A DNA stretch of 64,000 nt from Terrabacter aerolatus (GTDB lineage Bacteria; Actinomycetota; Actinomycetes; Actinomycetales; Dermatophilaceae). The notes beneath the pieces were generated by a model, which was given only the letters and a program-made list of their open reading frames with translations, searched no databases and was not told the origin of the DNA. A program made the position numbers and the translations under genes. Of the stretch, positions 1 through 64,000 are shown in pieces. The DNA lies in the NCBI RefSeq assembly GCF_007991735.1, contig NZ_BJYX01000001.1, positions 124,001 to 188,000 on the forward strand, in the 5' to 3' direction. Every line of letters begins with the position of its first letter. Position 1 is the first letter of the stretch.

Positions 1-97
1 TGGCCCGGATGGCCTGCTCGGCGGTCACGGTCCCGCGCCATCTCCCCCACCCCGGCTGACCGGGCCGTCCGGTCATGCCCGACCGACAGGAAAGACC

Positions 98-592
98 GTG
101 AAACCACTGACAGAGAACGAGATTCGCGCTTCGTTCGTCAACACCTCCCGACGTGAGGCCAAGCAGGCGAACCTCCCGGACCTCGACCGCATCGGCGACC
201 GCTGGGAGACGCTCGACTTCCTCGGCTGGGTCGACCGCAGCAACGCCCAGCGTGCGTATGCCGTGGTGCCCGTCGACGACGAGCCCGTCGGCCTGCTGCT
301 GCGCACCTCGGAGCGCACGCGCAAGGCCAGCACGATGTGCGCGTGGTGCGAGGACGTCTTCGCCACGACCGAGGTGTCGCTCTTCGTCGCCAAGCGCGCC
401 GGCGCCGCAGGCCGCGAGGGCAACAGCCTCGGCACGCTCGTGCACGCCGATTTCAGCTGCTCGGCCCACGTCCGGCGCCTGCCCAACGGCATGGAGGGCG
501 GGCTCGACCCGCTCGCTCTCGTCGAGCGCCGGGTCGAGGAGCTGCGCGCCCGGTCATCCGCGTTCGCCCGGCGCGTGCGCGACGGGTCCTGA
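98..592 (+). CDS. FBP-domain (FusB-like treble-clef) protein
   Basis: A 164-residue protein that resembles the FBP C-terminal treble-clef zinc-finger family (PF16571), named after proteins that bind elongation factor G on the ribosome. Visible zinc ligands are C81 and C84 (CAWC) and C121 and H124 (CSAH). The start is GTG, supported by an AGGAAAG ribosome site 4 bases upstream. Family members related to FusB can relieve fusidic-acid stalling, but many actinobacterial FBP proteins are uncharacterised, so a role in translation is inferred. It stands alone on the plus strand, convergent with the flagellar sigma gene. The 97 bases before it show no recognisable gene. Confidence 0.8.
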   Translation: MKPLTENEIRASFVNTSRREAKQANLPDLDRIGDRWETLDFLGWVDRSNAQRAYAVVPVDDEPVGLLLRTSERTRKASTMCAWCEDVFATTEVSLFVAKRAGAAGREGNSLGTLVHADFSCSAHVRRLPNGMEGGLDPLALVERRVEELRARSSAFARRVRDGS

Positions 593-694
593 CCCGTTCG
601 CCGGCAGGTCCGGGCCGAGCCGCCCCACCTGACGGTGCGTCGGTGACGCGTCAGTCGGCGCCGGCCCGGCCCGTGACGCTGTTGCGGGTCGGGC

Positions 695-1549
695 TCAGCC
701 CGCGGCCTCGAGAGACGGGGACCCGTGGGTGCGGCGGACTCCCCCACCGGCCAGTGCCCGCTGCTGCCGGAAGCCCTGGACGGCCTCGCCGACGCTCTCG
801 AGGTAGGCCGCGCGACGCGGCGTGACGGGCAGGGCGTGGCCGGCCTCGGCCGGCACGCACCGCAGCGGGTCGGGCTCGTCGGCGAAGTGGGTCTCGAGTC
901 CGGCCCGCATGAGCCGCAAGGCCTCCCCGCGCTGCTGCGACACGGCCGACGACGTGAGGCCGAGCTCGGCCGCCACGTCCTTGACCGCGCGACCCTCGAG
1001 GTAGATCTCCGTGACGATGAAGCGGAGCCGGTCGGGCAGGGCCGCGACGGCTGCCCCGAGGTGCTGGACCCGCTCCCGCTCGAGAGCTGCGTCCTCCGGG
1101 GCGACGGTCTCGGCGGCGAGCGCCTCGGCGGCTGCATCGAGCGGCCCGACCACCCGCGCGGCGTCGGCGAGACCGTCCCGCACCTGCTCGGACGTCACAC
1201 CGAGCGCCGACGCCATCTCCTCGTGCGACGGGGCGCGACCGAGCCGGGCGGCCAGCGTCTCGGACATGGCCTGCATCGACTTGATCCGCTGGCGGGTCCC
1301 GCGCCCGGCCCAGTCGAGCGAGCGCAGCTCGTCGAGCAGGGCCCCGCTGACGCGGCGGCGGGCATACGCCCCGAAGGGCACCCCGGCCGAGGGGTCGAAG
1401 GCGTCGGCGGCGAGAACGAGGCCGACGGCACCCACCGAGGCGAGGTCCTCGCGCGAGAGATGGGTGGCTCGCGCGCACAGCTCGGAGACCAGGTAGCCGA
1501 CGAGCGGGAGGTTGTCGACGACGAGACGGTTGCGTTCCGCTGCTTGCAC
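695..1549 (-). CDS. FliA/WhiG-type flagellar RNA polymerase sigma factor
   Basis: A 284-residue sigma-70 family protein of the FliA/WhiG (sigma-28) type that should direct core RNA polymerase to flagellar promoters. Region 2 begins near the N-terminus (NRLVVDNLPLVGYLV, then LASVGAVGLVLAADAFDPS and GVPFGAYARRRVSGALLDEL). Region 3 carries SLDWAGRGTRQ, and region 4 contains the helix-turn-helix VAAELGLTSSAVSQQ. I chose the GTG at 1549 because AAGGGG lies 4 bases upstream and region 2 starts at once; the open frame continues further upstream without family similarity. It is the last gene of the flagellar locus, separated from csrA by 178 bases, so it may have its own promoter. The five sigma-28-like promoters in this window are its natural targets. 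No anti-sigma factor FlgM is visible. Confidence 0.88.
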   Translation of the reverse strand: MQAAERNRLVVDNLPLVGYLVSELCARATHLSREDLASVGAVGLVLAADAFDPSAGVPFGAYARRRVSGALLDELRSLDWAGRGTRQRIKSMQAMSETLAARLGRAPSHEEMASALGVTSEQVRDGLADAARVVGPLDAAAEALAAETVAPEDAALERERVQHLGAAVAALPDRLRFIVTEIYLEGRAVKDVAAELGLTSSAVSQQRGEALRLMRAGLETHFADEPDPLRCVPAEAGHALPVTPRRAAYLESVGEAVQGFRQQRALAGGGVRRTHGSPSLEAAG

Positions 1550-1597
1550 TGGACCCCTTGGACGAGCGCACCGACCATGCGCGAGATGGGTCGCGCA

Positions 1598-1673
1598 GCA
1601 GACGTCTGCGGACCCGTTCAGACATGTCCATTTTGGGTGGATAAAGAATGGTTTGTACGCGAAATCGCGAAAT
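1598..1673 (-). promoter_or_regulatory. AT-rich leader region of the sigma factor gene
   Basis: The csrA-sigma intergenic region is much richer in A/T than its surroundings. It holds a perfect 12-bp palindrome GCAGACGTCTGC (1598-1609) and a perfect tandem octamer CGCGAAAT (1658-1665 and 1666-1673). On the minus strand TACAAA and TTTATC could serve as -10 elements. I see no GCCGATA element, so the sigma gene does not appear to use the same promoter class as the structural genes. The exact promoter is unresolved. Confidence 0.35.
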
Positions 1674-1727
1674 TGCCCCGGCACCGGTGTGACGGGGTTG
1701 CTTCCACGGCTGGGACGTGGGTCGACG

Positions 1728-2018
1728 CTAGGGCGCTGGCCTGCCGCCCTCGGGTCCGGCCGAGGGCTCACCGACGGCCGGCGGCGGCGCCGGGGTCGGC
1801 GGAACGAGCCCCCGCAGCACCTCGTCGGCGTTGGCGCGGGTGGCCTCGCGGTTCGCGTCGGCCACGGCGACCGCGATCTCCTCGCGCTTGATCTCGAGGT
1901 GGCGCGGTGCGTCGATGCCGATGCGGATGCCGTCGCCGCCGCGGCTCTCGAGGAAGGTGATGACGATGTCGTCACCGATCATGATCTTCTCGCCCGGCTT
2001 GCGGGTCAGCACGAGCAT
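1728..2018 (-). CDS. csrA: Carbon storage regulator CsrA
   Basis: CsrA is a small dimeric RNA-binding protein that blocks translation by binding GGA motifs in leaders. The first 60 residues match the family closely: MLVLTRKPGEKIMIGDDI, then IRIGIDAPRHLEIKREE with the RNA-contacting arginine of beta-5. The protein is 96 residues, longer than the usual 60-75, because of a proline-rich tail from about residue 68. The ATG follows GGAAGGGG by 5 bases. In flagellated Gram-positives CsrA represses flagellin translation and is antagonised by FliW; fliW is present at 29484 and the fliC leader has GGA sites, so the same circuit is likely here. Confidence 0.96.
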   Translation of the reverse strand: MLVLTRKPGEKIMIGDDIVITFLESRGGDGIRIGIDAPRHLEIKREEIAVAVADANREATRANADEVLRGLVPPTPAPPPAVGEPSAGPEGGRPAP

Positions 2019-2063
2019 GGGGGCCCCTTCCGTGGGTTGCGGGTCGTCGGTGGTCGACGAGGC

Positions 2064-3005
2064 TCAGAGCACCGTCCGTGGCGCGGGCATCCCGTCCAGC
2101 CAGCCTAGGGGAAGGCCGAGCCCGTTCACCGTGTGCGCCGTCCGCGAGTCGCCGGCTCCGACGACCGCGAGCGCGTCGACGTGCAGGACCTCCCGCACCG
2201 TCGCCACCCAGTCGAAGGTCTCGTCCGCCTTGTGCCGGGCGTCGACGACGAGCCACACCTGGTCGGGGCCGAGCACGCCCACCTCGTCGAGGTGGGGCAG
2301 TCCCGTCGTCGGGGAACCGAGGCCGTATGCCGTCACGACCGTCGCGTGGGCCTCCACCGCCAGGGCTCGGGCCTCGGCGGCGTCCCACCGGCTCGCGAGC
2401 CGCGGGCCACCGGGTCGCGCGGCCGCTCCCCCTCCGTGGCGGGCGATGCTGCGACCGCTGCGCTCGAGCGCGGCGGCCATCGAGTCGGTGACCGGCCACG
2501 CCGAGTCGCCGAGGCCGAGGACGAGCACGAGGTCTCCCGGTGCGTCGAGCAGCGCCGGGACCGCGGCACCGGACGCGTGGGCCGTGCGTGCGGGGTCGTC
2601 GTGGTCCCCACGGTCGACACCGAGCCGGGACAGCAGCTCGGACAGGCTGTCCGACTCGGTGGAGACCGTGGCGACGGCGCCGATGGGGGCGGACGGGATC
2701 GCACCCGGCTCGGCCGAGGTGGCGTTGACGTCGTCCTCGGCACGGTCGGCACTGTCCAGCAGCGCGAGCAGCCCCGTCCGGTCACCGAGCACGTGCACGC
2801 CCGGTCGGCGCGTCGTGACGGGCACGTACGTGTCGGGCACCTCCACCATGACCTCGAGGTGGCGACGACCGAGGAAGCCCGCGACACCGGGGTCGAGGAC
2901 CCGCTCGGCGCGCACGATGCGTGCACCGGCCCCGTAGAGGGCGGTCGCCTCCCGGGCCAGCTCGTCGAGGCTGCGCCCCTCAAGCAGGTACTGCTGCACC
3001 GACAC
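2064..3005 (-). CDS. FlhF-like protein with degenerate GTPase motifs
   Basis: A 313-residue protein in the position where flhF follows flhA in many flagellar operons. Its first 40 residues (YLLEGRSLDELAREA, ARIVRAERV) resemble the FlhF N-terminus, and its end (GLGLPLGWLDGMPAP) resembles the FlhF segment after the guanine-binding loop. Where FlhF has a GxxGxGKTT P-loop this protein has LVLGLGDSAWPVTDS, with no lysine-threonine, and I find no DTAG or TKxD motif. It is therefore probably a catalytically dead relative that may have kept a placement or scaffolding role. The GTG at 3005 overlaps the flhA stop by 26 bases, implying coupling. A separate hypothetical family is the alternative. Confidence 0.6.
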   Translation of the reverse strand: MSVQQYLLEGRSLDELAREATALYGAGARIVRAERVLDPGVAGFLGRRHLEVMVEVPDTYVPVTTRRPGVHVLGDRTGLLALLDSADRAEDDVNATSAEPGAIPSAPIGAVATVSTESDSLSELLSRLGVDRGDHDDPARTAHASGAAVPALLDAPGDLVLVLGLGDSAWPVTDSMAAALERSGRSIARHGGGAAARPGGPRLASRWDAAEARALAVEAHATVVTAYGLGSPTTGLPHLDEVGVLGPDQVWLVVDARHKADETFDWVATVREVLHVDALAVVGAGDSRTAHTVNGLGLPLGWLDGMPAPRTVL

Positions 3006-5025
3006 GCACCACCCCGACGGTCTCGATGGTGACCTCGGCCGACGTCACCTCGGAGTACGACAGGACCGGGACCCCGCGCGGCGGCGCCGGCACGAGCTTG
3101 CGCAGGGCCGGCCGGAGCACCGGGGCGCACACGAGGACCGCCGACCGGCCCGAGGCCTCGGCCGCCGCGACGGCCGAGCTGAGCGAGGTCATGACGGCGT
3201 CCAGACGCGTCGGGTCCACGACGAGCTGGGTGCCGCCCTCGGCGGGGCGCAGGTCCTGGACGAGCCCCTGCTCCAGGGTCGGCTCGATCGTGATGACGGC
3301 GAGGTGGCCGTGGTCGGCGAACCTCGCCACGAGCGCCGGCCCCAGCCCGGCGCGCGCCGCCTCGACGAGCGACTCGGCGTCCGCCCCGGCCTTGGCCCGC
3401 AACGTCAGCGCCTCGTAGATCCGGGTCAGGTCGTTGATGGGGACCTGCTCGGCGAGCAGGCCCTGGAGCACCCGGTGCACCTCGGCGAGCGAGAGCAGCG
3501 ACGGCGTCAGCTCGTCGACCGTCGCGGGGCTGACGGCGCGGACCCCCTCGGTCAGCACCCGCACGTCCTCGCGGGACAGGAGCCGGGACGCGTTGGCGCT
3601 CACCACCGACGACAGGTGCGTGACGAGCACGCTCACCCGGTCGATGAGGGTCGCGCCCGTCAGCTCGGCGCTGTGGCGCAGCTCCGCCGGGATCCACTTG
3701 CCCGCGAGCCCGAAGACGGGCTCGATGACGGCAGCACCCGGCAGCGCGTCGAGCGACTCCCCGAGCGCGAGGAGGCGCCCGGGCGGCGCCATGCCGCGGC
3801 CGGCCTCCACGCCCGCGACGCGGACGGCATACGTCGACGGTGGGAGGTCGACGCTGTCCCGGGTGCGGACCGGCGGGATGACGATGCCGAGGTCCATGGC
3901 CACGGTGTGGCGCAGCGCCTTGACGCGGCCGAGGAGGTCGTCCGGCGACCCCCCGACGAGGTCGACGAGGTCTGCGGCGAGCAGGATCTCGAGCGGCTGG
4001 ACGCGCATCTTCTCGATGATCGCCTCGTTCGGGTCGACGGGAGCGCCCTCGGCGTCGACGCCCTCGCCACCGGCGGACGCGCCCGCCGCGGCCGCCGGCC
4101 GGACCCGTCGGGAGGCGAGCACGAGGAGGCCACCGACCCCGAGGAAGGGCAGCGCCGGCATACCGGGCAGCAGAGCCATGACGATGGACGCGCACCCGGC
4201 CACGAGCAGGGCCGTCCTCGACTGGGAGAGCTGGACCGACGCGGTGCGACCGAGGTCGGCCTCGGCGTTGGAGCGGGTGACGATCATGCCCGTCGAGACC
4301 GCCATGAGCAGCGCCGGGATCTGCGTCACGAGACCGTCACCCACGGTGAGGAGCGTGTACGTGTTGACGGCGTCGGTCAGCGACAGGCCGCGCTGCACCA
4401 TCCCGACCGCGATGCCGCCGACGACGTTGACGAGGATGATGACGATGCCAGCGATCGCGTCGCCCTTGACGAACTTCGACGCGCCGTCCATGGCGCCGTA
4501 GAAGTCCGCCTCGGCCGCCACGTCGGCACGGCGCTCGCGCGCGACGACGTCGGTGATGAGCCCGGCGTTGAGGTCGGCGTCGATGGCCATCTGCTTGCCC
4601 GGCATGGCGTCGAGCGTGAACCGCGCTCCCACCTCGGCGACCCGCTCGGCGCCCTTGGTGACGACGACGAACTGGATGACGACGAGGATCACGAAGACGA
4701 CGGCGCCGATGATGAGCGAGCCACCGACCGTCACCGTGCCGAAGGCCTCGATGACGTGGCCGGCGAAGCCCTGGCCGAGGACCAGGCGCGTCGAGGCGAC
4801 GTTGAGGCCGAGTCGGAAGAGCGTCGCGACGAGCAGCAACGACGGGAAGACCGAGAAGTCGAGCGGTCTCGTCACGAACATCGCCGTCAGCAGGATGACG
4901 AGGGCCAGCGCGATGTTGCAGACGATGAGCACGTCGAGCAGCGCCGCCGGCACCGGGACGACGAGCAGCAGGACGATGCCGACGATGCCGTGCGGCACGG
5001 CCAGACGGGCGAGGTCACGGTTCAC
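2980..5025 (-). CDS. flhA: Flagellar export gate protein FlhA
   Basis: FlhA forms the nonameric ring of the flagellar type III export gate: an integral membrane half (about residues 8-320, eight hydrophobic segments) and a cytosolic half that docks export chaperones. The family signature LLVATLFRLGLNVASTRLVL and the FHIPEP loop region (GARFTLDAMPGKQMAIDADL) are both present. The GTG at 5025 follows AGGAGG with good spacing and gives 681 residues, normal for the family; a longer open frame upstream is only a shadow over flhB. It overlaps flhB by 4 bases (GTGA) and the FlhF-like gene by 26. Confidence 0.97.
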   Translation of the reverse strand: MNRDLARLAVPHGIVGIVLLLVVPVPAALLDVLIVCNIALALVILLTAMFVTRPLDFSVFPSLLLVATLFRLGLNVASTRLVLGQGFAGHVIEAFGTVTVGGSLIIGAVVFVILVVIQFVVVTKGAERVAEVGARFTLDAMPGKQMAIDADLNAGLITDVVARERRADVAAEADFYGAMDGASKFVKGDAIAGIVIILVNVVGGIAVGMVQRGLSLTDAVNTYTLLTVGDGLVTQIPALLMAVSTGMIVTRSNAEADLGRTASVQLSQSRTALLVAGCASIVMALLPGMPALPFLGVGGLLVLASRRVRPAAAAGASAGGEGVDAEGAPVDPNEAIIEKMRVQPLEILLAADLVDLVGGSPDDLLGRVKALRHTVAMDLGIVIPPVRTRDSVDLPPSTYAVRVAGVEAGRGMAPPGRLLALGESLDALPGAAVIEPVFGLAGKWIPAELRHSAELTGATLIDRVSVLVTHLSSVVSANASRLLSREDVRVLTEGVRAVSPATVDELTPSLLSLAEVHRVLQGLLAEQVPINDLTRIYEALTLRAKAGADAESLVEAARAGLGPALVARFADHGHLAVITIEPTLEQGLVQDLRPAEGGTQLVVDPTRLDAVMTSLSSAVAAAEASGRSAVLVCAPVLRPALRKLVPAPPRGVPVLSYSEVTSAEVTIETVGVVRVGAAVPA

Positions 5026-6182
5026 GAGGACCCTCCTGGGTGGGACGTGGATGACGACGTGGGTGATGACACGGGTGACGGGGACGAGGAGGCGGCGCCC
5101 CGGGCCGGCCGCTGGGGGACGGTGTGCACACCGGCCGCAGACCCCCGGGCCCGCAGCGCCATGACGAAGGCGAGCACGCCCGCCACGGGCGTGTAGAGGT
5201 CGACCGGGATCTCCTGGCCGATCTCGCAGCCCGCGTGCAGCGCCCGGGCCAGCGGCACGTCGCGGACCATCGGGACCCCCTTGTCCTCGGCCTCGGCGCG
5301 GATGCGGGTGGCGATGGTGCCGGCGCCCTTGGCCACGACCCGCGGGGCGGCCTTGCCGGGCTCGTACGTCAGCGCGACTGCGACGTGGGTCGGGTTGACG
5401 AGGACGACGTCCGCACCGGCTACGGCCGAGATCATCCGGTTGCGCGACATCGACAGCTGGCGCGAGCGGCGGTGCTGGCGCAGCAGCGGGTCGCCCTCGC
5501 TCGTCTTGTGCTCGTCCTTGACCTCGCGCTTGGTCATGCGGGTGCGACCACGGTTGCGGCGCATGACGACCGCGACGTCGGCCACGGCGAGGACGACGCC
5601 CGCGGCGACGGCGAAGCGCAGCAGCGAGGCGGCGCCGTCTCCGGTCTCGGCGATGAGACCCGACACCGGCAGCCCACCCGCCGACAGGAGCACCGGCACG
5701 AGGTCCTGGACGACCATCCACAGCACGACCCCGACCACCGCCGTCTTGACCAGCGCCTTGACGCCGCCCCAGAGCGCCTGCTTGCCGAACACCCGCCCGA
5801 CGCCCTTGACGAGGTCGAAGTGCTCGAAGGACGGGGCGAAGCGCTTCACGTGCAGGCCGCCCTGCAGCACCGACCCACCGACGACACCGACGAAGACGGC
5901 CGACACGAGCGGCAGCAGCGTCCACCCGATCGACCCCAGCCCCTCCCCGAGGGCGGCGACGGCACGGCCCGGGTCCGGGTCCGCGGTCACCGACCGCAGC
6001 GTCATGAGCTGGCTCGCGCTCGCGTCGGCCCCCCGCGAGATCGTCACCGGGATCATGACCGCCCCCAGACCGACCGCGAGCCACGCGGTGAGGTCCTGCG
6101 ACTTCGACAGCTGGCCCTTGGAGCGGACCTCCTTCATCCGCTTGTCGGTGGCCTGCTCGGTGCGCTCGCCGGCATCTGACAT
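5022..6182 (-). CDS. flhB: Flagellar export switch protein FlhB
   Basis: FlhB is the substrate-specificity switch of the export gate. Of its 386 residues the first 220 hold four hydrophobic segments and the cytosolic part carries the self-cleavage motif NPTH at residues 263-266, between N263 and P264. The N-terminus (ERTEQATDKRMKEVRSKGQ) is typical. The C-terminal ~40 residues are Ser/Pro-rich and probably disordered. The start ATG overlaps the fliR stop (ATGA) and the stop overlaps the flhA GTG. FlhB works with FliK, encoded at 14288, to change export from hook to filament substrates. Confidence 0.96.
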   Translation of the reverse strand: MSDAGERTEQATDKRMKEVRSKGQLSKSQDLTAWLAVGLGAVMIPVTISRGADASASQLMTLRSVTADPDPGRAVAALGEGLGSIGWTLLPLVSAVFVGVVGGSVLQGGLHVKRFAPSFEHFDLVKGVGRVFGKQALWGGVKALVKTAVVGVVLWMVVQDLVPVLLSAGGLPVSGLIAETGDGAASLLRFAVAAGVVLAVADVAVVMRRNRGRTRMTKREVKDEHKTSEGDPLLRQHRRSRQLSMSRNRMISAVAGADVVLVNPTHVAVALTYEPGKAAPRVVAKGAGTIATRIRAEAEDKGVPMVRDVPLARALHAGCEIGQEIPVDLYTPVAGVLAFVMALRARGSAAGVHTVPQRPARGAASSSPSPVSSPTSSSTSHPGGSS

Positions 6183-6940
6183 CAGGCCACCCCCAGCAGC
6201 AGCCGGGCCGCGTCGTGGGCCAGGGCCGACACGACGCGGGGCAGGGCGAGGAACATGAAGCCGGACAGACCGAGGGTGATGAGGATCTTGAGCGGGAAAC
6301 CGAGCTGGAAGGCGTTGAGGGCCGGGGCGACCCGCGTCAGCAGCCCGAGGCCGACGTCCGCGAGGAAGAGGACCGCCATGAGCGGCCCGGCGATCTGGAC
6401 CGCTGCGACGAACATGCCGCTGACGCCGGAGACCATCACCTCCACCGGGCGCGACAGGTCGATCCCGCCGCCGAGCGGGAGCGGTCCCACCGTCCCGGTG
6501 AGGCCGCTGATGACGAGCTGGTAGCCGTCCGTGCTGAAGAGCAGGGCGAGGGCCGCCATCTGGGTCAGGCGCGTGAACTGCGCCCCGTTGACCATGCTCT
6601 GCGGGTCGTAGGCCTGGGCGAGCTGGAAGCCCCCGGAGAGGTCGATGAGCGAGCCCGCCGACTGCACCGCCGCGAAGACGAGGTAGACGAGGAAGCCGAG
6701 CGCCAGACCGGTCAGCAGCTCGAGGACGAGACCCGTCACGAAGGCGGCGTCGCCGTGGCCCGTCCACGACGCGCCCGCCCGGCTCGAGACCGCGACGCCG
6801 AGACCGACCCCGAGCATCGCCTTGATGCGGGCCGGGAACGCGTTGTGCGAGAAGGGCGGTGCGACGAAGAGGAATGCCGTCATCCGCACGATCGCGAGCA
6901 GCGTGGCCTCGGCCCAGGCCTGGTCGATGGGGATCGTCAT
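6182..6940 (-). CDS. fliR: Flagellar export gate protein FliR
   Basis: A 252-residue integral membrane protein with about six hydrophobic segments and the conserved FliR segment RIKAMLGVGLGVAVSS after the first two. FliR assembles with FliP and FliQ into the helical core of the export channel. The order fliP-fliQ-fliR-flhB-flhA is kept, with only 5 bases between fliQ and fliR and a 1-base ATGA overlap with flhB, so the gate components should be made in a coupled way. No feature looks degraded. Confidence 0.94.
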   Translation of the reverse strand: MTIPIDQAWAEATLLAIVRMTAFLFVAPPFSHNAFPARIKAMLGVGLGVAVSSRAGASWTGHGDAAFVTGLVLELLTGLALGFLVYLVFAAVQSAGSLIDLSGGFQLAQAYDPQSMVNGAQFTRLTQMAALALLFSTDGYQLVISGLTGTVGPLPLGGGIDLSRPVEVMVSGVSGMFVAAVQIAGPLMAVLFLADVGLGLLTRVAPALNAFQLGFPLKILITLGLSGFMFLALPRVVSALAHDAARLLLGVA

Positions 6941-6945
6941 CGGGG

Positions 6946-7221
6946 TCAGGCCACGCCGAGCAGGCTCGGGATCCGGGCGAAGAGGTCCTGCGTGAACGAC
7001 ACCATCTCGGCGATCATCCAGTGGCCCGAGACGGCCAGCGCGATGGCGACCGCGACGGCCTTGGGCACGAACGAGAGGGTCACCTCCTGCAGCTGGGTGA
7101 TGGACTGCACGAGCGAGACGGCGAGGCCGACGACGAGAGCCGTGATGAGGACGGGCGCCGACAGCTTCGCGGCGGCTGCCAGGGCCTGGACGCAGATGTC
7201 GAGCACGGCGGAGGCGTTCAC
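6946..7221 (-). CDS. fliQ: Flagellar export gate protein FliQ
   Basis: A 91-residue two-helix membrane protein, the usual size of FliQ, four copies of which surround the FliP-FliR core. The conserved stretch LVVGLAVSLVQSITQLQEVT is characteristic, and the second hydrophobic segment begins VPKAVAVAIALAVSG. The start is GTG at 7221, overlapping the fliP stop as GTGA. It sits directly between fliP and fliR. Confidence 0.95.
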   Translation of the reverse strand: MNASAVLDICVQALAAAAKLSAPVLITALVVGLAVSLVQSITQLQEVTLSFVPKAVAVAIALAVSGHWMIAEMVSFTQDLFARIPSLLGVA

Positions 7222-8192
7222 GTCACCCCGCCGTAGCTCTGGACGAGCGCCGTGATGATGAGGCCCCAGCCGTCGACGAGGATGAAGAGCAGCACCTTGA
7301 ACGGCAGCGACACCATGACCGGCGGCAGCATCATCATGCCCATCGACATCAGCGCCGACGACACGACGATGTCGATGACGAGGAACGGGATGAAGATGAC
7401 GAAGCCGATGATGAAGGCCGCCCGCAGCTCGGAGATCATGAAGGCCGGCACGAGCGTCTGCAGGGGCGTCGACGCCGGCGTCGCCGGGTTGGCGATGCCG
7501 GCGGCCCGCGTCATCAGGGCGATGTCCTCCTGGCGCGTGTGCGCGAGCATGAAGGTCGACAGCGGCTTGGCGCCCGCGGTGACAGCCGCGCCGAAGTCGA
7601 GGTGCCCGGCGAGGTAGGGCTGCACCGCGTGCACGTTCACCTGGGTCAGCACCGGCCACATGATGAAGAGCGTCAGGAAGAGGGTCAGGCCGGCGAGCAC
7701 CTGGTTCGGCGGGACGGACCCGAGCCCCAGGGCGTTCCGCGTCATGGCGAGGACGACGAAGATCTTCGTGAACGACGTCATCATGAGCAGCAGGGCCGGC
7801 GCCACGGACAGCAGCCCGATGCCGATGAGCGTCACGACCGCCGACGACGGCGCCTTGTCGGGGGTGTTGATCTGCAGGTCGATCCCGGAGCTCGACGCGC
7901 CCGGCTTCTTCACGCCGGTCGAGGGGTTCGGGCTCGGCGTCGGCTCGGCCGGCAGCATCGGGCGAACCGAGCCCACCGAGCCCACCGAGCCCACCGAGCC
8001 CACCGAGCCCACCGACACGGCTGCCCGCATCGAGCCGGCCGGTTCTGCTGCGTGGCCCGGCGACGCCACGACCGTGAGCAGGACGCAGGCCACGACCCAG
8101 GCCAGGGCGGCGAGGCACAGCACTCGACGCATACGGAAGGGGGCGTGCCCCACGACGGTGCCCTCGGGGGACGCGATGAGCGGGGAGGTCAC
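7218..8192 (-). CDS. fliP: Flagellar export gate protein FliP with minisatellite-encoded N-terminal region
   Basis: FliP is the pentameric export channel subunit. From about residue 90 the family core is clear: TSFTKIFVVLAMTRNALG, then the loop with FMLAHTRQEDIALM and PAFMISELRAAFIIGF. Ahead of it lie a hydrophobic signal-like helix (MRRVLCLAALAW onward) and a region of repeated Ser-Val-Gly encoded by 9-bp tandem repeats. I chose GTG 8192 because it overlaps the fliO stop as GTGA like its neighbours; an internal ATG at 8132 directly before the signal helix is the alternative. FliP proteins often carry a cleaved signal sequence. Confidence 0.93.
   Translation of the reverse strand: MTSPLIASPEGTVVGHAPFRMRRVLCLAALAWVVACVLLTVVASPGHAAEPAGSMRAAVSVGSVGSVGSVGSVGSVRPMLPAEPTPSPNPSTGVKKPGASSSGIDLQINTPDKAPSSAVVTLIGIGLLSVAPALLLMMTSFTKIFVVLAMTRNALGLGSVPPNQVLAGLTLFLTLFIMWPVLTQVNVHAVQPYLAGHLDFGAAVTAGAKPLSTFMLAHTRQEDIALMTRAAGIANPATPASTPLQTLVPAFMISELRAAFIIGFVIFIPFLVIDIVVSSALMSMGMMMLPPVMVSLPFKVLLFILVDGWGLIITALVQSYGGVT
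7966..8010. repeat. 9-bp tandem repeat within fliP (5 copies)
   Basis: Five consecutive exact copies of ACCGAGCCC, followed by a partial sixth. On the coding strand they read as Ser-Val-Gly units near the FliP N-terminus. The unit length is a multiple of three, so copy-number change would lengthen the protein without a frameshift. Confidence 0.95.
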
Positions 8193-8749
8193 GACCGTCG
8201 ACCGGACCTCAGGGCCTGGGCCGCGAGGCGCCACGTGGCGGGCTCGAGGACGGACCCGGCCGGCTGGGCCGTCGCCTGCTGCGCGGTCTCCCGGCGCAGC
8301 TCCGCCTCGAACGACGCCTGACGGGCGGCCGCCCGGGTCGCGGGAGCACCCTCCTCCCCCGCACCGCTGGGCGCGAGGGTGGGCTCCGTGTCGTCCGCGA
8401 CGGCGTCGTGGGTCGGGTCCGGCTCGGGGACAGCCAGCCCAACGAGGTCAGCGGCACTCGTCCGCGCGGGCGTCACCGACGGGGCGGCCGGCACCTCGGG
8501 CGTCGGGGCCTCGGACGTGTGCAGCACGCTGATGCCGTGCTCGGTCACCCCGAGCAGGAAGCGCCGGCCGTCGGTGTCGACGACCACGACGGACGCCTTG
8601 GGCCCGACGTTCTGCCGGGCGACGACACTCAGCACCCGCGCCCGCAGGCCGGGGTTGCCGGCCCGCAGCCGGCGCTGGAGCAGCCACATGAGGCCGAACA
8701 CCGCGCCGAGCGAGACGATGACCCGCAGGCCCAGGACGAGCGAGTCCAT
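8189..8749 (-). CDS. fliO: Flagellar biosynthetic protein FliO
   Basis: A 186-residue protein with one N-terminal membrane helix (residues ~5-25) followed by a basic patch and a FliO-type beta-rich domain (LSVVARQNVGPKASVVVVDTDG, then LGVTEHGISVLH). The second half is acidic and Ala/Pro-rich and probably disordered. FliO helps assemble the FliP ring and then leaves. It lies in the usual position between fliN and fliP, directly adjoining the fliN stop and overlapping fliP by 4 bases. Confidence 0.88.
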   Translation of the reverse strand: MDSLVLGLRVIVSLGAVFGLMWLLQRRLRAGNPGLRARVLSVVARQNVGPKASVVVVDTDGRRFLLGVTEHGISVLHTSEAPTPEVPAAPSVTPARTSAADLVGLAVPEPDPTHDAVADDTEPTLAPSGAGEEGAPATRAAARQASFEAELRRETAQQATAQPAGSVLEPATWRLAAQALRSGRRS

Positions 8750-9463
8750 TCAGGGCCGGGCCTCGGCGGTGTCGAGGATCCGTGAGATCCGGACGGCGTA
8801 GTCCTGGTCGACGACGACGACCTCGCCGAGCGCGATCCGGCGTCCGTTGAGCAGGATGTCGACCGGAGCACCGGCCGACCGGTCGAGCTCGACGACGGTG
8901 CCCGGCTCCATCGACAGCGCGTCGCGCACGCTCATCCGCGTCCGGCCGATCTCGACGGTCAGGGCCATCTCGACGTCCTGGATCCGGCGAAGGCGTCCGT
9001 CGAAGGCGGTCTCGCCACCGGCCGGCGCCGCGGACGTGGCCGGCGCGCCGTGACGGATCGCGAGCCAGCCGAACGGAGCCCCACCGCCGGAGATCTCGAA
9101 GACCGCGCTCACCTCGGGGTCGGCGAGCAGGCCGCCCGGGTCGCCCGACACGAGCTCGGACAGGACCCCCTCGCCCAGAGCGACGGCCGCAGCCTCGAAC
9201 GCGGGGCGCAGCACGGCGGGGACGGACGCCGCCGGTCCGCCACCGGCGACCGCGACGAACGTGGTGTCGAGGACGACGAGCACGAGCTCGGCCGGACGCG
9301 GCCCGACGAGCGAGGCCGACACGACGGCAGGTGCGGCGGGACCACCTGCGTCCGCGAGGGCCTCCGGCCCGACCTGGGCGACCTGACCGGCGACGGCCAG
9401 ACCGGGGACGGGCAGCGACGCGACGAGGCGCTCGGCGACGGAGCTGAGGTTTGCGGTGCTCAC
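8750..9463 (-). CDS. fliN: Flagellar motor switch protein FliN
   Basis: A 237-residue switch protein of the C-ring. The C-terminal ~75 residues are the SpoA domain (VEMALTVEIGRTRMSVRDAL, LDRSAGAPVDILLNGRRIA, VRISRIL). The longer N-terminal part (residues 1-150) resembles the CheC/FliY-like extension of Gram-positive FliN/FliY, so this may be a FliY-type protein; the ExxxN phosphatase motifs are not obvious to me. The GTG at 9463 overlaps the fliM stop by 4 bases. It pairs with FliM and FliG to set rotation direction. Confidence 0.92.
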   Translation of the reverse strand: MSTANLSSVAERLVASLPVPGLAVAGQVAQVGPEALADAGGPAAPAVVSASLVGPRPAELVLVVLDTTFVAVAGGGPAASVPAVLRPAFEAAAVALGEGVLSELVSGDPGGLLADPEVSAVFEISGGGAPFGWLAIRHGAPATSAAPAGGETAFDGRLRRIQDVEMALTVEIGRTRMSVRDALSMEPGTVVELDRSAGAPVDILLNGRRIALGEVVVVDQDYAVRISRILDTAEARP

Positions 9464-10413
9464 GGACGGTTCTCCTGGGTCGGTGCGGGGGCGTCGGGGG
9501 TGACCGGAGCCGGGTCCGCGCCCCGCGCCGGCGGGACGAGCGAGACGATGCGGGCCGCGGCACGCGTGCCGGTGCGCACGACCATCGCCCGGGCGAGGTC
9601 CTCGCCGCCGACCGTGACGACGAACGGGTCGTGGGCGTGGTGCGGCAGGGTCAGCGTGTCGCCGACGGCGAGCGACAGCACCTGATCGGGGGTCACCGCG
9701 ACGGGCGCCAGGCGAACGGCCACCTCCATGGGCACCTGCGCCACCTGCTCGCGGGTCAGCTGGGCGGCGTTGTCGCTGCTGGCGACCGGGTTGACGGCGC
9801 CGAGCTGCGGCAGGAGCGTGTCGGCGGGGATGGCGAAGGTCACCGACGAGGCTGTCTCCCCGACCTGGAGGGCGCACGTCACGACGACCATGAGGTCTGA
9901 GGTGGCAGCGGCCTGCGCGAACTGCGAGTTGTGCTGGATCGACTCGACGCTCGGCTCCGCCGGCAGGAGCGGCCCCAGGGAGTAGGCGAGCACGTCGAGG
10001 GCCTCCTCGACGAGGGCCTTGACGAGGGCGTGCTCGATCGGCGTCAGCTTGCGCTCGAGCCCCACCTTGTCGGAGCTGCCGCCGAGCATGCGCGCCACCC
10101 AGCCGAGGGCCGCCGGCGTCGGGAACTGGACGACCATCTTCGCGGGCGTGTCACCGAGGACGCAGCGCACCATGCAGGTCACGGTCGGCAGCGACGCGAC
10201 GTACTCGTCGTAGGTCTGGACGATGACCGACTCGGTCGTGGCGGTCGACTTGGTGCGCACCTTCGCGGTCAGCTGGGTGCCCCACTGGCGGGCGAACGAG
10301 TCGAAGGCGGCCTCGAGGATGCGGCTGTGCTCGCGGGCGAGCGTCGTGGGACGCCGGAAGTCGTACGCCTCCACGGCGAGCTCCGCGGTCGCCCCGACGT
10401 CGTGCACAGTCAC
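9460..10413 (-). CDS. fliM: Flagellar motor switch protein FliM (possibly leaderless)
   Basis: FliM is the middle layer of the C-ring. The core motif YDFRRPTTLAREHSRILE appears near residue 20, followed by the CheC-like central domain (MLGGSSDKVGLERKLTPIE) and a C-terminal SpoA domain (MEVAVRLAPVAVTPDQVLSL). The EIDALL-type CheY-binding peptide of enterobacterial FliM is absent. The longest frame begins at GTG 10422, but a sigma-28-like -10 element occupies 10423-10429, so transcription probably starts close to the next in-frame GTG at 10413. I use that start; the message may be leaderless. The product is 317 residues. Confidence 0.9.
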   Translation of the reverse strand: MTVHDVGATAELAVEAYDFRRPTTLAREHSRILEAAFDSFARQWGTQLTAKVRTKSTATTESVIVQTYDEYVASLPTVTCMVRCVLGDTPAKMVVQFPTPAALGWVARMLGGSSDKVGLERKLTPIEHALVKALVEEALDVLAYSLGPLLPAEPSVESIQHNSQFAQAAATSDLMVVVTCALQVGETASSVTFAIPADTLLPQLGAVNPVASSDNAAQLTREQVAQVPMEVAVRLAPVAVTPDQVLSLAVGDTLTLPHHAHDPFVVTVGGEDLARAMVVRTGTRAAARIVSLVPPARGADPAPVTPDAPAPTQENRP

Positions 10414-10422
10414 GAACGGCAC

Positions 10423-10450
10423 TATCGGCAGGGCGGCCGGTCACGTAAGG
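10423..10450 (-). promoter_or_regulatory. Sigma-28-type promoter of fliM
   Basis: On the minus strand CCTTACG (10444-10450), 14 bases, then GCCGATA (10423-10429). Spacing and elements match the other four flagellar promoters here. The transcription start predicted 6-11 bases past the -10 falls almost on the GTG at 10413. Confidence 0.8.
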
Positions 10451-10469
10451 GTGTCCGGACGCCCGCGCC

Positions 10470-10517
10470 GAGGTGCTCGCGGAGGTGCTTGACGAGGTGC
10501 TCGACGAGGTGCGCTCG
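10470..10517. repeat. 12-bp tandem repeat between motB and fliM
   Basis: Four imperfect copies of GAGGTGCTCGAC at 10470, 10482, 10494 and 10506, in the 135-base gap where many flagellar operons carry fliL. No convincing gene is present in this gap. The repeats lie upstream of the fliM promoter. Confidence 0.8.
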
Positions 10518-10548
10518 GAGGGGCGCGCCGGGGTGCAGCGGCGTCGGG

Positions 10549-11346
10549 TCAGGTCTGTCCCGCACGCGCCTTGAGCGCGTCGGGGATCAGCGCCCGCACC
10601 CGTTCGGGCTGGTCCGAGAGGACGACGATGTCGACGCGACGGTTCTGCCGGTAGTCGGCGGCGGTCGTGCCCCTGCTCGCCGGCCGGGACGAGCCGTAGC
10701 CCGTGGCTCCGACCCGGGCCCCGGGCAGGCCGCCCTGCTCGACCATGTACCGCGCGACCTTGGTGGCGCGCTCTGCCGACAGCTCCCACACGGACGGGTA
10801 GGAGGTGATGAGGTTCGCCGCGTGGCCCTCGACCGAGACCTGCAGCTGGGTCCCCACGATGACCGGGGTGATGGCGTGCATGATCCGGTAGGCACGTGGG
10901 GTCAGCACCGTGCTGTCCGGGCTGAAGAAGGTCTGGGACCCGACGAGACGGACGGTGAGTCCCCGTTGGTCGATGTGGAACTGCACGTCCTTCTGGAGGC
11001 CCTCGACCGCGAGCCGCTTGTTCATCTGCTCGGCCAGGGCGCTGAACTTCTTGACGTCCTTGACGGCGAGGTCGAGGTCGGCGAAGCCCTCCTTGTCCTT
11101 GCTCGCCATCGAGGGCGGGACGACGGTCCCCGAGGCCGTGTCGACCTTCTGGCTGATCGTCGTGCCGAAGCCGGTCGCGAGCGAGTTGCGCAACTTCTCG
11201 AAGCGGTTCTTGTCGACGGTCGACATCGCGTAGAGCACGACGAAGAGGCAGAAGAGCACGGTGATCATGTCCATGTAGGACACGGCCCAGCGCTCGTCGA
11301 CGTGGAACTCCTCGGGGACCTTGCGCGACCGGCGACGGCGGCTCAT
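10549..11346 (-). CDS. motB: Flagellar stator protein MotB
   Basis: A 265-residue stator subunit. A basic N-terminus is followed by one membrane helix with the ion-binding aspartate in the YMDMITVLFCLFVVLYA segment, and by an OmpA/MotB peptidoglycan-binding domain with SVEGHAANL, WELSAERATKVARYM and YRQNRRVDIVV. The ATG at 11346 overlaps the motA stop (ATGA). A serine after the aspartate region would favour sodium, but the motif alone does not settle whether protons or sodium drive the motor. Confidence 0.95.
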   Translation of the reverse strand: MSRRRRSRKVPEEFHVDERWAVSYMDMITVLFCLFVVLYAMSTVDKNRFEKLRNSLATGFGTTISQKVDTASGTVVPPSMASKDKEGFADLDLAVKDVKKFSALAEQMNKRLAVEGLQKDVQFHIDQRGLTVRLVGSQTFFSPDSTVLTPRAYRIMHAITPVIVGTQLQVSVEGHAANLITSYPSVWELSAERATKVARYMVEQGGLPGARVGATGYGSSRPASRGTTAADYRQNRRVDIVVLSDQPERVRALIPDALKARAGQT

Positions 11347-12149
11347 GCGGCTGCCCGGTCCGCGTCGGCAGATCCCTTGCCCTTGTCGCCCTTGTCGGAC
11401 GAGCCGGTGTCGGCCACCATGGCGCGCAGCCGTTCTGCGAGCAGCAGGGGCTGGGCGCCGCCCTGCATCGCGAGCACCCCCTCCATGACGAGGTTCATCC
11501 GCTCGACCTCGAGCTCGCTGAGCCGCGCGATGCGCGCCGAGATCGGCAGCCAGATGAAGTTGGCCGAGAGCAGCCCCCACAGGGTCGCGACGAACGCGCT
11601 GGCGATCATCGGGCCGAGGGCCTCGGGTGACGAGAGGTTCTCGAGGACGTGGGTCAGGGACACGACGGTGCCGATGATGCCGATGGTCGGCGCGTAGCCG
11701 CCGAGCGCCGCGAAGAACTTCGAGTCGGCGTGGTCGACCCGGGCCTTCGTCGCGATCTGGTCCTCCATGAGGATTCGCAGCTCCTCGGCGTCCGTGCCGT
11801 CGGCGATGTTCTGGAGGGCGCCCGCCAGGAACGGGTCGTCGGCGTCGGTTGCCTCGGCCTCGAGGGCGAGCAGGCCCTCGGCGCGGGCCTTCTCGGCGAG
11901 CGCGATGAGGCCGTCGATGCTGTCCTGCGGCTTCGGCGGCTTGCCGAGGAAGGCTCGGGGTACGGCCTTGAAGGCCCTCAGGGTGTCCTTGACGGTGTTG
12001 CCGGCCAGGCCGACGGCGATCGTCGCACCGAAGACGAGGATCATCGGCGGCGGCAGCAGGAGCGAGGTGATGTGGGAGCCCTCGAGCGTCACGATCGCGA
12101 CGACGGAGCCGAAGGCGAGCACCAGGCCGATGATGAGTGACGGGTCCAT
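11343..12149 (-). CDS. motA: Flagellar stator protein MotA
   Basis: A 268-residue membrane protein with four hydrophobic segments and a cytosolic loop between the second and third. Typical stretches are MDPSLIIGLVLAFG at the start and the GGYAPTIGIIGTVVSLTHVL segment containing the conserved prolines of the third helix. MotA surrounds the MotB dimer and its loop contacts FliG. It follows flbD by 9 bases and overlaps motB by 4, a standard stator pair inside the main operon. Confidence 0.96.
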   Translation of the reverse strand: MDPSLIIGLVLAFGSVVAIVTLEGSHITSLLLPPPMILVFGATIAVGLAGNTVKDTLRAFKAVPRAFLGKPPKPQDSIDGLIALAEKARAEGLLALEAEATDADDPFLAGALQNIADGTDAEELRILMEDQIATKARVDHADSKFFAALGGYAPTIGIIGTVVSLTHVLENLSSPEALGPMIASAFVATLWGLLSANFIWLPISARIARLSELEVERMNLVMEGVLAMQGGAQPLLLAERLRAMVADTGSSDKGDKGKGSADADRAAA

Positions 12150-12158
12150 GGGGTGTCC

Positions 12159-12485
12159 TCAGTGCTCGGTGGGCCGCAGGGGTGTCGGGGTCGTCACGGC
12201 GGTGCCGGTCCCCGTGGCGGACCGGGAGCCGCTCTCGCGGGCGTCGCTCTCGCCGCGGAGGACGCTGAGCTGCGGCACGCCGCCCACCGACATCGACTGG
12301 GCCGCGGCGATGACGAGGGCGCGGAAGTCCGCGATGAGGGCGATGACGTCGGGCAGGCTCTCGCGCACGACGTACGTGGCTCCCCCGACCATGACGAGCG
12401 TCGTGTCCGGGTTCTCCTGGACGCGCTCGATGAGGTCGGGGTTCACCGCGAAGCGTGACCCGTTGAGACGGGTGACTGCGATCAT
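12159..12485 (-). CDS. flbD: Flagellar FlbD family protein
   Basis: A 108-residue protein whose first 60 residues match the small Gram-positive FlbD family (MIAVTRLNGSRFAVNPDLIE, then TTLVMVGGATYVVRESLPDV). This is not the Caulobacter response regulator of the same name. It usually sits between flgE and motA, as here, and its role is unknown. The C-terminal 40 residues are Ser/Thr-rich. I start at ATG 12485, four bases after GAAAGGG, rather than at an upstream start that would place the ribosome site inside the gene. Confidence 0.88.
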   Translation of the reverse strand: MIAVTRLNGSRFAVNPDLIERVQENPDTTLVMVGGATYVVRESLPDVIALIADFRALVIAAAQSMSVGGVPQLSVLRGESDARESGSRSATGTGTAVTTPTPLRPTEH

Positions 12486-12496
12486 GGGGCCCTTTC

Positions 12497-12529
12497 GGGG
12501 GGCGGGGCTCATCCCCACCTCCGCCCCCC
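12497..12529 (-). promoter_or_regulatory. GC-only hairpin in the flbD leader
   Basis: Perfect 9-bp arms, GGGGGGCGG and CCGCCCCCC, enclose a 15-base loop between the flbD promoter and its ribosome site. It could restrain translation of flbD-motA-motB or stabilise the transcript; no ligand is evident. Confidence 0.5.
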
Positions 12530-12531
12530 TC

Positions 12532-12559
12532 TATCGGCAGGTCGCCCTCGTCGTTAAGG
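12532..12559 (-). promoter_or_regulatory. Sigma-28-type promoter of flbD-motA-motB
   Basis: On the minus strand CCTTAAC (12553-12559), 14 bases, then GCCGATA (12532-12538). It partly overlaps the region just upstream of the flgE stop on the same strand, giving an internal promoter between hook and motor genes. Confidence 0.8.
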
Positions 12560-13735
12560 TCACCGCTTCAGGTCGACGAGCTCCTGGAGCACCTGGTCCG
12601 AGGTGGTGATGATCCGGGCGTTCGCCTGGAAGCCACGCTGGGCCACGATGAGGTTGGTGAACTCCTGCGAGAGGTCGACGTTGCTCATCTCGAGGGCGCC
12701 CCCGACGAGCGAGCCGAAGCCGGCATCGCCGGCCTGCCCGATCTGCGCGACGCCGGAGTTGGCGGTGCTCGAGTAGGACGAGTCGCCGGCCTTCTCGAGG
12801 CCCGAGGGGTTGGTGAAGCGGGCCAGCGCGACCCGACCGACGGCCTGGCGCACGCCGTTGCTGAAGGACCCGATGAGAGAGCCGTCGGCGCCGACGCTGA
12901 AGGCCTCGAGGTTGCCGGCCTTGTAGCCGTCCTGGCCGGTCGCGGCGACCGTCGTGCTGCCGGCGTAGCCGGTGACCGTGCCGAGGTTGACGGTGATCCC
13001 GCCCACGGAGACCGAGCCGGCCGTCGTCTGCTTGCCGTTCGTGAACGACAGGGAGCCGCTTCCGCCGGCGCCCGACGCGTCGGCAGCGGCGACGTTCCAG
13101 CCGCTCGCGCTGCGCGTGAACGTGAGGGACAGGCTGCGGGCGACGCCGCTCGAGTCGAACACCTGGATGTCGCGCTGCAGCGCCGTACCGACGGCCGCGT
13201 CGGACGGGAGGTTGCCGCTGACGTCGACGCCGGTCGTGGCGCGAGCGGGCAGCATCGTCGTCGGTGTGAGGAGCAGGTCGGTGGTGGGGCCCCCGGTGTT
13301 GATGCGGCCGGACGCGTCCGCGGTCCAGCCCTGCAGGATGCCGCCGTCGGGCGTGACGAGGTGGCCCGAGGCGTCGAGGTCGAAGGCACCGGCACGGGCG
13401 TAGTACTGCTGGCCGCCCTTGCTCGTGACGAAGAAGCCGTCGCCGGAGATCATCATGTCGGTGGCCTTGCCCGTGGTCTGGGCCGAGCCCTGGGTGAAGT
13501 TCGTCGTCACCGCGGCGACGCGGACGCCGAGCCCGATCTGGGCCGGGTTGGTGCCGCCGGTGAGGGCCTGCGGTCCGGAGGCGCCCTGCGTCAGCTGCGA
13601 GAGGGTGTCCTGGAACTGCGTCGAGGACCCCTTGAAGCCGGTGGTGTTGACGTTGGCGATGTTGTTGCCGGTGACGTCGAGCATGGTCTGGTGGGCGCGC
13701 AGGCCCGAGATCCCGGAGTAGAGCGAGCGGAGCAT
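12560..13735 (-). CDS. flgE: Flagellar hook protein FlgE
   Basis: A 391-residue axial protein that polymerises into the hook. The N-terminal rod/hook helix (MLRSLYSGISGLRAHQTMLD, then NNIANVNTTGFK) and the C-terminal coil (NLIVAQRGFQANARIITTSD) are intact, with a central D1/D2 insertion (residues ~100-330). It is the only FlgE/F/G-type gene visible, so distal rod proteins FlgF and FlgG are either missing or elsewhere. It follows flgD and FliK and is exported before the FlhB switch. Confidence 0.95.
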   Translation of the reverse strand: MLRSLYSGISGLRAHQTMLDVTGNNIANVNTTGFKGSSTQFQDTLSQLTQGASGPQALTGGTNPAQIGLGVRVAAVTTNFTQGSAQTTGKATDMMISGDGFFVTSKGGQQYYARAGAFDLDASGHLVTPDGGILQGWTADASGRINTGGPTTDLLLTPTTMLPARATTGVDVSGNLPSDAAVGTALQRDIQVFDSSGVARSLSLTFTRSASGWNVAAADASGAGGSGSLSFTNGKQTTAGSVSVGGITVNLGTVTGYAGSTTVAATGQDGYKAGNLEAFSVGADGSLIGSFSNGVRQAVGRVALARFTNPSGLEKAGDSSYSSTANSGVAQIGQAGDAGFGSLVGGALEMSNVDLSQEFTNLIVAQRGFQANARIITTSDQVLQELVDLKR

Positions 13736-13784
13736 GGTGTCTGCCTTTCGGGCGGGGTGGGAAGGACTGGAGGGCGGGACCGGG

Positions 13785-13803
13785 ACCCGTCGGCAGGACG
13801 GGT
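13785..13803 (-). terminator. Short hairpin between flgD and flgE
   Basis: ACCCGTC-GGCAG-GACGGGT lies just past the flgD stop on the minus strand. With 7-bp arms and no T-run it may act as a partial terminator or processing site. Confidence 0.4.
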
Positions 13804-13812
13804 GGCCCCGGC

Positions 13813-14274
13813 TCAGGTGCTGGGGGTGCCGGTGACTCCGGTGACTCCGGAGACTCCGGTGACTCCGGTGACTCCGGTGATCGAGTCGAGCGGGACGACG
13901 GCCGAGCCGATGGTCACGGTGGGCGTCGTCCCGGTGTAGGCGACGGAGGAGACCTGGCCGGTGCCCGCGACGCCGTCGGCGCCGAGGTAGCTGACGGTGC
14001 GCCCGAGCAGGGCGGCCGCCGACGCGCGCTGCTCGGCCTGCAGGCCCTTGGAGCCGTCCGTCGCCAGCTGGGTCAGCTTCTCCATCATCGCCAGCTGGGT
14101 CGACTGCCCGATCATGGCGTTGGTGTCCATCGGCGAGCTCGGGTCCTGGTTCTTCAGCTGCGTCACGAGCAGGTTCATGAAGACGTCGGCGTCCATGGTC
14201 TGCTTCGGGACCCTGGTCGGGGTCGTGGACGTCAGGCTCGTCGAGCCGACGGGGCCGATCGGGGTCGTGGTCAT
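13813..14274 (-). CDS. flgD: Flagellar hook cap/scaffold protein FlgD
   Basis: A 153-residue protein matching the N-terminal part of FlgD (MDADVFMNLLVTQLKNQDPS, SPMDTNAMIGQSTQLAMMEK), needed for hook assembly. The usual C-terminal FlgD/tudor domains are shortened (GRTVSYLGADGVAGTGQVSS), and the tail is a Gly-Val-Thr repeat produced by 9-bp tandem repeats. The ATG at 14274 follows AAGGAG. It is short for the family (often above 200 residues), a length also seen in some Gram-positives. Confidence 0.92.
   Translation of the reverse strand: MTTTPIGPVGSTSLTSTTPTRVPKQTMDADVFMNLLVTQLKNQDPSSPMDTNAMIGQSTQLAMMEKLTQLATDGSKGLQAEQRASAAALLGRTVSYLGADGVAGTGQVSSVAYTGTTPTVTIGSAVVPLDSITGVTGVTGVSGVTGVTGTPST
13831..13875. 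repeat. 9-bp tandem repeat at the flgD 3' end
   Basis: Five copies of GGTGACTCC (the third is GGAGACTCC), encoding Gly-Val-Thr/Ser units on the minus strand just before the FlgD C-terminus. It is in frame, so copy-number change would not break the gene. Confidence 0.93.
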
Positions 14275-14287
14275 GGGACTCCTTCTG

Positions 14288-15823
14288 TCAGGCGATGACG
14301 TCGAGCCGGACGGACGACGGGAGGCGTGGGGCGTCGACGGGGTCCGGGCGGGCACCCGAGCCGTTCGCGCCGGGGGACGGGTCGGGGGAGGTCGAGCCGG
14401 ATGGGTGGCGCCCAGCGGGTTGCGGAACGTCCCGGCGGGTGCCCGGACCGCCGTCGCCGGGGTGACCCGACTGCCCGGCTTGGTGCGAGCTCCCATGCTG
14501 TGCTGACGGATTGGCTTGCGGCGCAGGACGATCGGACAGGTCGAGGCTCGCGCCGAGACCGGTCCCGGCGAGGTCCCGGCGCAGGTCCGGCAGGACGGCG
14601 TGCACCGCGGCGCGACTCACCTCGTCGGGGCTGAACAGCTGGATGCGTATGCCGTCGGCGCCGAGGTGCGCTCTCACCGTGACCGGGCCGAGGTGCTCGG
14701 GTGACACCCGGATGGTCAGGACGTGCTCTCCCGGTGCGCCCGTCGTGAGCTCGACGAGGGGCCGAGACAGCTGCGCGGCGAACGGCGCCGCGGGCGCATG
14801 GGCCGGCTGCGGTGCCACGCCTGCACCGGAGACGACGGGAGTCGGCAGCGAGGCATGGAGACCACCGGGCACGAACGACGGCGGCGGCACCGGCGACGAG
14901 GTCGACGAGGGCGGCGCCGTGGCGGGGGTCGACGGCCCGGAGTCGGTCACGGACGTGGCAGCAGTGGTGGCCGCAGTGGTGGCTGCGGTCGGGTCCGCGG
15001 GCGCAGGTGCCGGCGTCGCGGTCGAGGCCGTCCGCCCTGTCCCGAGCAGTGCCGTCGACGCGGTGAGGACGCCCGACCCAGGCGCGTCCACCGGGGACCC
15101 TGCCGCGCCGGGGCCGGGGCCGTCGCCGGCCGTCGGGCGCGGTCCCGCGGGCACCGGCCCGACGGACGAGGACGGCACGGCCGCTGCAGGGCCGGTCGAG
15201 ACGCCGCCGGGCTGCGGGACGACCGCGCCCGGCGATGCCACCGCGACCGGGAAGACCACCCCAGCCACGGAGGCCGCCGAGGCCACGGAGACCGCCGCCG
15301 CGACACCCACCCCTGACACTGCGGCACGCTCGACCGCCGGCCCCGAGGGGACCGGGCCGGCCGGCGCCGTCTCCGGGGACGCCGCCGCCGCGGCGATGAC
15401 GCCGGGCGCGCCGGACGCTGCCGTGCCGACGGCCCTGGGCCCGGTCGTCGGTCCCCCGGACGACGCTCCTGCGGGGGCCATGGGAGGGAGGGCGAGCTCG
15501 AGCCACGGACCGAGGGCTGCGACGTCGGCGGAGACCGCACTCGTGCCGTCGTCCGGGCCGCTCGCCGTGTCGTCGACCGCCGTCCTGCTCGACGGTCCTG
15601 GGCTGCCCGAGGCCAGGGCGGCCTGCGACGGGGCGGGTGAGGCGGACGGGGGCCTGTCCTCTGCGGCCCGTGGTGCGGGTCGCTCCGCGGCCGGCCCTCG
15701 TGCCGACGAGAGCAGGATCATGAAGGTGGCCGCGCCTGCCGGTGACGTGCCTGGGGCGACGGGCGCGGTGCCGGTTGCGGGCACGGGTGGGGGTGCCGCT
15801 CCCCCTCGCACGGTCATGGGCAT
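14288..15823 (-). CDS. fliK: Flagellar hook-length control protein FliK
   Basis: A 511-residue protein with a long Pro/Ala/Thr/Ser-rich disordered region (about residues 10-395) and a C-terminal Flg_hook domain (PLVELTTGAPGEHVLTIRV, SPEHLGPVTVRAHLGADGI), the part that contacts FlhB in the family. The low-complexity body fits the molecular-ruler role. The start ATG at 15823 overlaps the upstream hydrolase stop as ATGA. The last ~90 residues after the domain are again disordered. The extended coding GC bias gives long shadow frames on the opposite strand, which I ignore. Confidence 0.9.
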   Translation of the reverse strand: MPMTVRGGAAPPPVPATGTAPVAPGTSPAGAATFMILLSSARGPAAERPAPRAAEDRPPSASPAPSQAALASGSPGPSSRTAVDDTASGPDDGTSAVSADVAALGPWLELALPPMAPAGASSGGPTTGPRAVGTAASGAPGVIAAAAASPETAPAGPVPSGPAVERAAVSGVGVAAAVSVASAASVAGVVFPVAVASPGAVVPQPGGVSTGPAAAVPSSSVGPVPAGPRPTAGDGPGPGAAGSPVDAPGSGVLTASTALLGTGRTASTATPAPAPADPTAATTAATTAATSVTDSGPSTPATAPPSSTSSPVPPPSFVPGGLHASLPTPVVSGAGVAPQPAHAPAAPFAAQLSRPLVELTTGAPGEHVLTIRVSPEHLGPVTVRAHLGADGIRIQLFSPDEVSRAAVHAVLPDLRRDLAGTGLGASLDLSDRPAPQANPSAQHGSSHQAGQSGHPGDGGPGTRRDVPQPAGRHPSGSTSPDPSPGANGSGARPDPVDAPRLPSSVRLDVIA

Positions 15824-17028
15824 CAGGCGCCCGTCCCGTAGAGCTCGGCGACGATGCTCCGCGCCGTGCTCTCCCACTTGGCGTAGGCGCCCGGGTAGGC
15901 CGAGCGCTGCACGGCCTGGTCCGCCGCGGAGACGGGCATCGTCTGCCACCCCGGGACGGCCGTGAGTCGGTCGAGGAACATGCGCGTCGACGTGCGCGGG
16001 TCCATCGCGTCGGCGACCGTGCCCCAGGAGAACCGGTTGCCGTTCACCTGCTGCTGGAAGAGGCCGACGGAGTAGCCGTCGGTGCCGCTCGGGGCGCCGG
16101 CGGGGGCCAGCTCGCGCGAGCCGGGCACCTTGGGGTTCCAGTACATCCGCAGCGAGGACTCCTGCAGCGCCGTGGACACCGCGTTGACCGCGGCCTGGGC
16201 CGGCAGGCCGCGAGCGCGCACCTCGTCGACGATGATCTGGGCGTAGCGCCGTTGGGAGGGGTCCAGGCGCGAGGTCGCGGGACCGGCTGCCGCGACCGAG
16301 GCGGGCACGGAGATCCCGGTCGCCGTCGGCTCGGGCACGATGCGCCGGATCGCGGTGAGGTTGCCGCGCATCTCCCAGGCGTCGCGCACCTGGATCGTCC
16401 TGCCCGGCATGGGGGCGTCGATGGCCCGACCGTTGCCGAGGTAGATCGAGATGTGCCCGCTCTCGTGACTGATGAGCAGGTCGCCGACGCGAGCCTGCGC
16501 CATGGAGGCCACGGGAGTGCCGAGCCTCATCTGCTGGGACACGACCCGCGGCAGCGCGATGCCGACGTCCTTGAAGACGCGTTGGACGAAGCCGGAGCAG
16601 TCCATGCCCTTGGCGGGGTCGGTGCCGCCCCAGACGTAGGGGACCCCGACGTAGCGCTTGGCCGCGGCGGCCACGTCGTCACCGCTGACCACGGTCGAGC
16701 CGGACGCCCCAGAAACGCCCGAGACCCCGGCCGGACCGGAGAGGCCCGACAGACCCGAGAGCGCTGACAGACCCGACAGGCCCGTCGGCGCGCCGAGCGC
16801 CGAGGGGTCCGTCGCCCCGTCGGTCCCGCCGGCACCCAGGGCTGCAGCGAGCGAGCCGGCGAAGTCCGTCCCGGCAGCAGAACCCGACAGGGACCCGGCG
16901 AGTGCCGATGCCGCAGAGGTGCGCCGGGTCGCGGCGGCCGACGCCGTGCGAGCGGCCACGGCAGGGTCGAACTGCGTCAGCGTCCCCTGGATCTCCTGGA
17001 TCCGGCCGAGGGACTCCGTGAAGCTCAC
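15823..17028 (-). CDS. Two-domain peptidoglycan hydrolase (NlpC/P60 plus lysozyme-like), flagellar
   Basis: A 401-residue protein in the fliJ-fliK gap. Residues ~118-215 form an NlpC/P60 domain with C144 (GMDCSGFVQRVF) and H192 (ESGHISIYLG); the third catalytic position is D204 (AIDAPMPG), where histidine, asparagine or glutamate is common. Residues ~258-401 resemble the lysozyme-like domain of actinobacterial hydrolases (VSTALQESSLR, GLFQQQ, FSWGTVADAMDP), with E290 the likely acid. Residues 80-110 are Leu-Ser-Gly repeats. No signal peptide is visible, so export through the flagellar channel is likely, as for FlgJ. I infer it opens the cell wall for the rod. The GTG start overlaps fliJ. Confidence 0.85.
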   Translation of the reverse strand: MSFTESLGRIQEIQGTLTQFDPAVAARTASAAATRRTSAASALAGSLSGSAAGTDFAGSLAAALGAGGTDGATDPSALGAPTGLSGLSALSGLSGLSGPAGVSGVSGASGSTVVSGDDVAAAAKRYVGVPYVWGGTDPAKGMDCSGFVQRVFKDVGIALPRVVSQQMRLGTPVASMAQARVGDLLISHESGHISIYLGNGRAIDAPMPGRTIQVRDAWEMRGNLTAIRRIVPEPTATGISVPASVAAAGPATSRLDPSQRRYAQIIVDEVRARGLPAQAAVNAVSTALQESSLRMYWNPKVPGSRELAPAGAPSGTDGYSVGLFQQQVNGNRFSWGTVADAMDPRTSTRMFLDRLTAVPGWQTMPVSAADQAVQRSAYPGAYAKWESTARSIVAELYGTGA

Positions 17029-17459
17029 CGTGCGTCCCGCCGGGCCGAACGCGTGCGCGCCGACGACCCGAGCTCGTCGAGCACGACCTGCTCGGCCGCC
17101 AGCTCGGCTGCGTGGACGCCCTCGGCGTGGCGGTCCTCGAGCTTCTCGAGCCCGAGCGTCCGGCCGCGCGCCACGGAGTAGCCGCGTTGGGCGTTCGTCC
17201 GCTCGTCGGCGGCACCTGCGGTCAGTGCGTGCAGCTCGGCCAGCATCGCCATCGACGCCGCGCGCGCGGCCGCCACGGCCTGGAGCTCGTGGATCGTGTC
17301 GACCTCGGCACGGATCGCCTCGGCGTCGGCGATGGCCCGGTCGGTGCGGGCGACCAGCGCGGCGTGGCGGGCGGTGGCGGCCCCGTAGACGGCTCCTGCC
17401 TGCACCTCCTCGAGCCGGCGGAGGCGCAGCAGGCCTGCGAGGGAGAACGGTACGGTCAT
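17025..17459 (-). CDS. fliJ: Flagellar export protein FliJ
   Basis: A 144-residue protein, predicted to be almost wholly alpha-helical coiled coil, in the exact fliI-fliJ position. The start MTVPFSLAGLLRLRRLEEVQ is typical of FliJ, whose N-terminal helix inserts into the FliI hexamer like the stalk of an ATP synthase. Sequence conservation of FliJ is low, so the assignment rests on position, length and helical pattern. The start ATG 17459 overlaps the fliI stop as ATGA; an upstream start would lie inside fliI. Confidence 0.85.
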   Translation of the reverse strand: MTVPFSLAGLLRLRRLEEVQAGAVYGAATARHAALVARTDRAIADAEAIRAEVDTIHELQAVAAARAASMAMLAELHALTAGAADERTNAQRGYSVARGRTLGLEKLEDRHAEGVHAAELAAEQVVLDELGSSARTRSARRDAR

Positions 17460-18775
17460 CGCGGCCCCCCGAGGGTCGTCGTGAGTCGGGCGAGGAGGTC
17501 CCACGCGTCGACGGCAGCGGTCCGCTCGTCGAGGCGCTGGGTGAGGAAGGCCTCGATCGGCGCGGCGTGGTCCAGGGCCGCGTCGACGAGGGGGTTGGCC
17601 CCGCGCGAGTAGGCCCCGACGTCGATGAGGTCCTGGGCCGAGCGGCGTGCTGCGAGGACGCGGCGCAAAGAGGTGGCGGCAGCGGTGCGCTCGGGCGGGT
17701 TGACCTTCGTCGCGACGCGAGAGATCGAGCCGAGGACGTCGATCGGCGGGTAGTGGCGCATGACGGCGAGCTTGCGGTCGAGCACGACGTGCCCGTCGAG
17801 GATCGACCGGGCGGTGTCGGCGACGGGCTCGTTGTGGTCGTCGCCGTCGACGAGCACCGTGTAGATGCCCGTGACCGAGCCGCTGCGGTCGGTCCCGGCC
17901 CGTTCGAGCAGCCGCGCGAGCACGGCGAAGGCGGACGGCGGGTAGCCGCGGGTCGCGGGCGACTCGCCCGCCGAGAGACCGATCTCGCGTTGCGCCATGG
18001 CGACTCGCGTCAGCGAGTCCATCATGAGCAGCACGTGGGAGCCCGTCGCGCGGAACGACTCGGCGATGCTCGTCGCGGTGTCGGCGGCCCGGAGGCGCAC
18101 GAGGGCCGGCTCGTCCGACGTCGCGACGACCACGACGGACCGGGCCAGTCCCTCGGGACCGAGGTCGTCCTCGAGGAACTCCCGGACCTCACGGCCGCGC
18201 TCACCGACGAGGGCGATGACGCACACCTCTGCATCACTGCCCCGCGCGACCATCGACAGCAGCGACGACTTGCCGACGCCGGATCCGGCGAAGAGCCCGA
18301 GACGCTGGCCACGTCCGAGGGTCACGAGGGTGTCGAGGGCACGGACGCCGGTGGCGAGCGGGGTGTCGATGCGGGTCCGCTCCATCGGCGAGGGCGCGCG
18401 GTCGGCAGGACGCACCGTCGGCGTGAGCAGGGGACCTCGCCCGTCGATCGGCTGCCCGAGGCCGTCGAGCACCCGCCCGAGCAGGGCCCGGCCGGTGGGC
18501 ACGCGCGGGCCACCGCGGACGGCGCGGGCCGGCTGTCCGACCCGGAGGCCCGCCACCGGGCCGAGCGGCATGCAAGTCAGTACGCCCCGGGCGCTCGCGA
18601 CGACCTCGGCACGCGTGGGCACGCCTGTCTCAGCAGCGATCTCGACGTGGTCACCGACGGCGCACGGCAGACCGGCGATCTCGAGGGCCAGACCTCGGAC
18701 GGCCGACACCGCCCCGACCCGCTCCGGCGCGGCCGCCGAGGCAGCGGCGTCGACCAGCTGCGCCAGGGCGCTCAT
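17456..18775 (-). CDS. fliI: Flagellum-specific ATPase FliI
   Basis: The 439-residue ATPase of the export apparatus, homologous to F1 beta. Walker A is GSGVGKSS at residues 164-171, followed by LVGERGREVREFLEDDL, the Walker B region SHVLLMMDSLTRVAMAQREI and the GYPPSAFAVLARLLERAG stretch. Length and motifs are complete. It overlaps fliH by 4 bases upstream and fliJ downstream, so regulator, ATPase and stalk are coupled. Confidence 0.97.
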   Translation of the reverse strand: MSALAQLVDAAASAAAPERVGAVSAVRGLALEIAGLPCAVGDHVEIAAETGVPTRAEVVASARGVLTCMPLGPVAGLRVGQPARAVRGGPRVPTGRALLGRVLDGLGQPIDGRGPLLTPTVRPADRAPSPMERTRIDTPLATGVRALDTLVTLGRGQRLGLFAGSGVGKSSLLSMVARGSDAEVCVIALVGERGREVREFLEDDLGPEGLARSVVVVATSDEPALVRLRAADTATSIAESFRATGSHVLLMMDSLTRVAMAQREIGLSAGESPATRGYPPSAFAVLARLLERAGTDRSGSVTGIYTVLVDGDDHNEPVADTARSILDGHVVLDRKLAVMRHYPPIDVLGSISRVATKVNPPERTAAATSLRRVLAARRSAQDLIDVGAYSRGANPLVDAALDHAAPIEAFLTQRLDERTAAVDAWDLLARLTTTLGGPR

Positions 18776-19377
18776 GGGTTCGCCTCCCCGACGGCGGCGC
18801 GCGCCCGTTGGAGAGCGGTGCGCACCCGGGCGTCGAGCTCACCGTCGGGGTAGTCGGCGACGGCGTCGCCACGCTCGAGCCCGGCGTCCGGCACGAGGAG
18901 CACGGTCTCGGCGTCGGTGCGGTCGTCGGCGGTGAGGACCTCGAGGTCGTCGGGGTGCAGGCGCACGGCCACGACGGCAGCGGCGTCGGGGCCCGACAAC
19001 GCCCGCGACAGCGCGGCCCGCGCGCCGTACGGCCCGTCGGCGAGCTCCCTGCCGATGACGGCCTCGGCCAGTGTGAGCGCGGCCTCGACGAGCCCGGCGT
19101 CGACGGCCGACAGGACGGGCGCCGTTCGCGCTGCGAGGGCGCGTGCGGCCGCGTCGAGCGCGACGAGGGCGCGGTCGGTGCGCGCCCGGTCGGCGGCCAC
19201 GGCGGCCGCGAGTCGGTCCTGTCGGTCGGCCTCCGCCGCCGCGGTCTCGGCGGCGGCGAGACGCAGCCCGGCGGCATACCCTGCCGCGTGGCCGCGCGTG
19301 AAGCCCTCGGCCTCACCGACCGGGTCGATCGTGGGGAAGACGACGGGGACGGCGACCCGTGCGGTGTCAGTAGACAA
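18772..19377 (-). CDS. fliH: Flagellar export regulator FliH
   Basis: A 201-residue protein between fliG and fliI. An Ala-rich helical middle (residues ~30-100) and a C-terminal half resembling the FliH/V-ATPase E-type domain (ALTLAEAVIGRELADG, VAVRLHPDDLEVL) fit FliH, which binds FliI and FliN. I place the start at TTG 19377, seven bases after GAGGAGG and overlapping the fliG stop by 11 bases; no in-frame ATG or GTG offers a better choice. TTG initiation would keep FliH low relative to FliG. Confidence 0.82.
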   Translation of the reverse strand: MSTDTARVAVPVVFPTIDPVGEAEGFTRGHAAGYAAGLRLAAAETAAAEADRQDRLAAAVAADRARTDRALVALDAAARALAARTAPVLSAVDAGLVEAALTLAEAVIGRELADGPYGARAALSRALSGPDAAAVVAVRLHPDDLEVLTADDRTDAETVLLVPDAGLERGDAVADYPDGELDARVRTALQRARAAVGEANP

Positions 19378-20386
19378 GGTCGTCCTCCTCGCCCCGGCGC
19401 AGGGTGATGGTGCCGGCCTCCTCGAGACCACGGATCGAACGCACGATGTCGGCCCTGGCCTCCTCGACCTCGGAGGCACGCACCGGCCCGAGGGAGGCCA
19501 GCTCGGACTCGAGGATCTCGCGGATGCGGTCGGAGATGTTGCCGACGATCGTCTCGTGCACCGCCGGCGGCGCACCCTTCATGGCCCGCGCCAGCACCGC
19601 TGCGTCGAGCCCGCGCAGGACGAGCTGCACGTCCTTGCGCTCGAGCTTGACGATGTCGCCGAAGGTCAGCATCTTGCTGCGGACCTCCTCCGCGAGGGTC
19701 GGGTCGGTGCCGGCCAGGCCGTCGAGGACCGCCCGCTCGGTGGCCACGTCGGACCGGTTGATGATGTCGACGAGCGCCTGCACGCCGCCGAGGGCCCGCT
19801 GCCGGCGCACGCCCGGGGTCAGGGCTGCTCCCGTGCGGGCCCTGAGGTTGTCGGCCACGATGCGCACGGCCTCGGGCGTCGCAGGCCCCATCGTGGCGAA
19901 GGCGTGCGCGACGTCCGCCGCACGAGCCGGGCCGAGCCCGGCGACGACCTGGGCCGCCTGCTCGGGATGGAGGTGGGCGAGCACGAGCGCGATCGTCTCG
20001 GGGAGCTCGCCGTCGAGGAGCGTGACCAGCTGGGCCGGGTCGACGCTCTCGAGGAAGTCGTAGGACTTGCCCGCCATCGTCGAGGTGAGGCGGTCCATGA
20101 CGCCGGCGGCACGGTCGCTGCCGAACGACGACTCGAGCAGGCCGGCTGCGAAGTCCCGGCCGCCGAGGGTGGTCCGGCGCCCCGAGACGGCCATCTCGTG
20201 GAACTCGGCGATGACGTCCTCGGAGACGGCGGGGTCGACGCGGCTGAGGCGCACGATCTCCGCGGCGACGTCCTCCGCCTCGGAGTCGCTGAAGTGGCCC
20301 ATGACCGCGGCCGCGCTCTCCGGCCCCATCTGCATGAGGACGATGGCGACCTTCTGGGTGCCGGTCAGGTGGGTCGCCGTGCTCAT
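19367..20386 (-). CDS. fliG: Flagellar motor switch protein FliG
   Basis: The 339-residue torque-generating C-ring protein. The start (LTGTQKVAIVLMQMGPESAA) and the conserved C-terminal region carrying charged residues (DIVKLERKDVQLVLRGLD, then ISDRIREILESELASLG) are complete, with the middle EHPQ-like motif read here as LHPEQAAQVVAGLGPARAAD. The ATG overlaps the fliF stop (ATGA). It joins FliF to FliM. Confidence 0.97.
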   Translation of the reverse strand: MSTATHLTGTQKVAIVLMQMGPESAAAVMGHFSDSEAEDVAAEIVRLSRVDPAVSEDVIAEFHEMAVSGRRTTLGGRDFAAGLLESSFGSDRAAGVMDRLTSTMAGKSYDFLESVDPAQLVTLLDGELPETIALVLAHLHPEQAAQVVAGLGPARAADVAHAFATMGPATPEAVRIVADNLRARTGAALTPGVRRQRALGGVQALVDIINRSDVATERAVLDGLAGTDPTLAEEVRSKMLTFGDIVKLERKDVQLVLRGLDAAVLARAMKGAPPAVHETIVGNISDRIREILESELASLGPVRASEVEEARADIVRSIRGLEEAGTITLRRGEEDDLVY

Positions 20387-22005
20387 ACCGGCTGCCGCTC
20401 GTCCATGAGGCCCCGCAGCAGCTCGGCCGTCTTGAGCGGCTCGGTCGCACCGAGCCGGCTGACCTGGGCGCGGCGCAGCTCGGCGTATGCGGCGTCCTCG
20501 CTGGGTCCGGGCAGCTCGGGCACCGGGACGAGGCCGGCCGGCGCCGCGGGCAGTCGGACGGTGTCGGCGCCCGCGGTCACGGCCGGCAGGGCGAGGTCGT
20601 CCTCCTCGACGACGACGAGGTCCCTGATCAGCTCGACCGGCTCGCGCACGGCCCGGCGGCGGGCACGCAGCCAGAGCACGAGCACGGCGATGGCGATGAG
20701 GAGCGCGACGCCGGCCCAGACGAGCGTGGTCGTCAGCTGCTCGCTCGCGCGGGCCTCGTCGGCCGCCTGCTGGGCGGCGAGCGCGGCCTTGGCCTGGTCG
20801 GCGGCCGCGGTGCTGAACGGCAGGACCTGCATCGAGAGCACGTCCCCGCGCCGCGCGTCGATGCCGGCCGCGGCCGACACGAGGTTCTGCAGGTCCTGGA
20901 GGTTGAGGTTGCGCGCCGCGGCTGCGCTGATCGCGACCGAGACCGACTGGCGCTTCAGGGAGCCCGCCGGGACGGTGCGCTCCTCGGTGACCTTGTTGAC
21001 CGCGTTGTCACGGGTGTCCTTGGTCGAGTCGTAGGACCCGTTGCCGCCGGTGCCGCCGGGCACCGCGATGTTGTCGGGGCCGAGGACGCCCGAGCCGTTG
21101 CCCGTCCCGGTGCCGCGGTACTTCTCCGTGCTCGTCGACTCGCTGAGCGGCGGCACGCCCTTGACGCCCGCGTAGGTCTCCGACGTCTGCTGCGCGGAGT
21201 TCGTGTCGACCTCGGGGGTGACGGCGACGGTGGCGTTGCCGGGTCCGAGCACCTTGTCGAGCACCGCCTGCACCGAGGCCTCGGTGCGCTGCTGGTACTC
21301 GCTCGTCTGCTTCGCGCCCGAGCCGCCCGTCCCGACGCCGACGGACGAGAGCACGGTGCCCTGGGCGTCGACGACCGAGACGTTGGCCGGCGTCAGGTTG
21401 GGCACGGCGGCCGACGTCAGGTGCACGATCGCCTCGACCTTGTCGGCCGACAGCGTCTGTCCCGGCAGCGCCTGGACGAAGACGGATGCCGTCGGCTGCC
21501 CCTGCTGTGCGGTGAAGACCGTCTTCTCCGGGATCGCGAGCTGCACCGACGCCGTCTGGACGCCCTCGAGGTGGGAGATCGTCGTCGCGAGCTCGCCCTC
21601 GATGGCGCGCTTGTAGGTGACGTTCTGCTGGAAGTCCGACGACGTGACGCCCATCTTGTCGAGGAGCGAGTAGCCGGAGGCCGGCGCGGCCGGCAGTCCC
21701 GCGGCCGCTGCCTTGAGCCGCTCGTCGTAGACGTTGTCCTGGGGGACGAGGATCGTCGCGCCGCCGTCGGCGAGCTGGTACGGCACGCCGTCCTTGCCGA
21801 GCTGCTGCACGACCGCGCTCGCGTCGGCGCTGGCGAGCCCCGTGAAGAGGGGGCTGTAGCTCGGCTTCGTGATCCACGTCGTGAGGGCGACGGCGCCGAG
21901 GGCGAGCACGGCGAGACCGATGACCGCGACGGTGCGCTGACCGACGGTGAAGGCCTTGACCGTGGCGACGAGGCGCTGGAGCGAGGAGGACAGGAACGGG
22001 GGCAT
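20383..22005 (-). CDS. fliF: Flagellar MS-ring protein FliF
   Basis: A 540-residue protein with two membrane helices, one near residues 25-47 and one near 440-460, flanking the periplasmic ring-building domains (YSPLFTGLASADASAVVQQL, ILVPQDNVYDERLKAAAAGL, RAIEGELATTISHLEGVQTA). The C-terminal cytosolic tail (PLKTAELLRGLMDERQP) fits FliG binding. FliF is the first structure assembled. The start ATG at 22005 overlaps the fliE stop by one base. Confidence 0.97.
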   Translation of the reverse strand: MPPFLSSSLQRLVATVKAFTVGQRTVAVIGLAVLALGAVALTTWITKPSYSPLFTGLASADASAVVQQLGKDGVPYQLADGGATILVPQDNVYDERLKAAAAGLPAAPASGYSLLDKMGVTSSDFQQNVTYKRAIEGELATTISHLEGVQTASVQLAIPEKTVFTAQQGQPTASVFVQALPGQTLSADKVEAIVHLTSAAVPNLTPANVSVVDAQGTVLSSVGVGTGGSGAKQTSEYQQRTEASVQAVLDKVLGPGNATVAVTPEVDTNSAQQTSETYAGVKGVPPLSESTSTEKYRGTGTGNGSGVLGPDNIAVPGGTGGNGSYDSTKDTRDNAVNKVTEERTVPAGSLKRQSVSVAISAAAARNLNLQDLQNLVSAAAGIDARRGDVLSMQVLPFSTAAADQAKAALAAQQAADEARASEQLTTTLVWAGVALLIAIAVLVLWLRARRRAVREPVELIRDLVVVEEDDLALPAVTAGADTVRLPAAPAGLVPVPELPGPSEDAAYAELRRAQVSRLGATEPLKTAELLRGLMDERQPV

Positions 22006-22379
22006 CAGGCCTGCATCCTCATGATCTCGTTGAAGGCGTCGATCCCCTTGTTGCGCAGGGCCGACGCGACCTCGAGGGTCACCTGGGCCCGCGTGGCCGC
22101 GATGGTCGCCGCGTGGATGTCGTCGAGGCTGCCGGTGACGGCCTGGACGGCGAGCTGGTTGGAGGTCGACTGCAGCTGCTGGAGGTTGTCGACGGCGCCG
22201 GTGAGGCTGGCCGCGAAGTCGCCGCCCGAGCGGGTGACCCCCGAGGTCGCCGTGGCCGACGACGCGCCGGACACGGCCGATGCAGCCGACGCGGCCGACG
22301 CGGCCGACGTGATCGCCGAGGTGGCCGCGCCGAGCAGCGGCCCGACGGGTCCGACGGCACCGACGGGACCGATGCTCAT
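22005..22379 (-). CDS. fliE: Flagellar hook-basal body protein FliE
   Basis: A 124-residue rod-adaptor protein. The C-terminal 70 residues are characteristic (DFAASLTGAVDNLQQLQSTS, IHAATIAATRAQVTLEVASA, RNKGIDAFNEIMRMQ). The first 45 residues are low-complexity Gly-Pro-Val and Ala-Ser repeats encoded by short DNA repeats, longer than in most FliE. It links FliF to the rod. Both ends overlap neighbours (flgC and fliF). Confidence 0.94.
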   Translation of the reverse strand: MSIGPVGAVGPVGPLLGAATSAITSAASAASAASAVSGASSATATSGVTRSGGDFAASLTGAVDNLQQLQSTSNQLAVQAVTGSLDDIHAATIAATRAQVTLEVASALRNKGIDAFNEIMRMQA

Positions 22380-22771
22380 GACGACCTGCCGATCTGGAGC
22401 GCGGCCTCGTACATGGTGCGGGCCCGGTCGACGACCTGGGCGTTGGCCTGGTAGCCGCGCTGGGCCATGATGAGCGACCCCATCTGCTCACTCATGTCGA
22501 TGTCGGGGTAGCGCACGTAGCCCTGGGCGTCCGCGAGCGGGTTGCTCGGCTCGAAGACGAGGCGCCCGGCGGCGTCGCCCTCCCGCACGCCGGCGACGTA
22601 GACCCCGGACGTGCCGGGCCCGGCCTGCGCCTCGATGTAGCGCGCCCGGAAGGCCGGTCCGCTCGTCGGCGCGGCGGTGTTGGCGTTGGCGAGGTTGTCC
22701 GCGATGGCGTCGAGCCACTTGCGGTGCACCGTCAGGGAGGAGCCGGCGATGCCGATCGCGTCGAAGGTCAT
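22376..22771 (-). CDS. flgC: Flagellar basal-body rod protein FlgC
   Basis: A 131-residue proximal rod protein. Conserved N-terminal ITVHRKWLD-like helix reads SLTVHRKWLDAIADNLANAN and the C-terminus reads GSLIMAQRGYQANAQVVDRA, both typical of the rod/hook family. The start ATG 22771 overlaps the flgB stop by one base and the stop overlaps fliE. Normal length. Confidence 0.95.
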   Translation of the reverse strand: MTFDAIGIAGSSLTVHRKWLDAIADNLANANTAAPTSGPAFRARYIEAQAGPGTSGVYVAGVREGDAAGRLVFEPSNPLADAQGYVRYPDIDMSEQMGSLIMAQRGYQANAQVVDRARTMYEAALQIGRSS

Positions 22772-23112
22772 CAGCTCGTCCTCAGTGCGGCGCGCAGCCC
22801 GGTGAACTGCGTGTTGAGCGCCTGCGTCGCGAACTGGAAGCGCAGCACGGTGTCGATGTTCGACAGCGTCTCGGTGTCGAGGTTGACGTTGTTGCCGTTG
22901 GTCCGGGTGGGTTCGGCGGACAGCGACGTCGTCGCGGCGACGTGCCCGTCGCCCTCCTGCACGGAGGCGGCGAGCGCCTCCTCGAACTGCACACGCTGCG
23001 CGTGGTAGCCCGGCGTGTTGACGTTGGCGATGTTGTCGGCGATGGCGCGCTGGCGACGGGAGAGCCCGTCGAGGGCACTGGTGAGCGCAGCGGACGTCAC
23101 GGAATCGAGCAC
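22771..23112 (-). CDS. flgB: Flagellar basal-body rod protein FlgB
   Basis: A 113-residue proximal rod protein that begins the long structural operon. The rod signature is QRAIADNIANVNTPGYHAQR, and the C-terminal helix contains LRFQFATQALNTQFTGLR. The GTG start at 23112 follows AGGAGAACT. The sigma-28-like promoter 80 bases upstream should drive flgB through at least flgE, a stretch in which nearly all genes touch or overlap. Confidence 0.94.
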   Translation of the reverse strand: MLDSVTSAALTSALDGLSRRQRAIADNIANVNTPGYHAQRVQFEEALAASVQEGDGHVAATTSLSAEPTRTNGNNVNLDTETLSNIDTVLRFQFATQALNTQFTGLRAALRTS

Positions 23113-23191
23113 AGTTCTCCTGCAGGAACTCGCAAGGGGAGACGGCCGATCCCTGGCCTGACGCGGCGAGCAATCCGTGCTCGACCGGGAC

Positions 23192-23219
23192 TATCGGCAG
23201 GTGCCCGTGTCGCGTTAGC
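23192..23219 (-). promoter_or_regulatory. Sigma-28-type promoter of the flgB operon
   Basis: On the minus strand GCTAACG (23213-23219), 14 bases, then GCCGATA (23192-23198). The -35 element overlaps the stop codon of the fliT-like gene. It gives a leader of about 75 bases to flgB. Confidence 0.8.
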
Positions 23220-23523
23220 CCTCGACGTCGACGAAGATCGCGGGCTGTCCGGGCAGGGGCGGCACCGCACGCAGCGCCGCCAGGTGCTGTCCCGTCGTGA
23301 TCCGCACGGCGTCGACGCGCTCGGCGACCCGGGCCTGCGCGGCCGCGAGCGCGCGCGCCCGTCCGAGCAGGTGCGCCGGGAGGGGGCCGAGCCCGCGGGG
23401 TGGCACCCAGGTGCCGAGCTGGGCCGCCATGACAGCCGATTCGGAGGGCGGGTGGTGCTCCCCCAGGCCGCGTTCGACGGCCGCGAGGTCGGCCTCGAGA
23501 CGGTCGAGCACCGTGTCCCACAT
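23215..23523 (-). CDS. Small fliS-linked protein, possible FliT-like chaperone
   Basis: A 102-residue, mainly helical protein (MWDTVLDRLEADLAAVERGL, then RARALAAAQARVAERVDAVR) starting two bases upstream of the fliS stop codon's end. In many genomes the gene after fliS encodes FliT, the chaperone of the filament cap FliD, and size and helical content fit, but I cannot see a decisive motif. ATG 23523 is chosen; an in-frame TTG at 23532 is possible. The middle is Pro/Gly-rich, unlike classical FliT. Confidence 0.5.
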   Translation of the reverse strand: MWDTVLDRLEADLAAVERGLGEHHPPSESAVMAAQLGTWVPPRGLGPLPAHLLGRARALAAAQARVAERVDAVRITTGQHLAALRAVPPLPGQPAIFVDVEG

Positions 23524-23524
23524 G

Positions 23525-23944
23525 TCAGCCAACGGCGTAGCCCGTCCGTGCGGCGCCGGCGAGCGGAGCGTCCTGCAGGGAAGCGGCCTCGTGCCACGCC
23601 TCCTGCAGAGGGGTGAGCAGGGTGATGGCCTCGCGGGTGCGCGCCACGTCTCGGTGGACGTTGGCCGCGACGAGGGCCATGCGCACGTACTCGTACAGGC
23701 TCAGGAGCCCGTCGGCGCCGTCCCAGAGGTCAGGACGCAAGGTCGCCGACAGCTCGGCGATGATCTCCTGGGCATGGAGCAGCTGCGCGTTGGCCTGCTG
23801 CCAGTCCGCGGCCTCCTGGGCGGCCTCGCCGCGGCGCAGGTCGAGCAGGAGTCGGTCGTAGAGCATCGTCAGCAGGCGGGCGGGGCTGGCGGAGAGGATC
23901 GCGTCCCGGGCGTACTGCTGGCGCGCGTCGGCTGCACTGGTCAC
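23525..23944 (-). CDS. fliS: Flagellin export chaperone FliS
   Basis: A 139-residue four-helix chaperone that holds unpolymerised flagellin. The signature near the start is QQYARDAILSASPARLLTML followed by YDRLLLDLRRGE, and later LLSLYEYVRMALVAANVHRD. The GTG at 23944 has AAGGA eight bases upstream. Classic order fliD-fliS-(fliT) is kept, all read after fliC. Confidence 0.94.
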   Translation of the reverse strand: MTSAADARQQYARDAILSASPARLLTMLYDRLLLDLRRGEAAQEAADWQQANAQLLHAQEIIAELSATLRPDLWDGADGLLSLYEYVRMALVAANVHRDVARTREAITLLTPLQEAWHEAASLQDAPLAGAARTGYAVG

Positions 23945-23955
23945 GCGTCGTGTCC

Positions 23956-25362
23956 TTACTTGGTGTTCTGCGAGAAGGTCGGGAGCCCGGCGATCTGGCT
24001 GGTGAGCCACGACTGCTGCGTCTTGAGCGACCCGAGGGCGGTGTCCATCGCGTTGTACATCGCGAGCACGGCGGTGCGGCGGTCGGCGAGGCGCTGGTCC
24101 CACGTCGCGATGCGCGTGCCGAGGTCGTCCGACATCGACTGGCGGCCGGCGATGAGCTGGGTGATCGTCCCGCTGGCCGGCGCCGAGGCGTTCGTCGCCG
24201 CCGTGGTGACCCGTCCGGCGATCTCGGCCAGGGCGGCCCGGGTGCCGGCGGGGTCGGCCGTCAGCGCGGCGTTGAACGCGTCCTGGTCGAAGGTGAAGGT
24301 GCCGTCACGCTGGATGACGATGCCGATCTGCGACGGCGAGCGTCCGTTGCTCGTGGGGCGGTATGCCGCGTCCGTGATCGCCGCCGAGATGCCGCGGACC
24401 GTCACGTCGCCCGTGAGCGGGCCGCCGGTCGCGCCCGACACACCCGAGGAGCCCGACGTCGTGGTCACCTTCGTGCCGGCGCCGATCGCGCCGAGGAGGT
24501 CGTTGACCGAGGCGACGAGGTCGTTCGCCTGCTTGGTGATGCCGGCGCTGTCGCCGGTGACGCTGATCGACGTCGCGGTGCCGAGCCCGGCTGCCGTCGC
24601 GGTGACGGAGACGCCCGGCACGATGTCGGTGAAGGTGCTCGTCGCGGAGGTGACGACCTGCTCGGCGGCCGTGCCGGCATACAGCAGCGCCTTGGCGTCC
24701 TGGGCGGGTGCGACGACGGCGGCACCCGGGGTGCCCATGAGGTCGGCGGCCGTGCCGGCGGCCACCTCGGCGGCGCTGCCCTGGTAGGCGCTGAAGGCGC
24801 CGGCCGCGCCGGACCGGGTCGAGGTGAGCTGGAGGCGGTAGAGAGGGGTGCCGGTCGCGTCGGTGCCGGCGGCCACCTTGAGGGCCCGCGCCGGTCCGCC
24901 CGAGGCGTTGACGGCGGCGACGACGTCGTCGATCGACGTGCTCGCGGGCGTCACCTCGCTGCTCGCGCCCGAGGCGTCGACGAGGGTCAGGCTCGCGGGC
25001 GAGCCGCCGGCCGTGGGCCAGGTGGCGAGCGGTGCGGAGACGTCGACCTGGGTCCGGGCCAGCTGGGTCACGGTCACGTCGAACGTGCCGGCCGTCGCCG
25101 AGGTGCCGGCCGTGGCGGTGACGCCGGGGGTGCTCGAGGTCGCGGTGAGCAGGTTGAGCGCGTTCGGTGCCGCCGCCTTGCCCGCGAGCGTGGCGAGGGC
25201 CGCCGCCTTGGTGTTGAGCCCGCGGAGCACGGTCATCAGGCTCTCCTGCTGGGACTGCGCCTGCTTGAGCTGCTGCTGGGGCAGTGCCTCGACCGCCATG
25301 ATCGAGTTGACGATCGAGGTGATGTCGAGCCCGCTGCCGAGCCCGTTGACCGAGACGGCCAC
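23956..25362 (-). CDS. fliD: Flagellar filament cap protein FliD
   Basis: A 468-residue cap protein (HAP2). The N-terminal motif VNGLGSGLDITSIVNSIMAV and the C-terminal coil with AVLAMYNAMDTALGSLKTQQ, SWLTSQIAGLPTFSQNTK are conserved; the middle is variable and Ala/Thr/Ser-rich. The GTG start follows AGGAGG. It lies 124 bases behind fliC, past a strong hairpin, so it may be made by read-through from the fliC promoter or from an unseen promoter. Confidence 0.95.
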   Translation of the reverse strand: MAVSVNGLGSGLDITSIVNSIMAVEALPQQQLKQAQSQQESLMTVLRGLNTKAAALATLAGKAAAPNALNLLTATSSTPGVTATAGTSATAGTFDVTVTQLARTQVDVSAPLATWPTAGGSPASLTLVDASGASSEVTPASTSIDDVVAAVNASGGPARALKVAAGTDATGTPLYRLQLTSTRSGAAGAFSAYQGSAAEVAAGTAADLMGTPGAAVVAPAQDAKALLYAGTAAEQVVTSATSTFTDIVPGVSVTATAAGLGTATSISVTGDSAGITKQANDLVASVNDLLGAIGAGTKVTTTSGSSGVSGATGGPLTGDVTVRGISAAITDAAYRPTSNGRSPSQIGIVIQRDGTFTFDQDAFNAALTADPAGTRAALAEIAGRVTTAATNASAPASGTITQLIAGRQSMSDDLGTRIATWDQRLADRRTAVLAMYNAMDTALGSLKTQQSWLTSQIAGLPTFSQNTK

Positions 25363-25431
25363 GAGGTCCTCCTTGGATGCCGCGGATGCCGCGGATGACG
25401 CGGGTGCGAGGGATGTCGACCGCGAAGGGCC

Positions 25432-25466
25432 GACGGCGGCCGGGGTGGGTCCCCCCGGCCGCCGTC
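25432..25466 (-). terminator. Hairpin terminator after fliC
   Basis: GACGGCGGCCGGGG and CCCCGGCCGCCGTC form a perfect 14-bp stem with a 7-base loop, 20 bases past the fliC stop. No T-run follows, as is usual in high-GC actinobacteria. It should make fliC message more abundant than fliD. Confidence 0.8.
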
Positions 25467-25485
25467 AGCGACCCCCCGGTTCCGA

Positions 25486-26331
25486 TCAGCCGAGCAGCTT
25501 GAGGATGCCCTGGCCGGACTGGTTCGCCTGGGCGAGCATCGCCGTGCCGGCCTGCGACAGGATGTTGGCCTTCGTGTAGTTGACCATCTCCTCCGCCATG
25601 TCGGTGTCGGTGATGTGCGACTGCGACGCCGCGAGGTTCTGCGCCGAGACGTTCGCGATGTTCATCGCGTGGTTGAGGCGGTTCTGCACGGCACCGAGGT
25701 CGGCACGGTTGCCCGAGACGGCCTTGATGGCGGTGTCGATCGAGGTGATCGTCGTCTGCGACGCCGCGTTGGTGCTGACGTCGAAGCCCGCACCGGCGGC
25801 GGTGCCGTCGGCCGACATGAGCGTGCCGGTCGAGGTGCCGACGTCGGCGAGCGTCACCGCGATGACGTCGTTGGACGTGCCACCGGCACCGACCTGGAAC
25901 GACTTCGAGCCACCCTTGAGCAGGTCGATGCTGTTGAAGTTCGTGCCGTTGGTGATGCGGTAGAGCTCGCGCGAGAGGTCGCCGGCCTCCTTGGCGATCG
26001 CGTTGCGCGAGTCGGTGTTGTTCGTGTCGTTGGCACCCTGCACCGCGAGGTCGCGCATGCGCTGCAGGATCGAGTGGACCTCGCCGAGAGCGCCGTCGGC
26101 GGTCTGGACCATGTTGATGCCGTCCTGCGCGTTGCGAGCGGCGACGCCGTAGCCGTTGACCTGCGAGCGCAGGCCCTCGGAGACGGTGAGACCGGCGGCG
26201 TCGTCGGCGGCCGTGTTGATGCGCAGGCCGCTGGAGAGCTTGCCCATCGAGCTGGCCATGCTCGCCGAGGTGCGGCTGAGGTTCTGGTAGGCCTGCATGG
26301 CCGAGAGGTTGGTGTTGACGGTCAGAGCCAT
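25486..26331 (-). CDS. fliC: Flagellin FliC
   Basis: A compact 281-residue flagellin. The N-terminal D0/D1 helices (MALTVNTNLSAMQAYQNLSR, then SGLRINTAADDAAGLTVSE) and the C-terminal D1/D0 helices (LGAVQNRLNHAMNIANVSAQ, EEMVNYTKANILSQAGTAML) are complete, with only a small variable centre and no large D2/D3 domains. I start at ATG 26331; a further in-frame ATG at 26346 lies on top of the GGAGGA ribosome site and is rejected. It is the only flagellin gene in the window. Confidence 0.97.
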   Translation of the reverse strand: MALTVNTNLSAMQAYQNLSRTSASMASSMGKLSSGLRINTAADDAAGLTVSEGLRSQVNGYGVAARNAQDGINMVQTADGALGEVHSILQRMRDLAVQGANDTNNTDSRNAIAKEAGDLSRELYRITNGTNFNSIDLLKGGSKSFQVGAGGTSNDVIAVTLADVGTSTGTLMSADGTAAGAGFDVSTNAASQTTITSIDTAIKAVSGNRADLGAVQNRLNHAMNIANVSAQNLAASQSHITDTDMAEEMVNYTKANILSQAGTAMLAQANQSGQGILKLLG

Positions 26332-26338
26332 CGGAAGT

Positions 26339-26385
26339 TCCTCCATGAAATGAGTGGGGTGGTGCGGGGGCCCGTCCGTGGGCCC
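26339..26385 (-). promoter_or_regulatory. fliC leader with two GGA motifs, candidate CsrA target
   Basis: On the fliC strand a 6-bp hairpin GGGCCC-ACGGAC-GGGCCC (26368-26385) displays GGA in its loop, and the ribosome site GGAGGA (26339-26344) lies about 23 bases further on. CsrA dimers characteristically bridge a looped GGA and one at the ribosome site, as in the Bacillus hag leader. csrA and fliW are both in this locus. The assignment is inference from these positions. Confidence 0.6.
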
Positions 26386-26396
26386 TCAGCACGCAC

Positions 26397-26424
26397 TGTC
26401 GGCAGGCCGCGCGGGGGCGTTAGG
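26397..26424 (-). promoter_or_regulatory. Sigma-28-type promoter of fliC
   Basis: On the minus strand CCTAACG (26418-26424), 14 bases, then GCCGACA (26397-26403). This is the one -10 of the five that departs from GCCGATA. Leader length to the fliC ATG is about 60 bases. Confidence 0.82.
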
Positions 26425-26526
26425 ACAATTCGGACACGACTTCTGCACGGGGTCTGCACGGGGTCTGCACGCAGTCTCGGCCGCCCCGTCGCGGGCTCCC
26501 GGCCACCGGCCGGCGACCGCAGGGCG

Positions 26527-26554
26527 CCTTATCGGCCACCTCGGGCTGCCGATA
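26527..26554 (+). promoter_or_regulatory. Sigma-28-type promoter of flgN-flgK-flgL-fliW
   Basis: CCTTATC (26527-26533), 14 bases, then GCCGATA (26548-26554). It fires divergently from the fliC promoter 100 bases away and should give an operon through fliW, whose genes are closely spaced or overlap. Confidence 0.8.
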
Positions 26555-26600
26555 GTGGAGACTGACGGTGCGGTTGGCGCCGCGTGGCGAGCTCTTCGTG

Positions 26601-27140
26601 ATGGGGGAAGCACAGGTGGATGGCGGTGACCGATGGGCCGGCGGGGGCGGGCCCACCACGACGGTCCAGGACCTGTCGGCCCGGCTCTGGTACGAGCGCG
26701 AGCTGCTCGACCTGCTGACCTTCAAGCTCGAGGAGGAGCAGCTCGTCCTCACCGCGGGCCGCACCCGCTGGCTCTCCCACGCCACGCGTGAGGTCGAGCA
26801 GGTGCTGGAGCGGCTGCGGGCGGCGGGCCTCGAGCGGGCGGCGGCCGCCGCCACGGTGGCCCACGAGTGGGGCCTGCCGGACGACGCGAGCCTGCGCGAC
26901 CTCGCCGACGGGGCCACCGATGCGGCCTGGGCCGAGATCCTCACGGCGCACCTGGCGGCGATGACCGACCAGACGGCCACCATCCGCGCCCTGCGCGACG
27001 CGAACTCCCAGTTCCTCCGGGCCGCGGCGCGCTCGACCCAGGAGACGCTGGCCAGCACCGAGCCGCCTGCGGCGACGTACGACGCGCACGGCCGGCCGGC
27101 CGCCTCGGGCGACGCCCACCTCTTCGACCGCAGCGTCTGA
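26601..27140 (+). CDS. flgN: FlgN-like flagellar export chaperone
   Basis: A 179-residue protein directly before flgK. After a Gly-rich start it contains a long helical segment typical of FlgN (LWYERELLDLLTFKLEEEQL, then REVEQVLERLRAAGLERAAA), the chaperone of hook-filament junction proteins FlgK and FlgL. The tail is disordered. Starts at 26568 (GTG), 26601 (ATG) and 26616 (GTG) are possible; the promoter position makes 26568 too close to the transcript start, and the GTG at 26616 has the better GGGGGAAG site, so the start is uncertain. Confidence 0.78.
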   Translation: MGEAQVDGGDRWAGGGGPTTTVQDLSARLWYERELLDLLTFKLEEEQLVLTAGRTRWLSHATREVEQVLERLRAAGLERAAAAATVAHEWGLPDDASLRDLADGATDAAWAEILTAHLAAMTDQTATIRALRDANSQFLRAAARSTQETLASTEPPAATYDAHGRPAASGDAHLFDRSV

Positions 27141-27180
27141 GTCACCACCTCCTCCCCCACCCCTGACCGGAAGGGTCACG

Positions 27181-28602
27181 ATGAGCACCTTCGGCGCCCT
27201 CGGCACCGCGTGGCGCGGCCTCTCCGCCGCCCAGCAGGCGATGGACCTCGCCGGCCACAACGTCGCCAACGCCGGGACCGACGGCTACACCCGGCAGCGC
27301 ATCGAGCAGTCGTCGGTCGGCGCGCCGGCTCCCATGGGTCTCGGCGTCACCGGCCCGCAGGTCGGGCAGGGGGTCTCGGTCGACCGCATCGCCCGGCTCG
27401 GTGACGCCCTCCTCGACGCGACGGTCCGTGGCACGGCGTCCTCCGCGGGCTACAACGCGAAGCGCGCGGCGGCCTACGACGGCATCGAGGCCACCCTCCG
27501 CGAGCCCGGGAGCGACGGGCTGTCGGCGCGCCTGCAGGCGTTCTGGTCGGCGTGGCACGACGTGGCCAACCGGCCCGGCGACACGGGCGCGGCCGGCGCG
27601 CTGCTGAGCGCAGCCGGGACCGTGGTGTCGACCTTGTCGAGCGGTCGGGCGGCGCTCGAGACGCAGTGGGACGACACCGCCGCCGACGCCCGCGGCATGG
27701 TCGCCTCCCTCAACGACACCGCCGCCCAGGTGGCCGCCCTCAACACCCAGATCCGCGGCGCGCTCGCCCGGGGCTCCTCGGCCAACGAGCTCATCGACAC
27801 CCGAGCCCGGCTCACGCAGTCCATCTCGGCCGCCTCCGGTGCCACGGTCCGCGACGAGGCGGACGGGACCGTGACCGTCTACCTCGGCGGCAACGCCCTC
27901 GTGCGCGGCGAAACCGCCAGGCAGGTCACCCTGACCGGCGCCGCGACGATGGCCGGGGCCGCAGCGTCACCGGTCCGCCTCGAGTGGGCCGACCAGCCCG
28001 GCCACGAGGTCGGACTCGAGGGCGGCTCCGTCGCCGGAGCCCTGTCGGTCCTCGCCCCCGCCGCCGGCGGCGCCGGCGGCGCGATCGCCGAGGCCGCCGC
28101 CTCCTACGACGCCGTGGCCCAGACCCTCGCCGCCACGGTGAACGCCGTGCACCGGGCGGGCAGCACGACCTCGGGGGCCACGGGCCTCGACTTCTTCCGC
28201 CTCGACCCGTCGCAGCCCGCCGCACGCGGCCTGTCCGTCGTGCCCACCGGCGCCGCCGGCATCGCCACAGGAGCGGTCGGCGCGGGCGCCCTCGACGGGT
28301 CCACCGCCGACGCCATCGCCCGCCTCGCCACGGGCCCGGGGTCGGCGGACGCCCGCTGGGCCGGCTTCGTGACCTCGACCGGCAGCGCGGCGCGCGCCGT
28401 GACCCAGCAGTCCGGGATCGCCGACGCCGCCGCGGCCGGCGCGCGGCAGGCCCAGCTCTCCGGCGCGTCGGTCAGCCTCGACGAGGAGAGCGTCAACCTC
28501 GTGGCGGCCCAGCACGCCTACCAGGCCGCGGCCCGGGTGCTCACCGCCGTCGACGAAGCCCTCGACACGCTCATCAACCGGACCGGAATGGTAGGACGCT
28601 GA
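27181..28602 (+). CDS. flgK: Flagellar hook-associated protein FlgK
   Basis: A 473-residue junction protein (HAP1). The N-terminal signature is FGALGTAWRGLSAAQQAMDL followed by GHNVANAGTDGYTRQRIEQS, the middle includes LNDTAAQVAALNTQIRGALA, and the C-terminus ends with VNLVAAQHAYQAAARVLTAV. All expected parts are present. The ATG follows GGAAGG. It lies 40 bases after flgN and 3 before flgL. Confidence 0.96.
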   Translation: MSTFGALGTAWRGLSAAQQAMDLAGHNVANAGTDGYTRQRIEQSSVGAPAPMGLGVTGPQVGQGVSVDRIARLGDALLDATVRGTASSAGYNAKRAAAYDGIEATLREPGSDGLSARLQAFWSAWHDVANRPGDTGAAGALLSAAGTVVSTLSSGRAALETQWDDTAADARGMVASLNDTAAQVAALNTQIRGALARGSSANELIDTRARLTQSISAASGATVRDEADGTVTVYLGGNALVRGETARQVTLTGAATMAGAAASPVRLEWADQPGHEVGLEGGSVAGALSVLAPAAGGAGGAIAEAAASYDAVAQTLAATVNAVHRAGSTTSGATGLDFFRLDPSQPAARGLSVVPTGAAGIATGAVGAGALDGSTADAIARLATGPGSADARWAGFVTSTGSAARAVTQQSGIADAAAAGARQAQLSGASVSLDEESVNLVAAQHAYQAAARVLTAVDEALDTLINRTGMVGR

Positions 28603-28605
28603 CCC

Positions 28606-29487
28606 ATGCTCCGTGTGACCGACCAGACGATGTCCCTCGCGGCGCAGCGCGCGCTCGCGGGGCGGCAGTCACGCCTGGCCTCCGCCCAGGAGACCGCGAC
28701 CTCGGGAACCCGCATCGCCCGCCCCTCCGACGACCCCGTCGGCACGGGCGAGGCCCTCCGCGTGCGGGCCGACCTCGCGGCGCAGGGCCAGTACCAGCGC
28801 AACATCGCGGACGGGACCACGTGGCTCAGCACCCTCGACTCGGCGCTCGACGGGGCCACCGGCCTGCTGCGCCAGGTGCGTGACGCCGTGGTGCAGGGCG
28901 GCAACGGCTCCCTCAACCAGTCGGCCCGCGACGGGCTCGCTTCCGTCGTCGACGGCCTGCGCAAGGACCTCCTCGCCACGGCCAACACACGCCTGCTCGG
29001 ACGCAACGTCTTCGCCGGCACGTCCGACGCCGAGGCGGCCTTCACCGACGGCACGCCGCCGACCTTCAACGGCGCCGCCGGCGCGGTCGACCGTCGGGTC
29101 GCTCCGGACCAGACGGTGCGGGTCGACGTCGACGGCACTGCGGCCTTCGGCAACGGGTCGACCTCGGTGTTCGCCCTCCTCGACGGCATCGCCGCCGACC
29201 TGCGCGCCGGCACCGACCCAACCGCCCGCCTCGCCGCCCTCGACAGCGCGATGTCCGGCGTCGTCGCGACCCGCTCCGACGTCGGGTCGCGGCTCGCCGA
29301 GCTCACCCGCGCCGGCCAGTCCGCCACGACGACCACGACGTCCCTGACGGCGCGGCGCAGCGCCATCGAGGACGTCGACCTCGGTCAGGCCGTGCTCGAC
29401 CTGCAGCTGCAGCAGACCGCCTACCAAGCGGCCCTCGCCGTCACGGCGAAGGTCATCCAGCCCAGCCTCACGGAGTTCCTGCGATGA
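28606..29487 (+). CDS. flgL: Flagellar hook-associated protein FlgL
   Basis: A 293-residue junction protein (HAP3), flagellin-like at both ends: RVTDQTMSLAAQRALAGRQ and SGTRIARPSDDPVGTGEALR at the start, VDLGQAVLDLQLQQTAYQAA at the end. It sits between the hook-side FlgK and the flagellin filament. Its stop overlaps fliW (ATGA), the usual flgL-fliW arrangement of Gram-positives. Confidence 0.95.
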   Translation: MLRVTDQTMSLAAQRALAGRQSRLASAQETATSGTRIARPSDDPVGTGEALRVRADLAAQGQYQRNIADGTTWLSTLDSALDGATGLLRQVRDAVVQGGNGSLNQSARDGLASVVDGLRKDLLATANTRLLGRNVFAGTSDAEAAFTDGTPPTFNGAAGAVDRRVAPDQTVRVDVDGTAAFGNGSTSVFALLDGIAADLRAGTDPTARLAALDSAMSGVVATRSDVGSRLAELTRAGQSATTTTTSLTARRSAIEDVDLGQAVLDLQLQQTAYQAALAVTAKVIQPSLTEFLR

Positions 29488-29843
29488 GCACCCTCGTCTT
29501 CGAGCAGCCGATGCCCGGTCTCGACCCGCACACGGTCTACGAGCTCGACGCGGTCGACGGCGCCGACGGCGTCTTCAGCCTGCGCCCGTCCGACGCACCC
29601 GACGTGCGCCTCTTCGTCCTCGAGGCGGCGGTCTACGCGCCGGAGTACGCCCCCGAGGTGGAGCGCGCGAGCGCCGAGGTCGGCCTCGGTCCGGGTGACT
29701 CGCCGCGTCTGCTCGTCGTCGCCACCCCCGGTGAGAGCGGCACCTCGGTCAACCTCGCCGCGCCGGTCGTCGTCAACGAGAGCGAGGGCCGCGCGGTCCA
29801 GGCGATCCTCGAGGGCTGGGACCTGCGCGCGCCGCTGCCCTGA
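29484..29843 (+). CDS. fliW: Flagellar assembly factor FliW
   Basis: A 119-residue beta-barrel protein. FliW binds flagellin or, when flagellin has been exported, releases from it and inhibits CsrA. Typical stretches are FEQPMPGLDPHTVYELDAVD and LLVVATPGESGTSVNLAAPV. The start overlaps flgL by 4 bases. With csrA at 1728 and the fliC leader GGA sites, all three partners of the homeostatic loop are in this locus. Confidence 0.93.
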   Translation: MSTLVFEQPMPGLDPHTVYELDAVDGADGVFSLRPSDAPDVRLFVLEAAVYAPEYAPEVERASAEVGLGPGDSPRLLVVATPGESGTSVNLAAPVVVNESEGRAVQAILEGWDLRAPLP

Positions 29844-29863
29844 GGTCCGGTCGGCGCGTCCGT

Positions 29864-29891
29864 TTGGACTCCGGCGCCCCGGTGTTGCTAC
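29864..29891 (+). promoter_or_regulatory. Vegetative promoter of the tRNA gene
   Basis: TTGGAC (29864-29869), 16 bases, then TGCTAC (29886-29891), placing the transcript start near 29898, about 9 bases before the tRNA. It looks like a housekeeping sigma promoter rather than a sigma-28 one, so the tRNA is expressed apart from the flagellar genes. Confidence 0.55.
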
Positions 29892-29906
29892 GGTTGGCGT
29901 CGCCTC

Positions 29907-29980
29907 GCAGGCGTAGTTCAGTAGCAGAACAGCCTTCTTCCAGAAGGACGACGTACGTGCAATTCGTGCCGCCTGCTCCA
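29907..29980 (+). tRNA. Non-canonical tRNA-Gly, anticodon TCC
   Basis: A 74-base cloverleaf with encoded CCA. The acceptor stem GCAGGCG pairs perfectly with CGCCTGC and the D-stem GTTC with GAAC. The anticodon loop CTTCCAG gives TCC (glycine), with discriminator T. The D-loop AGTAGCA lacks the universal GG. The T-stem GTACG/CGTGC pairs with one G-T wobble, but the T-loop is TGCAATT in place of TTCRANN, so positions 53-56 read GTGC. The 27-43 pair is a G-A mismatch. Paired stems argue against simple decay. Loss of GG and of the TTC motif should weaken the elbow and elongation-factor binding, as known for staphylococcal glycyl-tRNAs used in cell-wall synthesis. Confidence 0.85.
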
Positions 29981-29986
29981 GTAGTC

Positions 29987-30019
29987 GGAAGGGCCCGGTC
30001 ATCGTGACCGGGCCCTTCC
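29987..30019 (+). terminator. Terminator of the tRNA gene
   Basis: GGAAGGGCCCGGTCA and its exact complement TGACCGGGCCCTTCC form a 15-bp stem with a TCG loop, beginning 7 bases after the tRNA CCA. Confidence 0.92.
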
Positions 30020-30043
30020 GCTGTTCCCACGCACGCGTGCGGT

Positions 30044-30100
30044 CGTATGCCGGGTGGCCGGGAACGGCACGTCGGCGCGGTCCGCGCCACCCGGCATACG
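30044..30100. repeat. Inverted pair of the 15-mer CGTATGCCGGGTGGC
   Basis: The 15-base sequence CGTATGCCGGGTGGC (30044-30058) recurs as its exact complement at 30086-30100, with 27 bases between. It contains the window-wide octamer GTATGCCG. Single copies of the same 15-mer occur at 46907-46921 and 57811-57825, all intergenic. This, with the tRNA and terminator, accounts for the 409-base stretch between fliW and the next gene. Confidence 0.9.
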
Positions 30101-30151
30101 GCCACCCCGTCCTGCCGTGCCGCAACTGTGACCTCCCCCTCTTGCCATCGT

Positions 30152-30163
30152 TACCCGTCGGTA
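30152..30163. promoter_or_regulatory. Candidate operator upstream of the acyl-CoA dehydrogenase
   Basis: TACC-CGTC-GGTA is a small inverted repeat about 90 bases before the start codon, in a locally A/T-richer patch. TetR-family regulators of fatty-acid genes often bind such sites, but no regulator is adjacent. Confidence 0.3.
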
Positions 30164-30252
30164 GCATCATGGAAGTGACCGGCCAGTAACTTGGCGCGCC
30201 CGCCGACGACGACGCGGACGCACGACGAGCGACAGAACGCGGAGGGTCCCGG

Positions 30253-32115
30253 ATGGGCCACTACAAGAGCAATGTGCGTGACCTCGAGTTCAACCTCTTC
30301 GAGGTGCTCGGCCGCCAGGACGTCCTCGGGCAGGGCATCTACGCCGACGTCGACGTCGACGCGGCCAAGGACATCCTCCGCGAGGTCTCGCGCCTCGCCG
30401 AGAACGAGCTGGCCGACAGCCTGCTCGACAGCGACCGCACCCCGCCCGTCTACGACCCGGCGACCCAGACCGTGACGATGCCCGACTCGTTCAAGCGCTC
30501 GTTCAAGGCCTACGTCGACGGCGACTGGGGCAACCTCGACGTCCCGGCCGAGCTGGGCGGGATGGTCGTCCCGGCGTCGCTGCGCTGGTCCGTCGCCGAG
30601 ATGGTCTGCGGCGCCAACCCGGCCGTGCACATGTTCACCGCCAGCTACTCCTTCGCCAACCTGCTCTGGCACCTCGGCAACGACGACCAGAAGAAGCTGG
30701 CCAAGCACATCGTCGACCGGGCGTGGCACACGACGATGGTGCTGACCGAGCCCGACGCCGGCTCCGACGTCGGCGCGGGCCGCACCAAGGCCGTCCAGCA
30801 GCCCGACGGCACGTGGCACATCACCGGCGTCAAGCGCTTCATCACCTCCGCCGAGTCCGACATGGTCGACAACGTCGTCCACTTCGTCCTCGCCCGCCCC
30901 GAGGGCGCCGGCCCCGGCACCAAGGGCCTCAGCCTCTTCATCGTCCCGAAGTTCCACGTCGACCTCGAGACCGGCGAGCTGGGCGAGCGCAACGGCGCCC
31001 ACGTCACCAACGTCGAGCACAAGATGGGCCTCAAGGTCTCCACGACGTGCGAGGTCACCTTCGGCGAGCACGAGCCCGCCGTCGGCACTCTCCTCGGCGA
31101 CGTCCACGACGGCATCGCGCAGATGTTCAAGGTCATCGAGAACGCGCGGATGTTCGTCGGCACCAAGGCCATTGCCACGCTGTCCACCGGCTACCTCAAC
31201 GCGCTCGAGTACGCCAAGGAGCGCGTCCAGGGCGCCGACCTGACGCAGATGACCGACAAGGCGGCGCCGCGCGTCACCATCACCCACCACCCCGACGTGC
31301 GCCGCTCGCTCATGCTCCAGAAGGCCTACGCCGAGGGCCTGCGCGCGCTCGTGCTCTACACCGCGAGCCAGCAGGACGTCGTCAACCAGGCGCAGGCCGG
31401 CAACCCGGCGGCGCCGCTCGAGAAGGGCTCCGACGCGGCCCTGGCCAACAAGGTCAGCGACCTCATGCTCCCCCTCGTCAAGGGCCTCGGCTCGGAACGC
31501 GCCTGGGTGCTGCTCGGCACGGAGTCGCTCCAGACCTTCGGCGGTTCGGGCTTCCTGCAGGACTACCCGATCGAGCAGTACGTCCGCGACGCCAAGATCG
31601 ACACGCTCTACGAGGGCACCACCGCCATCCAGGGCCTCGACTTCTTCTTCCGCAAGATCGTCCGCGACAAGGGCCAGGCCCTGCAGCACGTCGCCGGCCA
31701 GATCCAGGAGTTCGCCAAGGACCTCGGCGGCTCGCTCGACACCGAGCGCGAGCTGCTCGGCAAGGCGCTCGAGGACATCCAGGGCATCGTCGGCCACATG
31801 ATCGGCGACCTCATGAAGAGCGACCCGCGCACGGGCGGCGACGCGGCCAACCTCTACAAGGTCGGCCAGAACACGACCCGTCTGCTCCTGTCGGCCGGTG
31901 ACCTCGTCGTCGGCTGGCTGCTGCTGCGCCAGGCCGAGGTCGCCCAGCGGGCCCTCGACGCCGGCGCGGCCGGCAAGGACGCCGACTTCTACCGCGGCAA
32001 GGTCGCGGCGGCCTCGTTCTACGCCAAGACCGTCCTGCCCAAGATCGCGGCCGAGCGCGCCATCGCCGAGGCCACCGACAACGACCTCATGGACGTGCCC
32101 GAGTCGGCTTTCTGA
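30253..32115 (+). CDS. Large acyl-CoA dehydrogenase
   Basis: A 620-residue FAD-dependent acyl-CoA dehydrogenase of the long type with an N-terminal extension and a C-terminal extra domain, like DmdC and related FadE proteins. Visible elements are [13 protein letters not shown] (substrate/FAD loop), [15 protein letters not shown], and the C-terminal flavin motif [20 protein letters not shown] with [17 protein letters not shown]. It oxidises an acyl-CoA to the 2-enoyl-CoA; the chain length is not readable from sequence. It stands alone, with GGAGGGTCCCGG before the ATG and a terminator after. Confidence 0.92.
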
Positions 32116-32130
32116 GCCACCCCTCACGAC

Positions 32131-32163
32131 GAGGCGCCCTCCCCTCGCGGGGACGGGCGCCTC
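32131..32163 (+). terminator. Terminator after the acyl-CoA dehydrogenase
   Basis: GAGGCGCCC and GGGCGCCTC pair perfectly, with a nested CCCC/GGGG inside the 15-base loop. It lies between two convergent genes. Confidence 0.8.
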
Positions 32164-32195
32164 CTCGTCGTCCGGGACCGTGCTGGCGTATGCCG

Positions 32196-33203
32196 TCAGG
32201 CCAGCGAGCGCTGGTAGGCCGGGCAGAGCTCGACGACGCGGAAGCCGAGGTCCTCGTTGATCGAGACCATCCACGAGTTCGTGTCGTCGTTGCCCGTGAC
32301 GACCCGTCGGCGCTCGGGGTGGTCGGCCTGCAGGCGTCGCAGGTTCTCGACCTTGACCGCCATGCCGAGACGACGACCGCGGTGGTCGCGGTGCACGAGC
32401 GTGCCCCACTGCCAGGCGACGCCGGGCGCACCCTCGGGCAGCATGAGGTCGGAGTAGGCGACGACCTCGCCCGTCGAACGGTGCACCGCGACCGTCGTCA
32501 GACGCACGCGCCCCTGCTGCCGGAAGAGCTCGAGGTAGTCCTCGTAGCGCGCCGGCGTCAGGGACTCCTCCTCGAACTCGATGTCGCCGGTGGGGGCGTC
32601 GACGGCGAGCTGGTTCATGACGGCGCAGAGCGAGTCCTGCAGGTGCGGGGGGACGCCGCCGACGTGGGTCTCGAGGCGGTAGTCCTCCTCCCGCCTCCGA
32701 CGGGCGTGCTCGGCGTGCCGGTCGAGCAGGTCGTCGGCCACGGGCAGCTCGAGGTGACGGATGATCTCGGTGTTGCTGAGGTGGAAGCCGTGGCGCTCGG
32801 CGAACCGGCGGTAGGCGTGGCCGTCGGAGTCGGGTGGGACCGTGACGTCGACGACCATCGTGGTGCGCCCGGCCTCCCGGACCCGGTCGAGCAGCTGCTC
32901 GAGGAGCGCCGTGCCGGCGCCGCGGCCGCGGTGGGCCGGGTCGACCTGGACCTCGAACCACGCCATCGAGGTGTTGTCCTCCATCGGCAGCCACAGGGTG
33001 GCGACGCCGACGAGCTCGGCGCCGTCGTGCACGCCCCACATCTCCATCGGCTCGGCCTTGTCGACGTGCCGCCACTCGACGAGGGTCTCTGCCAGTGAGG
33101 GCGGCTCGTTCCACGGCCGCTCGTGGCCCTTGCTGGCGATGATGACGTCGTAGGCGCGAGCGCAGGTGCGGTCGTCGTGCACGTCGATGAGGCTCGTCTC
33201 CAT
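32196..33203 (-). CDS. Tandem GNAT-domain acetyltransferase
   Basis: A 335-residue protein with two GNAT folds, an arrangement also seen in the mycothiol synthase MshD and other actinobacterial acetyltransferases. The first acetyl-CoA site reads VDPAHRGRGAGTALLEQLLD near residue 95, and the second VHRDHRGRRLGMAVKVENLR near residue 275, both with the R/Q-x-x-G-x-G/A pyrophosphate loop. The acceptor is unknown. I start at ATG 33203 because the frame upstream has no GNAT similarity. Substrate predictions such as mycothiol precursors would be guesswork. Confidence 0.85.
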   Translation of the reverse strand: METSLIDVHDDRTCARAYDVIIASKGHERPWNEPPSLAETLVEWRHVDKAEPMEMWGVHDGAELVGVATLWLPMEDNTSMAWFEVQVDPAHRGRGAGTALLEQLLDRVREAGRTTMVVDVTVPPDSDGHAYRRFAERHGFHLSNTEIIRHLELPVADDLLDRHAEHARRRREEDYRLETHVGGVPPHLQDSLCAVMNQLAVDAPTGDIEFEEESLTPARYEDYLELFRQQGRVRLTTVAVHRSTGEVVAYSDLMLPEGAPGVAWQWGTLVHRDHRGRRLGMAVKVENLRRLQADHPERRRVVTGNDDTNSWMVSINEDLGFRVVELCPAYQRSLA

Positions 33204-33253
33204 CACTCGACGGTAGGGCCCGGCGCCGCCGCCGTGCCACCGACTTTCCCCCA

Positions 33254-33328
33254 CCGCAACACACCGAGCAGTGGGCATCCGTGCCGGTTGTAGCCGCCGG
33301 GGTTTGGCAGCTGCTCGGTGTGTTGCGG
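33254..33328. repeat. Long inverted repeat after the acyltransferase gene
   Basis: CCGCAACACACCGAGCAG (33254-33271) is perfectly complementary to CTGCTCGGTGTGTTGCGG (33311-33328), an 18-bp stem with a 39-base loop. Being downstream of the minus-strand acyltransferase gene, it may terminate it, although the loop is unusually long. Confidence 0.85.
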
Positions 33329-33334
33329 GGCAGG

Positions 33335-33410
33335 GGTCAGGGGCGGGTGGTTCGGGTGAGGCGCGGGCGGGTGGTCAGGGGCGGGTGGTTCGGGTGGGGC
33401 GCGGGCTGGT
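33335..33410. repeat. 38-bp tandem duplication at the acyltransferase 3' end
   Basis: Two adjacent 38-base copies beginning GGTCAGGGGCGGGTGGTTCG (33335 and 33373) differ at few positions. The right copy encodes the last residues and stop codon of the acyltransferase; the left copy lies just beyond the stop. A recent slippage duplication is the simplest explanation. Confidence 0.85.
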
Positions 33411-34763
33411 CGCGCGGAGCAGGAGCAGGCCCACCGCCAGGACGGCGAAGCCGACGACGGGCGTCACGTCGCCGACGAGGAAGAAGACCGGTCGGTTGCC
33501 CAGCACGTCGACCCCCACGATCGAGACGACGAGGATCCCGAAGAAGAGCACGCCGGCCGCCACCGCCGCGAGGGGGTCGACCCACCGGCGGGGCTCCTCC
33601 GCCGTCGTCGTCGCGGCGCGCGGCCCGCGGTCGAACCGGACGAACACCGCGACGAGCAGGCCGGTCACGACGGCGAGGACCGCGAAGAGCACCGGCCGGG
33701 TCAGCCACCAGGCCCACGAGGCGACGGGCGGCTGACCGACGCCGAAGCCGCGCAGCGCGAGCAGCACGGTCATGAGGGCGGTGAGGTGCCAGAGGAAGGC
33801 CGTCATCGCGAAGGGGCCTGCCACGACGACCGCCCGCCACGCCCGCGGCTCGGCCAGCACCCGTGCCATGGCGGGTCGCAGCACCACGGCGAGACCGCAG
33901 ATGCCGATGCCCTGGGAGAGCAGGGCCGCCGTCGGTGGCGCCATGTTCGACACGGCCTCACCGGGCAGCCCGACCATCGACGTCGGGTAGGGGCCGACGG
34001 TGATGGCCAGGCCCATCGCGCCGAATCCCACGACCGCCATGACCCAGCCGCGGGCGGTCGTGAGCAGTCCATCGCGCCAGGCGAATCCAAGCTGGTGCAG
34101 TGCCAGCCACACGAGTGCGAAGTTGAGGTTGCCCACGATCTCGGGGCCGCCGCCGAAGCGCACCGCGTCGACGAGACACGCGAGCGCGACGAGCACGAGG
34201 ACGACGCCGAGGCCCCACCGTCGGTGCAGCCGACGCATGAGCGGTGCGAAGGCGCAGGCGCCGAGGTAGATCCCGACGAACCACAGCAGCTGGGGCACCA
34301 TGACGAGCGCGTCGCGGGCCAGCCGTCCGGTGTCGCCGGGGGTGGACGTCAGGCCGGACAGGTCCGCCGCGACCCCGAGCAGCACCCACACGGCGAGGAA
34401 GGCGAGGGTGGGGCGCAGGAGGCGGGCGGCGCGCGCGCGGAAGAACGCGGCATACCTCCCCCGCGGGTTCGGCCGGCGGCGCTCGAGCGACTCGAGGGTG
34501 TGCGCGTGCGCGACGCCCCCGACGAGGAAGAAGAGCGGCATGACCTGGAGCAGCCAGGTGAGCGGCTGCAGCGAGGGCACGACCGCGAGCGCGTTGGTGA
34601 TCCGCCCGTCAGGCGTCAGGGCGACCATGAGCCAGTGGCCCAGGACGACGACGAGGAGCGAGCCGACACGCAGGGCGTCGACCCAGCGGTCCCGGTCGGC
34701 CGGCGTCGCTGCGGCGACCTCCGCCGCGGTGCGCGGCGTCGCTTCAGGACGCGTGCTGCTCAC
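33375..34763 (-). CDS. Acyltransferase-3 family membrane protein
   Basis: A 462-residue polytopic membrane protein of the acyltransferase_3 family (PF01757), which moves acyl groups onto sugars, peptides or lipids at the membrane. The diagnostic start RDRWVDALRVGSLLVVVLGH carries the conserved arginine and histidine, followed by about ten hydrophobic segments. The last 80 residues are an extra hydrophobic region ending in Pro/Arg/Thr. The acceptor cannot be told from sequence. It begins on ATG 34763 and has no obvious operon partner. Confidence 0.85.
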   Translation of the reverse strand: MSSTRPEATPRTAAEVAAATPADRDRWVDALRVGSLLVVVLGHWLMVALTPDGRITNALAVVPSLQPLTWLLQVMPLFFLVGGVAHAHTLESLERRRPNPRGRYAAFFRARAARLLRPTLAFLAVWVLLGVAADLSGLTSTPGDTGRLARDALVMVPQLLWFVGIYLGACAFAPLMRRLHRRWGLGVVLVLVALACLVDAVRFGGGPEIVGNLNFALVWLALHQLGFAWRDGLLTTARGWVMAVVGFGAMGLAITVGPYPTSMVGLPGEAVSNMAPPTAALLSQGIGICGLAVVLRPAMARVLAEPRAWRAVVVAGPFAMTAFLWHLTALMTVLLALRGFGVGQPPVASWAWWLTRPVLFAVLAVVTGLLVAVFVRFDRGPRAATTTAEEPRRWVDPLAAVAAGVLFFGILVVSIVGVDVLGNRPVFFLVGDVTPVVGFAVLAVGLLLLRATSPRPTRTTRP

Positions 34764-34831
34764 ATCTCATCGAAGCACGGCCGGCAGTCCGCGCAGATGA
34801 GTTCTGCTGCTCAGCCGGTGCGCACGACCGC

Positions 34832-34870
34832 CGAAAGGCCACGAACCGGGCTGCGGTTCGTGGCCTTTCG
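34832..34870 (-). terminator. Hairpin terminator of the DUF6458 gene (CGAAAGGCCA type)
   Basis: CGAAAGGCCACGAACCG and its exact complement form a 17-bp stem with a 5-base loop, just past the DUF6458 stop. It shares the core CGAAAGGCCA with the nested repeats at 46745 and 60754. Confidence 0.85.
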
Positions 34871-34907
34871 AGGTGCTGGGCCGAGGGCCCGTCCCCGGTC
34901 AGTACAG

Positions 34908-35201
34908 CTAGAGGGTCTCGTCGCGACGCTCGACGCGGCGCTCGACGATCTCGTCACCGTCGACGCGGCGCTCGACGACGTCGGGTGCACCACGGCGCTC
35001 GGTCACGACGGTGTGCTGGGTGCGGGCGCGCTGAGCGTTGAGGACGAGCGCGAGGATGATCGCGAGTGCGCCGGCCACCATGAAGATGATGCCGATCGTG
35101 TTGCCCGTGCTGCTGCTCATGTTGAGGACGCTGGAGTCGATGTTGGTGAAGTAGAAGATCGCTCCGACGACGAGCAGGAAGATCCCGAGTCCGATACCCA
35201 T
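34908..35201 (-). CDS. DUF6458 family small membrane protein
   Basis: A 97-residue protein with two hydrophobic segments (IGLGIFLLVVGAIFYFT, residues ~2-20; TIGIIFMVAGALAIILALVL, ~34-54) and a charged tail with repeated Val-Val/Ile-Val-Glu-Arg-Arg (about 75-95). It matches the actinobacterial DUF6458 pattern; no function is known. AGGAG lies 5 bases before the ATG. The same frame runs much further upstream only as a shadow of the next gene. Confidence 0.8.
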   Translation of the reverse strand: MGIGLGIFLLVVGAIFYFTNIDSSVLNMSSSTGNTIGIIFMVAGALAIILALVLNAQRARTQHTVVTERRGAPDVVERRVDGDEIVERRVERRDETL

Positions 35202-35344
35202 GAGGTCTCCTTGGCTGGGGGTACGCCCTGGATGCGCACCTGCGGACCACATACCCGCGGGGCGCCGAACGCGCACAGCGCCGCCGGACCGCGGCCTGAC
35301 CGCCGCCTGGTCACCGCCCTGGCCGCGGGAACGCCTGGGCAGCC

Positions 35345-36232
35345 TCAGCTTCTGCGGCGCCGACCGAACGCGAGGCTGACGGCCGACACGACGAGCATGA
35401 GGAGCCCGACGCCCACGGCGATCGCGACCTCGTAGTAGAGGTTGCGGGCCGCGAGACCGTAGGCCGCGTCGGCGATCGTGCGCGCCACCGCCGGGTCCAC
35501 GCGTCGCATGAGCGGCTCGCGCGACACCATGAGGACGAGGGCGAGCGCGAGCGCCGTCACGATCCAGCCGAGCGCCACGAGCGTCGCCGCTGCGCGCCAG
35601 CGCCGGGCGAGCGCGATGGACAGCAGGGCGAGCGCGGCCACGACGAGTGGCCCCCAGGGGCCCCACGCGTCGGCGATGCGGTATGCCGTCTGCGCCTTCT
35701 GCAGGTCCGTGGCCTTGACGAGAGGGATCGCCACGACCGGGGCGATCGACCCGGCGTCGGGGACACCGGCCTGCTGGAGCACGGACGTCAGGGCCGGGAT
35801 GGGGATCGTGACGCGCATCGCGACACGGCCCTGGTCGTCGAGCTCCGTGCTGCCCCGGCCCTGCATGACCGCGATGAACTGCGTGTGGACGCTCCGGATG
35901 GCCGAGGTCCACGCCGTGGCCACCTGCGGGCTCGCGACGAGCTTGGTCGCCTCGGCGCGGATCGGTGCCTCGAGCGCCTTCTCGATGGCGGGCTGCAGCC
36001 GGACCGCCGACAGGACGCCCTTGACGATGCCGTCGGCGAGGGCCTCCTGCACCTGCGGCTTCGAGACGACGGGCTGGAGCTCCTGGACGAAGACGTCCGT
36101 GCGCGTCAGCAGCACCGAGGCCCAGAAGCCGACGAGGGAGACCGGCAGCAGGACGATGGCCAGCAGCCCGCAGATCGCGGAGAGGACCGAGCGTCCGCCG
36201 CCACCGGATGCCTGTCGTGCCAAGGGAGCCAC
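35345..36232 (-). CDS. Predicted membrane protein, function unknown
   Basis: A 295-residue protein with one N-terminal helix (residues ~15-40) and three C-terminal helices (about 190-290), separated by an extracytoplasmic domain of about 150 residues (TDVFVQELQPVVSKPQVQEA, then ASPQVATAWTSAIRSVHTQF). This topology is common in actinobacterial hypothetical proteins and I recognise no named function. GTG 36232 is chosen; TTG 36223 is an alternative with a better spaced GAGG. It is 47 bases downstream of the thioredoxin-NHL gene and may be in its operon. Confidence 0.75.
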   Translation of the reverse strand: MAPLARQASGGGGRSVLSAICGLLAIVLLPVSLVGFWASVLLTRTDVFVQELQPVVSKPQVQEALADGIVKGVLSAVRLQPAIEKALEAPIRAEATKLVASPQVATAWTSAIRSVHTQFIAVMQGRGSTELDDQGRVAMRVTIPIPALTSVLQQAGVPDAGSIAPVVAIPLVKATDLQKAQTAYRIADAWGPWGPLVVAALALLSIALARRWRAAATLVALGWIVTALALALVLMVSREPLMRRVDPAVARTIADAAYGLAARNLYYEVAIAVGVGLLMLVVSAVSLAFGRRRRS

Positions 36233-36279
36233 CTCGTCCGTTCCGTCTGGTTCGTGCCGGTACGTGCCGGTTCGTCCGG

Positions 36280-38178
36280 CTAGTCGCCGGCCCTGACCCC
36301 CCTGAGGTCGAGAGACAGTGTGGCACCGGCGCTCGGGTCGAGGGTGACCGGGATGCCCCAGTCCTGCTGGAAGAGGTGGCAGGCGGCATGCTCCGGCACC
36401 TCGCCGGTCTCGGGGTCCCCGTCGCACGCGGCGGCCTGGACGGAGATGTGCAGCGTGCCCGAGCCGATACCCTCGCGCAGCACGAGCGTCCGGGTCAGCC
36501 CCTCGGCGCGCCCGGCGCCGGAGACGAGGAGCGCGTCGGGGGTCGCCGACACGTCGAGCCGGGTGGGGTCGCCCCAGCGGTGGTCGAGCTTCTGCCCCTT
36601 CGGGGGGACGAAGGTCACCTCGAGGGCGACCTCCCCGGCGGGCAGGGGCGTCGGCGGCCGCTGGGTGCGGTGGGCGGGTCCGTCGACGCGCTGGGCGGCT
36701 TCGGGCAGCGCGATGCGCGTCAGGCGGTGGGCCGCCGACTCGACGACGACGAGGCGCACCTCCCCCGACCGGCCATCGTGCTCGACGACGGCGTCGCTCG
36801 GCTCGGCGAGGCCCTGGGCCAGGGTCGAGACCTGCCCCGTCGCGGGGTCGTAGCGGCGCACGGCCCCGTTGTAGGTGTCGCTGACGGCGACCGAGCCGTC
36901 CGGCAGCTCGGTGACGCCGAGAGGGTGCTGCAACAGGGCCTCGCCGGCATCGCCGTCGCGGTGGCCGAAGTCGAACAGGCCGGTCCCGACGTGGGTCTCG
37001 ACGACGAGGTGACCGTCGGCGTCGGTCGTCACGGACCGGAGGGCGGACGTCTCGGAGTCGGCCACCCAGACGCGGTCGCCCGCAGCCGACGTCGCGAGAC
37101 CGGAGGGCTGGGCGAACCACGACTCGGGCGCCGGACCGTCGACGAGTCCCTCGTTGGAGGTGCCCGCGACGACCTCGACGACGCCGTCCTCGAGGGTCTC
37201 TCCGGGCGTCCAGGCCCAGAGCTGGTGGGTGCCGGCCATCGCGACGATGAGCCGGTCGCCGAGCCAGGCGAGGTCCCACGGCGTCGACAGGGCCTGCTCG
37301 AGCGCGGGACCACCGCCGGTGCGCTCGCGCAGCTGCGAGCCCGTGCCGGCCAGGACGTGGACCGACCCGTCGGACAAGCGGATTCCCTTGACCTGGTGGT
37401 TGACCGAGTCCGCGACGAGCAGGTCGACGCCGAGCCTCCGGGCGACGTCCGGCGTGGCGAGGAGGACGCCCTGCGGCTCGTTGAGCACCCCGTCCCCGCC
37501 CCAGCGCGCACGCTCGGTCACGAGGTCCTCCTCGAGGTGCACGACCTCGTGGTTCGCGGTGTCGCTGACGACGAACGAGGCGTCGGGCAGCGCGAGCGCC
37601 TTGCCCGGGAAGCGCAACGCCGTGTCGGGAGCCGGCGGGGGGACGTAGGGGTCGTCGCCCGGCTGGAGCGTGCCCTTGGCCCGGTGCTCCTCGACGATCT
37701 CCGTGACGAGCGCGGCGAGTCCGGGGCCGTGGCCCTCTCCGGACATCGAGGCGACGACATAGCCCTCCGGGTCGAGCACGACGAGCGTGGGCCAGGCGCG
37801 GGCGGCATACGCCTTCCACGTCACGAGCTCCGGGTCGTCGAGCACGGGGTGGTGGACGGCATACCGCTCGACGGCGGCGGCCAGGGCGTCGGCGTCGGCC
37901 TCGTGCTCGAACTTCGGCGAGTGGACGCCGACGATCGTCAGAGCGTCGGGGAACTGCGCCTCGACGGGTCGCAGCTCGTCGAGGACGTGCAGGCAGTTGA
38001 CGCAGCAGAAGGTCCAGAAGTCGAGCACGACGACGCGCCCCCGCAGGTCGGCGAGGGAGAGGGAGCGGCCGCCGGTGTTGAGCCAGCCCCGCCCGACGAG
38101 CTCGGGTGCACGCACCCTGACCCGCGAGCGCAGCGTGGCGGCGTCGGTGCCAGTGCCAGTGTCGGTGTCGGTGCTCAC
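36280..38178 (-). CDS. Thioredoxin-fold plus NHL-repeat protein (NHLRC2-like)
   Basis: A 632-residue protein with a TlpA/thioredoxin-like domain (residues ~35-180) and a following NHL beta-propeller (about 200-500), the architecture of NHLRC2. The thioredoxin active site reads FWTFCCVNC with C59 and C62 as the redox pair; the CC-x-NC pattern is characteristic of this family. A C-terminal beta domain follows. Its cellular role is not established. It overlaps the nitrilase gene by 4 bases (GTGA), so the two are co-expressed and perhaps linked to repair or redox stress. No signal peptide is visible. Confidence 0.85.
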   Translation of the reverse strand: MSTDTDTGTGTDAATLRSRVRVRAPELVGRGWLNTGGRSLSLADLRGRVVVLDFWTFCCVNCLHVLDELRPVEAQFPDALTIVGVHSPKFEHEADADALAAAVERYAVHHPVLDDPELVTWKAYAARAWPTLVVLDPEGYVVASMSGEGHGPGLAALVTEIVEEHRAKGTLQPGDDPYVPPPAPDTALRFPGKALALPDASFVVSDTANHEVVHLEEDLVTERARWGGDGVLNEPQGVLLATPDVARRLGVDLLVADSVNHQVKGIRLSDGSVHVLAGTGSQLRERTGGGPALEQALSTPWDLAWLGDRLIVAMAGTHQLWAWTPGETLEDGVVEVVAGTSNEGLVDGPAPESWFAQPSGLATSAAGDRVWVADSETSALRSVTTDADGHLVVETHVGTGLFDFGHRDGDAGEALLQHPLGVTELPDGSVAVSDTYNGAVRRYDPATGQVSTLAQGLAEPSDAVVEHDGRSGEVRLVVVESAAHRLTRIALPEAAQRVDGPAHRTQRPPTPLPAGEVALEVTFVPPKGQKLDHRWGDPTRLDVSATPDALLVSGAGRAEGLTRTLVLREGIGSGTLHISVQAAACDGDPETGEVPEHAACHLFQQDWGIPVTLDPSAGATLSLDLRGVRAGD

Positions 38179-38981
38179 GAGAGCCTCCGGTCGGCCAGGA
38201 CGGGGAAGGTCCGGCGCCACTCGGGGGTCACCGTGGTGTCGATGTCGATACTCAGCACCTCTTCGTCAAGGCCTGCGGCGGCCAGAACCTTCCCGGTGGC
38301 GTCGACGACCTGCGAGTGCCCACCCATCTCGTGGCGGGCGTGCGTGCCGGCCGTGTTGCACTGGATCACCACGCACTGGTCCTCGACGGCGCGGGCCTGG
38401 CCGAGCAGCGTCCAGTGGGCCACGCGCCTGCGGGGCCAGGCTGCGGGGATGACGAAGACCTCGGCGCCACGGTCGAGCAGACGGCGGTAGAGCTCGGGGA
38501 AGCGCAGGTCGTAGCAGGTGGAGAGGCCGACCGACACCGTGCCGCCGGTCGCGACGGGCACGTCGAGGACGACGAGGTCCGCACCGGCGTCCATGAGGCT
38601 GGGCTCGCCCTCACCGAAGCCGAAGCGGTGGATCTTGCGGTAGGTCGCGACGAGCTCGCCGTCGGGCGAGAAGACGAGGCTGGTGTTCCACAGGCCCCGG
38701 CCGTCGGCCTCGACGGGCTCGGCCCGCTCGACGATCGACCCACCGTGGAGGGTCACGCGGGCGTCCCGGGCGGCAGCGGCGAGGGCCTGCGCGACGGGTC
38801 CGTCGACGGCCTCGGCCCGCTCGTCCCACGCGGTGTAGTCGAAGCCGCCCGCGGGCCACAGCTCCGGGAGGACGACGAGGTCGTGGCCCGCCTGGGCGCG
38901 CACGAGGTGGGCGACACGCGCGGTGCGGTCGAGAACCGACTCGTCGTCGCCGTAGGCGAGCTGGATGAGGGCAACCTTCAT
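38175..38981 (-). CDS. Carbon-nitrogen hydrolase (nitrilase family)
   Basis: A 268-residue amidase of the nitrilase superfamily. The catalytic triad is E40 (VVLPELWPAGG), K116 (TYRKIHRFGFGEGE) and C156 (STCYDLRFPELYR). The pattern is like omega-amidase/NIT-type enzymes that hydrolyse small amides, such as deaminated glutathione. Because ORFs further upstream do not belong to the domain, I start at ATG 38981. The enzyme precedes and overlaps the NHLRC2-like gene. The substrate is not resolved. Confidence 0.9.
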   Translation of the reverse strand: MKVALIQLAYGDDESVLDRTARVAHLVRAQAGHDLVVLPELWPAGGFDYTAWDERAEAVDGPVAQALAAAARDARVTLHGGSIVERAEPVEADGRGLWNTSLVFSPDGELVATYRKIHRFGFGEGEPSLMDAGADLVVLDVPVATGGTVSVGLSTCYDLRFPELYRRLLDRGAEVFVIPAAWPRRRVAHWTLLGQARAVEDQCVVIQCNTAGTHARHEMGGHSQVVDATGKVLAAAGLDEEVLSIDIDTTVTPEWRRTFPVLADRRLS

Positions 38982-39076
38982 GGGCCAACTCTCACACGCA
39001 CGGTGCTCGCCGGGCGAGTGCCGACCACGGGCGGGACCCGCGACCCCAGGGGAAAGGTCGTGGGTCCGCGCCCGGG

Positions 39077-39259
39077 TCAGCGAACCCGGGTGCGGTGACG
39101 CTCGCGACGCCGGGCCGCGAGCTCCTCCCGCAGCTCCGGGTCGCTCTGGACGAGGTAGACGAGGCCGCAGTCCTGCGGACCGCGCGCCCCGGGGAAGCAC
39201 AGCGTGCACGGCTCACCGATCCGGATCGGGCACCGGGGGTTCGACGTTCGCTCGGGCAT
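39077..39259 (-). CDS. DUF6767 family small protein
   Basis: A 60-residue cysteine-containing protein: PRCPIRIGEPCTLCFPGARG near the start, with C-x6-C-x2-C spacing that may bind metal, then DCGLVYLVQSDPELREELAA. It matches the actinobacterial DUF6767 pattern, function unknown. The ATG follows GGAGGAGGGG. A 21-bp palindrome sits immediately upstream. It is next to a copper-type CopD-CtaG gene, which makes a metal link plausible but unproven. Confidence 0.75.
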   Translation of the reverse strand: MPERTSNPRCPIRIGEPCTLCFPGARGPQDCGLVYLVQSDPELREELAARRRERHRTRVR

Positions 39260-39277
39260 GTCCCCTCCTCCGCCACC

Positions 39278-39298
39278 AATACTACAACGAGTAGTATT
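39278..39298. promoter_or_regulatory. AT-rich operator-like palindrome
   Basis: AATACTAC-AACGA-GTAGTATT, perfect 8-bp arms with a 5-base centre, between the copD-ctaG stop and the DUF6767 start. On the minus strand TAGTAT inside it could be a -10 box, so a repressor bound here would block the DUF6767 promoter. Its base composition stands out from the surrounding GC-rich DNA. Confidence 0.6.
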
Positions 39299-39306
39299 TG
39301 GGTCGG

Positions 39307-41403
39307 TCACCGCCGGGGGCGGGCCTCACGCTTCGCCAGGGCCGCGAGCTGCTCGTTGTATGCCGTGAGCTCGGCGTCACCGTCGCGGTCGGCACGGCGG
39401 TCCTTGCGCACCGACTCCGCACTGTCGGTGCGGAACCACTGCATGGCGACCGTGAGCGCGAGCACGAGGCTGGGCAGCTCGCCGATCGCCCACGCGACCC
39501 CGCCGCCGAAGCGCTGGTCGGCGAGGGGGTCGGTGACCCACGGCATGGCGACGGTCGGGAAGAAGTCGCCGCCGAGCAGGGTCGTGCCACTGATCATCGC
39601 GACACCGAAGAACGCGTGGAAGGAGATCGTCGCGAACAGCACGACGAGCCGGAGCGCCGGACTCCACCGCTTGGGGCCGGGGTCGACACCCACGAGCACC
39701 CAGGCGAAGAGGTAGCCGGCGAGGACGAAGTGGGCCGTCATGAGCAGGTGCCCGGTGTGCGTCTGCAGGGCCAGCTGGAACAGGCCCGTCCAGTAGAAGA
39801 CGACGAGGCTCATGAAGAAGAACGCGCCGGCGAAGATCGGGTTGCCGACGACGGCGAGGAAGCGGGAGTGGACCAGCGCGAGCAGCATCTCGCGCGGCCC
39901 GAGCGTGCCGTCGGTGCGGGCCCGCACCGACCGCAGCGCAAGCGTCACCGGCGCGCCGAGGACGAGGAAGATCGGGACGACCATGGCCTCGACCATGTGC
40001 AGCGTCATGTGCCAGGAGAAGGCCACCCGGCCGTAGATGCCGAGCACGCCGTTGGTGGCGTAGAGGAAGAGCAGCCAGCCGACGACCCAGCTGAGCAGCC
40101 GCAGCACCGACCAGGAGTCGCCGCGCCGCCGCAGGCGCAGGACCCCGGCGACGTAGAGACCGATGGCGAGCAGTCCTGTCGCGAGGAAGAGCCACTCGAC
40201 CCGCCACGCCGTGAGCCAGGACAGGGCCGTCGGGGCCGACGGCGCGGGGTAGCCGGTCAGTGACAGCGCAGCGCTCGGGTCGGAGACCGTCTCGGGCACC
40301 GGCGGCTCGCTGCGAGCCAGGGCGGTCGCGACCCCGAAGGCGAGCGCCATGACGAGCGTCTCGACGACGGCGAGGCGCACGAAGAGCCGACCGCGGGCGG
40401 ACTCGGCGCCCCGCGCGAGAGCGGACGTCGACCGCGATTCGACGACACCGTCGATGCGGTCGAGCGTGACGCGTCGGTGCCAGACCCCCGCGACGCCGAG
40501 GGCGGTGAAGGCCAGGACCTTGACGAGGACGAGCACCCCGTAGGGCGTGCCGAGGTCGGACCACGAGCCGAGACGGGTCGTCGCCGACATCACGCCCGAG
40601 ACGCCGAGGGTGACGAAGCACCAGAGCGCGACGGTCGAGTAGCGCCGGGCCACGACGCCGAGCGCGTCCCCGAGGGGACGGCGCAGCACGATGAGCGCGA
40701 TGAGCCCCCCGACCCAGATCGCGGCGCTCAACAGGTGCGCGGCGATGGCGTTGACGGCCGTCTCGTGGTCGGCCGACCCGCCGGCGTGACCGGCGAGACC
40801 CAGGACGAGCAGGCCGAGCGTCGCCAGGGCGGTGAGCGCCACCGCCACGGCCCGGGAGCGGGACACCGCGGCCACCGAGGCGACGACGAAGGCCGCGACG
40901 GTGCTGAGGAGGCCCACCCGCAGGGTCTCGATCGACCAGACCGAGCCCATCAGCTGGTTGCCGAAGTCGGGGTTCGCGACCGACAGCCCTGCCGCGTCGG
41001 CGAAGGTGAACACGACTCCGACGGCGCCTGCGACCGCCCACACGAAGGCCGACGCGGTGGCGACCCGGTAGGCGGCAGCGCGGCGGGGCTCGTCGAGGGC
41101 CGAGCTCTCGGCACGGGTCCGGCCCGGGATCATCGTCGCGGCGAGCAGCAGCGACCCGATGGTCAGCGAGGCCGCGACGTCGTGGACGACCCGGACGAGC
41201 GGGAGCGACCACCGCACGACCGGCCCCGCGTCGGTGAGGCCGCCCGGGAGCGCCTCGGCCGCCCCGCTGAAGCGGGCAGCGAGCACGCTCGACACGAGGC
41301 CGACGGCGACGACACCGGCCACCACCGCCGAGGCGCCGAACCCGCGCGAGGGGTCCGCACCGGTCCGCGCACCCGTCAGACCGTCTCGCTCGAGGCTTGG
41401 CAT
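39307..41403 (-). CDS. CopD-CtaG fusion membrane protein
   Basis: A 698-residue membrane protein joining a CopD copper-resistance domain (residues ~60-350) with a C-terminal caa3-type CtaG domain (about 400-650), together more than twelve helices. Telling stretches are GLAGHAGGSADHETAVNAI and AAHLLSAAIWVGGLIALIVL for CopD, and FSWHMTLHMVEAMVVPIFLV, TAHFVLAGYLFAWVLVG and ATISFHAFFGVAMI for CtaG, with the conserved histidines. It is likely to move copper for cytochrome oxidase assembly. It starts on ATG 41403 and is divergent from the mycothiol-type isomerase gene 26 bases away. Confidence 0.88.
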   Translation of the reverse strand: MPSLERDGLTGARTGADPSRGFGASAVVAGVVAVGLVSSVLAARFSGAAEALPGGLTDAGPVVRWSLPLVRVVHDVAASLTIGSLLLAATMIPGRTRAESSALDEPRRAAAYRVATASAFVWAVAGAVGVVFTFADAAGLSVANPDFGNQLMGSVWSIETLRVGLLSTVAAFVVASVAAVSRSRAVAVALTALATLGLLVLGLAGHAGGSADHETAVNAIAAHLLSAAIWVGGLIALIVLRRPLGDALGVVARRYSTVALWCFVTLGVSGVMSATTRLGSWSDLGTPYGVLVLVKVLAFTALGVAGVWHRRVTLDRIDGVVESRSTSALARGAESARGRLFVRLAVVETLVMALAFGVATALARSEPPVPETVSDPSAALSLTGYPAPSAPTALSWLTAWRVEWLFLATGLLAIGLYVAGVLRLRRRGDSWSVLRLLSWVVGWLLFLYATNGVLGIYGRVAFSWHMTLHMVEAMVVPIFLVLGAPVTLALRSVRARTDGTLGPREMLLALVHSRFLAVVGNPIFAGAFFFMSLVVFYWTGLFQLALQTHTGHLLMTAHFVLAGYLFAWVLVGVDPGPKRWSPALRLVVLFATISFHAFFGVAMISGTTLLGGDFFPTVAMPWVTDPLADQRFGGGVAWAIGELPSLVLALTVAMQWFRTDSAESVRKDRRADRDGDAELTAYNEQLAALAKREARPRR

Positions 41404-41429
41404 GCCTCAAGGGTAAGTACTCTGATGAC

Positions 41430-42293
41430 ATGCCCATGCACCCGGCCGCCCCTGACGACCGCACCGGACTGATCGACGCGTTCGACCACTCCGTGCAGTC
41501 GATCATCGACCTCGGGTACTCCTGCCGGGACGAGGACTTCGAGCTCCAGACCGAGTGCCCGGGGTGGACCGTCAAGGACCAGATCGCCCACGTCGTCGGC
41601 GCGGAGAAGTCCTTCGCCGGTCTCCCGCGACCGCAGGTCGAGGTGCCCGACTACCCCCACGTCCACAGCGACTTCGCGCGGTTCGTCGAGGTCGACGTCG
41701 AGGCCCGCCGGGGCCTCAGCGGACGCGACGTCGTGGCCGAGCTGGCCGAGTTCCACCCGCTGCGGGTGGCCGAGCTGCGCGAGTCCGACACCGACATCGA
41801 CACGGTCATCGGTGGTTTCTTCGGACCGGAGACGACGTTCGGCGAGCACCTGCACCGTCGGATCGTCGACGCCTGGGTGCACGAGCAGGACCTCCGCGCC
41901 GCCCTCGACCGCCCCGGCAACCTCGACTCCGCGAGCGCCGCGGTCTTCACCGCCGACATCCTCGACGCGCTCCCCCGCATCGCCTCCCGGGTCGCCGGCA
42001 TCGGTGCGGGGCACGCCGTCGTCCTCGACGTCAGCGGCCCGGTGGTCGCCCGTGGCGGCGTCCGCATCGTCACCGGCGAGGACGGGCGCCCTTACGGGGA
42101 AGCACTTTTCAGCGGCAACGACCGTCCTGACGGTGAGGAGCAGCTCGACGTCACGTCGATCCACCTCACCACCGACGCCCTGACCCGCAGGGCCGCCGGA
42201 CGTCGTCCGGTCGACGAGATCCACTTCACCGTGACCGGCGACGACGACATCGCCCGTCGACTCCTCGAAGCGCTCGTCGTCGTCAGTCACTGA
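41430..42293 (+). CDS. Maleylpyruvate isomerase family, mycothiol-dependent enzyme
   Basis: A 287-residue protein with a DinB-like four-helix N-terminal domain of the mycothiol-dependent maleylpyruvate isomerase type (ECPGWTVKDQIAHVVGAEKS with the metal-binding histidine, later LHRRIVDAWVHEQDLRAAL with two further histidines) and a C-terminal MDMPI_C domain. These enzymes bind a metal and act with mycothiol on reactive substrates; the real substrate is unknown. ATG at 41430 or 41436 is possible; an earlier ATG would overlap the divergent gene. Confidence 0.85.
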   Translation: MPMHPAAPDDRTGLIDAFDHSVQSIIDLGYSCRDEDFELQTECPGWTVKDQIAHVVGAEKSFAGLPRPQVEVPDYPHVHSDFARFVEVDVEARRGLSGRDVVAELAEFHPLRVAELRESDTDIDTVIGGFFGPETTFGEHLHRRIVDAWVHEQDLRAALDRPGNLDSASAAVFTADILDALPRIASRVAGIGAGHAVVLDVSGPVVARGGVRIVTGEDGRPYGEALFSGNDRPDGEEQLDVTSIHLTTDALTRRAAGRRPVDEIHFTVTGDDDIARRLLEALVVVSH

Positions 42294-42368
42294 GTCAGTA
42301 ACTGAGTCGGCCGCGCGCCGGGATCCCCGAATCCCGGCAGTCCTGCGCAGGGGCGGAGACGCGCCCGC

Positions 42369-42432
42369 GTATACACCCGAACGGCCTCTGACGGGGCGCG
42401 CCGCCACCTTGTGTATATGTGCCCAACGGCCT
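42369..42432. repeat. Direct repeat pair upstream of the stress sigma gene
   Basis: Two related blocks, GTATACACCCGAACGGCCT (42369-42387) and GTATATGTGCCCAACGGCCT (42413-42432), lie about 44 bases apart, with the second inside the predicted promoter. Four turns of helix between copies would suit an activator dimer pair. Confidence 0.55.
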
Positions 42433-42437
42433 AGCGT
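42409..42437 (+). promoter_or_regulatory. Probable promoter of the stress sigma gene
   Basis: TTGTGT (42409-42414), 17 bases, then TAGCGT (42432-42437). It overlaps the second direct repeat and gives a leader of about 50 bases. A GTTT-GGGTA SigB-type site is not seen, so autoregulation is not supported here. Confidence 0.45.
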
Positions 42438-42493
42438 CATGAGTAGTCGGTCAAGCCAGCGCCGCATCGGGGATCCGATCCATCGGAGTTGAA

Positions 42494-43282
42494 ATGACCG
42501 ACCCATCCGTGGGTCCGCGCAAGGACGCGCGAACCAGAGAGCTCATCCATACCCTTCGCACGTCGGACTCCGAGTCCGACCGCGCCACCGCTCTCGAGAC
42601 CGTGACGGTGCTGCACATGCCGCTCGCCCGTTCTCTTGCGCATCGCTACTCGGGCAAGGGCCTCGACCGCGAGGACCTCGAGCAGGTGGCCTTCCTGGCC
42701 CTGCTCAAGGCCGTCAAGCGGTTCGACCTGTCCAAGCCGACCGAGTTCGGCGCCTACGCCACACCCACCATCACCGGAGAGCTGCGTCGTCACTTCCGTG
42801 ACCACGGCTGGCTCGTGCGGCCCCCGCGGGAGCTGCAGGAGCGCCGGCAGCTCGTCACCGACACCCGGTCACGGCTCGAGCAGCGGCTCGGCCACGATCC
42901 GGACGCCGGCGAGCTCGCCACCGAGCTCGACATCTCCCTCGAGTCGGTCCGGGAGGCGCAGGTGGCCTCGACCAACCTCCGCCCTGCCTCGCTCGACTCG
43001 ACGACGGCCGACGGCAGCCGACCCGTGCTCGACCTGCTCGACGCGCGTGGCGACCCGGGCTCGGACCCGGCACTGGACGAGGGCATCGTCGTGCGCACGG
43101 CCCTCGAGCGGCTCCCCGCTCGGGACCAGCGGCTCGTGCAGCTGCGCTTCGGCGGCGACATGACCCAGGCGGAGATCGCCGAGTCCATGGGCCTCAGCGC
43201 GATGCAGGTGAGTCGCCTGCTGCGACGCACCCTCGACGAGCTGCGACGGCAGCTGTCCGCGGAGGGCATGGCCTCGGCCTGA
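42494..43282 (+). CDS. SigB/SigF/SigG-type RNA polymerase sigma factor
   Basis: A 262-residue group 3 sigma factor. Region 2 (LHMPLARSLAHRYSGKGLDR, EDLEQVAFLALLKAVKRFDL, FGAYATPTITGELRRHFRD), region 3 (LGHDPDAGELATELDISLES) and region 4 (ALERLPARDQRLVQLRFGGD, QAEIAESMGLSAMQVSRLLR) are complete. These factors serve general stress or differentiation in actinobacteria. No anti-sigma or anti-anti-sigma genes adjoin it, although the nearby GAF-ANTAR protein could join it in a stress response. GGAG precedes the ATG. Confidence 0.93.
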   Translation: MTDPSVGPRKDARTRELIHTLRTSDSESDRATALETVTVLHMPLARSLAHRYSGKGLDREDLEQVAFLALLKAVKRFDLSKPTEFGAYATPTITGELRRHFRDHGWLVRPPRELQERRQLVTDTRSRLEQRLGHDPDAGELATELDISLESVREAQVASTNLRPASLDSTTADGSRPVLDLLDARGDPGSDPALDEGIVVRTALERLPARDQRLVQLRFGGDMTQAEIAESMGLSAMQVSRLLRRTLDELRRQLSAEGMASA

Positions 43283-43297
43283 CCCACCATCGTTGAT

Positions 43298-43338
43298 CCG
43301 AGTGGTCCCGACGCCCGCAAGGCGGGTCGGGGCCACTC
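43298..43338 (+). terminator. Terminator after the stress sigma gene
   Basis: CGAGTGGTCCCGACGCCCGC pairs with GCGGGTCGGGGCCACTCG with one bulge, 15 bases beyond the stop and between convergent genes. Confidence 0.82.
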
Positions 43339-43439
43339 GTCGTCTCCCGGGATGTCGGCCCGTCGGCCCGTCGGCCCGCCGTGGTGGAGCAGCCGCAGAC
43401 GTAAGCGGCGGACGCGAGGCCGAGAACCCGAGAACGGGG

Positions 43440-44219
43440 TCAGACGGTGGAGCTCGCCGCGTTGCTGCCCGCGCCGGTGCCCGAGTCCTGACGCGTGTCG
43501 ACGCCCGGGGCGTACTGCGACTCCTGGCCCTCGATGACCTGCGAGGCGACCTGGGCGAGCTTCATGTTGAGCTCCTGCGACGTGCTCCGCAGCAGCTCGA
43601 AGGCCTGCTGGCCGCTGATGTGGTGCGCGGCCATGAGCAGGCCCACCGCCTTGCCGATCTCGCGGTTGCTCTGGAGCCCCTGGCGCAGCGTCGCGGCCTC
43701 CTCACGGGCCCGGATCGCCATGAGGGCGACCGAGGCGAACGAGGCGATGACGGCGCCGACGTCGGCCGACTTGGACGTCAGGCCGCCCGGGGTGTCGGAG
43801 AAGAGGTTGAGGGCCCCGACCTTGTCGCCGTCGAGGAGCAGCCGGTAGCCGATGGCCGAGCGCACGGGCGTCTCGGCCACGATGCGCTCGGTGAACCGCG
43901 GCCAGGGCGTCTTCGCGTCGGTGAGGTCGGCGTCGTGCTGGTAGGCCTCGGAGATGATGGCGTCGACACAGGGCCCCTCGCCGACCTCGAGCTCGATCTG
44001 GTCGATCCGGCGGGCGATGTCGTCGGTGCTGGCGGCCGTGACGTAGCGGTCCCGGGTGCGCACAAGGAGAGACGCACGGTCGCAGCCCTCGACGAGCCGC
44101 AGGGCGGCGTCGACCAGGGACTGGTGGATCGAGCCCGAGTCCGCACCGGCATAGATCAGCGCGGACATCTGTCGGAAGGCGTCGTTGACCGTCGGGTCGA
44201 TCGGAACGTCGCTCGTCAT
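43440..44219 (-). CDS. GAF-ANTAR domain regulator
   Basis: A 259-residue protein with a GAF sensor domain (residues ~25-165; DRASLLVRTRDRYVTAASTD, LELEVGEGP-like IELEVGEGPCVDAI) and a C-terminal ANTAR RNA-binding antiterminator domain (about 170-235; LRQGLQSNREIGKAVGLLMA, ISGQQAFELLRSTSQELNMK). ANTAR proteins prevent termination by binding paired hexaloop RNA stems. The ligand of the GAF domain is unknown. The tail (Gln/Ser/Gly-rich) is disordered. ATG 44219 follows GGGAG. Confidence 0.9.
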   Translation of the reverse strand: MTSDVPIDPTVNDAFRQMSALIYAGADSGSIHQSLVDAALRLVEGCDRASLLVRTRDRYVTAASTDDIARRIDQIELEVGEGPCVDAIISEAYQHDADLTDAKTPWPRFTERIVAETPVRSAIGYRLLLDGDKVGALNLFSDTPGGLTSKSADVGAVIASFASVALMAIRAREEAATLRQGLQSNREIGKAVGLLMAAHHISGQQAFELLRSTSQELNMKLAQVASQVIEGQESQYAPGVDTRQDSGTGAGSNAASSTV

Positions 44220-44389
44220 GGCACTCCCTGCACTCCTGCATCCCGGCGCCCCGGCCCCGCACGTTGCTGGACGGTCTGGACGCATCAGTCATCCTCGCAC
44301 CTCCCCCGAGGCGCGAGACCACAGACAACCACACGAGCCGCCCCCGTGGCGAGATCGTCTCATGGTTGTACAAAGGCTGGACATATGAA

Positions 44390-44431
44390 TTGACGCCGAG
44401 GCCATCGAGGCAGATACTTGCGTGCTGCAAG
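44390..44431 (+). promoter_or_regulatory. MarR-exporter promoter with overlapping operator
   Basis: TTGACG (44390-44395), exactly 17 bases, GATACT (44413-44418): a near-consensus vegetative promoter. The inverted repeat CTTGC-GTGCT-GCAAG (44417-44431) covers the end of the -10 and the start site. Self-repression by the adjacent MarR protein is the natural reading. A palindrome TTGTACAA lies about 20 bases upstream. Confidence 0.75.
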
Positions 44432-44458
44432 CAACTATCCGCGATCGAGGAGCACCCC

Positions 44459-44968
44459 ATGGCAGTGACGGAGGACGAGGCGAACGCCGTGTTCCTCGGG
44501 ATGCTGCGCGTCCAGAAGCTCCTCGTCGCGGCCAAGCACAGCGCTCCTCGCCTCGAGGACGGCATCGACGTCACGGCATACCCCGTGCTCTTCGTCGTCG
44601 CGGGCGCGGGCACCGTGCGCATCTCCGAGCTCGCCACGACCGTGCACAACGACGTGTCGACGGTGAGCCGCCAGGTCAGCTCGCTCGTCACGAGCGGTCT
44701 GCTCGAGAAGAGCGCCGACCCCAGCGACGGACGCGCCTGGGTCGTCTCCCTCACCGACCGCGGCCACGACGCCGTCGTCCGCATCCAGGCCAGCCGCGCC
44801 GCGTGGTTCCAGAGCCTCCTCACCGACTGGGACGGCCCGGACACCACCGAGTTCGTCACGCGGCTGCGCGAGCTCGGTGACGCGCTCGACACCAACCTCC
44901 GGGACCGGGGTGCAACGACGCCCCCCATGCCCTTCGACTCCAGAATCCAGCAGCAGAAAGAGGACTGA
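44459..44968 (+). CDS. MarR family transcriptional regulator
   Basis: A 169-residue winged-helix repressor. The recognition region is VRISELATTVHNDVSTVSRQ followed by the wing SADPSDGRAWVVSLTDRGHD, both diagnostic of MarR. I start at ATG 44459, five bases after GAGGAG; the frame is open further upstream but would cross the promoter. The stop is one base before the DHA2 exporter start, so the two form an operon, and the regulator probably responds to the exported drug-like ligand. Confidence 0.93.
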   Translation: MAVTEDEANAVFLGMLRVQKLLVAAKHSAPRLEDGIDVTAYPVLFVVAGAGTVRISELATTVHNDVSTVSRQVSSLVTSGLLEKSADPSDGRAWVVSLTDRGHDAVVRIQASRAAWFQSLLTDWDGPDTTEFVTRLRELGDALDTNLRDRGATTPPMPFDSRIQQQKED

Positions 44969-44969
44969 C

Positions 44970-46733
44970 ATGTCCGACACCACCGCCGAACCGTCGCGGG
45001 CAGACGCCCGCCCGGGCGCACCGGCCACCGCGGCGGGCGTGTCCGTCCCCGAGGTCGACGGACGACCCGTGCTCTCCCACAAGGAGATCCTCACGATCCT
45101 CGTCGGGCTCATGATGGGGATGTTCCTCGCCGCGCTCGACCAGACCATCGTCGCGAGCGCGATGCGTGTCATCGCCGACGACCTCAACGACCTCGCCGGC
45201 CAGGCCTGGGTCACGACGGCATACCTCATCACGAGCACCATCGCGACGCCGCTCTACGGCAAGCTCGGTGACATCTACGGGCGCAAGAAGCTCTTCATCT
45301 TCGCCATCTCGATCTTCACGATCGGCTCGATGCTGTGCACGCTCGCCTGGTCGATCCCGTCCCTCGCGGCCTTCCGTGCCGTCCAGGGCATCGGCGCCGG
45401 CGGCCTCTTCTCGCTGGCCCTCGCGATCATCGGCGACATCGTGCCGCCGCGTGAGCGCGCGAAGTACCAGGGCTACTTCCTCGCCGTCTTCGGCACCTCG
45501 AGCGTCCTCGGCCCGGTCATCGGCGGCTTCTTCGCCGGCCAGACCGCCATCTTCGGCGTCACCGGCTGGCGCTGGGTGTTCCTCGTCAACGTGCCGATCG
45601 CCGTCGCGGCCCTCATCGTCGTCACGCGCACCCTGCACCTCAAGCACCGTCGCCTCGACCACCGCATCGACTACTGGGGCGCCCTCAGCCTCGCCGTCGC
45701 CCTCGTGCCGCTGCTCATCGTCGCCGAGCAGGGCCGCGAGTGGGGCTGGAGCTCCGCGACCGCGATCACCTGCTACGCCATCGGTGCGGCGGGCCTCGTC
45801 GCCTTCTTCCTCTTCGAGCGCGCCATGGGAGAGGAGGCGCTCATCCCGCTGCGTCTCTTCACCAACCGCACGGTCGCCTCGTCGTCGATCGCCTCGGTCT
45901 TCATCGGCATGGGCATGTTCGGCGGTCTCGCCGCGATCCCGCTCTACCTGCAGATCGTCAAGGGCTCGACGCCGACCGAGGCCGGCCTCCAGCTGCTGCC
46001 GATGACGCTCGGGATCATGTCCGGCTCGATCATCTCGGGTCAGCTCATCTCGCGCACCGGTCGCTACCGGCACTTCCCGATCATGGGTGCCGCGATCCTC
46101 GTGCTCTCGCTCTACGGCTTCCACTTCGTCGGCGCGGACACCCCGCTCTGGAAGACGATGATCGGGATGTTCTTCTTCGGCATCGGCCTCGGCTTCAACT
46201 TCCAGCCGCTGACCCTCGCCGTGCAGAACGCCGTCGACCGCCGCGACATGGGGGTGGCCACCTCCTCCGCGACGTTCACCCGCCAGATCGGTGGCACGCT
46301 CGGCACCGCCGTCTTCCTGTCGATCCTCTTCTCGCAGGCCGGCACGAAGATCTCGGACGCCTTCGCGAGCATCGCGCCGACGCCCGCCTTCCAGGCTGCG
46401 GTGCGCAACCCGAGCGGCGGCGACCCGGCCACGAACAAGGCCTTCGTCCAGCAGCTCCAGGCCGCCCAGCAGTCCGGCAACGCCGGTGGGGGCGTGGGCG
46501 GTTCGGCCCTGTCCGACAGCTCCTTCATCAACCAGCTGGACCCGCGTCTGGCCAAGCCGTTCCTCATCGGCTTCTCCGACGCGATGTCGGTCGTCTTCCT
46601 CGTGGCCGCGGGCGTGCTCGTCTTCGCCTTCATCGCCACGCTCTTCCTGCCGCACGTCGACCTCGGCCCCAAGCCGGGCGCCGCGGCCGCCAAGGACGAC
46701 GAGGAAGCCGTCGCCATCCCCGCCGGTCACTGA
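44970..46733 (+). CDS. DHA2-family (EmrB/QacA-type) MFS exporter
   Basis: A 587-residue drug:proton antiporter with about 14 membrane segments. Motif A reads GKLGDIYGRKKLFIFAISIF, motif C-like AVFGTSSVLGPVIGGFFAGQ, and the N-terminal helix has the FLAALDQTIVASAMRVIADD signature of the 14-segment family. A soluble loop rich in Gln/Ala (residues ~470-515) precedes the last helix. It follows the MarR gene by one base, typical of a self-regulated efflux operon. Substrates are unknown. Confidence 0.93.
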   Translation: MSDTTAEPSRADARPGAPATAAGVSVPEVDGRPVLSHKEILTILVGLMMGMFLAALDQTIVASAMRVIADDLNDLAGQAWVTTAYLITSTIATPLYGKLGDIYGRKKLFIFAISIFTIGSMLCTLAWSIPSLAAFRAVQGIGAGGLFSLALAIIGDIVPPRERAKYQGYFLAVFGTSSVLGPVIGGFFAGQTAIFGVTGWRWVFLVNVPIAVAALIVVTRTLHLKHRRLDHRIDYWGALSLAVALVPLLIVAEQGREWGWSSATAITCYAIGAAGLVAFFLFERAMGEEALIPLRLFTNRTVASSSIASVFIGMGMFGGLAAIPLYLQIVKGSTPTEAGLQLLPMTLGIMSGSIISGQLISRTGRYRHFPIMGAAILVLSLYGFHFVGADTPLWKTMIGMFFFGIGLGFNFQPLTLAVQNAVDRRDMGVATSSATFTRQIGGTLGTAVFLSILFSQAGTKISDAFASIAPTPAFQAAVRNPSGGDPATNKAFVQQLQAAQQSGNAGGGVGGSALSDSSFINQLDPRLAKPFLIGFSDAMSVVFLVAAGVLVFAFIATLFLPHVDLGPKPGAAAAKDDEEAVAIPAGH

Positions 46734-46744
46734 CCCGGCTGCAC

Positions 46745-46850
46745 CGTCGAGAGGCCACCCTGTGCGGTGACCTCCGGTCGAAAGGCCACTTCTCGTCACG
46801 AGAGGTGGCCTTTCGTCGTAGCGGCACCTGCAGGAAGTGGCCTCTCGACG
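46745..46850. repeat. Nested inverted repeat between convergent MFS genes
   Basis: Outer arms CGTCGAGAGGCCAC (46745-46758) and GTGGCCTCTCGACG (46837-46850) enclose an inner hairpin CGAAAGGCCACTTCTCG (46779-46795) and CGAGAGGTGGCCTTTCG (46799-46815), one wobble mismatch. Inner and outer arms share AGGCCAC, so alternative pairings are possible. The inner stem can terminate both converging genes. A degraded further arm, CGTGGCCTCCCGACGG, follows near 46873. Confidence 0.88.
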
Positions 46851-46906
46851 TGGACGACGTGGACGACGGGGCCGAACGTGGCCTCCCGACGGTGCACGCG
46901 AGGGGG

Positions 46907-46921
46907 CGTATGCCGGGTGGC
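46907..46921. repeat. Single copy of the 15-mer CGTATGCCGGGTGGC
   Basis: Identical to the arms of the inverted pair at 30044-30100 and to the copy at 57811. It lies in the 320-base stretch between two convergent MFS genes, which otherwise holds the nested repeat and no gene that I can support. Confidence 0.85.
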
Positions 46922-47053
46922 CGGCCGTCGTGTGCGCGATCGTCGGGCGTCCGGTGGGGTCCTGGCACCACCGGATGCAGGACCATCGAGCGCACGATCA
47001 CGCGCACGCCGGGCCAGTGCTGGGCCGGCGCCGGGTGTCAGTAGCGCGGGTCG

Positions 47054-48253
47054 TCAGCGCAGGGTGTGCAGCTCGCGCCGGGTGAGGAAGGCGCGCGTGC
47101 CGAGGGCCATGACGAAGGCGAAGCCACCGGCGAGGATCGCCACCCAGTAGCCGTGCTGCGAGCCGACGTGGTCGACGACGACGCCCGAGACGGCCGACCC
47201 GGCCGCGACCCCGATGATGATGCCGGTCAGCACGATCGTCATGCCCTCGTTGAGCTGCGCCTTGGGCACGATCCGCTCGATGAGGTTCATCGTCGTGATG
47301 AGGGTCGGCGCGGTCGCCATGCCGGCCACGAGCATGAGCCCGGCGAGGATCCACAGGTTGCCGGCGAAGAGCACCGGGATCTCGAGCACCGCCATGCCGA
47401 GCGTGCCCGCGATGAGGAGCTTGACGAGGCTGCGCCCGTGGGACAGGTGGCCGAAGACGAGTCCTGCGATGGCCGACCCCACGGCATACAACGCGAGGAT
47501 CGCGCCGGCAGCGCTCGGGGCGCCGAGGTCCTTGGAGACGGCGAGCGTGACGACCTCGTTGACCCCGAAGATCGCTCCCGTCATGACCATGATGAAGGCG
47601 AGCGGGATGAGCCCGGGCACCGTGTGGGCGTGCTCCGTCGGCCGCTCGTGGTGCGGCACGACGGGCGGCTCGGTGGACCGCGCCGAGACGAAGACGAGCA
47701 CCCCGACGGTGTAGGCCAGGGCGGCGAAGAGGAAGCCGGCCTCGGGGAAGAGCGTCGTCGACAGCCAGATCGCGAGGACCGGGCCGATGACGAAGGTCAG
47801 CTCCTCCATGACCTGCTCGAACGACATCGCCGCGTGCAGGTTCTTCGGGTCGTGGGCGAAGATGTGCGACCACCGGGCGCGGGCCATCGTGCCGAGGTTG
47901 GGGATGGCGCCGCACAGCGGGAAGGTGATGAAGAGCAGCCACGACGGCCAGCCACGCATCGACACGAGCAGGGTCATGACGACCCAGAAGCCGGACCACA
48001 GGAAGAACGGGATCGCGATCCGGCGCTGTCCGTGGCGGTCGACGAGCCTCCCGAGGAACGGGGCGAAGAGCGCCAGCGAGACCATGCCGACGGCGACTAC
48101 CGCGCCGGCGAGCGCGTAGGAGCCGGTGCGTGCCGAGACCATCGCGACGACGGACACGGCGAACATCGAGCCTGCCGAGCGGGCGATCATCCCCCCGGCG
48201 ATGAAGACGCGTGCCCCCGGCACCTCGAAGAGAGGTCGGTAGGACGCCAGCAC
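47054..48253 (-). CDS. MFS transporter, function unknown
   Basis: A 399-residue, twelve-segment major facilitator. Motif A appears as LGRLVDRHGQRRIAIPFFLW after helix 2, and the second half repeats the pattern (FGHLSHGRSLVKLLIAGTLG). The loop near residue 200 is His/Glu-rich (VVPHHERPTEHAHTVPG). It lacks the extra helices of the DHA2 exporters in this window and may be a DHA1-type drug or metabolite exporter. The GTG start follows AAGGAG by 5 bases. Confidence 0.88.
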   Translation of the reverse strand: MLASYRPLFEVPGARVFIAGGMIARSAGSMFAVSVVAMVSARTGSYALAGAVVAVGMVSLALFAPFLGRLVDRHGQRRIAIPFFLWSGFWVVMTLLVSMRGWPSWLLFITFPLCGAIPNLGTMARARWSHIFAHDPKNLHAAMSFEQVMEELTFVIGPVLAIWLSTTLFPEAGFLFAALAYTVGVLVFVSARSTEPPVVPHHERPTEHAHTVPGLIPLAFIMVMTGAIFGVNEVVTLAVSKDLGAPSAAGAILALYAVGSAIAGLVFGHLSHGRSLVKLLIAGTLGMAVLEIPVLFAGNLWILAGLMLVAGMATAPTLITTMNLIERIVPKAQLNEGMTIVLTGIIIGVAAGSAVSGVVVDHVGSQHGYWVAILAGGFAFVMALGTRAFLTRRELHTLR

Positions 48254-48348
48254 AGGTGCTCCTTCAGGGGTCGGGGACGGTCAACCTCCCCATCCTCGCA
48301 TCACGACCCCGGGGAGGCCGAAATGCCGGATTCGTGGTGAGGCGCGCC

Positions 48349-49086
48349 TCACGCCCCGTGCTTGCGGCGCAGCGACCACATCTGCGGCGAGCGCTCGAGC
48401 TCGACGGAGACGTCCCACGGGAGGCCTCCCGGGGCGGTCTCGCGGCGGAAGCTCGCGACCATCCGGCGGGCGAGGGCGGGGTCCCTGGCGACGCGGGCGG
48501 CGATCGCCAGCGCCTCGTCCTGCACGGCGTCGTCGTCGTGGGCCGCCCAGGCCAGTCCCAGAGCCACGGCGCGGTCGCCGTCGACCTCGTCACCGAAGAG
48601 GCCGAGGGCGGCGGCGGCCTCGCGGCCGGCGACCCGGTTGATGAGCGTGAAGTGCCCACCCCCGGGGTGGATCCCGATCTGCGCGAAGCCCGGGAGCAAC
48701 CGGGCCGTGCGCGAGACGATGCGCAGGTCGGTGGCGAGCGCCAGGTTGAGGCCGGCGCCCACGGCGGCCCCGCGGACGGCGGCGACGGTCGGCACGGCGA
48801 TCGAGCCGATGGTCGTGAAGGCGGCGTAGACCGTCTCGAGGTTGCGGTAGGCCTCGTCCTCGACGGGGTCCCGCCCGGTGTCGGCGAGGACGCTGCGGAC
48901 CGCACCGGCGCAGAAGTGCGCCCCACCCGTGACGACGACGGCGCCGACCGCGTCGTCGGACTCCGCGGTGCGCGCGGCGTCGATGAGCTCGCGCGACATC
49001 TCGACCGACAGCGCGTTGCGACGCTCGGGGGCGTCGAGGGTGATGAGGGCGACGCCGTCGGTCACGTCGTAGCGGATCTCGGTCAT
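48349..49086 (-). CDS. Enoyl-CoA hydratase/isomerase
   Basis: A 245-residue crotonase-fold protein. Typical are TLDAPERRNALSVEMSRELI, the oxyanion loop GGAHFCAGAV and the AAVRGAAVGAGLNLALATDL turn. The catalytic glutamate of classical hydratases (the first in the GxxE region) is not plain: the segment after it reads LPGFAQIGIHPGGGHF, so it may be an isomerase or dehydrating relative instead. It lies downstream of two acyl-CoA dehydrogenase genes on the same strand, the next step in beta-oxidation. Confidence 0.88.
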   Translation of the reverse strand: MTEIRYDVTDGVALITLDAPERRNALSVEMSRELIDAARTAESDDAVGAVVVTGGAHFCAGAVRSVLADTGRDPVEDEAYRNLETVYAAFTTIGSIAVPTVAAVRGAAVGAGLNLALATDLRIVSRTARLLPGFAQIGIHPGGGHFTLINRVAGREAAAALGLFGDEVDGDRAVALGLAWAAHDDDAVQDEALAIAARVARDPALARRMVASFRRETAPGGLPWDVSVELERSPQMWSLRRKHGA

Positions 49087-49147
49087 GCAGCGGATCTCCT
49101 TGGTCGAGTGGGCACCTCGTGCCACGTCGTCGCTCCGGTGGCCCCGG

Positions 49148-50245
49148 TCAGGCGTTGTCGTGCGGGGGACGCTGTCCGCTCGACGGTTTGGCGCGGCCGG
49201 TCGTGATGAGGGTCCAGAGCCGGTCGTGACCCGCCGACGAGGCGAGCGCCGTGAGGGTCTCGTCCCAGTCCTGGAGCGAGCCGTACTCGCTGCGCCGCGC
49301 GAGGATCGGACGGGTCAGCGTGTGCAGCTCGTGCTCGAGCGTCGTGCCGATGGCCCCGAGCGCCTGGTGCGCGCCGCGGACGACGACCGACGCCGCGTGC
49401 CCGACGCACGACTTGGCGACGCCGACGGCGAAGAGCATGCCGGGGTCGCGCCACTCCGACGCCGCCGCGCGCGCCACGGCCGCGTCGGTGGCGGCTCGGG
49501 CGAGCGCCGTCTCGGAGGCGATGTCGGCGACGAGGTGCTGCACGGCCTGGAAGCGGCCGATGGGGCGCCCGAACTGCTCGCGTTCGCGCACGTGGGCGAG
49601 GACGACCTCGACGACCCGCTCCATGGCCCCGACGACCTGCGCCGAGCGGGCCAGCGCGCCGCGCAGGTGGAACTGCTCGCCGATCTCGTGGGCGACGACC
49701 GTGCCGTTCTCGAGGTCGTCGAGGTCGAACTCGACCGTGTCACTGGGCTCCCCGGCGAGGTTGCGGCGTTCCTCGATGGCGACACGGTCGATGGGGACGT
49801 CGGCGACGCGCCACTGGTCCCGGTCCTCCCAGAGGGCCACGATCCGGCTGGCGTCGCGGGCCCACGTGACGTTGAGGGCGACCCCGGACGGGTCGGGACG
49901 GCACACGGTCCGCAGTCCCCCGTCGTTGGGAAGCCCGGCCGCCTCGAGGAGCCAGCCGCCGAGGAGGTCGTGCTCGGCGAGCGGCACGGGCGCGGCCGCC
50001 GCGGCGGCGAGCCCGAGCAGCGCTGCGGCATCGACCCATCCGCCGCCGCTGCCGCCCGACGACTCGCGGCCCGTCAGGCGCGTCATCCCGAGCTGCTCGA
50101 GGCGCTGCCACAGGTCACGGTCGAGGTCGACGACCGCGGTCGGGGTGGCGCGCGTGGCGCGGTAGTCGGCGAAGAGGTCGGTGAGGACGCCCACGAGGTC
50201 CGGATCGGGCGTCGTCGGCTCGGCGAGGTCGCGGAGGTCGGTCAT
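49148..50245 (-). CDS. Acyl-CoA dehydrogenase, partner subunit
   Basis: A 365-residue acyl-CoA dehydrogenase-like protein. The N-terminal and C-terminal helical domains are clear (HVREREQFGRPIGRFQAVQH and GAHQALGAIGTTLEHELHTL), but the GGTNEI flavin motif of its neighbour and the EPDSGSD loop are absent. In actinobacterial steroid and acyl-CoA pathways such incomplete proteins pair with a complete one as an alpha2-beta2 enzyme with a single set of active sites. Its start overlaps the neighbouring gene by one base, which supports that pairing. Confidence 0.85.
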   Translation of the reverse strand: MTDLRDLAEPTTPDPDLVGVLTDLFADYRATRATPTAVVDLDRDLWQRLEQLGMTRLTGRESSGGSGGGWVDAAALLGLAAAAAAPVPLAEHDLLGGWLLEAAGLPNDGGLRTVCRPDPSGVALNVTWARDASRIVALWEDRDQWRVADVPIDRVAIEERRNLAGEPSDTVEFDLDDLENGTVVAHEIGEQFHLRGALARSAQVVGAMERVVEVVLAHVREREQFGRPIGRFQAVQHLVADIASETALARAATDAAVARAAASEWRDPGMLFAVGVAKSCVGHAASVVVRGAHQALGAIGTTLEHELHTLTRPILARRSEYGSLQDWDETLTALASSAGHDRLWTLITTGRAKPSSGQRPPHDNA

Positions 50246-51393
50246 CAGCGCATCCCCAGCCCGCGAGCGATGACGCCGCGCAGGATCTCGTTGGTGCCGC
50301 CACGCAGCGTGAAGCCGGGGCGCTGCAGGATCGCCGCGTGCAGCAGCGTGTCGAGCTCCTCGTCGAGGGCCCAGCCGGACGCCGTCAGCGTGTCGACGTA
50401 GTCGGCGATGTCGCCCTCCCCCGTCGTGCCGAGCACCTTGACGACGGCGGCCGCGGTGTCGGCGTCCTCGTGGTGCTCGAGCGCGGTGGAGACGGCGAAC
50501 GACATGTGGTGCAGGGCCGCGACGCGCGCGACGTGGCGTCCCAGACCGGGGTCGGTGGGCAGGCGGCCGTCGTCCATGGCCTGCGCGGCCGCCGCGAGGA
50601 GCTGGAAGGTGGACAGGACGCGCTCGGGCCCGCTGCGCTCGTAGGCGAGCTCGGAGCTCACCTGCGACCAGCCCTGCCCCACCTCGCCCAGCACCCGCTC
50701 GTCGGGGATGAGCACGCCGTCGAGGTGCACCTCGTTGAAGTGGTGGTCGCCGCCCATGGAGATGATCGGGCGGATCGTGACGCCGGGGGCACGCAGGTCG
50801 ACGATGAACTGGCTGAGCCCCTCGTGCCGGTGCGCCGGGTCGAGCGGCGCCGAGCGGGCCAGGGCGAAGAACGCGTCGGCCTCGTGCGCGCCGGACGTCC
50901 AGACCTTCGTGCCGGTCAGGCGCCAGCCGCCGTCGACGCGTTCGGCGCGGGTGCGGACGCTCGCGAGGTCGGAACCGGAGTCGGGCTCGCTCATGCCGAT
51001 GCCGAAGACGACCTCGCCCCGGCTGATCCCGGGCAGGAAGGCCTGCTTCTGCTCCTCGGTGCCGTAGCGCAGCAGCGACGGCCCGATCTGCCGCTCGGCG
51101 ATCCAGTGCGCCGCGACCGGGGCCCCGACGACGAGCAGCTCCTCGGTGACGACGAACCGCTCGAGGTAGGTGCGGCCCTGGCCGCCGTACTCGGTCGGGA
51201 TGACCATGCCCAGCCAGCCGCGGCGGCCGAGCTCACGGGTGAAGTCGCGGTCCCAGCGGGTCAGCCACGTGTCGACGTGCGGCACGAACGCGCCGGCCGC
51301 GACCTGGTCGGCGAGGAACGCGCGCACCTCGAGGCGCAGGTCGGTCAGCGCGGGCAGCTCCCGGGCACCCGGAGGGACGAGACGGGCCGACAT
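50245..51393 (-). CDS. Acyl-CoA dehydrogenase
   Basis: A 382-residue acyl-CoA dehydrogenase with the FAD/substrate loop (FGIGMSEPDSGSDLASVRTR), the middle beta domain (GWRLTGTKVWTSGAHEADAF) and the C-terminal flavin-binding motif (FTLRGGTNEILRGVIARGLG). It closely fits the FadE family used for branched or ring-bearing CoA esters. It is first in an operon with the partner subunit and the hydratase. I choose ATG 51393 after AAGG; ATG 51408 is possible. Confidence 0.9.
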   Translation of the reverse strand: MSARLVPPGARELPALTDLRLEVRAFLADQVAAGAFVPHVDTWLTRWDRDFTRELGRRGWLGMVIPTEYGGQGRTYLERFVVTEELLVVGAPVAAHWIAERQIGPSLLRYGTEEQKQAFLPGISRGEVVFGIGMSEPDSGSDLASVRTRAERVDGGWRLTGTKVWTSGAHEADAFFALARSAPLDPAHRHEGLSQFIVDLRAPGVTIRPIISMGGDHHFNEVHLDGVLIPDERVLGEVGQGWSQVSSELAYERSGPERVLSTFQLLAAAAQAMDDGRLPTDPGLGRHVARVAALHHMSFAVSTALEHHEDADTAAAVVKVLGTTGEGDIADYVDTLTASGWALDEELDTLLHAAILQRPGFTLRGGTNEILRGVIARGLGMR

Positions 51394-51537
51394 CCTCACC
51401 TTCCTCATGCGACGTCGCAGCGGTTCGTGCGCCACTCTCCCACACGGTCCTTCGCGCCGACCGAGGCCGTATGCCGTGTGGTCGCCCCACCCGAGCCGCG
51501 CCCCCGTCCGCATGGCGCGGTGGGCGGGCTGCGTGGC

Positions 51538-52809
51538 TCAGAGGCCGGTCGCGACGAGATAGCCGCAGAGGCCGACGACGACCGTCGTGATGAGGGCCGC
51601 CACGGCCGTCGTGGCGCGGTGGTTGACGAGGACGCCCATGAGGTCGCGGTCGCGCGTGAAGAGCAGGAGCGGCACGAGCGTGCCCGGCAGCGCGAAGGAC
51701 AGCACGACCTGGCTCCACACGAGGGCGTCGGTGGCCTCGATGCCCAGCCCGAGGATGACGAGCGCCGGCACGACGGAGAGCAGGCGGCGCGGCAGCGGCG
51801 GGATGGGCCGGCGCCCGAAGCCCTGCATGACGACGTCACCGGTCTGGACCCCGACGAGCGTCGAGGCGAGCCCGGAGGCGAGCAGCGCGACGGCCAGCAT
51901 GGTCGCGACCACCTGGCCCGCACTGGCCGACAGCGCGGCATACGCCGTCTCGATGCTGGTCCCGGCCGCGGCGGGAAGGGCGGCCGAGAAGACGACGAGG
52001 CTGACGTTGGCGACCCCGGCCACGCTCATCGCGATGACGACGCTGCGCACCGTCCGCCGTCCCGCCCGCAGGCGCTCGGCCTGCCCGACCGCGGGCGAGC
52101 CGTCGTCGTGGCCCCGCGACGCCGCCGAGTGGAAGTGCAGCGCGTGCGGCATGACGGTGGCCCCGACGATGCCCACTGCGAGCAGCGCCGCCGACGAGTC
52201 GAGCGGTCTGGGCAGCACCGACCGCAGCAGGGCGACCCGGTCGACGTCGGCGACGAGCACCTGCCAGACGAGCGAGGCGATGATGACGACGAGCAGCACG
52301 AGGACGACGGAGTCGAAGTGGCTGCGGCCGCGCACCTTGAGCGCGAGCACGACGAGGCTGAAGAGGGTCACGCACACGGCGCCCGCCATGAGGGGCATCC
52401 CGAAGAGCAGCTTGAGGGCGATCGCGCCGCCGACGATCTCGGCGAGGTCGGTCATGACGACGACGAGCTCGGCCTGCGCCCACAGGAGCAGGCGGCCGGC
52501 GCCGGGGAAGCGCTGCGAGCTGTGCTCGGCGAGGCTCTTGCCCGTCGCCATGCCGAGCTTGGCCGCGAGGTACTGGATCACCATGGCCGAGCAGCTCGCG
52601 AAGACGACGACCCAGACGAGCGCGTAGCCGTGCTGGGCGCCGGACGTGATGTTGACGCCGAAGTTGCCGGGGTCGACGTAGGCGATCGCCGCGAGCAGCG
52701 CCGGCACGAGGGTGCGGGGCGCGCCCAGGGTCCCGCCGAGACCTCGGTCCGGCGACCGGTCGTCCACGCGCGGCGGCTGCGCCACTCGCTCACCCATGGG
52801 GGACAGCAT
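51538..52809 (-). CDS. mntH: Nramp-family divalent metal transporter
   Basis: A 423-residue transporter with about eleven helices. The metal-binding motif DPGN appears in helix 1 (AIAYVDPGNFGVNITSGAQH) and the helix 6 motif as VGATVMPHALHFHS. It imports Mn2+ and similar divalent ions with protons. ATG 52809 follows GGGAGG; ATG 52797 is an alternative. No Mn-responsive MntR or PmrR gene is adjacent. It is flanked by unrelated genes on the same strand. Confidence 0.92.
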   Translation of the reverse strand: MLSPMGERVAQPPRVDDRSPDRGLGGTLGAPRTLVPALLAAIAYVDPGNFGVNITSGAQHGYALVWVVVFASCSAMVIQYLAAKLGMATGKSLAEHSSQRFPGAGRLLLWAQAELVVVMTDLAEIVGGAIALKLLFGMPLMAGAVCVTLFSLVVLALKVRGRSHFDSVVLVLLVVIIASLVWQVLVADVDRVALLRSVLPRPLDSSAALLAVGIVGATVMPHALHFHSAASRGHDDGSPAVGQAERLRAGRRTVRSVVIAMSVAGVANVSLVVFSAALPAAAGTSIETAYAALSASAGQVVATMLAVALLASGLASTLVGVQTGDVVMQGFGRRPIPPLPRRLLSVVPALVILGLGIEATDALVWSQVVLSFALPGTLVPLLLFTRDRDLMGVLVNHRATTAVAALITTVVVGLCGYLVATGL

Positions 52810-52898
52810 CGAGCCTCCCGGGCGCGCGCGCCAACTCCCGTCCGGATCTCCCTCCGTCTCCGCCTGATCCTCCCCCGGTCGGGGTGGTCGCGCCCGGC

Positions 52899-54362
52899 TC
52901 AGCGGGCTCCGGCGATCCCGAGCAGGGCGGCGATGCCCAGCGCGCTGCGCGGGTCGTAGGCGGAGGTCCACAGCCCGCCGTGCACGGCGGCGTACGCCTC
53001 GTCCTGCCAGGCACTGGGCTGCGCGGGCGCGCCGGTGCGCAGGTCGTGGACGAGGAGGGCCGCCATGAGCGTGTTGGCCGTGCCGGGCTCGAAGACCTCG
53101 ATGCCGAAGCGGTGCGCGCCGGCGTAGGCGGCGGCGAGCGCGCGGTTCTTGACGACGGAGCGGGTGCGCGTGGGCGGGGCGACCTTGAACGACACGAGGC
53201 CGCCGTCGGCGCGGTAGGCCGTCGCCCGCCACCGCTGGAGCCGCTTGGCGAGCAGGTAGTTGGGTCCCTGCTGGAGCACGACGCTGTCGTTGATGCCGGG
53301 GTCCTGGCCGGGGACGTAGTTGCGGCGCAGGAGACGGCCGCCGCTGACGGTGCGCAGCGGGACGCGGAGGACCTTCGAGGTGCGCCGGTGGGCATAGCTG
53401 TCGACGGACCGCTCGACGGCTGCGCCCGGCACGGCGAAGACGTCGGTCGGCGTGGCGAGGAAGGCGAGGGCCACGTCCTCGTGGCCCCGGGACGCGGTGA
53501 CCTGCCGGGTCAGGGCGTCGACGGCCATCGAGACCCGGACGTTCGTCTCCCCGTCGGCGTAGACGTAGTTGCCGATCGCGATCGGCCCGTCGAGGTCGGT
53601 CACCCAGAGCGTCACGGCGCCGAGGTCGTGGAGGAGGTCGCCGCCGGCTCGCGCGGCGAGAGGCTCGTCACCGGCACGAACCGGTACGGTGACGGATCCC
53701 GCGAGTCGCCGCGTGTCGCCGATCAACCTGTCCCACAGGTCTTTTCGCGGGAGGTCCACGGCAGCGACGTCGGCGCCCCACCTGAGCAGGGACCGGAGCG
53801 GCCCCATCTCGGCGGCTGCGCCGAGCACGACGACCGTGCGGTCGGACAGGTCGAGCCAGTCGGGGTTGTCGATGACCCGGCCCACGGCCTCGGCGCACGT
53901 CGGCTCGACGGTGCCGGCCTCGACCCAGAGGTCGAGACGACGGCGCAGCGCGTCCCCTGAGAGGCGCTCCCCGGCATACGGCACCGAGAGGACCCGGTCG
54001 GGGGTGCCGTCGCCGCGGACGGTCTCGGAGCCGAGCGGCGAGCCACCCTCGTGGCCCGCGAAGGCGGCGTCGAGGGGATGGTCGCCGTCCGCGTCGGCCC
54101 AGGCCATGCGCCCGTGCAGGGACTCCAGCCCGTTGCGGGCGATCGCGAGCGACGCCCCGGGCGAAGTGAGGCCGGCCTCGACGAGCCGGCGGAAGTGCGG
54201 CAGGTAGCCCTGGCGCCAGTTCGTCTCCCGCCCCGCCGAGGCCGCGCCGACCGGGTCGACCGCACGCAGCGCGTCGGCGACGACGGCCCGCCCCGTGGCG
54301 GTCGTGCTGCGGCGTCCGGACGTCGGGTCGAGTGGGAAGACCACTCCGCGGGGGTCGCTCAT
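52899..54362 (-). CDS. Conserved protein with a Rossmann-like core, function unknown
   Basis: A 487-residue protein that I do not recognise. A putative nucleotide-binding segment reads VVVLGAAAEMGPLRSLLRWG followed by ADVAAVDLPRKDLWDRLIGD (about residues 155-195), a beta-alpha-beta pattern. Other conserved-looking stretches are WRQGYLPHFRRLVEAGLTSP and NYVPGQDPGINDSVVLQQGP. No membrane helix or signal peptide is visible. It is divergent from the DksA-like gene. The ATG at 54362 has AGGA upstream. Confidence 0.6.
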   Translation of the reverse strand: MSDPRGVVFPLDPTSGRRSTTATGRAVVADALRAVDPVGAASAGRETNWRQGYLPHFRRLVEAGLTSPGASLAIARNGLESLHGRMAWADADGDHPLDAAFAGHEGGSPLGSETVRGDGTPDRVLSVPYAGERLSGDALRRRLDLWVEAGTVEPTCAEAVGRVIDNPDWLDLSDRTVVVLGAAAEMGPLRSLLRWGADVAAVDLPRKDLWDRLIGDTRRLAGSVTVPVRAGDEPLAARAGGDLLHDLGAVTLWVTDLDGPIAIGNYVYADGETNVRVSMAVDALTRQVTASRGHEDVALAFLATPTDVFAVPGAAVERSVDSYAHRRTSKVLRVPLRTVSGGRLLRRNYVPGQDPGINDSVVLQQGPNYLLAKRLQRWRATAYRADGGLVSFKVAPPTRTRSVVKNRALAAAYAGAHRFGIEVFEPGTANTLMAALLVHDLRTGAPAQPSAWQDEAYAAVHGGLWTSAYDPRSALGIAALLGIAGAR

Positions 54363-54442
54363 GCGCCCATCCTGCCGGGTCGTGGCGGCTCTGCGGGTCA
54401 CCGCGGGACGTCGACGGTGGCGCCCTCGAGCCCGACCCGGGT

Positions 54443-54462
54443 GTGGTGCGCCACTGCACCAC
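54443..54462. promoter_or_regulatory. Inverted repeat in the divergent promoter of the DksA-like gene
   Basis: GTGGTGC-GCCACT-GCACCAC, perfect 7-bp arms, 34 bases before the DksA-like start and between it and the divergent 487-residue protein gene. It could be an operator for either. Confidence 0.45.
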
Positions 54463-54495
54463 GCCGTCCGGATCGAACCGGAGGACGATGGGGAC

Positions 54496-54858
54496 ATGAG
54501 AACCAAGACGGCCGCCCAGGCGGCAGAGCTGGCATCGGACCGCGCCAACGAGGTGGAGCGGATCGCTGGTCTGCGTCGGGAGTTCGCCGACGTCGTCGAG
54601 GCCTCGGAGGCCAACATCGCCGACGACGAGCACGACCCCGAGGGTTCGACGATCGCCTACGAACGCACCCAGATCGGCGCGCTCATCGAGCAGGCCGAGC
54701 GACACCTCGCCGAGATCGACGCCGCCCTCCAGCGCATCGCGGAAGGGGTCTACGGCCGGTGCGAGGTGTGCGGCGAGGACATCCCCGAGGACCGGCTGCG
54801 GGCCCGACCGACGGCTCGGACCTGCATCGACCACGCGGGGGCGGCCCTGCGCCGCTGA
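54496..54858 (+). CDS. DksA/TraR-type zinc-finger protein
   Basis: A 120-residue protein of the DksA/TraR family: an N-terminal coiled coil (residues ~10-80) and a C-terminal zinc finger with C89, C92 and C110; the fourth ligand is H113 (RTCIDHAG), where cysteine is usual. The coiled coil enters the RNA polymerase secondary channel in the family; short actinobacterial homologues are poorly studied. ATG 54496 follows GGAGGACGATGGGG. Confidence 0.85.
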   Translation: MRTKTAAQAAELASDRANEVERIAGLRREFADVVEASEANIADDEHDPEGSTIAYERTQIGALIEQAERHLAEIDAALQRIAEGVYGRCEVCGEDIPEDRLRARPTARTCIDHAGAALRR

Positions 54859-54900
54859 GGAGGCGCGCGGCCGGCCGGCCGGCGGCTCGCCCCTGAGCGC

Positions 54901-55509
54901 TCAGCTCAGTCCGGCTGCGATCCGGTCGAAGGCCTGGTCGATGTTGCGCTCGAGGCGACCGGCGCCGCCGTTCTGCTGGTGCTCGATGCACGCGCGCACG
55001 GCCGCGATGGCGAGGGCCACCGTGAGGCGCGGCTCCAGCGAGGCCCCGGGCAGCACGCCGAGACGGCGCTCGAGGGCCGCCGTCAGGGCGTTCTCGATGC
55101 GGATGTTGTTGCCGACGAGGGCGGGCGCGAGCGAGGGCTCGCCGAGCAGGATGCGCCGGCGCTTGGCGCGCAGGTCGCGGTCGACCGAGGTGGGCGCGAG
55201 CATGCCGGCGAGGATCCGCCGGAGGGACGCGAGCGGCGACTCGCCCTCGACGGGCGCCTCCAGCGACGCGGCATACGCCTCGAGCTCCTCGGCCGTCGTG
55301 CCGATGACGGCGGCCTCCTTCGAGGGGAAGTAGTTGAAGAAGGTGCGGGCGCTGACGCCGGCCCGGGCGGCGATCTCCTCGGTCGTCACGGCGGCGTAGC
55401 TCTTCTCCTCGACGAGGTCGAGGGCGGCGAGGTTGAGGGCGCGCCGGGTCTCCCGCTTCTTGCGCTCACGCAGGCCGCACGCCTCGTCGGTCAGCTGGTC
55501 CGTGCTCAT
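54901..55509 (-). CDS. TetR family transcriptional regulator
   Basis: A 202-residue repressor. The DNA-binding domain occupies residues ~20-65 (TRRALNLAALDLVEEKSYAA, VTTEEIAARAGVSARTFFNY, FPSKEAAVIG). The C-terminal half is a TetR_C-like ligand domain, diverged. It is divergent from the DHA2 exporter at 55584, with overlapping palindromes between them, the common arrangement for a drug-responsive repressor. Confidence 0.93.
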   Translation of the reverse strand: MSTDQLTDEACGLRERKKRETRRALNLAALDLVEEKSYAAVTTEEIAARAGVSARTFFNYFPSKEAAVIGTTAEELEAYAASLEAPVEGESPLASLRRILAGMLAPTSVDRDLRAKRRRILLGEPSLAPALVGNNIRIENALTAALERRLGVLPGASLEPRLTVALAIAAVRACIEHQQNGGAGRLERNIDQAFDRIAAGLS

Positions 55510-55538
55510 GCCCCCATGGTCGCACTTTCGATGCATGA

Positions 55539-57719
<2,181 letters not shown>

Positions 57720-57759
57720 CCGCATCCCGCCGTTCGACCGACCCCGTCCCGCGCTCCCC

Positions 57760-57780
57760 GGCCCCGGCCCAGCCGGGGCC
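57760..57780 (+). terminator. Terminator after the DHA2 exporter
   Basis: GGCCCCGGC-CCA-GCCGGGGCC, perfect 9-bp arms, 40 bases past the stop. Wider arms around it (CCGACC and GGTCGG) extend the stem imperfectly. Confidence 0.75.
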
Positions 57781-57810
57781 CCGCCGGGACGGTCGGTGCG
57801 GGGGATCCCA

Positions 57811-57825
57811 GCCACCCGGCATACG
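57811..57825. repeat. Single copy of the 15-mer, reverse orientation
   Basis: GCCACCCGGCATACG is the complement of the 15-mer seen at 30044 and 46907. It sits 9 bases before the SDR start codon, where it could overlap the promoter or ribosome-site region. Confidence 0.85.
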
Positions 57826-57833
57826 GTGGTGGG

Positions 57834-58655
57834 ATGACCAAAGTAGCCCTCGTCACCGGCGCGTCCTCCGGCATCGGCGAGTCCATCGCCGCCCACCTCG
57901 TCGAGTCCGGGTGGACGGTGTATGCCGTGGCCCGCCGGGTCGAGCGCATGGCCGCGCTCGAGGCCCGGGGCGTCATCCCGTTCGCCATGGACGTCACCGA
58001 CGACGCGTCGATGGTCGCCGGCATCGACCGCATCATCACCGAGCAGGGCCAGATCGACGCCCTCGTCAACAACGCCGGCTACGGCTCCTACGGACCCGTG
58101 GAGCACGTGCCGATCGACGAGGCGCGCCGGCAGTTCGAGGTCAACGTGTTCGGCCTGGCGCGGCTCACCCAGCTCGTCACGCCGCACATGCGCACCCGAC
58201 GCCGCGGACGGATCGTCAACATCTCCAGCATCGGCGGCAAGATCTACGAACCGCTGGGCGCGTGGTACCACGCCACGAAGTTCGCGGTCGAGGGCCTGAG
58301 CGACAGCCTGCGCATCGAGCTGGCGCCGTTCGGCATCGAGGTCGTCATCGTCGAGCCCGGTCCGATCATCTCCGAGTGGAACACCATCGCCCGCGAGAGC
58401 ATGGTCGAGCGGTCGGTCGGGACCGCCTACGAGCACCTGGCCCGCCGAATGGCCGTGATGTTCGAGCGCGTGGACACGCCCCGGATGAGCTCAGGGCCGG
58501 AGGCCGTCGCCGAGAAGGTCCTCAAGGCCCTCGAGTCCGCCAACCCGGCGGCCCGCTACCCCGCTGGCAAGGGAGCCCGGGCCATCGTCACGGCCCGCAA
58601 GATCCTGCCGGACCGAGCCATGGACCTGCTCATCCACCAGGCCTTCAAGGGCTGA
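57834..58655 (+). CDS. Short-chain dehydrogenase/reductase
   Basis: A 273-residue classical SDR. The NAD(P) motif is TGASSGIG (residues 8-15), NNAG at 79-82, and the catalytic residues are S131 or S132, Y145 and K149 (YHATK). The R33-R34 pair after beta-2 suggests NADPH. The substrate is not readable. Its last 11 bases overlap the convergent LysR gene. Confidence 0.92.
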   Translation: MTKVALVTGASSGIGESIAAHLVESGWTVYAVARRVERMAALEARGVIPFAMDVTDDASMVAGIDRIITEQGQIDALVNNAGYGSYGPVEHVPIDEARRQFEVNVFGLARLTQLVTPHMRTRRRGRIVNISSIGGKIYEPLGAWYHATKFAVEGLSDSLRIELAPFGIEVVIVEPGPIISEWNTIARESMVERSVGTAYEHLARRMAVMFERVDTPRMSSGPEAVAEKVLKALESANPAARYPAGKGARAIVTARKILPDRAMDLLIHQAFKG

Positions 58656-59556
58656 CCGAGGTATCGAGGCGTCGAGCCGTCGCGACGAGCTCGGCGGCCG
58701 GGCCGGTGAGGCGACGCGGTTCGCGCCACACCGCTCTCAGGCGTCGCGTCAGGGCGAGCCCCTCCACCTCGACGACCCGGAGGGTGCCGGCCGCGACCTG
58801 CTCGCGCACCGCGAGGACGCTGACGACGGCGGGACCGACGCCTGCGAGCACGCTCGCACGCACCGCCGCGCCGCTCGCCAGCTCGAGCAGGGGCTCGGCC
58901 CGCGGGAGGTCACGGAGCGCGTCGTCGAGCGTCGTGCGGGTGCCGGACCCGCTCTCACGGACGACGAGCGGCGTCGCGGCCAGCTCGTCCGGACGCAGGG
59001 GGCGGCGGCGCCGGGCCCAGGGATGGGCGGGGGTCACGACGACGACGAGGCGGTCCTGACCCACGGTGCAGCTGTGCAGGCCCCGCGGCACCGAGGGCGA
59101 CTCGACGAAGCCGACGTCGCACGCTCCGGTCTCCACCTGCTCGAAGACGGTCGTGGAGTTGTGCACGAGCAGGTGGATGCGCAGGCCCGGGCGGTGGCGC
59201 CGCAGCTCACCGAGCCAGGCCGGCACGAGGTGCTCGGCCACCGTCATGCTCGCACTGACCGCCAGCTCGTCCCGGCGCGCGCCCCTGAGGGCCTCCGCGG
59301 CATCGAGCAGGCGTCCGGCGTCGGCGAGCACCTCCCGCGCCCAGTGGACGAGCACGGTGCCCTGGGGCGTGAGCACCGAGCCGCGTGCTCCCCGCCGCAG
59401 CAACGTCACCCCGAGCTCACCCTCGAGCCGGCGCACGGCGCGGCTCGCGTTGGGCTGGGCCATGCACTCGCGACGCGCGGCCGCACCGAGACTGCCGAGG
59501 TCGTCGACACCGACGAGGAGGGCCAGCACGGCGAGGTCCGGCCACGAACGAGACAT
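58645..59556 (-). CDS. LysR family transcriptional regulator
   Basis: A 303-residue LysR-type regulator with a winged helix at residues ~5-65 (LGSLGAAARRECMAQPNASR, AVRRLEGELGVTLLRRGARG) and a two-lobed effector domain. It is divergent from a YeiH-type exporter gene, as CysL/YwfK-like and similar LysR genes often are, so it probably activates that gene. An inverted repeat lies between them. Its last codons overlap the SDR gene. Confidence 0.92.
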   Translation of the reverse strand: MSRSWPDLAVLALLVGVDDLGSLGAAARRECMAQPNASRAVRRLEGELGVTLLRRGARGSVLTPQGTVLVHWAREVLADAGRLLDAAEALRGARRDELAVSASMTVAEHLVPAWLGELRRHRPGLRIHLLVHNSTTVFEQVETGACDVGFVESPSVPRGLHSCTVGQDRLVVVVTPAHPWARRRRPLRPDELAATPLVVRESGSGTRTTLDDALRDLPRAEPLLELASGAAVRASVLAGVGPAVVSVLAVREQVAAGTLRVVEVEGLALTRRLRAVWREPRRLTGPAAELVATARRLDTSVSP

Positions 59557-59583
59557 GCCCTGAGCATATGAGCGATGGCATAC

Positions 59584-59602
59584 CCATATCAGCGAGATAT
59601 GG
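59584..59602. promoter_or_regulatory. LysR-box between lysR and yeiH-like genes
   Basis: CCATATC-AGCGA-GATATGG, perfect 7-bp arms with a 5-base centre, containing the T-N11-A core of LysR sites. It lies 28 bases from the LysR start and 57 from the transporter start; a second CATATG lies nearby at 59565. Confidence 0.72.
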
Positions 59603-59658
59603 AATCATGCAGGATCAGCGGCTACCGGGAGAGTGGTGGCAACGCGAGGCTGGTCACC

Positions 59659-60741
59659 ATGTCGAACTCCGTCAGCCCCCTGCTGTCCGACACCCCGACT
59701 CGGCGGGCCGTGGCGGCGCGCGCCGTGCCCGGCCTCGCGGTCGGCGCGGTGGTCGCCGCAGCAGCGCTCGGCCTCAACGCGTGGATCCCGACGGCCAGCC
59801 CGCTGCTCGTCGCCATCGTCGCCGGCGCCGCGGTCGCCAACACCGGTCGGCTGAGCCCGCGCCTCGAGCCGGGCCTCGCCGTCGCGTCGAGACGGCTGCT
59901 CCGCATCGGCGTCGCGCTGCTCGGGCTCCAGCTGGCGCTGAGCGACGTGCTCCGGCTCGGATGGGGCGTCATCTGCGTGGTCGTGGCGGTCGTCGCGTTC
60001 GGGATCGCCGGCGGCCTGTTCATGGGGCGCCGGCTCGGCCTGAGCCGGTCGCAGAGCCTGCTCATCGCCGGCGGCTTCTCGATCTGCGGCGCGGCCGCCG
60101 CTGCGGCGGTCGACGGCGTCATCGAGTCGGACGACGACGAGCTCGTGACGTCGGTCGCCCTCGTCGTGCTCTTCGGGACGGCCATGATCCCGCTCCTGCC
60201 GCTGCTCGCCGGCTGGATCGGGCTCGCGCCGGCACAGGCCGGGATGTGGGCCGGCGCGTCGATCCACGAGGTGGCCCAGGTCGTGGCGGCCTCGGGCGTC
60301 ATCGGCAGCGGCGCCCTCGCGGTGGCCGTCGTCGTCAAGCTCGGCCGGGTCCTGATGCTCGCCCCCGTGCTGGCCCTCGTCAGCCTCGCTGAGCGACGCC
60401 GCACGACCGGCGCGACCCGTGCGACCCGCTCGGACGACGGCACCGATCGTGACGGTGCACACGTGGAGCGCCGCGGAGGGCGTCCGCCGCTCGTGCCGCT
60501 CTTCGTGCTCGGCTTCGTCGCGCTCATGCTCGTGCGCAGCTCCGGGCTGGTGCCGAGCGCAGCCCTCTCGCTGGCCAAGGTCGCCGAGACCGCGCTGCTG
60601 ACCGTCGCCATGTTCGCCCTCGGCACCGGCGTCCGGGTCGGAGCGCTCCGACGGGTGGGCGGTCGGCCCTTCGCGCTCGCCGCCCTGACGACCGTCTGGG
60701 TGGCGGCGGTCTCGCTCGGCGGCATCCTCCTCGTCACCTGA
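59659..60741 (+). CDS. YeiH-family putative sulfate exporter
   Basis: A 360-residue membrane protein of the UPF0324/YeiH family (PF03601) with about ten helices. Characteristic stretches are LSPRLEPGLAVASRRLLRIG, VALLGLQLALSDVLRLGWG, GGFSICGAAAAAAV and GMWAGASIHEVAQVVAASGV. The family is linked to sulfonate or sulfate export in taurine-using bacteria, but function varies. ATG 59659 follows GAGG; earlier starts would run across the LysR site. Confidence 0.88.
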   Translation: MSNSVSPLLSDTPTRRAVAARAVPGLAVGAVVAAAALGLNAWIPTASPLLVAIVAGAAVANTGRLSPRLEPGLAVASRRLLRIGVALLGLQLALSDVLRLGWGVICVVVAVVAFGIAGGLFMGRRLGLSRSQSLLIAGGFSICGAAAAAAVDGVIESDDDELVTSVALVVLFGTAMIPLLPLLAGWIGLAPAQAGMWAGASIHEVAQVVAASGVIGSGALAVAVVVKLGRVLMLAPVLALVSLAERRRTTGATRATRSDDGTDRDGAHVERRGGRPPLVPLFVLGFVALMLVRSSGLVPSAALSLAKVAETALLTVAMFALGTGVRVGALRRVGGRPFALAALTTVWVAAVSLGGILLVT

Positions 60742-60753
60742 CCCACCGACCTG

Positions 60754-60867
60754 CACCGTCGAGAGGCCACGTCTGGCCGTGCCTCGACCGTCGAAAGGCC
60801 AGCCCTCCGGACGAGGGCCGGCCTTTCGACGGGTGGTCACGAGGCCGAACGTGGCCTCTCGACGGTG
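60754..60867. repeat. Nested inverted repeat between yeiH-like and E2 genes
   Basis: Outer arms CACCGTCGAGAGGCCACG (60754-60771) and CGTGGCCTCTCGACGGTG (60850-60867), 18 bp perfect, enclose CGTCGAAAGGCC (60789-60800) and GGCCTTTCGACG (60820-60831). The layout is the same as the element at 46745 and it too lies between convergent genes. Confidence 0.9.
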
Positions 60868-60878
60868 TGGGGGCGGGG

Positions 60879-62324
60879 TCAGCCCCAGACGAGGGCCTGG
60901 GCCGGGTCGGCCAGGATCGCGGCCAGGTCGGACAGGAAGCGGCTGCCGAGCTCGCCGTCGATGAGCCGGTGGTCGAAGCTGACCGCGAGCTGCGTGACGT
61001 GGCGGATCGCGATCTCGTCGTTGCCGTCGGCGTCGGTGACGACCCACGGCTGCTTGCGGATCGCACCGAAGCAGACGATCGCCGACTCACCCGGGTTGAT
61101 GATCGGGGTGCCGCTGTCGACGCCGAAGACGCCGACGTTGGTGATCGTCATCGTGCCGCCCGACATCTCGGCGGGCTGGGTGCGGCCCTCACGAGCCGTC
61201 GCCGTCAGCGCTCCGATGGCCTGCGCCAGCTCGAGCATCGTCATGGCGTGGGCGTCCTTGATGTTCGGGACGATCAGGCCACGCGGGGTCGCCGCGGCGA
61301 TGCCGAGGTTGACGTAGTTCTTCTGGACGATCTCCTGGTTGGCCTCGTCCCACGTCGCGTTCATGCCCGGGTTGCGCCGGACCGCGAGGACGAGCGCCTT
61401 GGCGAGCACGAGCAGCGGCGTGACCTTGACGTCCGTGAACTCGCGGCTGCCCTTGAGGCGGTCGACGAGCTCCATGGTCTTCGTGACGTCGATGGTGATC
61501 CACTCGGTGACGTGCGGCGCCGTGAAGGCCGAGCCGACCATCGCCTGCGCCGTCATCTTGCGGACGCCCTTGATCGGGATGCGCTCTTCGCGCTCCCCCG
61601 CCCCGAACGGCGTGCGGTATGCCGTGGGCGTCGTGATGCCGGCCGAGTCGCCTTGCACTGCAGCGCCGTTCACGGCCGACCCGGTGGCGTGGTTGGTGAC
61701 GTCGTCGCGGGTGATGATGCCGTCGGCGCCGGACGCGGTGACCGCGGCGAGGTCGATGCCGAGATCCTTGGCCAGCTTGCGCACGGGAGGCTTCGCCTTG
61801 GGTCGCCCGCCGACCGCTCCGGTGGAGGGCGCGACGGCTGTCGGGGACTCGACGCGGGCGGCCGGAGCCGACGGCTCGACGACCGGAGCGGCAGCAGCGA
61901 CCTGCTCGGTCTCGGTCGGGGCGGCAGCCACGGGAGCGGAGGCCATGCCCTTGCGGGCCCGACGCGCGGTGGCGCCGGCCTTGGCGCCGTAGCCGACGAG
62001 GATCGCCTCGGAGGCACCCTCGGACGGAGCGGCCTTCTCGCCCGGGATCGACGGGGCGGCCGCAGGTGCGTCGTCGCCGCCGAGGCCGTCGTCGATCGAG
62101 ATGATCGGCGTGCCGACGTCGATGGTCTGGCCGACCTCGACGAGCAGCTCCTTGACGGTGCCGGCCCACGGGATGGGCAGCTCGACGAGCGACTTGGCGG
62201 TCTCGATCTCGAGGACCATGTCGTTGACCTTGACGGTGTCGCCGGGCGAGACCTTCCACTCCACGATCTCGGCCTCGACGAGACCCTCACCGGGGTCGGG
62301 CAGGTTGAACGTCTTGATTGCCAT
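60879..62324 (-). CDS. 2-oxoacid dehydrogenase E2 acyltransferase
   Basis: A 481-residue dihydrolipoamide acyltransferase. One lipoyl domain at residues ~3-78 has the lipoyl lysine K44 (EIETAKSLVELP); an E3-binding domain lies near 172-210 (VRKLAKDLGIDLAAVTASGA); the catalytic domain ends with FDHRLIDGELGSRF, H452 and D456 active. It transfers the acyl group from E1 to CoA. The alpha-beta E1 next to it suggests branched-chain or similar 2-oxoacids rather than the homodimeric pyruvate E1 of actinobacteria. E3 is not in the window. Confidence 0.92.
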   Translation of the reverse strand: MAIKTFNLPDPGEGLVEAEIVEWKVSPGDTVKVNDMVLEIETAKSLVELPIPWAGTVKELLVEVGQTIDVGTPIISIDDGLGGDDAPAAAPSIPGEKAAPSEGASEAILVGYGAKAGATARRARKGMASAPVAAAPTETEQVAAAAPVVEPSAPAARVESPTAVAPSTGAVGGRPKAKPPVRKLAKDLGIDLAAVTASGADGIITRDDVTNHATGSAVNGAAVQGDSAGITTPTAYRTPFGAGEREERIPIKGVRKMTAQAMVGSAFTAPHVTEWITIDVTKTMELVDRLKGSREFTDVKVTPLLVLAKALVLAVRRNPGMNATWDEANQEIVQKNYVNLGIAAATPRGLIVPNIKDAHAMTMLELAQAIGALTATAREGRTQPAEMSGGTMTITNVGVFGVDSGTPIINPGESAIVCFGAIRKQPWVVTDADGNDEIAIRHVTQLAVSFDHRLIDGELGSRFLSDLAAILADPAQALVWG

Positions 62325-62339
62325 GTGTCGCAGCCCTTC

Positions 62340-63335
62340 TCAGTACGCGAGCGCGCGGTCGACGCCGTCGAGGATGCGGTCGAGGTCGGGGAGGAACTCC
62401 TCCTCCATCCGACTCGGCGGATACGGGATGTTGGCGCCGCCCACGCGGATGACCGGCGCCTCGAGCTCGTAGAAGCACTGCTCGGTGACCTGCGCGGAGA
62501 TCTCCGACGCCATGCCGAGGAAGCTGCTCGCCTCGTGGACGACGACGAGCCGGCCGGTCTTGCGCACCGACGCGACGATGGTGTCGATGGGCAGCGGCGA
62601 GAGCGAGCGGAGGTCGATGACCTCGATGCTCGTGCCCTCCGCCTCGGCGGCGGCGGCCGACTCGAGCATCGTCTTGACGACGGGCCCGTAGCCGACGAGC
62701 GTGACGTCGGTGCCCTGACGGATCACGTTGGCCTCGAAGAGCCCCCGCGGCGACGACGACGCGGCCGTGTCGTACTCGGCGCGGTCGTGGTAGCGACGCT
62801 TGGGCTCGAAGAAGATCACCGGGTCGTCGCACGCGACGGCCTGCTGGATCATCCAGTGAGCGTCCTCGGGGTTGCTGCACGCGACGACGCGCAGGCCCGC
62901 GGTGTGGGCGAAGTAGGCCTCGGGGCTCTCGGAGTGGTGCTCCGGGCTGCCGATGCCACCGCCGAACGGGATGCGGATGACCATCGGGATCTTGACGGCG
63001 CCGAGAGCACGAGCGTGCATCTTGGCGACCTGGCTGACGATCTGGTCGAAGGCCGGATAGACGAACCCGTCGAACTGGATCTCGCAGACGGGGCGGTAGC
63101 CGCGCAGCGCCATGCCGACCGCCGTACCGACGATGCCGGACTCGGCGAGCGGGCTGTCGATGACGCGGTCCTCGCCGAAGTCCTTCTGGAGGCCCTCGGT
63201 GATGCGGAAGACGCCACCGAGCTTGCCGATGTCCTCACCGATGAGCACGACCTTCGGGTCGGCCTCCATGGCCTTGCGCAGGCCGTTGGTGATGCTCTTG
63301 CCGAGGGTGACCTTCTCGAGCTGCTGACCGGCCAT
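62340..63335 (-). CDS. 2-oxoacid dehydrogenase E1 beta subunit
   Basis: A 331-residue transketolase-like beta subunit. Typical stretches are VVLIGEDIGKLGGVFRITEG, DSPLAESGIVGTAVGMALRG and IPFGGGIGSPEHHSESPEAY. It forms a heterotetramer with the alpha subunit, jointly binding thiamine diphosphate. The ATG at 63335 overlaps the alpha stop by one base, and 15 bases separate it from the E2 gene. The branched-chain and pyruvate types cannot be told apart by inspection. Confidence 0.92.
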   Translation of the reverse strand: MAGQQLEKVTLGKSITNGLRKAMEADPKVVLIGEDIGKLGGVFRITEGLQKDFGEDRVIDSPLAESGIVGTAVGMALRGYRPVCEIQFDGFVYPAFDQIVSQVAKMHARALGAVKIPMVIRIPFGGGIGSPEHHSESPEAYFAHTAGLRVVACSNPEDAHWMIQQAVACDDPVIFFEPKRRYHDRAEYDTAASSSPRGLFEANVIRQGTDVTLVGYGPVVKTMLESAAAAEAEGTSIEVIDLRSLSPLPIDTIVASVRKTGRLVVVHEASSFLGMASEISAQVTEQCFYELEAPVIRVGGANIPYPPSRMEEEFLPDLDRILDGVDRALAY

Positions 63336-64000
63336 CAGTTCGCCTCCTCGAAGCTCGCCTTGTAGGCGAGGTAGGCGGCACGCTCCGCCTCCATGACGGG
63401 GTGGTCCTCGGCGTAGACGTGGTCCCACATCGTCTCGCCGGGCATCGTCGCCATCGTGACGCAGCCCTCGCGCAGCTCGGCCGCGAACTGGTCGGCCTCC
63501 TCGTCGATCTGCGTGAAGAAGGCCTCGTCGGCCATCCCCTCATGGGCGAGGAGCGTCTTGAGGCGCAGGATCGGGTCGCGGAACTTCCACTCCTCGACCT
63601 CGGCCGAGACGCGGTACTTCGTCGGGTCGTCAGCGGTCGTGTGCGCACCCATGCGGTAGGTGTAGGCCTCGATGAGCAGCGGGCCGTTGCCGTTGCGCGC
63701 CTCGTCCAGGCAGTGCTGCGTCACGGCATACGTCGCAAGGATGTCGTTGCCGTCGACGCGGACACCCGGGAAGCCGAAGCCGCGGGCACGCTGGAAGAGC
63801 GGGATGCGGGTCTGCTTCTCGACGGGCTCGGAGATGGCCCACTGGTTGTTCTGGCAGAAGAAGACGACGGGCGCGTCGAAGCTCGCCGCGTAGACAAAGG
63901 CCTCGTTGACGTCGCCCTGCGAGGAGGCGCCGTCACCGAAGTAGCAGATGACCGCGGTGTCGCGGTCGGGGTCGCCGGTGCCGACGTTGCCGTCCATGCG
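63335..64000 (-). CDS. 2-oxoacid dehydrogenase E1 alpha subunit (5' part outside the window)
   Basis: The C-terminal 221 residues of E1 alpha; the gene starts beyond the right edge. The thiamine-diphosphate motif is present as CYFGDGASSQGDVNEAF followed by FFCQNNQWAISEPV, and the phosphorylation-loop-like region reads EAYTYRMGAHTTADDPTKYR. It leads the E1alpha-E1beta-E2 operon, with a one-base overlap to the beta gene. Truncation is by the window edge, not by mutation. Confidence 0.93.
   Translation of the reverse strand, partial: RMDGNVGTGDPDRDTAVICYFGDGASSQGDVNEAFVYAASFDAPVVFFCQNNQWAISEPVEKQTRIPLFQRARGFGFPGVRVDGNDILATYAVTQHCLDEARNGNGPLLIEAYTYRMGAHTTADDPTKYRVSAEVEEWKFRDPILRLKTLLAHEGMADEAFFTQIDEEADQFAAELREGCVTMATMPGETMWDHVYAEDHPVMEAERAAYLAYKASFEEAN

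Follow-up and report, generated by a model that had tools for sequence, protein, structure and literature searches.

An abundant octamer of Terrabacter aerolatus with orientation-specific spacing, a putative self-recognition word for DNA exchange

Copies of the octamer GTATGCCG (or CGGCATAC on the other strand) in the genome of Terrabacter aerolatus exclude each other within about 1.5 kb if they share the same orientation, while opposite copies do not, which is a new observation of this study. Judging from the distribution of its copies, we see about an even chance that the octamer is the core of a putative strand-specific self-recognition word, CGTATGCCGT, for DNA exchange by natural transformation. 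A preliminary description of the window, i.e., the whole analyzed stretch of 64,000 nucleotides, had reported the over-representation of the octamer; this observation was confirmed and turned out to be understated.

Abundance of the octamer

The window contains 29 copies of the octamer, compared to 1.0 expected from a second-order Markov model of the same sequence. All 29 of the positions given in the preliminary description carried the exact word in one of its two orientations, no further copies were present in the window, and the claimed balance was borne out with 13 copies on the plus and 16 on the minus strand. The enrichment had been estimated as about 14-fold from an expectation of about two copies, which is fair for the window. 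Among 30 heptamers of the sequence TATGCCG/CGGCATA, 29 belong to the octamer. The genome-wide count, proposed earlier as a check, yielded 2163 copies (1072 and 1091 in the two orientations) on 62 contigs totaling 4,420,518 bp, versus 195 (90 and 105) for the octamer read backwards as a control. As expected of an uptake-type sequence, it is a short non-palindromic word which is strongly over-represented on both strands.

We weighed ordinary codon or composition bias, re-use of terminators and adapter contamination as explanations of these numbers. A single sense frame, coding for Tyr-Ala, accounts for 186 of 286 coding copies, as codon bias might produce, and the extended form CGTATGCCGT presumably matches a small-RNA sequencing adapter. 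However, 287 coding copies were observed in 781 kb of the genome, the scope of the codon-aware test, versus 23.0 expected after shuffling synonymous codons within genes, and 119 intergenic copies versus 2.7 expected from a second-order model. This placed the octamer at rank 1 of the 8-mers by the combined coding and intergenic score; by codon shuffling alone, it was also at rank 1 in an earlier coding sample of 369 kb (182 vs. 14.2 copies). In these 781 kb, the count exceeded a codon-aware model; the opposite outcome would have spoken against the preliminary description. Codon bias and composition are ruled out by the codon shuffle, the intergenic null model and the conservation of the sites in relatives (see below), and a sequencing adapter by the missing adapter continuation in 781 kb, leaving this group of explanations with a practically negligible probability. 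The word is also sharply defined: the exact octamer occurred 257 times versus 12.1 expected in 464 kb, while the 24 words with one mismatch reached at most 3.2-fold enrichment, with 12 above and 12 below expectation.

Gene context, extended form and inverted pairs

The density of the octamer is 3.6-fold higher in intergenic regions than in coding sequences (1.49 vs. 0.41 per kb), with 2.45 per kb in convergent versus 0.81 per kb in divergent gaps. The intergenic copies are flanked by C in 86 and by T in 76 of 121 cases, and the preferred extended form of the octamer is CGTATGCCGT. In the window, the full extended form is present at the intergenic positions 14647-14654 (+; same in 1/1 aligned relatives), 32188-32195 (+; 3/4) and 51469-51476 (+; 5/5), and further intergenic copies are located at 46908-46915 (+; 1/1) and 57817-57824 (-; 0/1). 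Another two form the intergenic inverted pair at 30045-30099, consisting of a left arm at 30045-30052 (+; same in 1/5 relatives) and a right arm at 30092-30099 (-; 4/5). The stem of this pair exceeds the word, GTATGCCGGGTGGC...GCCACCCGGCATAC, and appears terminator-like by sequence.

Close inverted pairs of this kind recur in the genome. Of the octamer pairs up to 60 bp apart, 17 are convergent, 4 divergent and 3 in the same orientation; 16 of the 17 convergent pairs (inverted repeats) are intergenic, and all 16 are located 9-201 bp from the 3' end of a predicted gene. The corresponding numbers at 18 word-rich loci of other genera are 8 convergent, 2 divergent and no same-orientation pairs, and in word-poor genomes the counts of close inverted pairs, taken over all words, mostly represent a GC-rich background. 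Over-representation in intergenic regions, partly in the form of inverted pairs, is a further property expected of uptake-type words.

The other copies in the window lie within predicted genes. Those in sense orientation on the plus strand are at 256-263 in gene 98-592(+) (same in 1/2 aligned relatives), 56351-56358 in 55575-57719(+) (2/5) and 57920-57927 in 57834-58655(+) (2/3). Sense copies on the minus strand are found at 3825-3832 and 4156-4163 in gene 2980-5025(-), where no relative aligned, 19272-19279 in 18772-19377(-) (1/1), 24675-24682 in 23956-25362(-) (1/1), 34448-34455 in 33375-34763(-) (5/5), 37803-37810 and 37857-37864 in 36280-38115(-) (3/6 and 6/6), 47482-47489 in 47054-48253(-) (5/6), 51936-51943 in 51538-52809(-) (4/4), 53972-53979 in 52899-54362(-) (4/5), 55269-55276 in 54901-55509(-) (5/5) and 63724-63731 in 63335-64489(-) (1/1). 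Antisense copies occur on the plus strand at 2325-2332 in gene 2064-2999(-) (no relative aligned), 24361-24368 in 23956-25362(-) (0/1), 35681-35688 in 35345-36232(-) (5/6), 39358-39365 in 39307-41325(-) (4/6) and 61617-61624 in 60879-62324(-) (0/3), and on the minus strand at 44574-44581 in 44459-44968(+) (6/6) and 45217-45224 in 45069-46733(+) (4/6).

Conservation in related genomes

In six genomes of the same genus, 74 of 100 aligned octamer sites were intact, compared to a conserved fraction of 0.31-0.43 for any 8-mer; 8-mers of the same weak/strong pattern were conserved at 0.08-0.53 and exceeded the rate of any 8-mer in 3 of the 6 relatives. Conservation was uneven, with one genome (G175) retaining only 5 of 17 sites. 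The earlier claim that the octamer forces the rare codons TAT and GCA inside genes proved right, and these codons are retained in relatives: TAT codons were kept in 40 and replaced in 9 cases inside the octamer versus 4 and 19 elsewhere, and GCA codons in 21 and 5 cases versus 57 and 168. Judged from these alignments, the octamer is maintained against synonymous change.

Orientation-specific spacing

Among the octamer pairs 60-1500 bp apart, we counted 59 in the same and 142 in opposite orientation. A gene-aware null model predicted 105.8 same-orientation pairs with a standard deviation of 7.1, and a value as low as 59 was reached in none of 2000 runs. The orientation alternated in 257 of 388 cases, giving the top z-score among 1678 8-mers tested, and the 18 word-rich loci of other genera showed 47 same-orientation versus 89 opposite pairs at 60-1000 bp. 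Beyond hairpin distance, convergent and divergent pairs were about equally frequent. Because same-orientation copies avoid each other without any avoidance of opposite ones, a putative reader should be directional or act on a single strand; the spacing pattern implies that the octamer would be taken in one orientation. Same-orientation exclusion provides a quantitative signature which separates strand-specific from duplex recognition and is usable on Haemophilus, Neisseria and Chi.

The main rival to an uptake word is a Chi-like recombination signal, which we consider rather unlikely. In this case, a helicase-nuclease entering from a DNA break would read one strand, stop degrading at the word and start recombination, and sites would be required at intervals, independently for each direction of travel. 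A Chi-like signal predicts the observed pattern, with redundancy in the same orientation, independence of opposite orientations and similar numbers of convergent and divergent pairs beyond hairpin distance; the length of 8 and the sharpness of the exact word would also suit Chi. However, RecC (PF04257) is absent from the genome of T. aerolatus, and among 60 family genomes chosen for comparison it occurs in 28, irrespective of the word (13 word-rich genomes with and 17 without RecC, 15 and 14 word-poor ones, and the intermediate genome G034 without), which rules out the RecBCD-Chi system in particular. AdnAB, the usual actinobacterial enzyme, is not known to respond to Chi, and enrichment in intergenic regions and at gene ends is not expected for Chi. 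The Chi sites of E. coli are skewed in orientation, but no long-range skew was present along a 482-kb contig (134/142 copies in the two orientations) or a 300-kb contig (77/61). The missing skew on these two contigs also rules out a polar segregation signal of the KOPS/FRS type.

A binding site for chromosome organization, segregation or a nucleoid protein appears improbable. It would agree with the very even coverage, as 78 bins of 10 kb contained a mean of 5.3 sites with a variance of 2.85, and only one of these bins contained fewer than two sites, without a link to GC content. It agrees poorly with orientation-specific exclusion in the absence of long-range skew, with inverted pairs at gene ends, and with words differing between species of one genus (see below). 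Of the causes named in the preliminary description, an uptake word or a recombination or repair site is therefore favored because of the orientation-specific spacing, the intergenic and gene-end enrichment, the inverted pairs after genes and the replacement words, while a nucleoid-protein site fits less well.

Replacement words within the family

Within the samples searched, the octamer is restricted to one family (presumably GTDB Dermatophilaceae), in which many relatives also carry hundreds to thousands of copies. In two genera (19 of 19 genomes), its place is taken by CGAAGGGGG. CGTAGACC and CGTACGGCG have their maxima in single species, and the sister species of these use GTATGCCG. The family words are largely mutually exclusive and may share the same role as putative dialects; some of them show no clear alternation of orientation. 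No standout word was detected in two groups sampled (G153 with the Phycicoccus jejuensis loci, and G183), and the weak word GTAGCGGC of G114, with 6 intergenic copies, was not used.

In G014 and G084, the words in part overlap to form palindromes around CGTACG, and their alternation is not clear. Because of these overlaps and because CGAAGGGGG lacks it, we dropped the idea of a GTA core common to all replacement words. Such palindromes would suit a HIP1-like word associated with a DNA methyltransferase or a system of restriction, and the cyanobacterial HIP1 is a comparably iterated, methyltransferase-linked octamer according to PMC4390886. Nevertheless, GTATGCCG and CGAAGGGGG are non-palindromic and methylation does not predict same-orientation exclusion, making this explanation very improbable.

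Competence machinery

The competence machinery expected with an uptake word is present: ComEC was found in 76 of 78 and TadE in 60 of 60 family genomes chosen for the purpose, and ComEA is encoded close to ComEC at 31 of the 33 named loci. These components are nearly universal in the genomes and loci covered and also occur in word-poor genomes; therefore, gene content does not tie the octamer to competence, and gene presence was rejected as the cause of word presence. A type IVa pilus was rejected because PilM was found in only 2 of 78 genomes. In the actinobacterium Micrococcus luteus, which has comEA and comEC, transformation requires Tad/Flp pili (PMC6370729). In a comparison of the Tad genes between the members of a word-switching pair (G007/G008), none was conspicuously replaced, and no receptor candidate emerged. 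Janibacter massiliensis contains an interrupted comEC, ComEA was not found in its 20-kb locus, and both GTATGCCG (8 + 8 copies) and CGAAGGGGG (17 + 19) are at background level. Because this is a single case, we set aside its interpretation as a natural knock-out of competence.

Proposed role

DNA exchange guided by sequence tags has been described in two families of Proteobacteria, and there is dispute about how it arose; we know of no DNA-uptake or self-recognition word outside the Proteobacteria. A literature search, mainly of openly available papers and judged by titles, yielded no report of an over-represented uptake word in actinobacteria or Intrasporangiaceae, and the listed papers containing the letters of the word dealt with unrelated subjects. 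If the octamer serves self-recognition, natural transformation would proceed through the encoded ComEA/ComEC and Tad-pilus machinery, and a putative reader would recognize the word in one direction or on one of the strands. A strand with one copy within about 1-2 kb would have an advantage in uptake, protection or recombination that would not be increased by a second copy oriented the same way. Biased exchange (molecular drive) would then spread and maintain the word, and a change of the reader would allow a new word to take over in a lineage.

With slightly less than even confidence, we extend this proposal to the family: its lineages may mark their genomes with their own words (CGTATGCCGT, CGAAGGGGG, CGTAGACC or CGTACGGCG), which would be read on a single strand, tag each strand independently every few kb and switch even between congeneric species, representing the first such system known outside the Proteobacteria. 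If this is true, the several replacement words and the switches inside genera would serve as natural replicates for studying word origin and turnover, comparisons of sister species would point to the reader protein, and natural transformability may extend to many soil actinobacteria and facilitate their genetics.

Comparison with known systems

The DNA uptake sequences (DUS) of Neisseriaceae occur in dialects and are recognized by the minor pilin ComP as a sequence-specific receptor; for uptake words, ComN is a further, predicted receptor of this type. As described in part in PMC1939737, PMC6370729 and PMC3630211, the DUS share with the Terrabacter word the short non-palindromic sequence, the balanced strands, the intergenic enrichment, the inverted pairs after genes and, if the replacement words are dialects, the clade-specific variants. 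In contrast, the system described here belongs to a different phylum, 76 of 78 genomes lack a PilM-type pilus, copies show same-orientation exclusion, the replacement word CGAAGGGGG is unrelated in sequence, and receptor and uptake are putative.

The uptake signal sequences (USS) of Pasteurellaceae resemble the octamer in the same respects as the DUS. PMC1939737 cites Karlin et al. for an even spacing of USS and itself argues that the spacing is not very even. According to the same paper, the uptake words of H. influenzae act regardless of orientation, whereas spacing is orientation-specific here, and some mismatched USS forms are over-represented, unlike the one-mismatch words of the octamer.

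Chi hotspots (RecBCD, AddAB) resemble the octamer as exact words of the same size with directional reading, which is implied by the spacing in our case, but differ from it by the missing RecC, the balanced orientation and the intergenic enrichment observed here. Finally, HIP1 of cyanobacteria is also a highly iterated octamer limited to a clade. It is the palindrome GCGATCGC, whereas the Terrabacter word is non-palindromic, with copies whose spacing depends on orientation.

Abundance of the octamer

The preliminary description had claimed 29 copies of the octamer GTATGCCG and its reverse complement for the window (contig 1, 124001–188000), and all 29 were recovered exactly, 13 in plus and 16 in minus orientation, at an expectation of about one from a second-order model. 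The heptamer TATGCCG occurs there 30 times, 29 of them inside the octamer. The entire genome (4,420,518 bp, 62 contigs) contains 1072 + 1091 copies, or one per 2.0 kb, compared with 195 for a control consisting of the same letters read backwards; the same type of control was used in the other genome searches. A sample of 781 kb, comprising the whole contig 1 and contig 2 up to 300 kb, was analyzed with genes predicted by an in-house script instead of a published caller. The word occurred 287 times in predicted genes vs. 23.0 under within-gene shuffling of synonymous codons, and 119 times between genes, where a second-order intergenic model gave 2.7; it ranked first of the 8-mers by combined score. 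Over 464 kb, 257 copies were observed at 12.1 expected from a third-order model, and the 24 one-mismatch neighbours were split evenly (12 under and 12 over expectation), the highest being CGGCATAG with 11 vs. 3.4 expected (3.2-fold). The intergenic flanks are mostly C (86/121) and T (76/121), which makes CGTATGCCGT the preferred form.

Placement and inverted pairs

The 414 copies in 781 kb are divided into 286 genic, 121 intergenic and 7 lying across a gene edge, corresponding to densities of 0.41 per kb in genes vs. 1.49 per kb between genes; gaps between convergent genes carry 2.45 per kb and those between divergent genes 0.81. Among the 24 pairs less than 60 bp apart, 17 are convergent (GTATGCCG...CGGCATAC), 4 divergent and 3 same-oriented. 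All but one of the convergent pairs are intergenic, and these 16 all lie 9–201 bp from a predicted gene 3' end; in several cases the stem extends beyond the word, as read from the sequence and not from folding. The close pairs of 18 word-rich named loci from other genera comprised 8 convergent, 2 divergent and no same-oriented ones.

The copies are evenly distributed across 78 bins of 10 kb (mean 5.3, variance 2.85), one of which has fewer than two. On contig 1, the longest interval without the word measures 10.5 kb (window 4164–14646) and covers a flagellar operon, with FlhA, FlhB, FliR/Q/P, FliN/M, MotA/B, FlgE and FlgD assigned from translations, and therefore a word-poor region is not to be equated with a foreign one. 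The window also contains two dispersed intergenic repeat elements (33247–33371 and 34827–34881), both with many further matches on both strands of its own and sister genomes in a search with a 12 kb query.

Orientation

Neighbouring copies alternate in orientation (184/275 on contig 1, 94/137 on contig 2) to an extent reached by none of 2000 label shuffles on either contig, and copies of like orientation are spaced more regularly than by chance (CV 0.66 and 0.68 vs. 0.89 and 0.87, respectively). The alternation z of 6.4 was the highest of 1678 8-mers tested alike, followed by two overlapping forms of the word itself. Alternation was also found in 20 named loci of word-rich genera (157/237) and in stretches from six same-genus relatives (108/176). 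As pair correlation shows, it arises because same-oriented copies are depleted at 60–1500 bp (0.10–0.52 of expectation), whereas opposite ones are little or not depleted (0.76–0.98), convergent and divergent pairs behaving about alike. The pairs in this range number 59 same vs. 142 opposite, with 105.8 same (sd 7.1) expected from a null preserving gene strands and sense bias (205/286). In 18 loci of other genera, a set leaving out Terrabacter, Terracoccus and low-copy loci, the exclusion is shorter-ranged, with 47 same vs. 89 opposite at 60–1000 bp and 39 vs. 43 at 1000–1500 bp. We infer from these patterns that a putative reader would see a single strand or move in one direction. Such directionality would be like that of Chi, a recombination signal read by a helicase-nuclease.

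Conservation

Across six same-genus genomes with 83–87% identity over aligned portions of the window, 74 of 100 word sites are identical (11/12, 5/17, 14/20, 12/14, 15/17 and 17/20 by genome), counting those copies that have an aligned relative. The background in the same relatives is 0.31–0.43 for all 8-mers and 0.08–0.53 for those sharing the weak/strong pattern of the word. At positions coding for the same amino acid, TAT codons were kept 40 times and replaced by a synonym 9 times inside the word, vs. 4 and 19 elsewhere; the values for GCA are 21 and 5 vs. 57 and 168. No p-value is attached to this, because the compared relatives are non-independent. By sequence comparison, the word is apparently retained by selection or drive.

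Distribution and replacement words

The best ComEC relatives came from Terrabacter sp. Root85 (88%) and Terracoccus sp. 273MFTsu3.1 (86%), very near records being possibly absent, and because of this closeness to named relatives the family was taken as GTDB Dermatophilaceae. At least 400 copies were present in 106 of 186 family genomes sampled, spread over 30 of 53 genera; counts in the others range from 7 to 394, with many close to the backward control and some at intermediate levels. The maximum was at most 180 copies in 318 genomes sampled from 19 other families of the order and at most 386 in 354 from other orders of the class. One of these 354 (G779, 3.8 Mb) is an isolated weak outlier with 170 copies vs. 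27 backward, the sole one exceeding both 100 copies and three times the control. The word is present in named loci of, among others, Terrabacter, Terracoccus, Intrasporangium oryzae, Humibacillus, Ornithinimicrobium, Knoellia and Phycicoccus elongatus. No more than one copy was present in the loci of Janibacter, Phycicoccus jejuensis, Intrasporangium flavum and Dermacoccus. A relaxed form, GTATGNCG, is suggested by 20 kb of sequence from each of Arsenicicoccus and Flexivirga.

All 19 genomes of the genera g27 and g36 have GTATGCCG at background and 797–1939 copies of CGAAGGGGG, which reaches at most 80 in the remaining 167 family genomes. Genus g27 is probably Janibacter; four named Janibacter loci contain 21 copies of CGAAGGGGG in total (0.33 per kb). 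Likewise, G008 contains 1183 copies of CGTAGACC (no more than 454 elsewhere) and G084 2116 copies of CGTACGGCG (at most 905 elsewhere, with 394–905 in nine further GTATGCCG-poor genomes), and same-genus sisters of both genomes are GTATGCCG-rich. The replacement words passed both nulls in their own genomes, and their alternation is weaker or absent (CGAAGGGGG 33/50, CGTAGACC 39/65, GTACGGCG 67/115, and CGTACGCC of G014 55/104). Partial overlap into palindromes was observed for GTACGGCG (CGCCGTACGGCG, 26 copies in 240 kb of G084) and CGTACGCC (GGCGTACGCC, 19 copies in 200 kb of G014).

Machinery and interpretation

Chosen genomes of the family contained ComEC in 76/78, TadE in 60/60 and PilM, a type IVa pilus marker, in 2/78 cases. 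Of 33 named loci, 31 have ComEA in the vicinity of ComEC; in L159, one of the two exceptions, ComEC is at a contig end. ComEC, TadE and ComEA, but not PilM, are shared by genomes rich and poor in the word, so that their presence is evidence of capacity only. At 8561–11617 of a Janibacter massiliensis locus (L157), comEC has no start and adjoins a serine-recombinase gene; ComEA was not found within the locus, and about 28 kb away the contig has a weak, sub-cut-off match to the domain's first 30 positions. Between G007 and G008, two genomes with different words, matched Tad cluster genes are 53–83% identical, with no clear replacement.

RecC was not found in the window's genome, and its presence in family genomes is unrelated to the word, which argues against a Chi-like signal; we consider this alternative rather unlikely. 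RecC is patchy in the family (28/60 genomes) and varies within the window's own genus, being present in G175 and absent from G171 as well as from the window's genome. The gene-end inverted pairs, the intergenic density, the turnover between sister species and the missing RecC give a DNA-uptake or self-recognition tag about an even chance of being the function of the word. In composition and placement, and probably in turnover, GTATGCCG behaves like an uptake or self-recognition word. Reading of a single strand or in one direction would be part of both the uptake and the Chi-like explanation. The words of G084 (loci L110–L114, L218–L224) and G014 (L070–L073, L232–L237), with their CGTACG-centred overlaps, have more in common with HIP1 than with a directional word.
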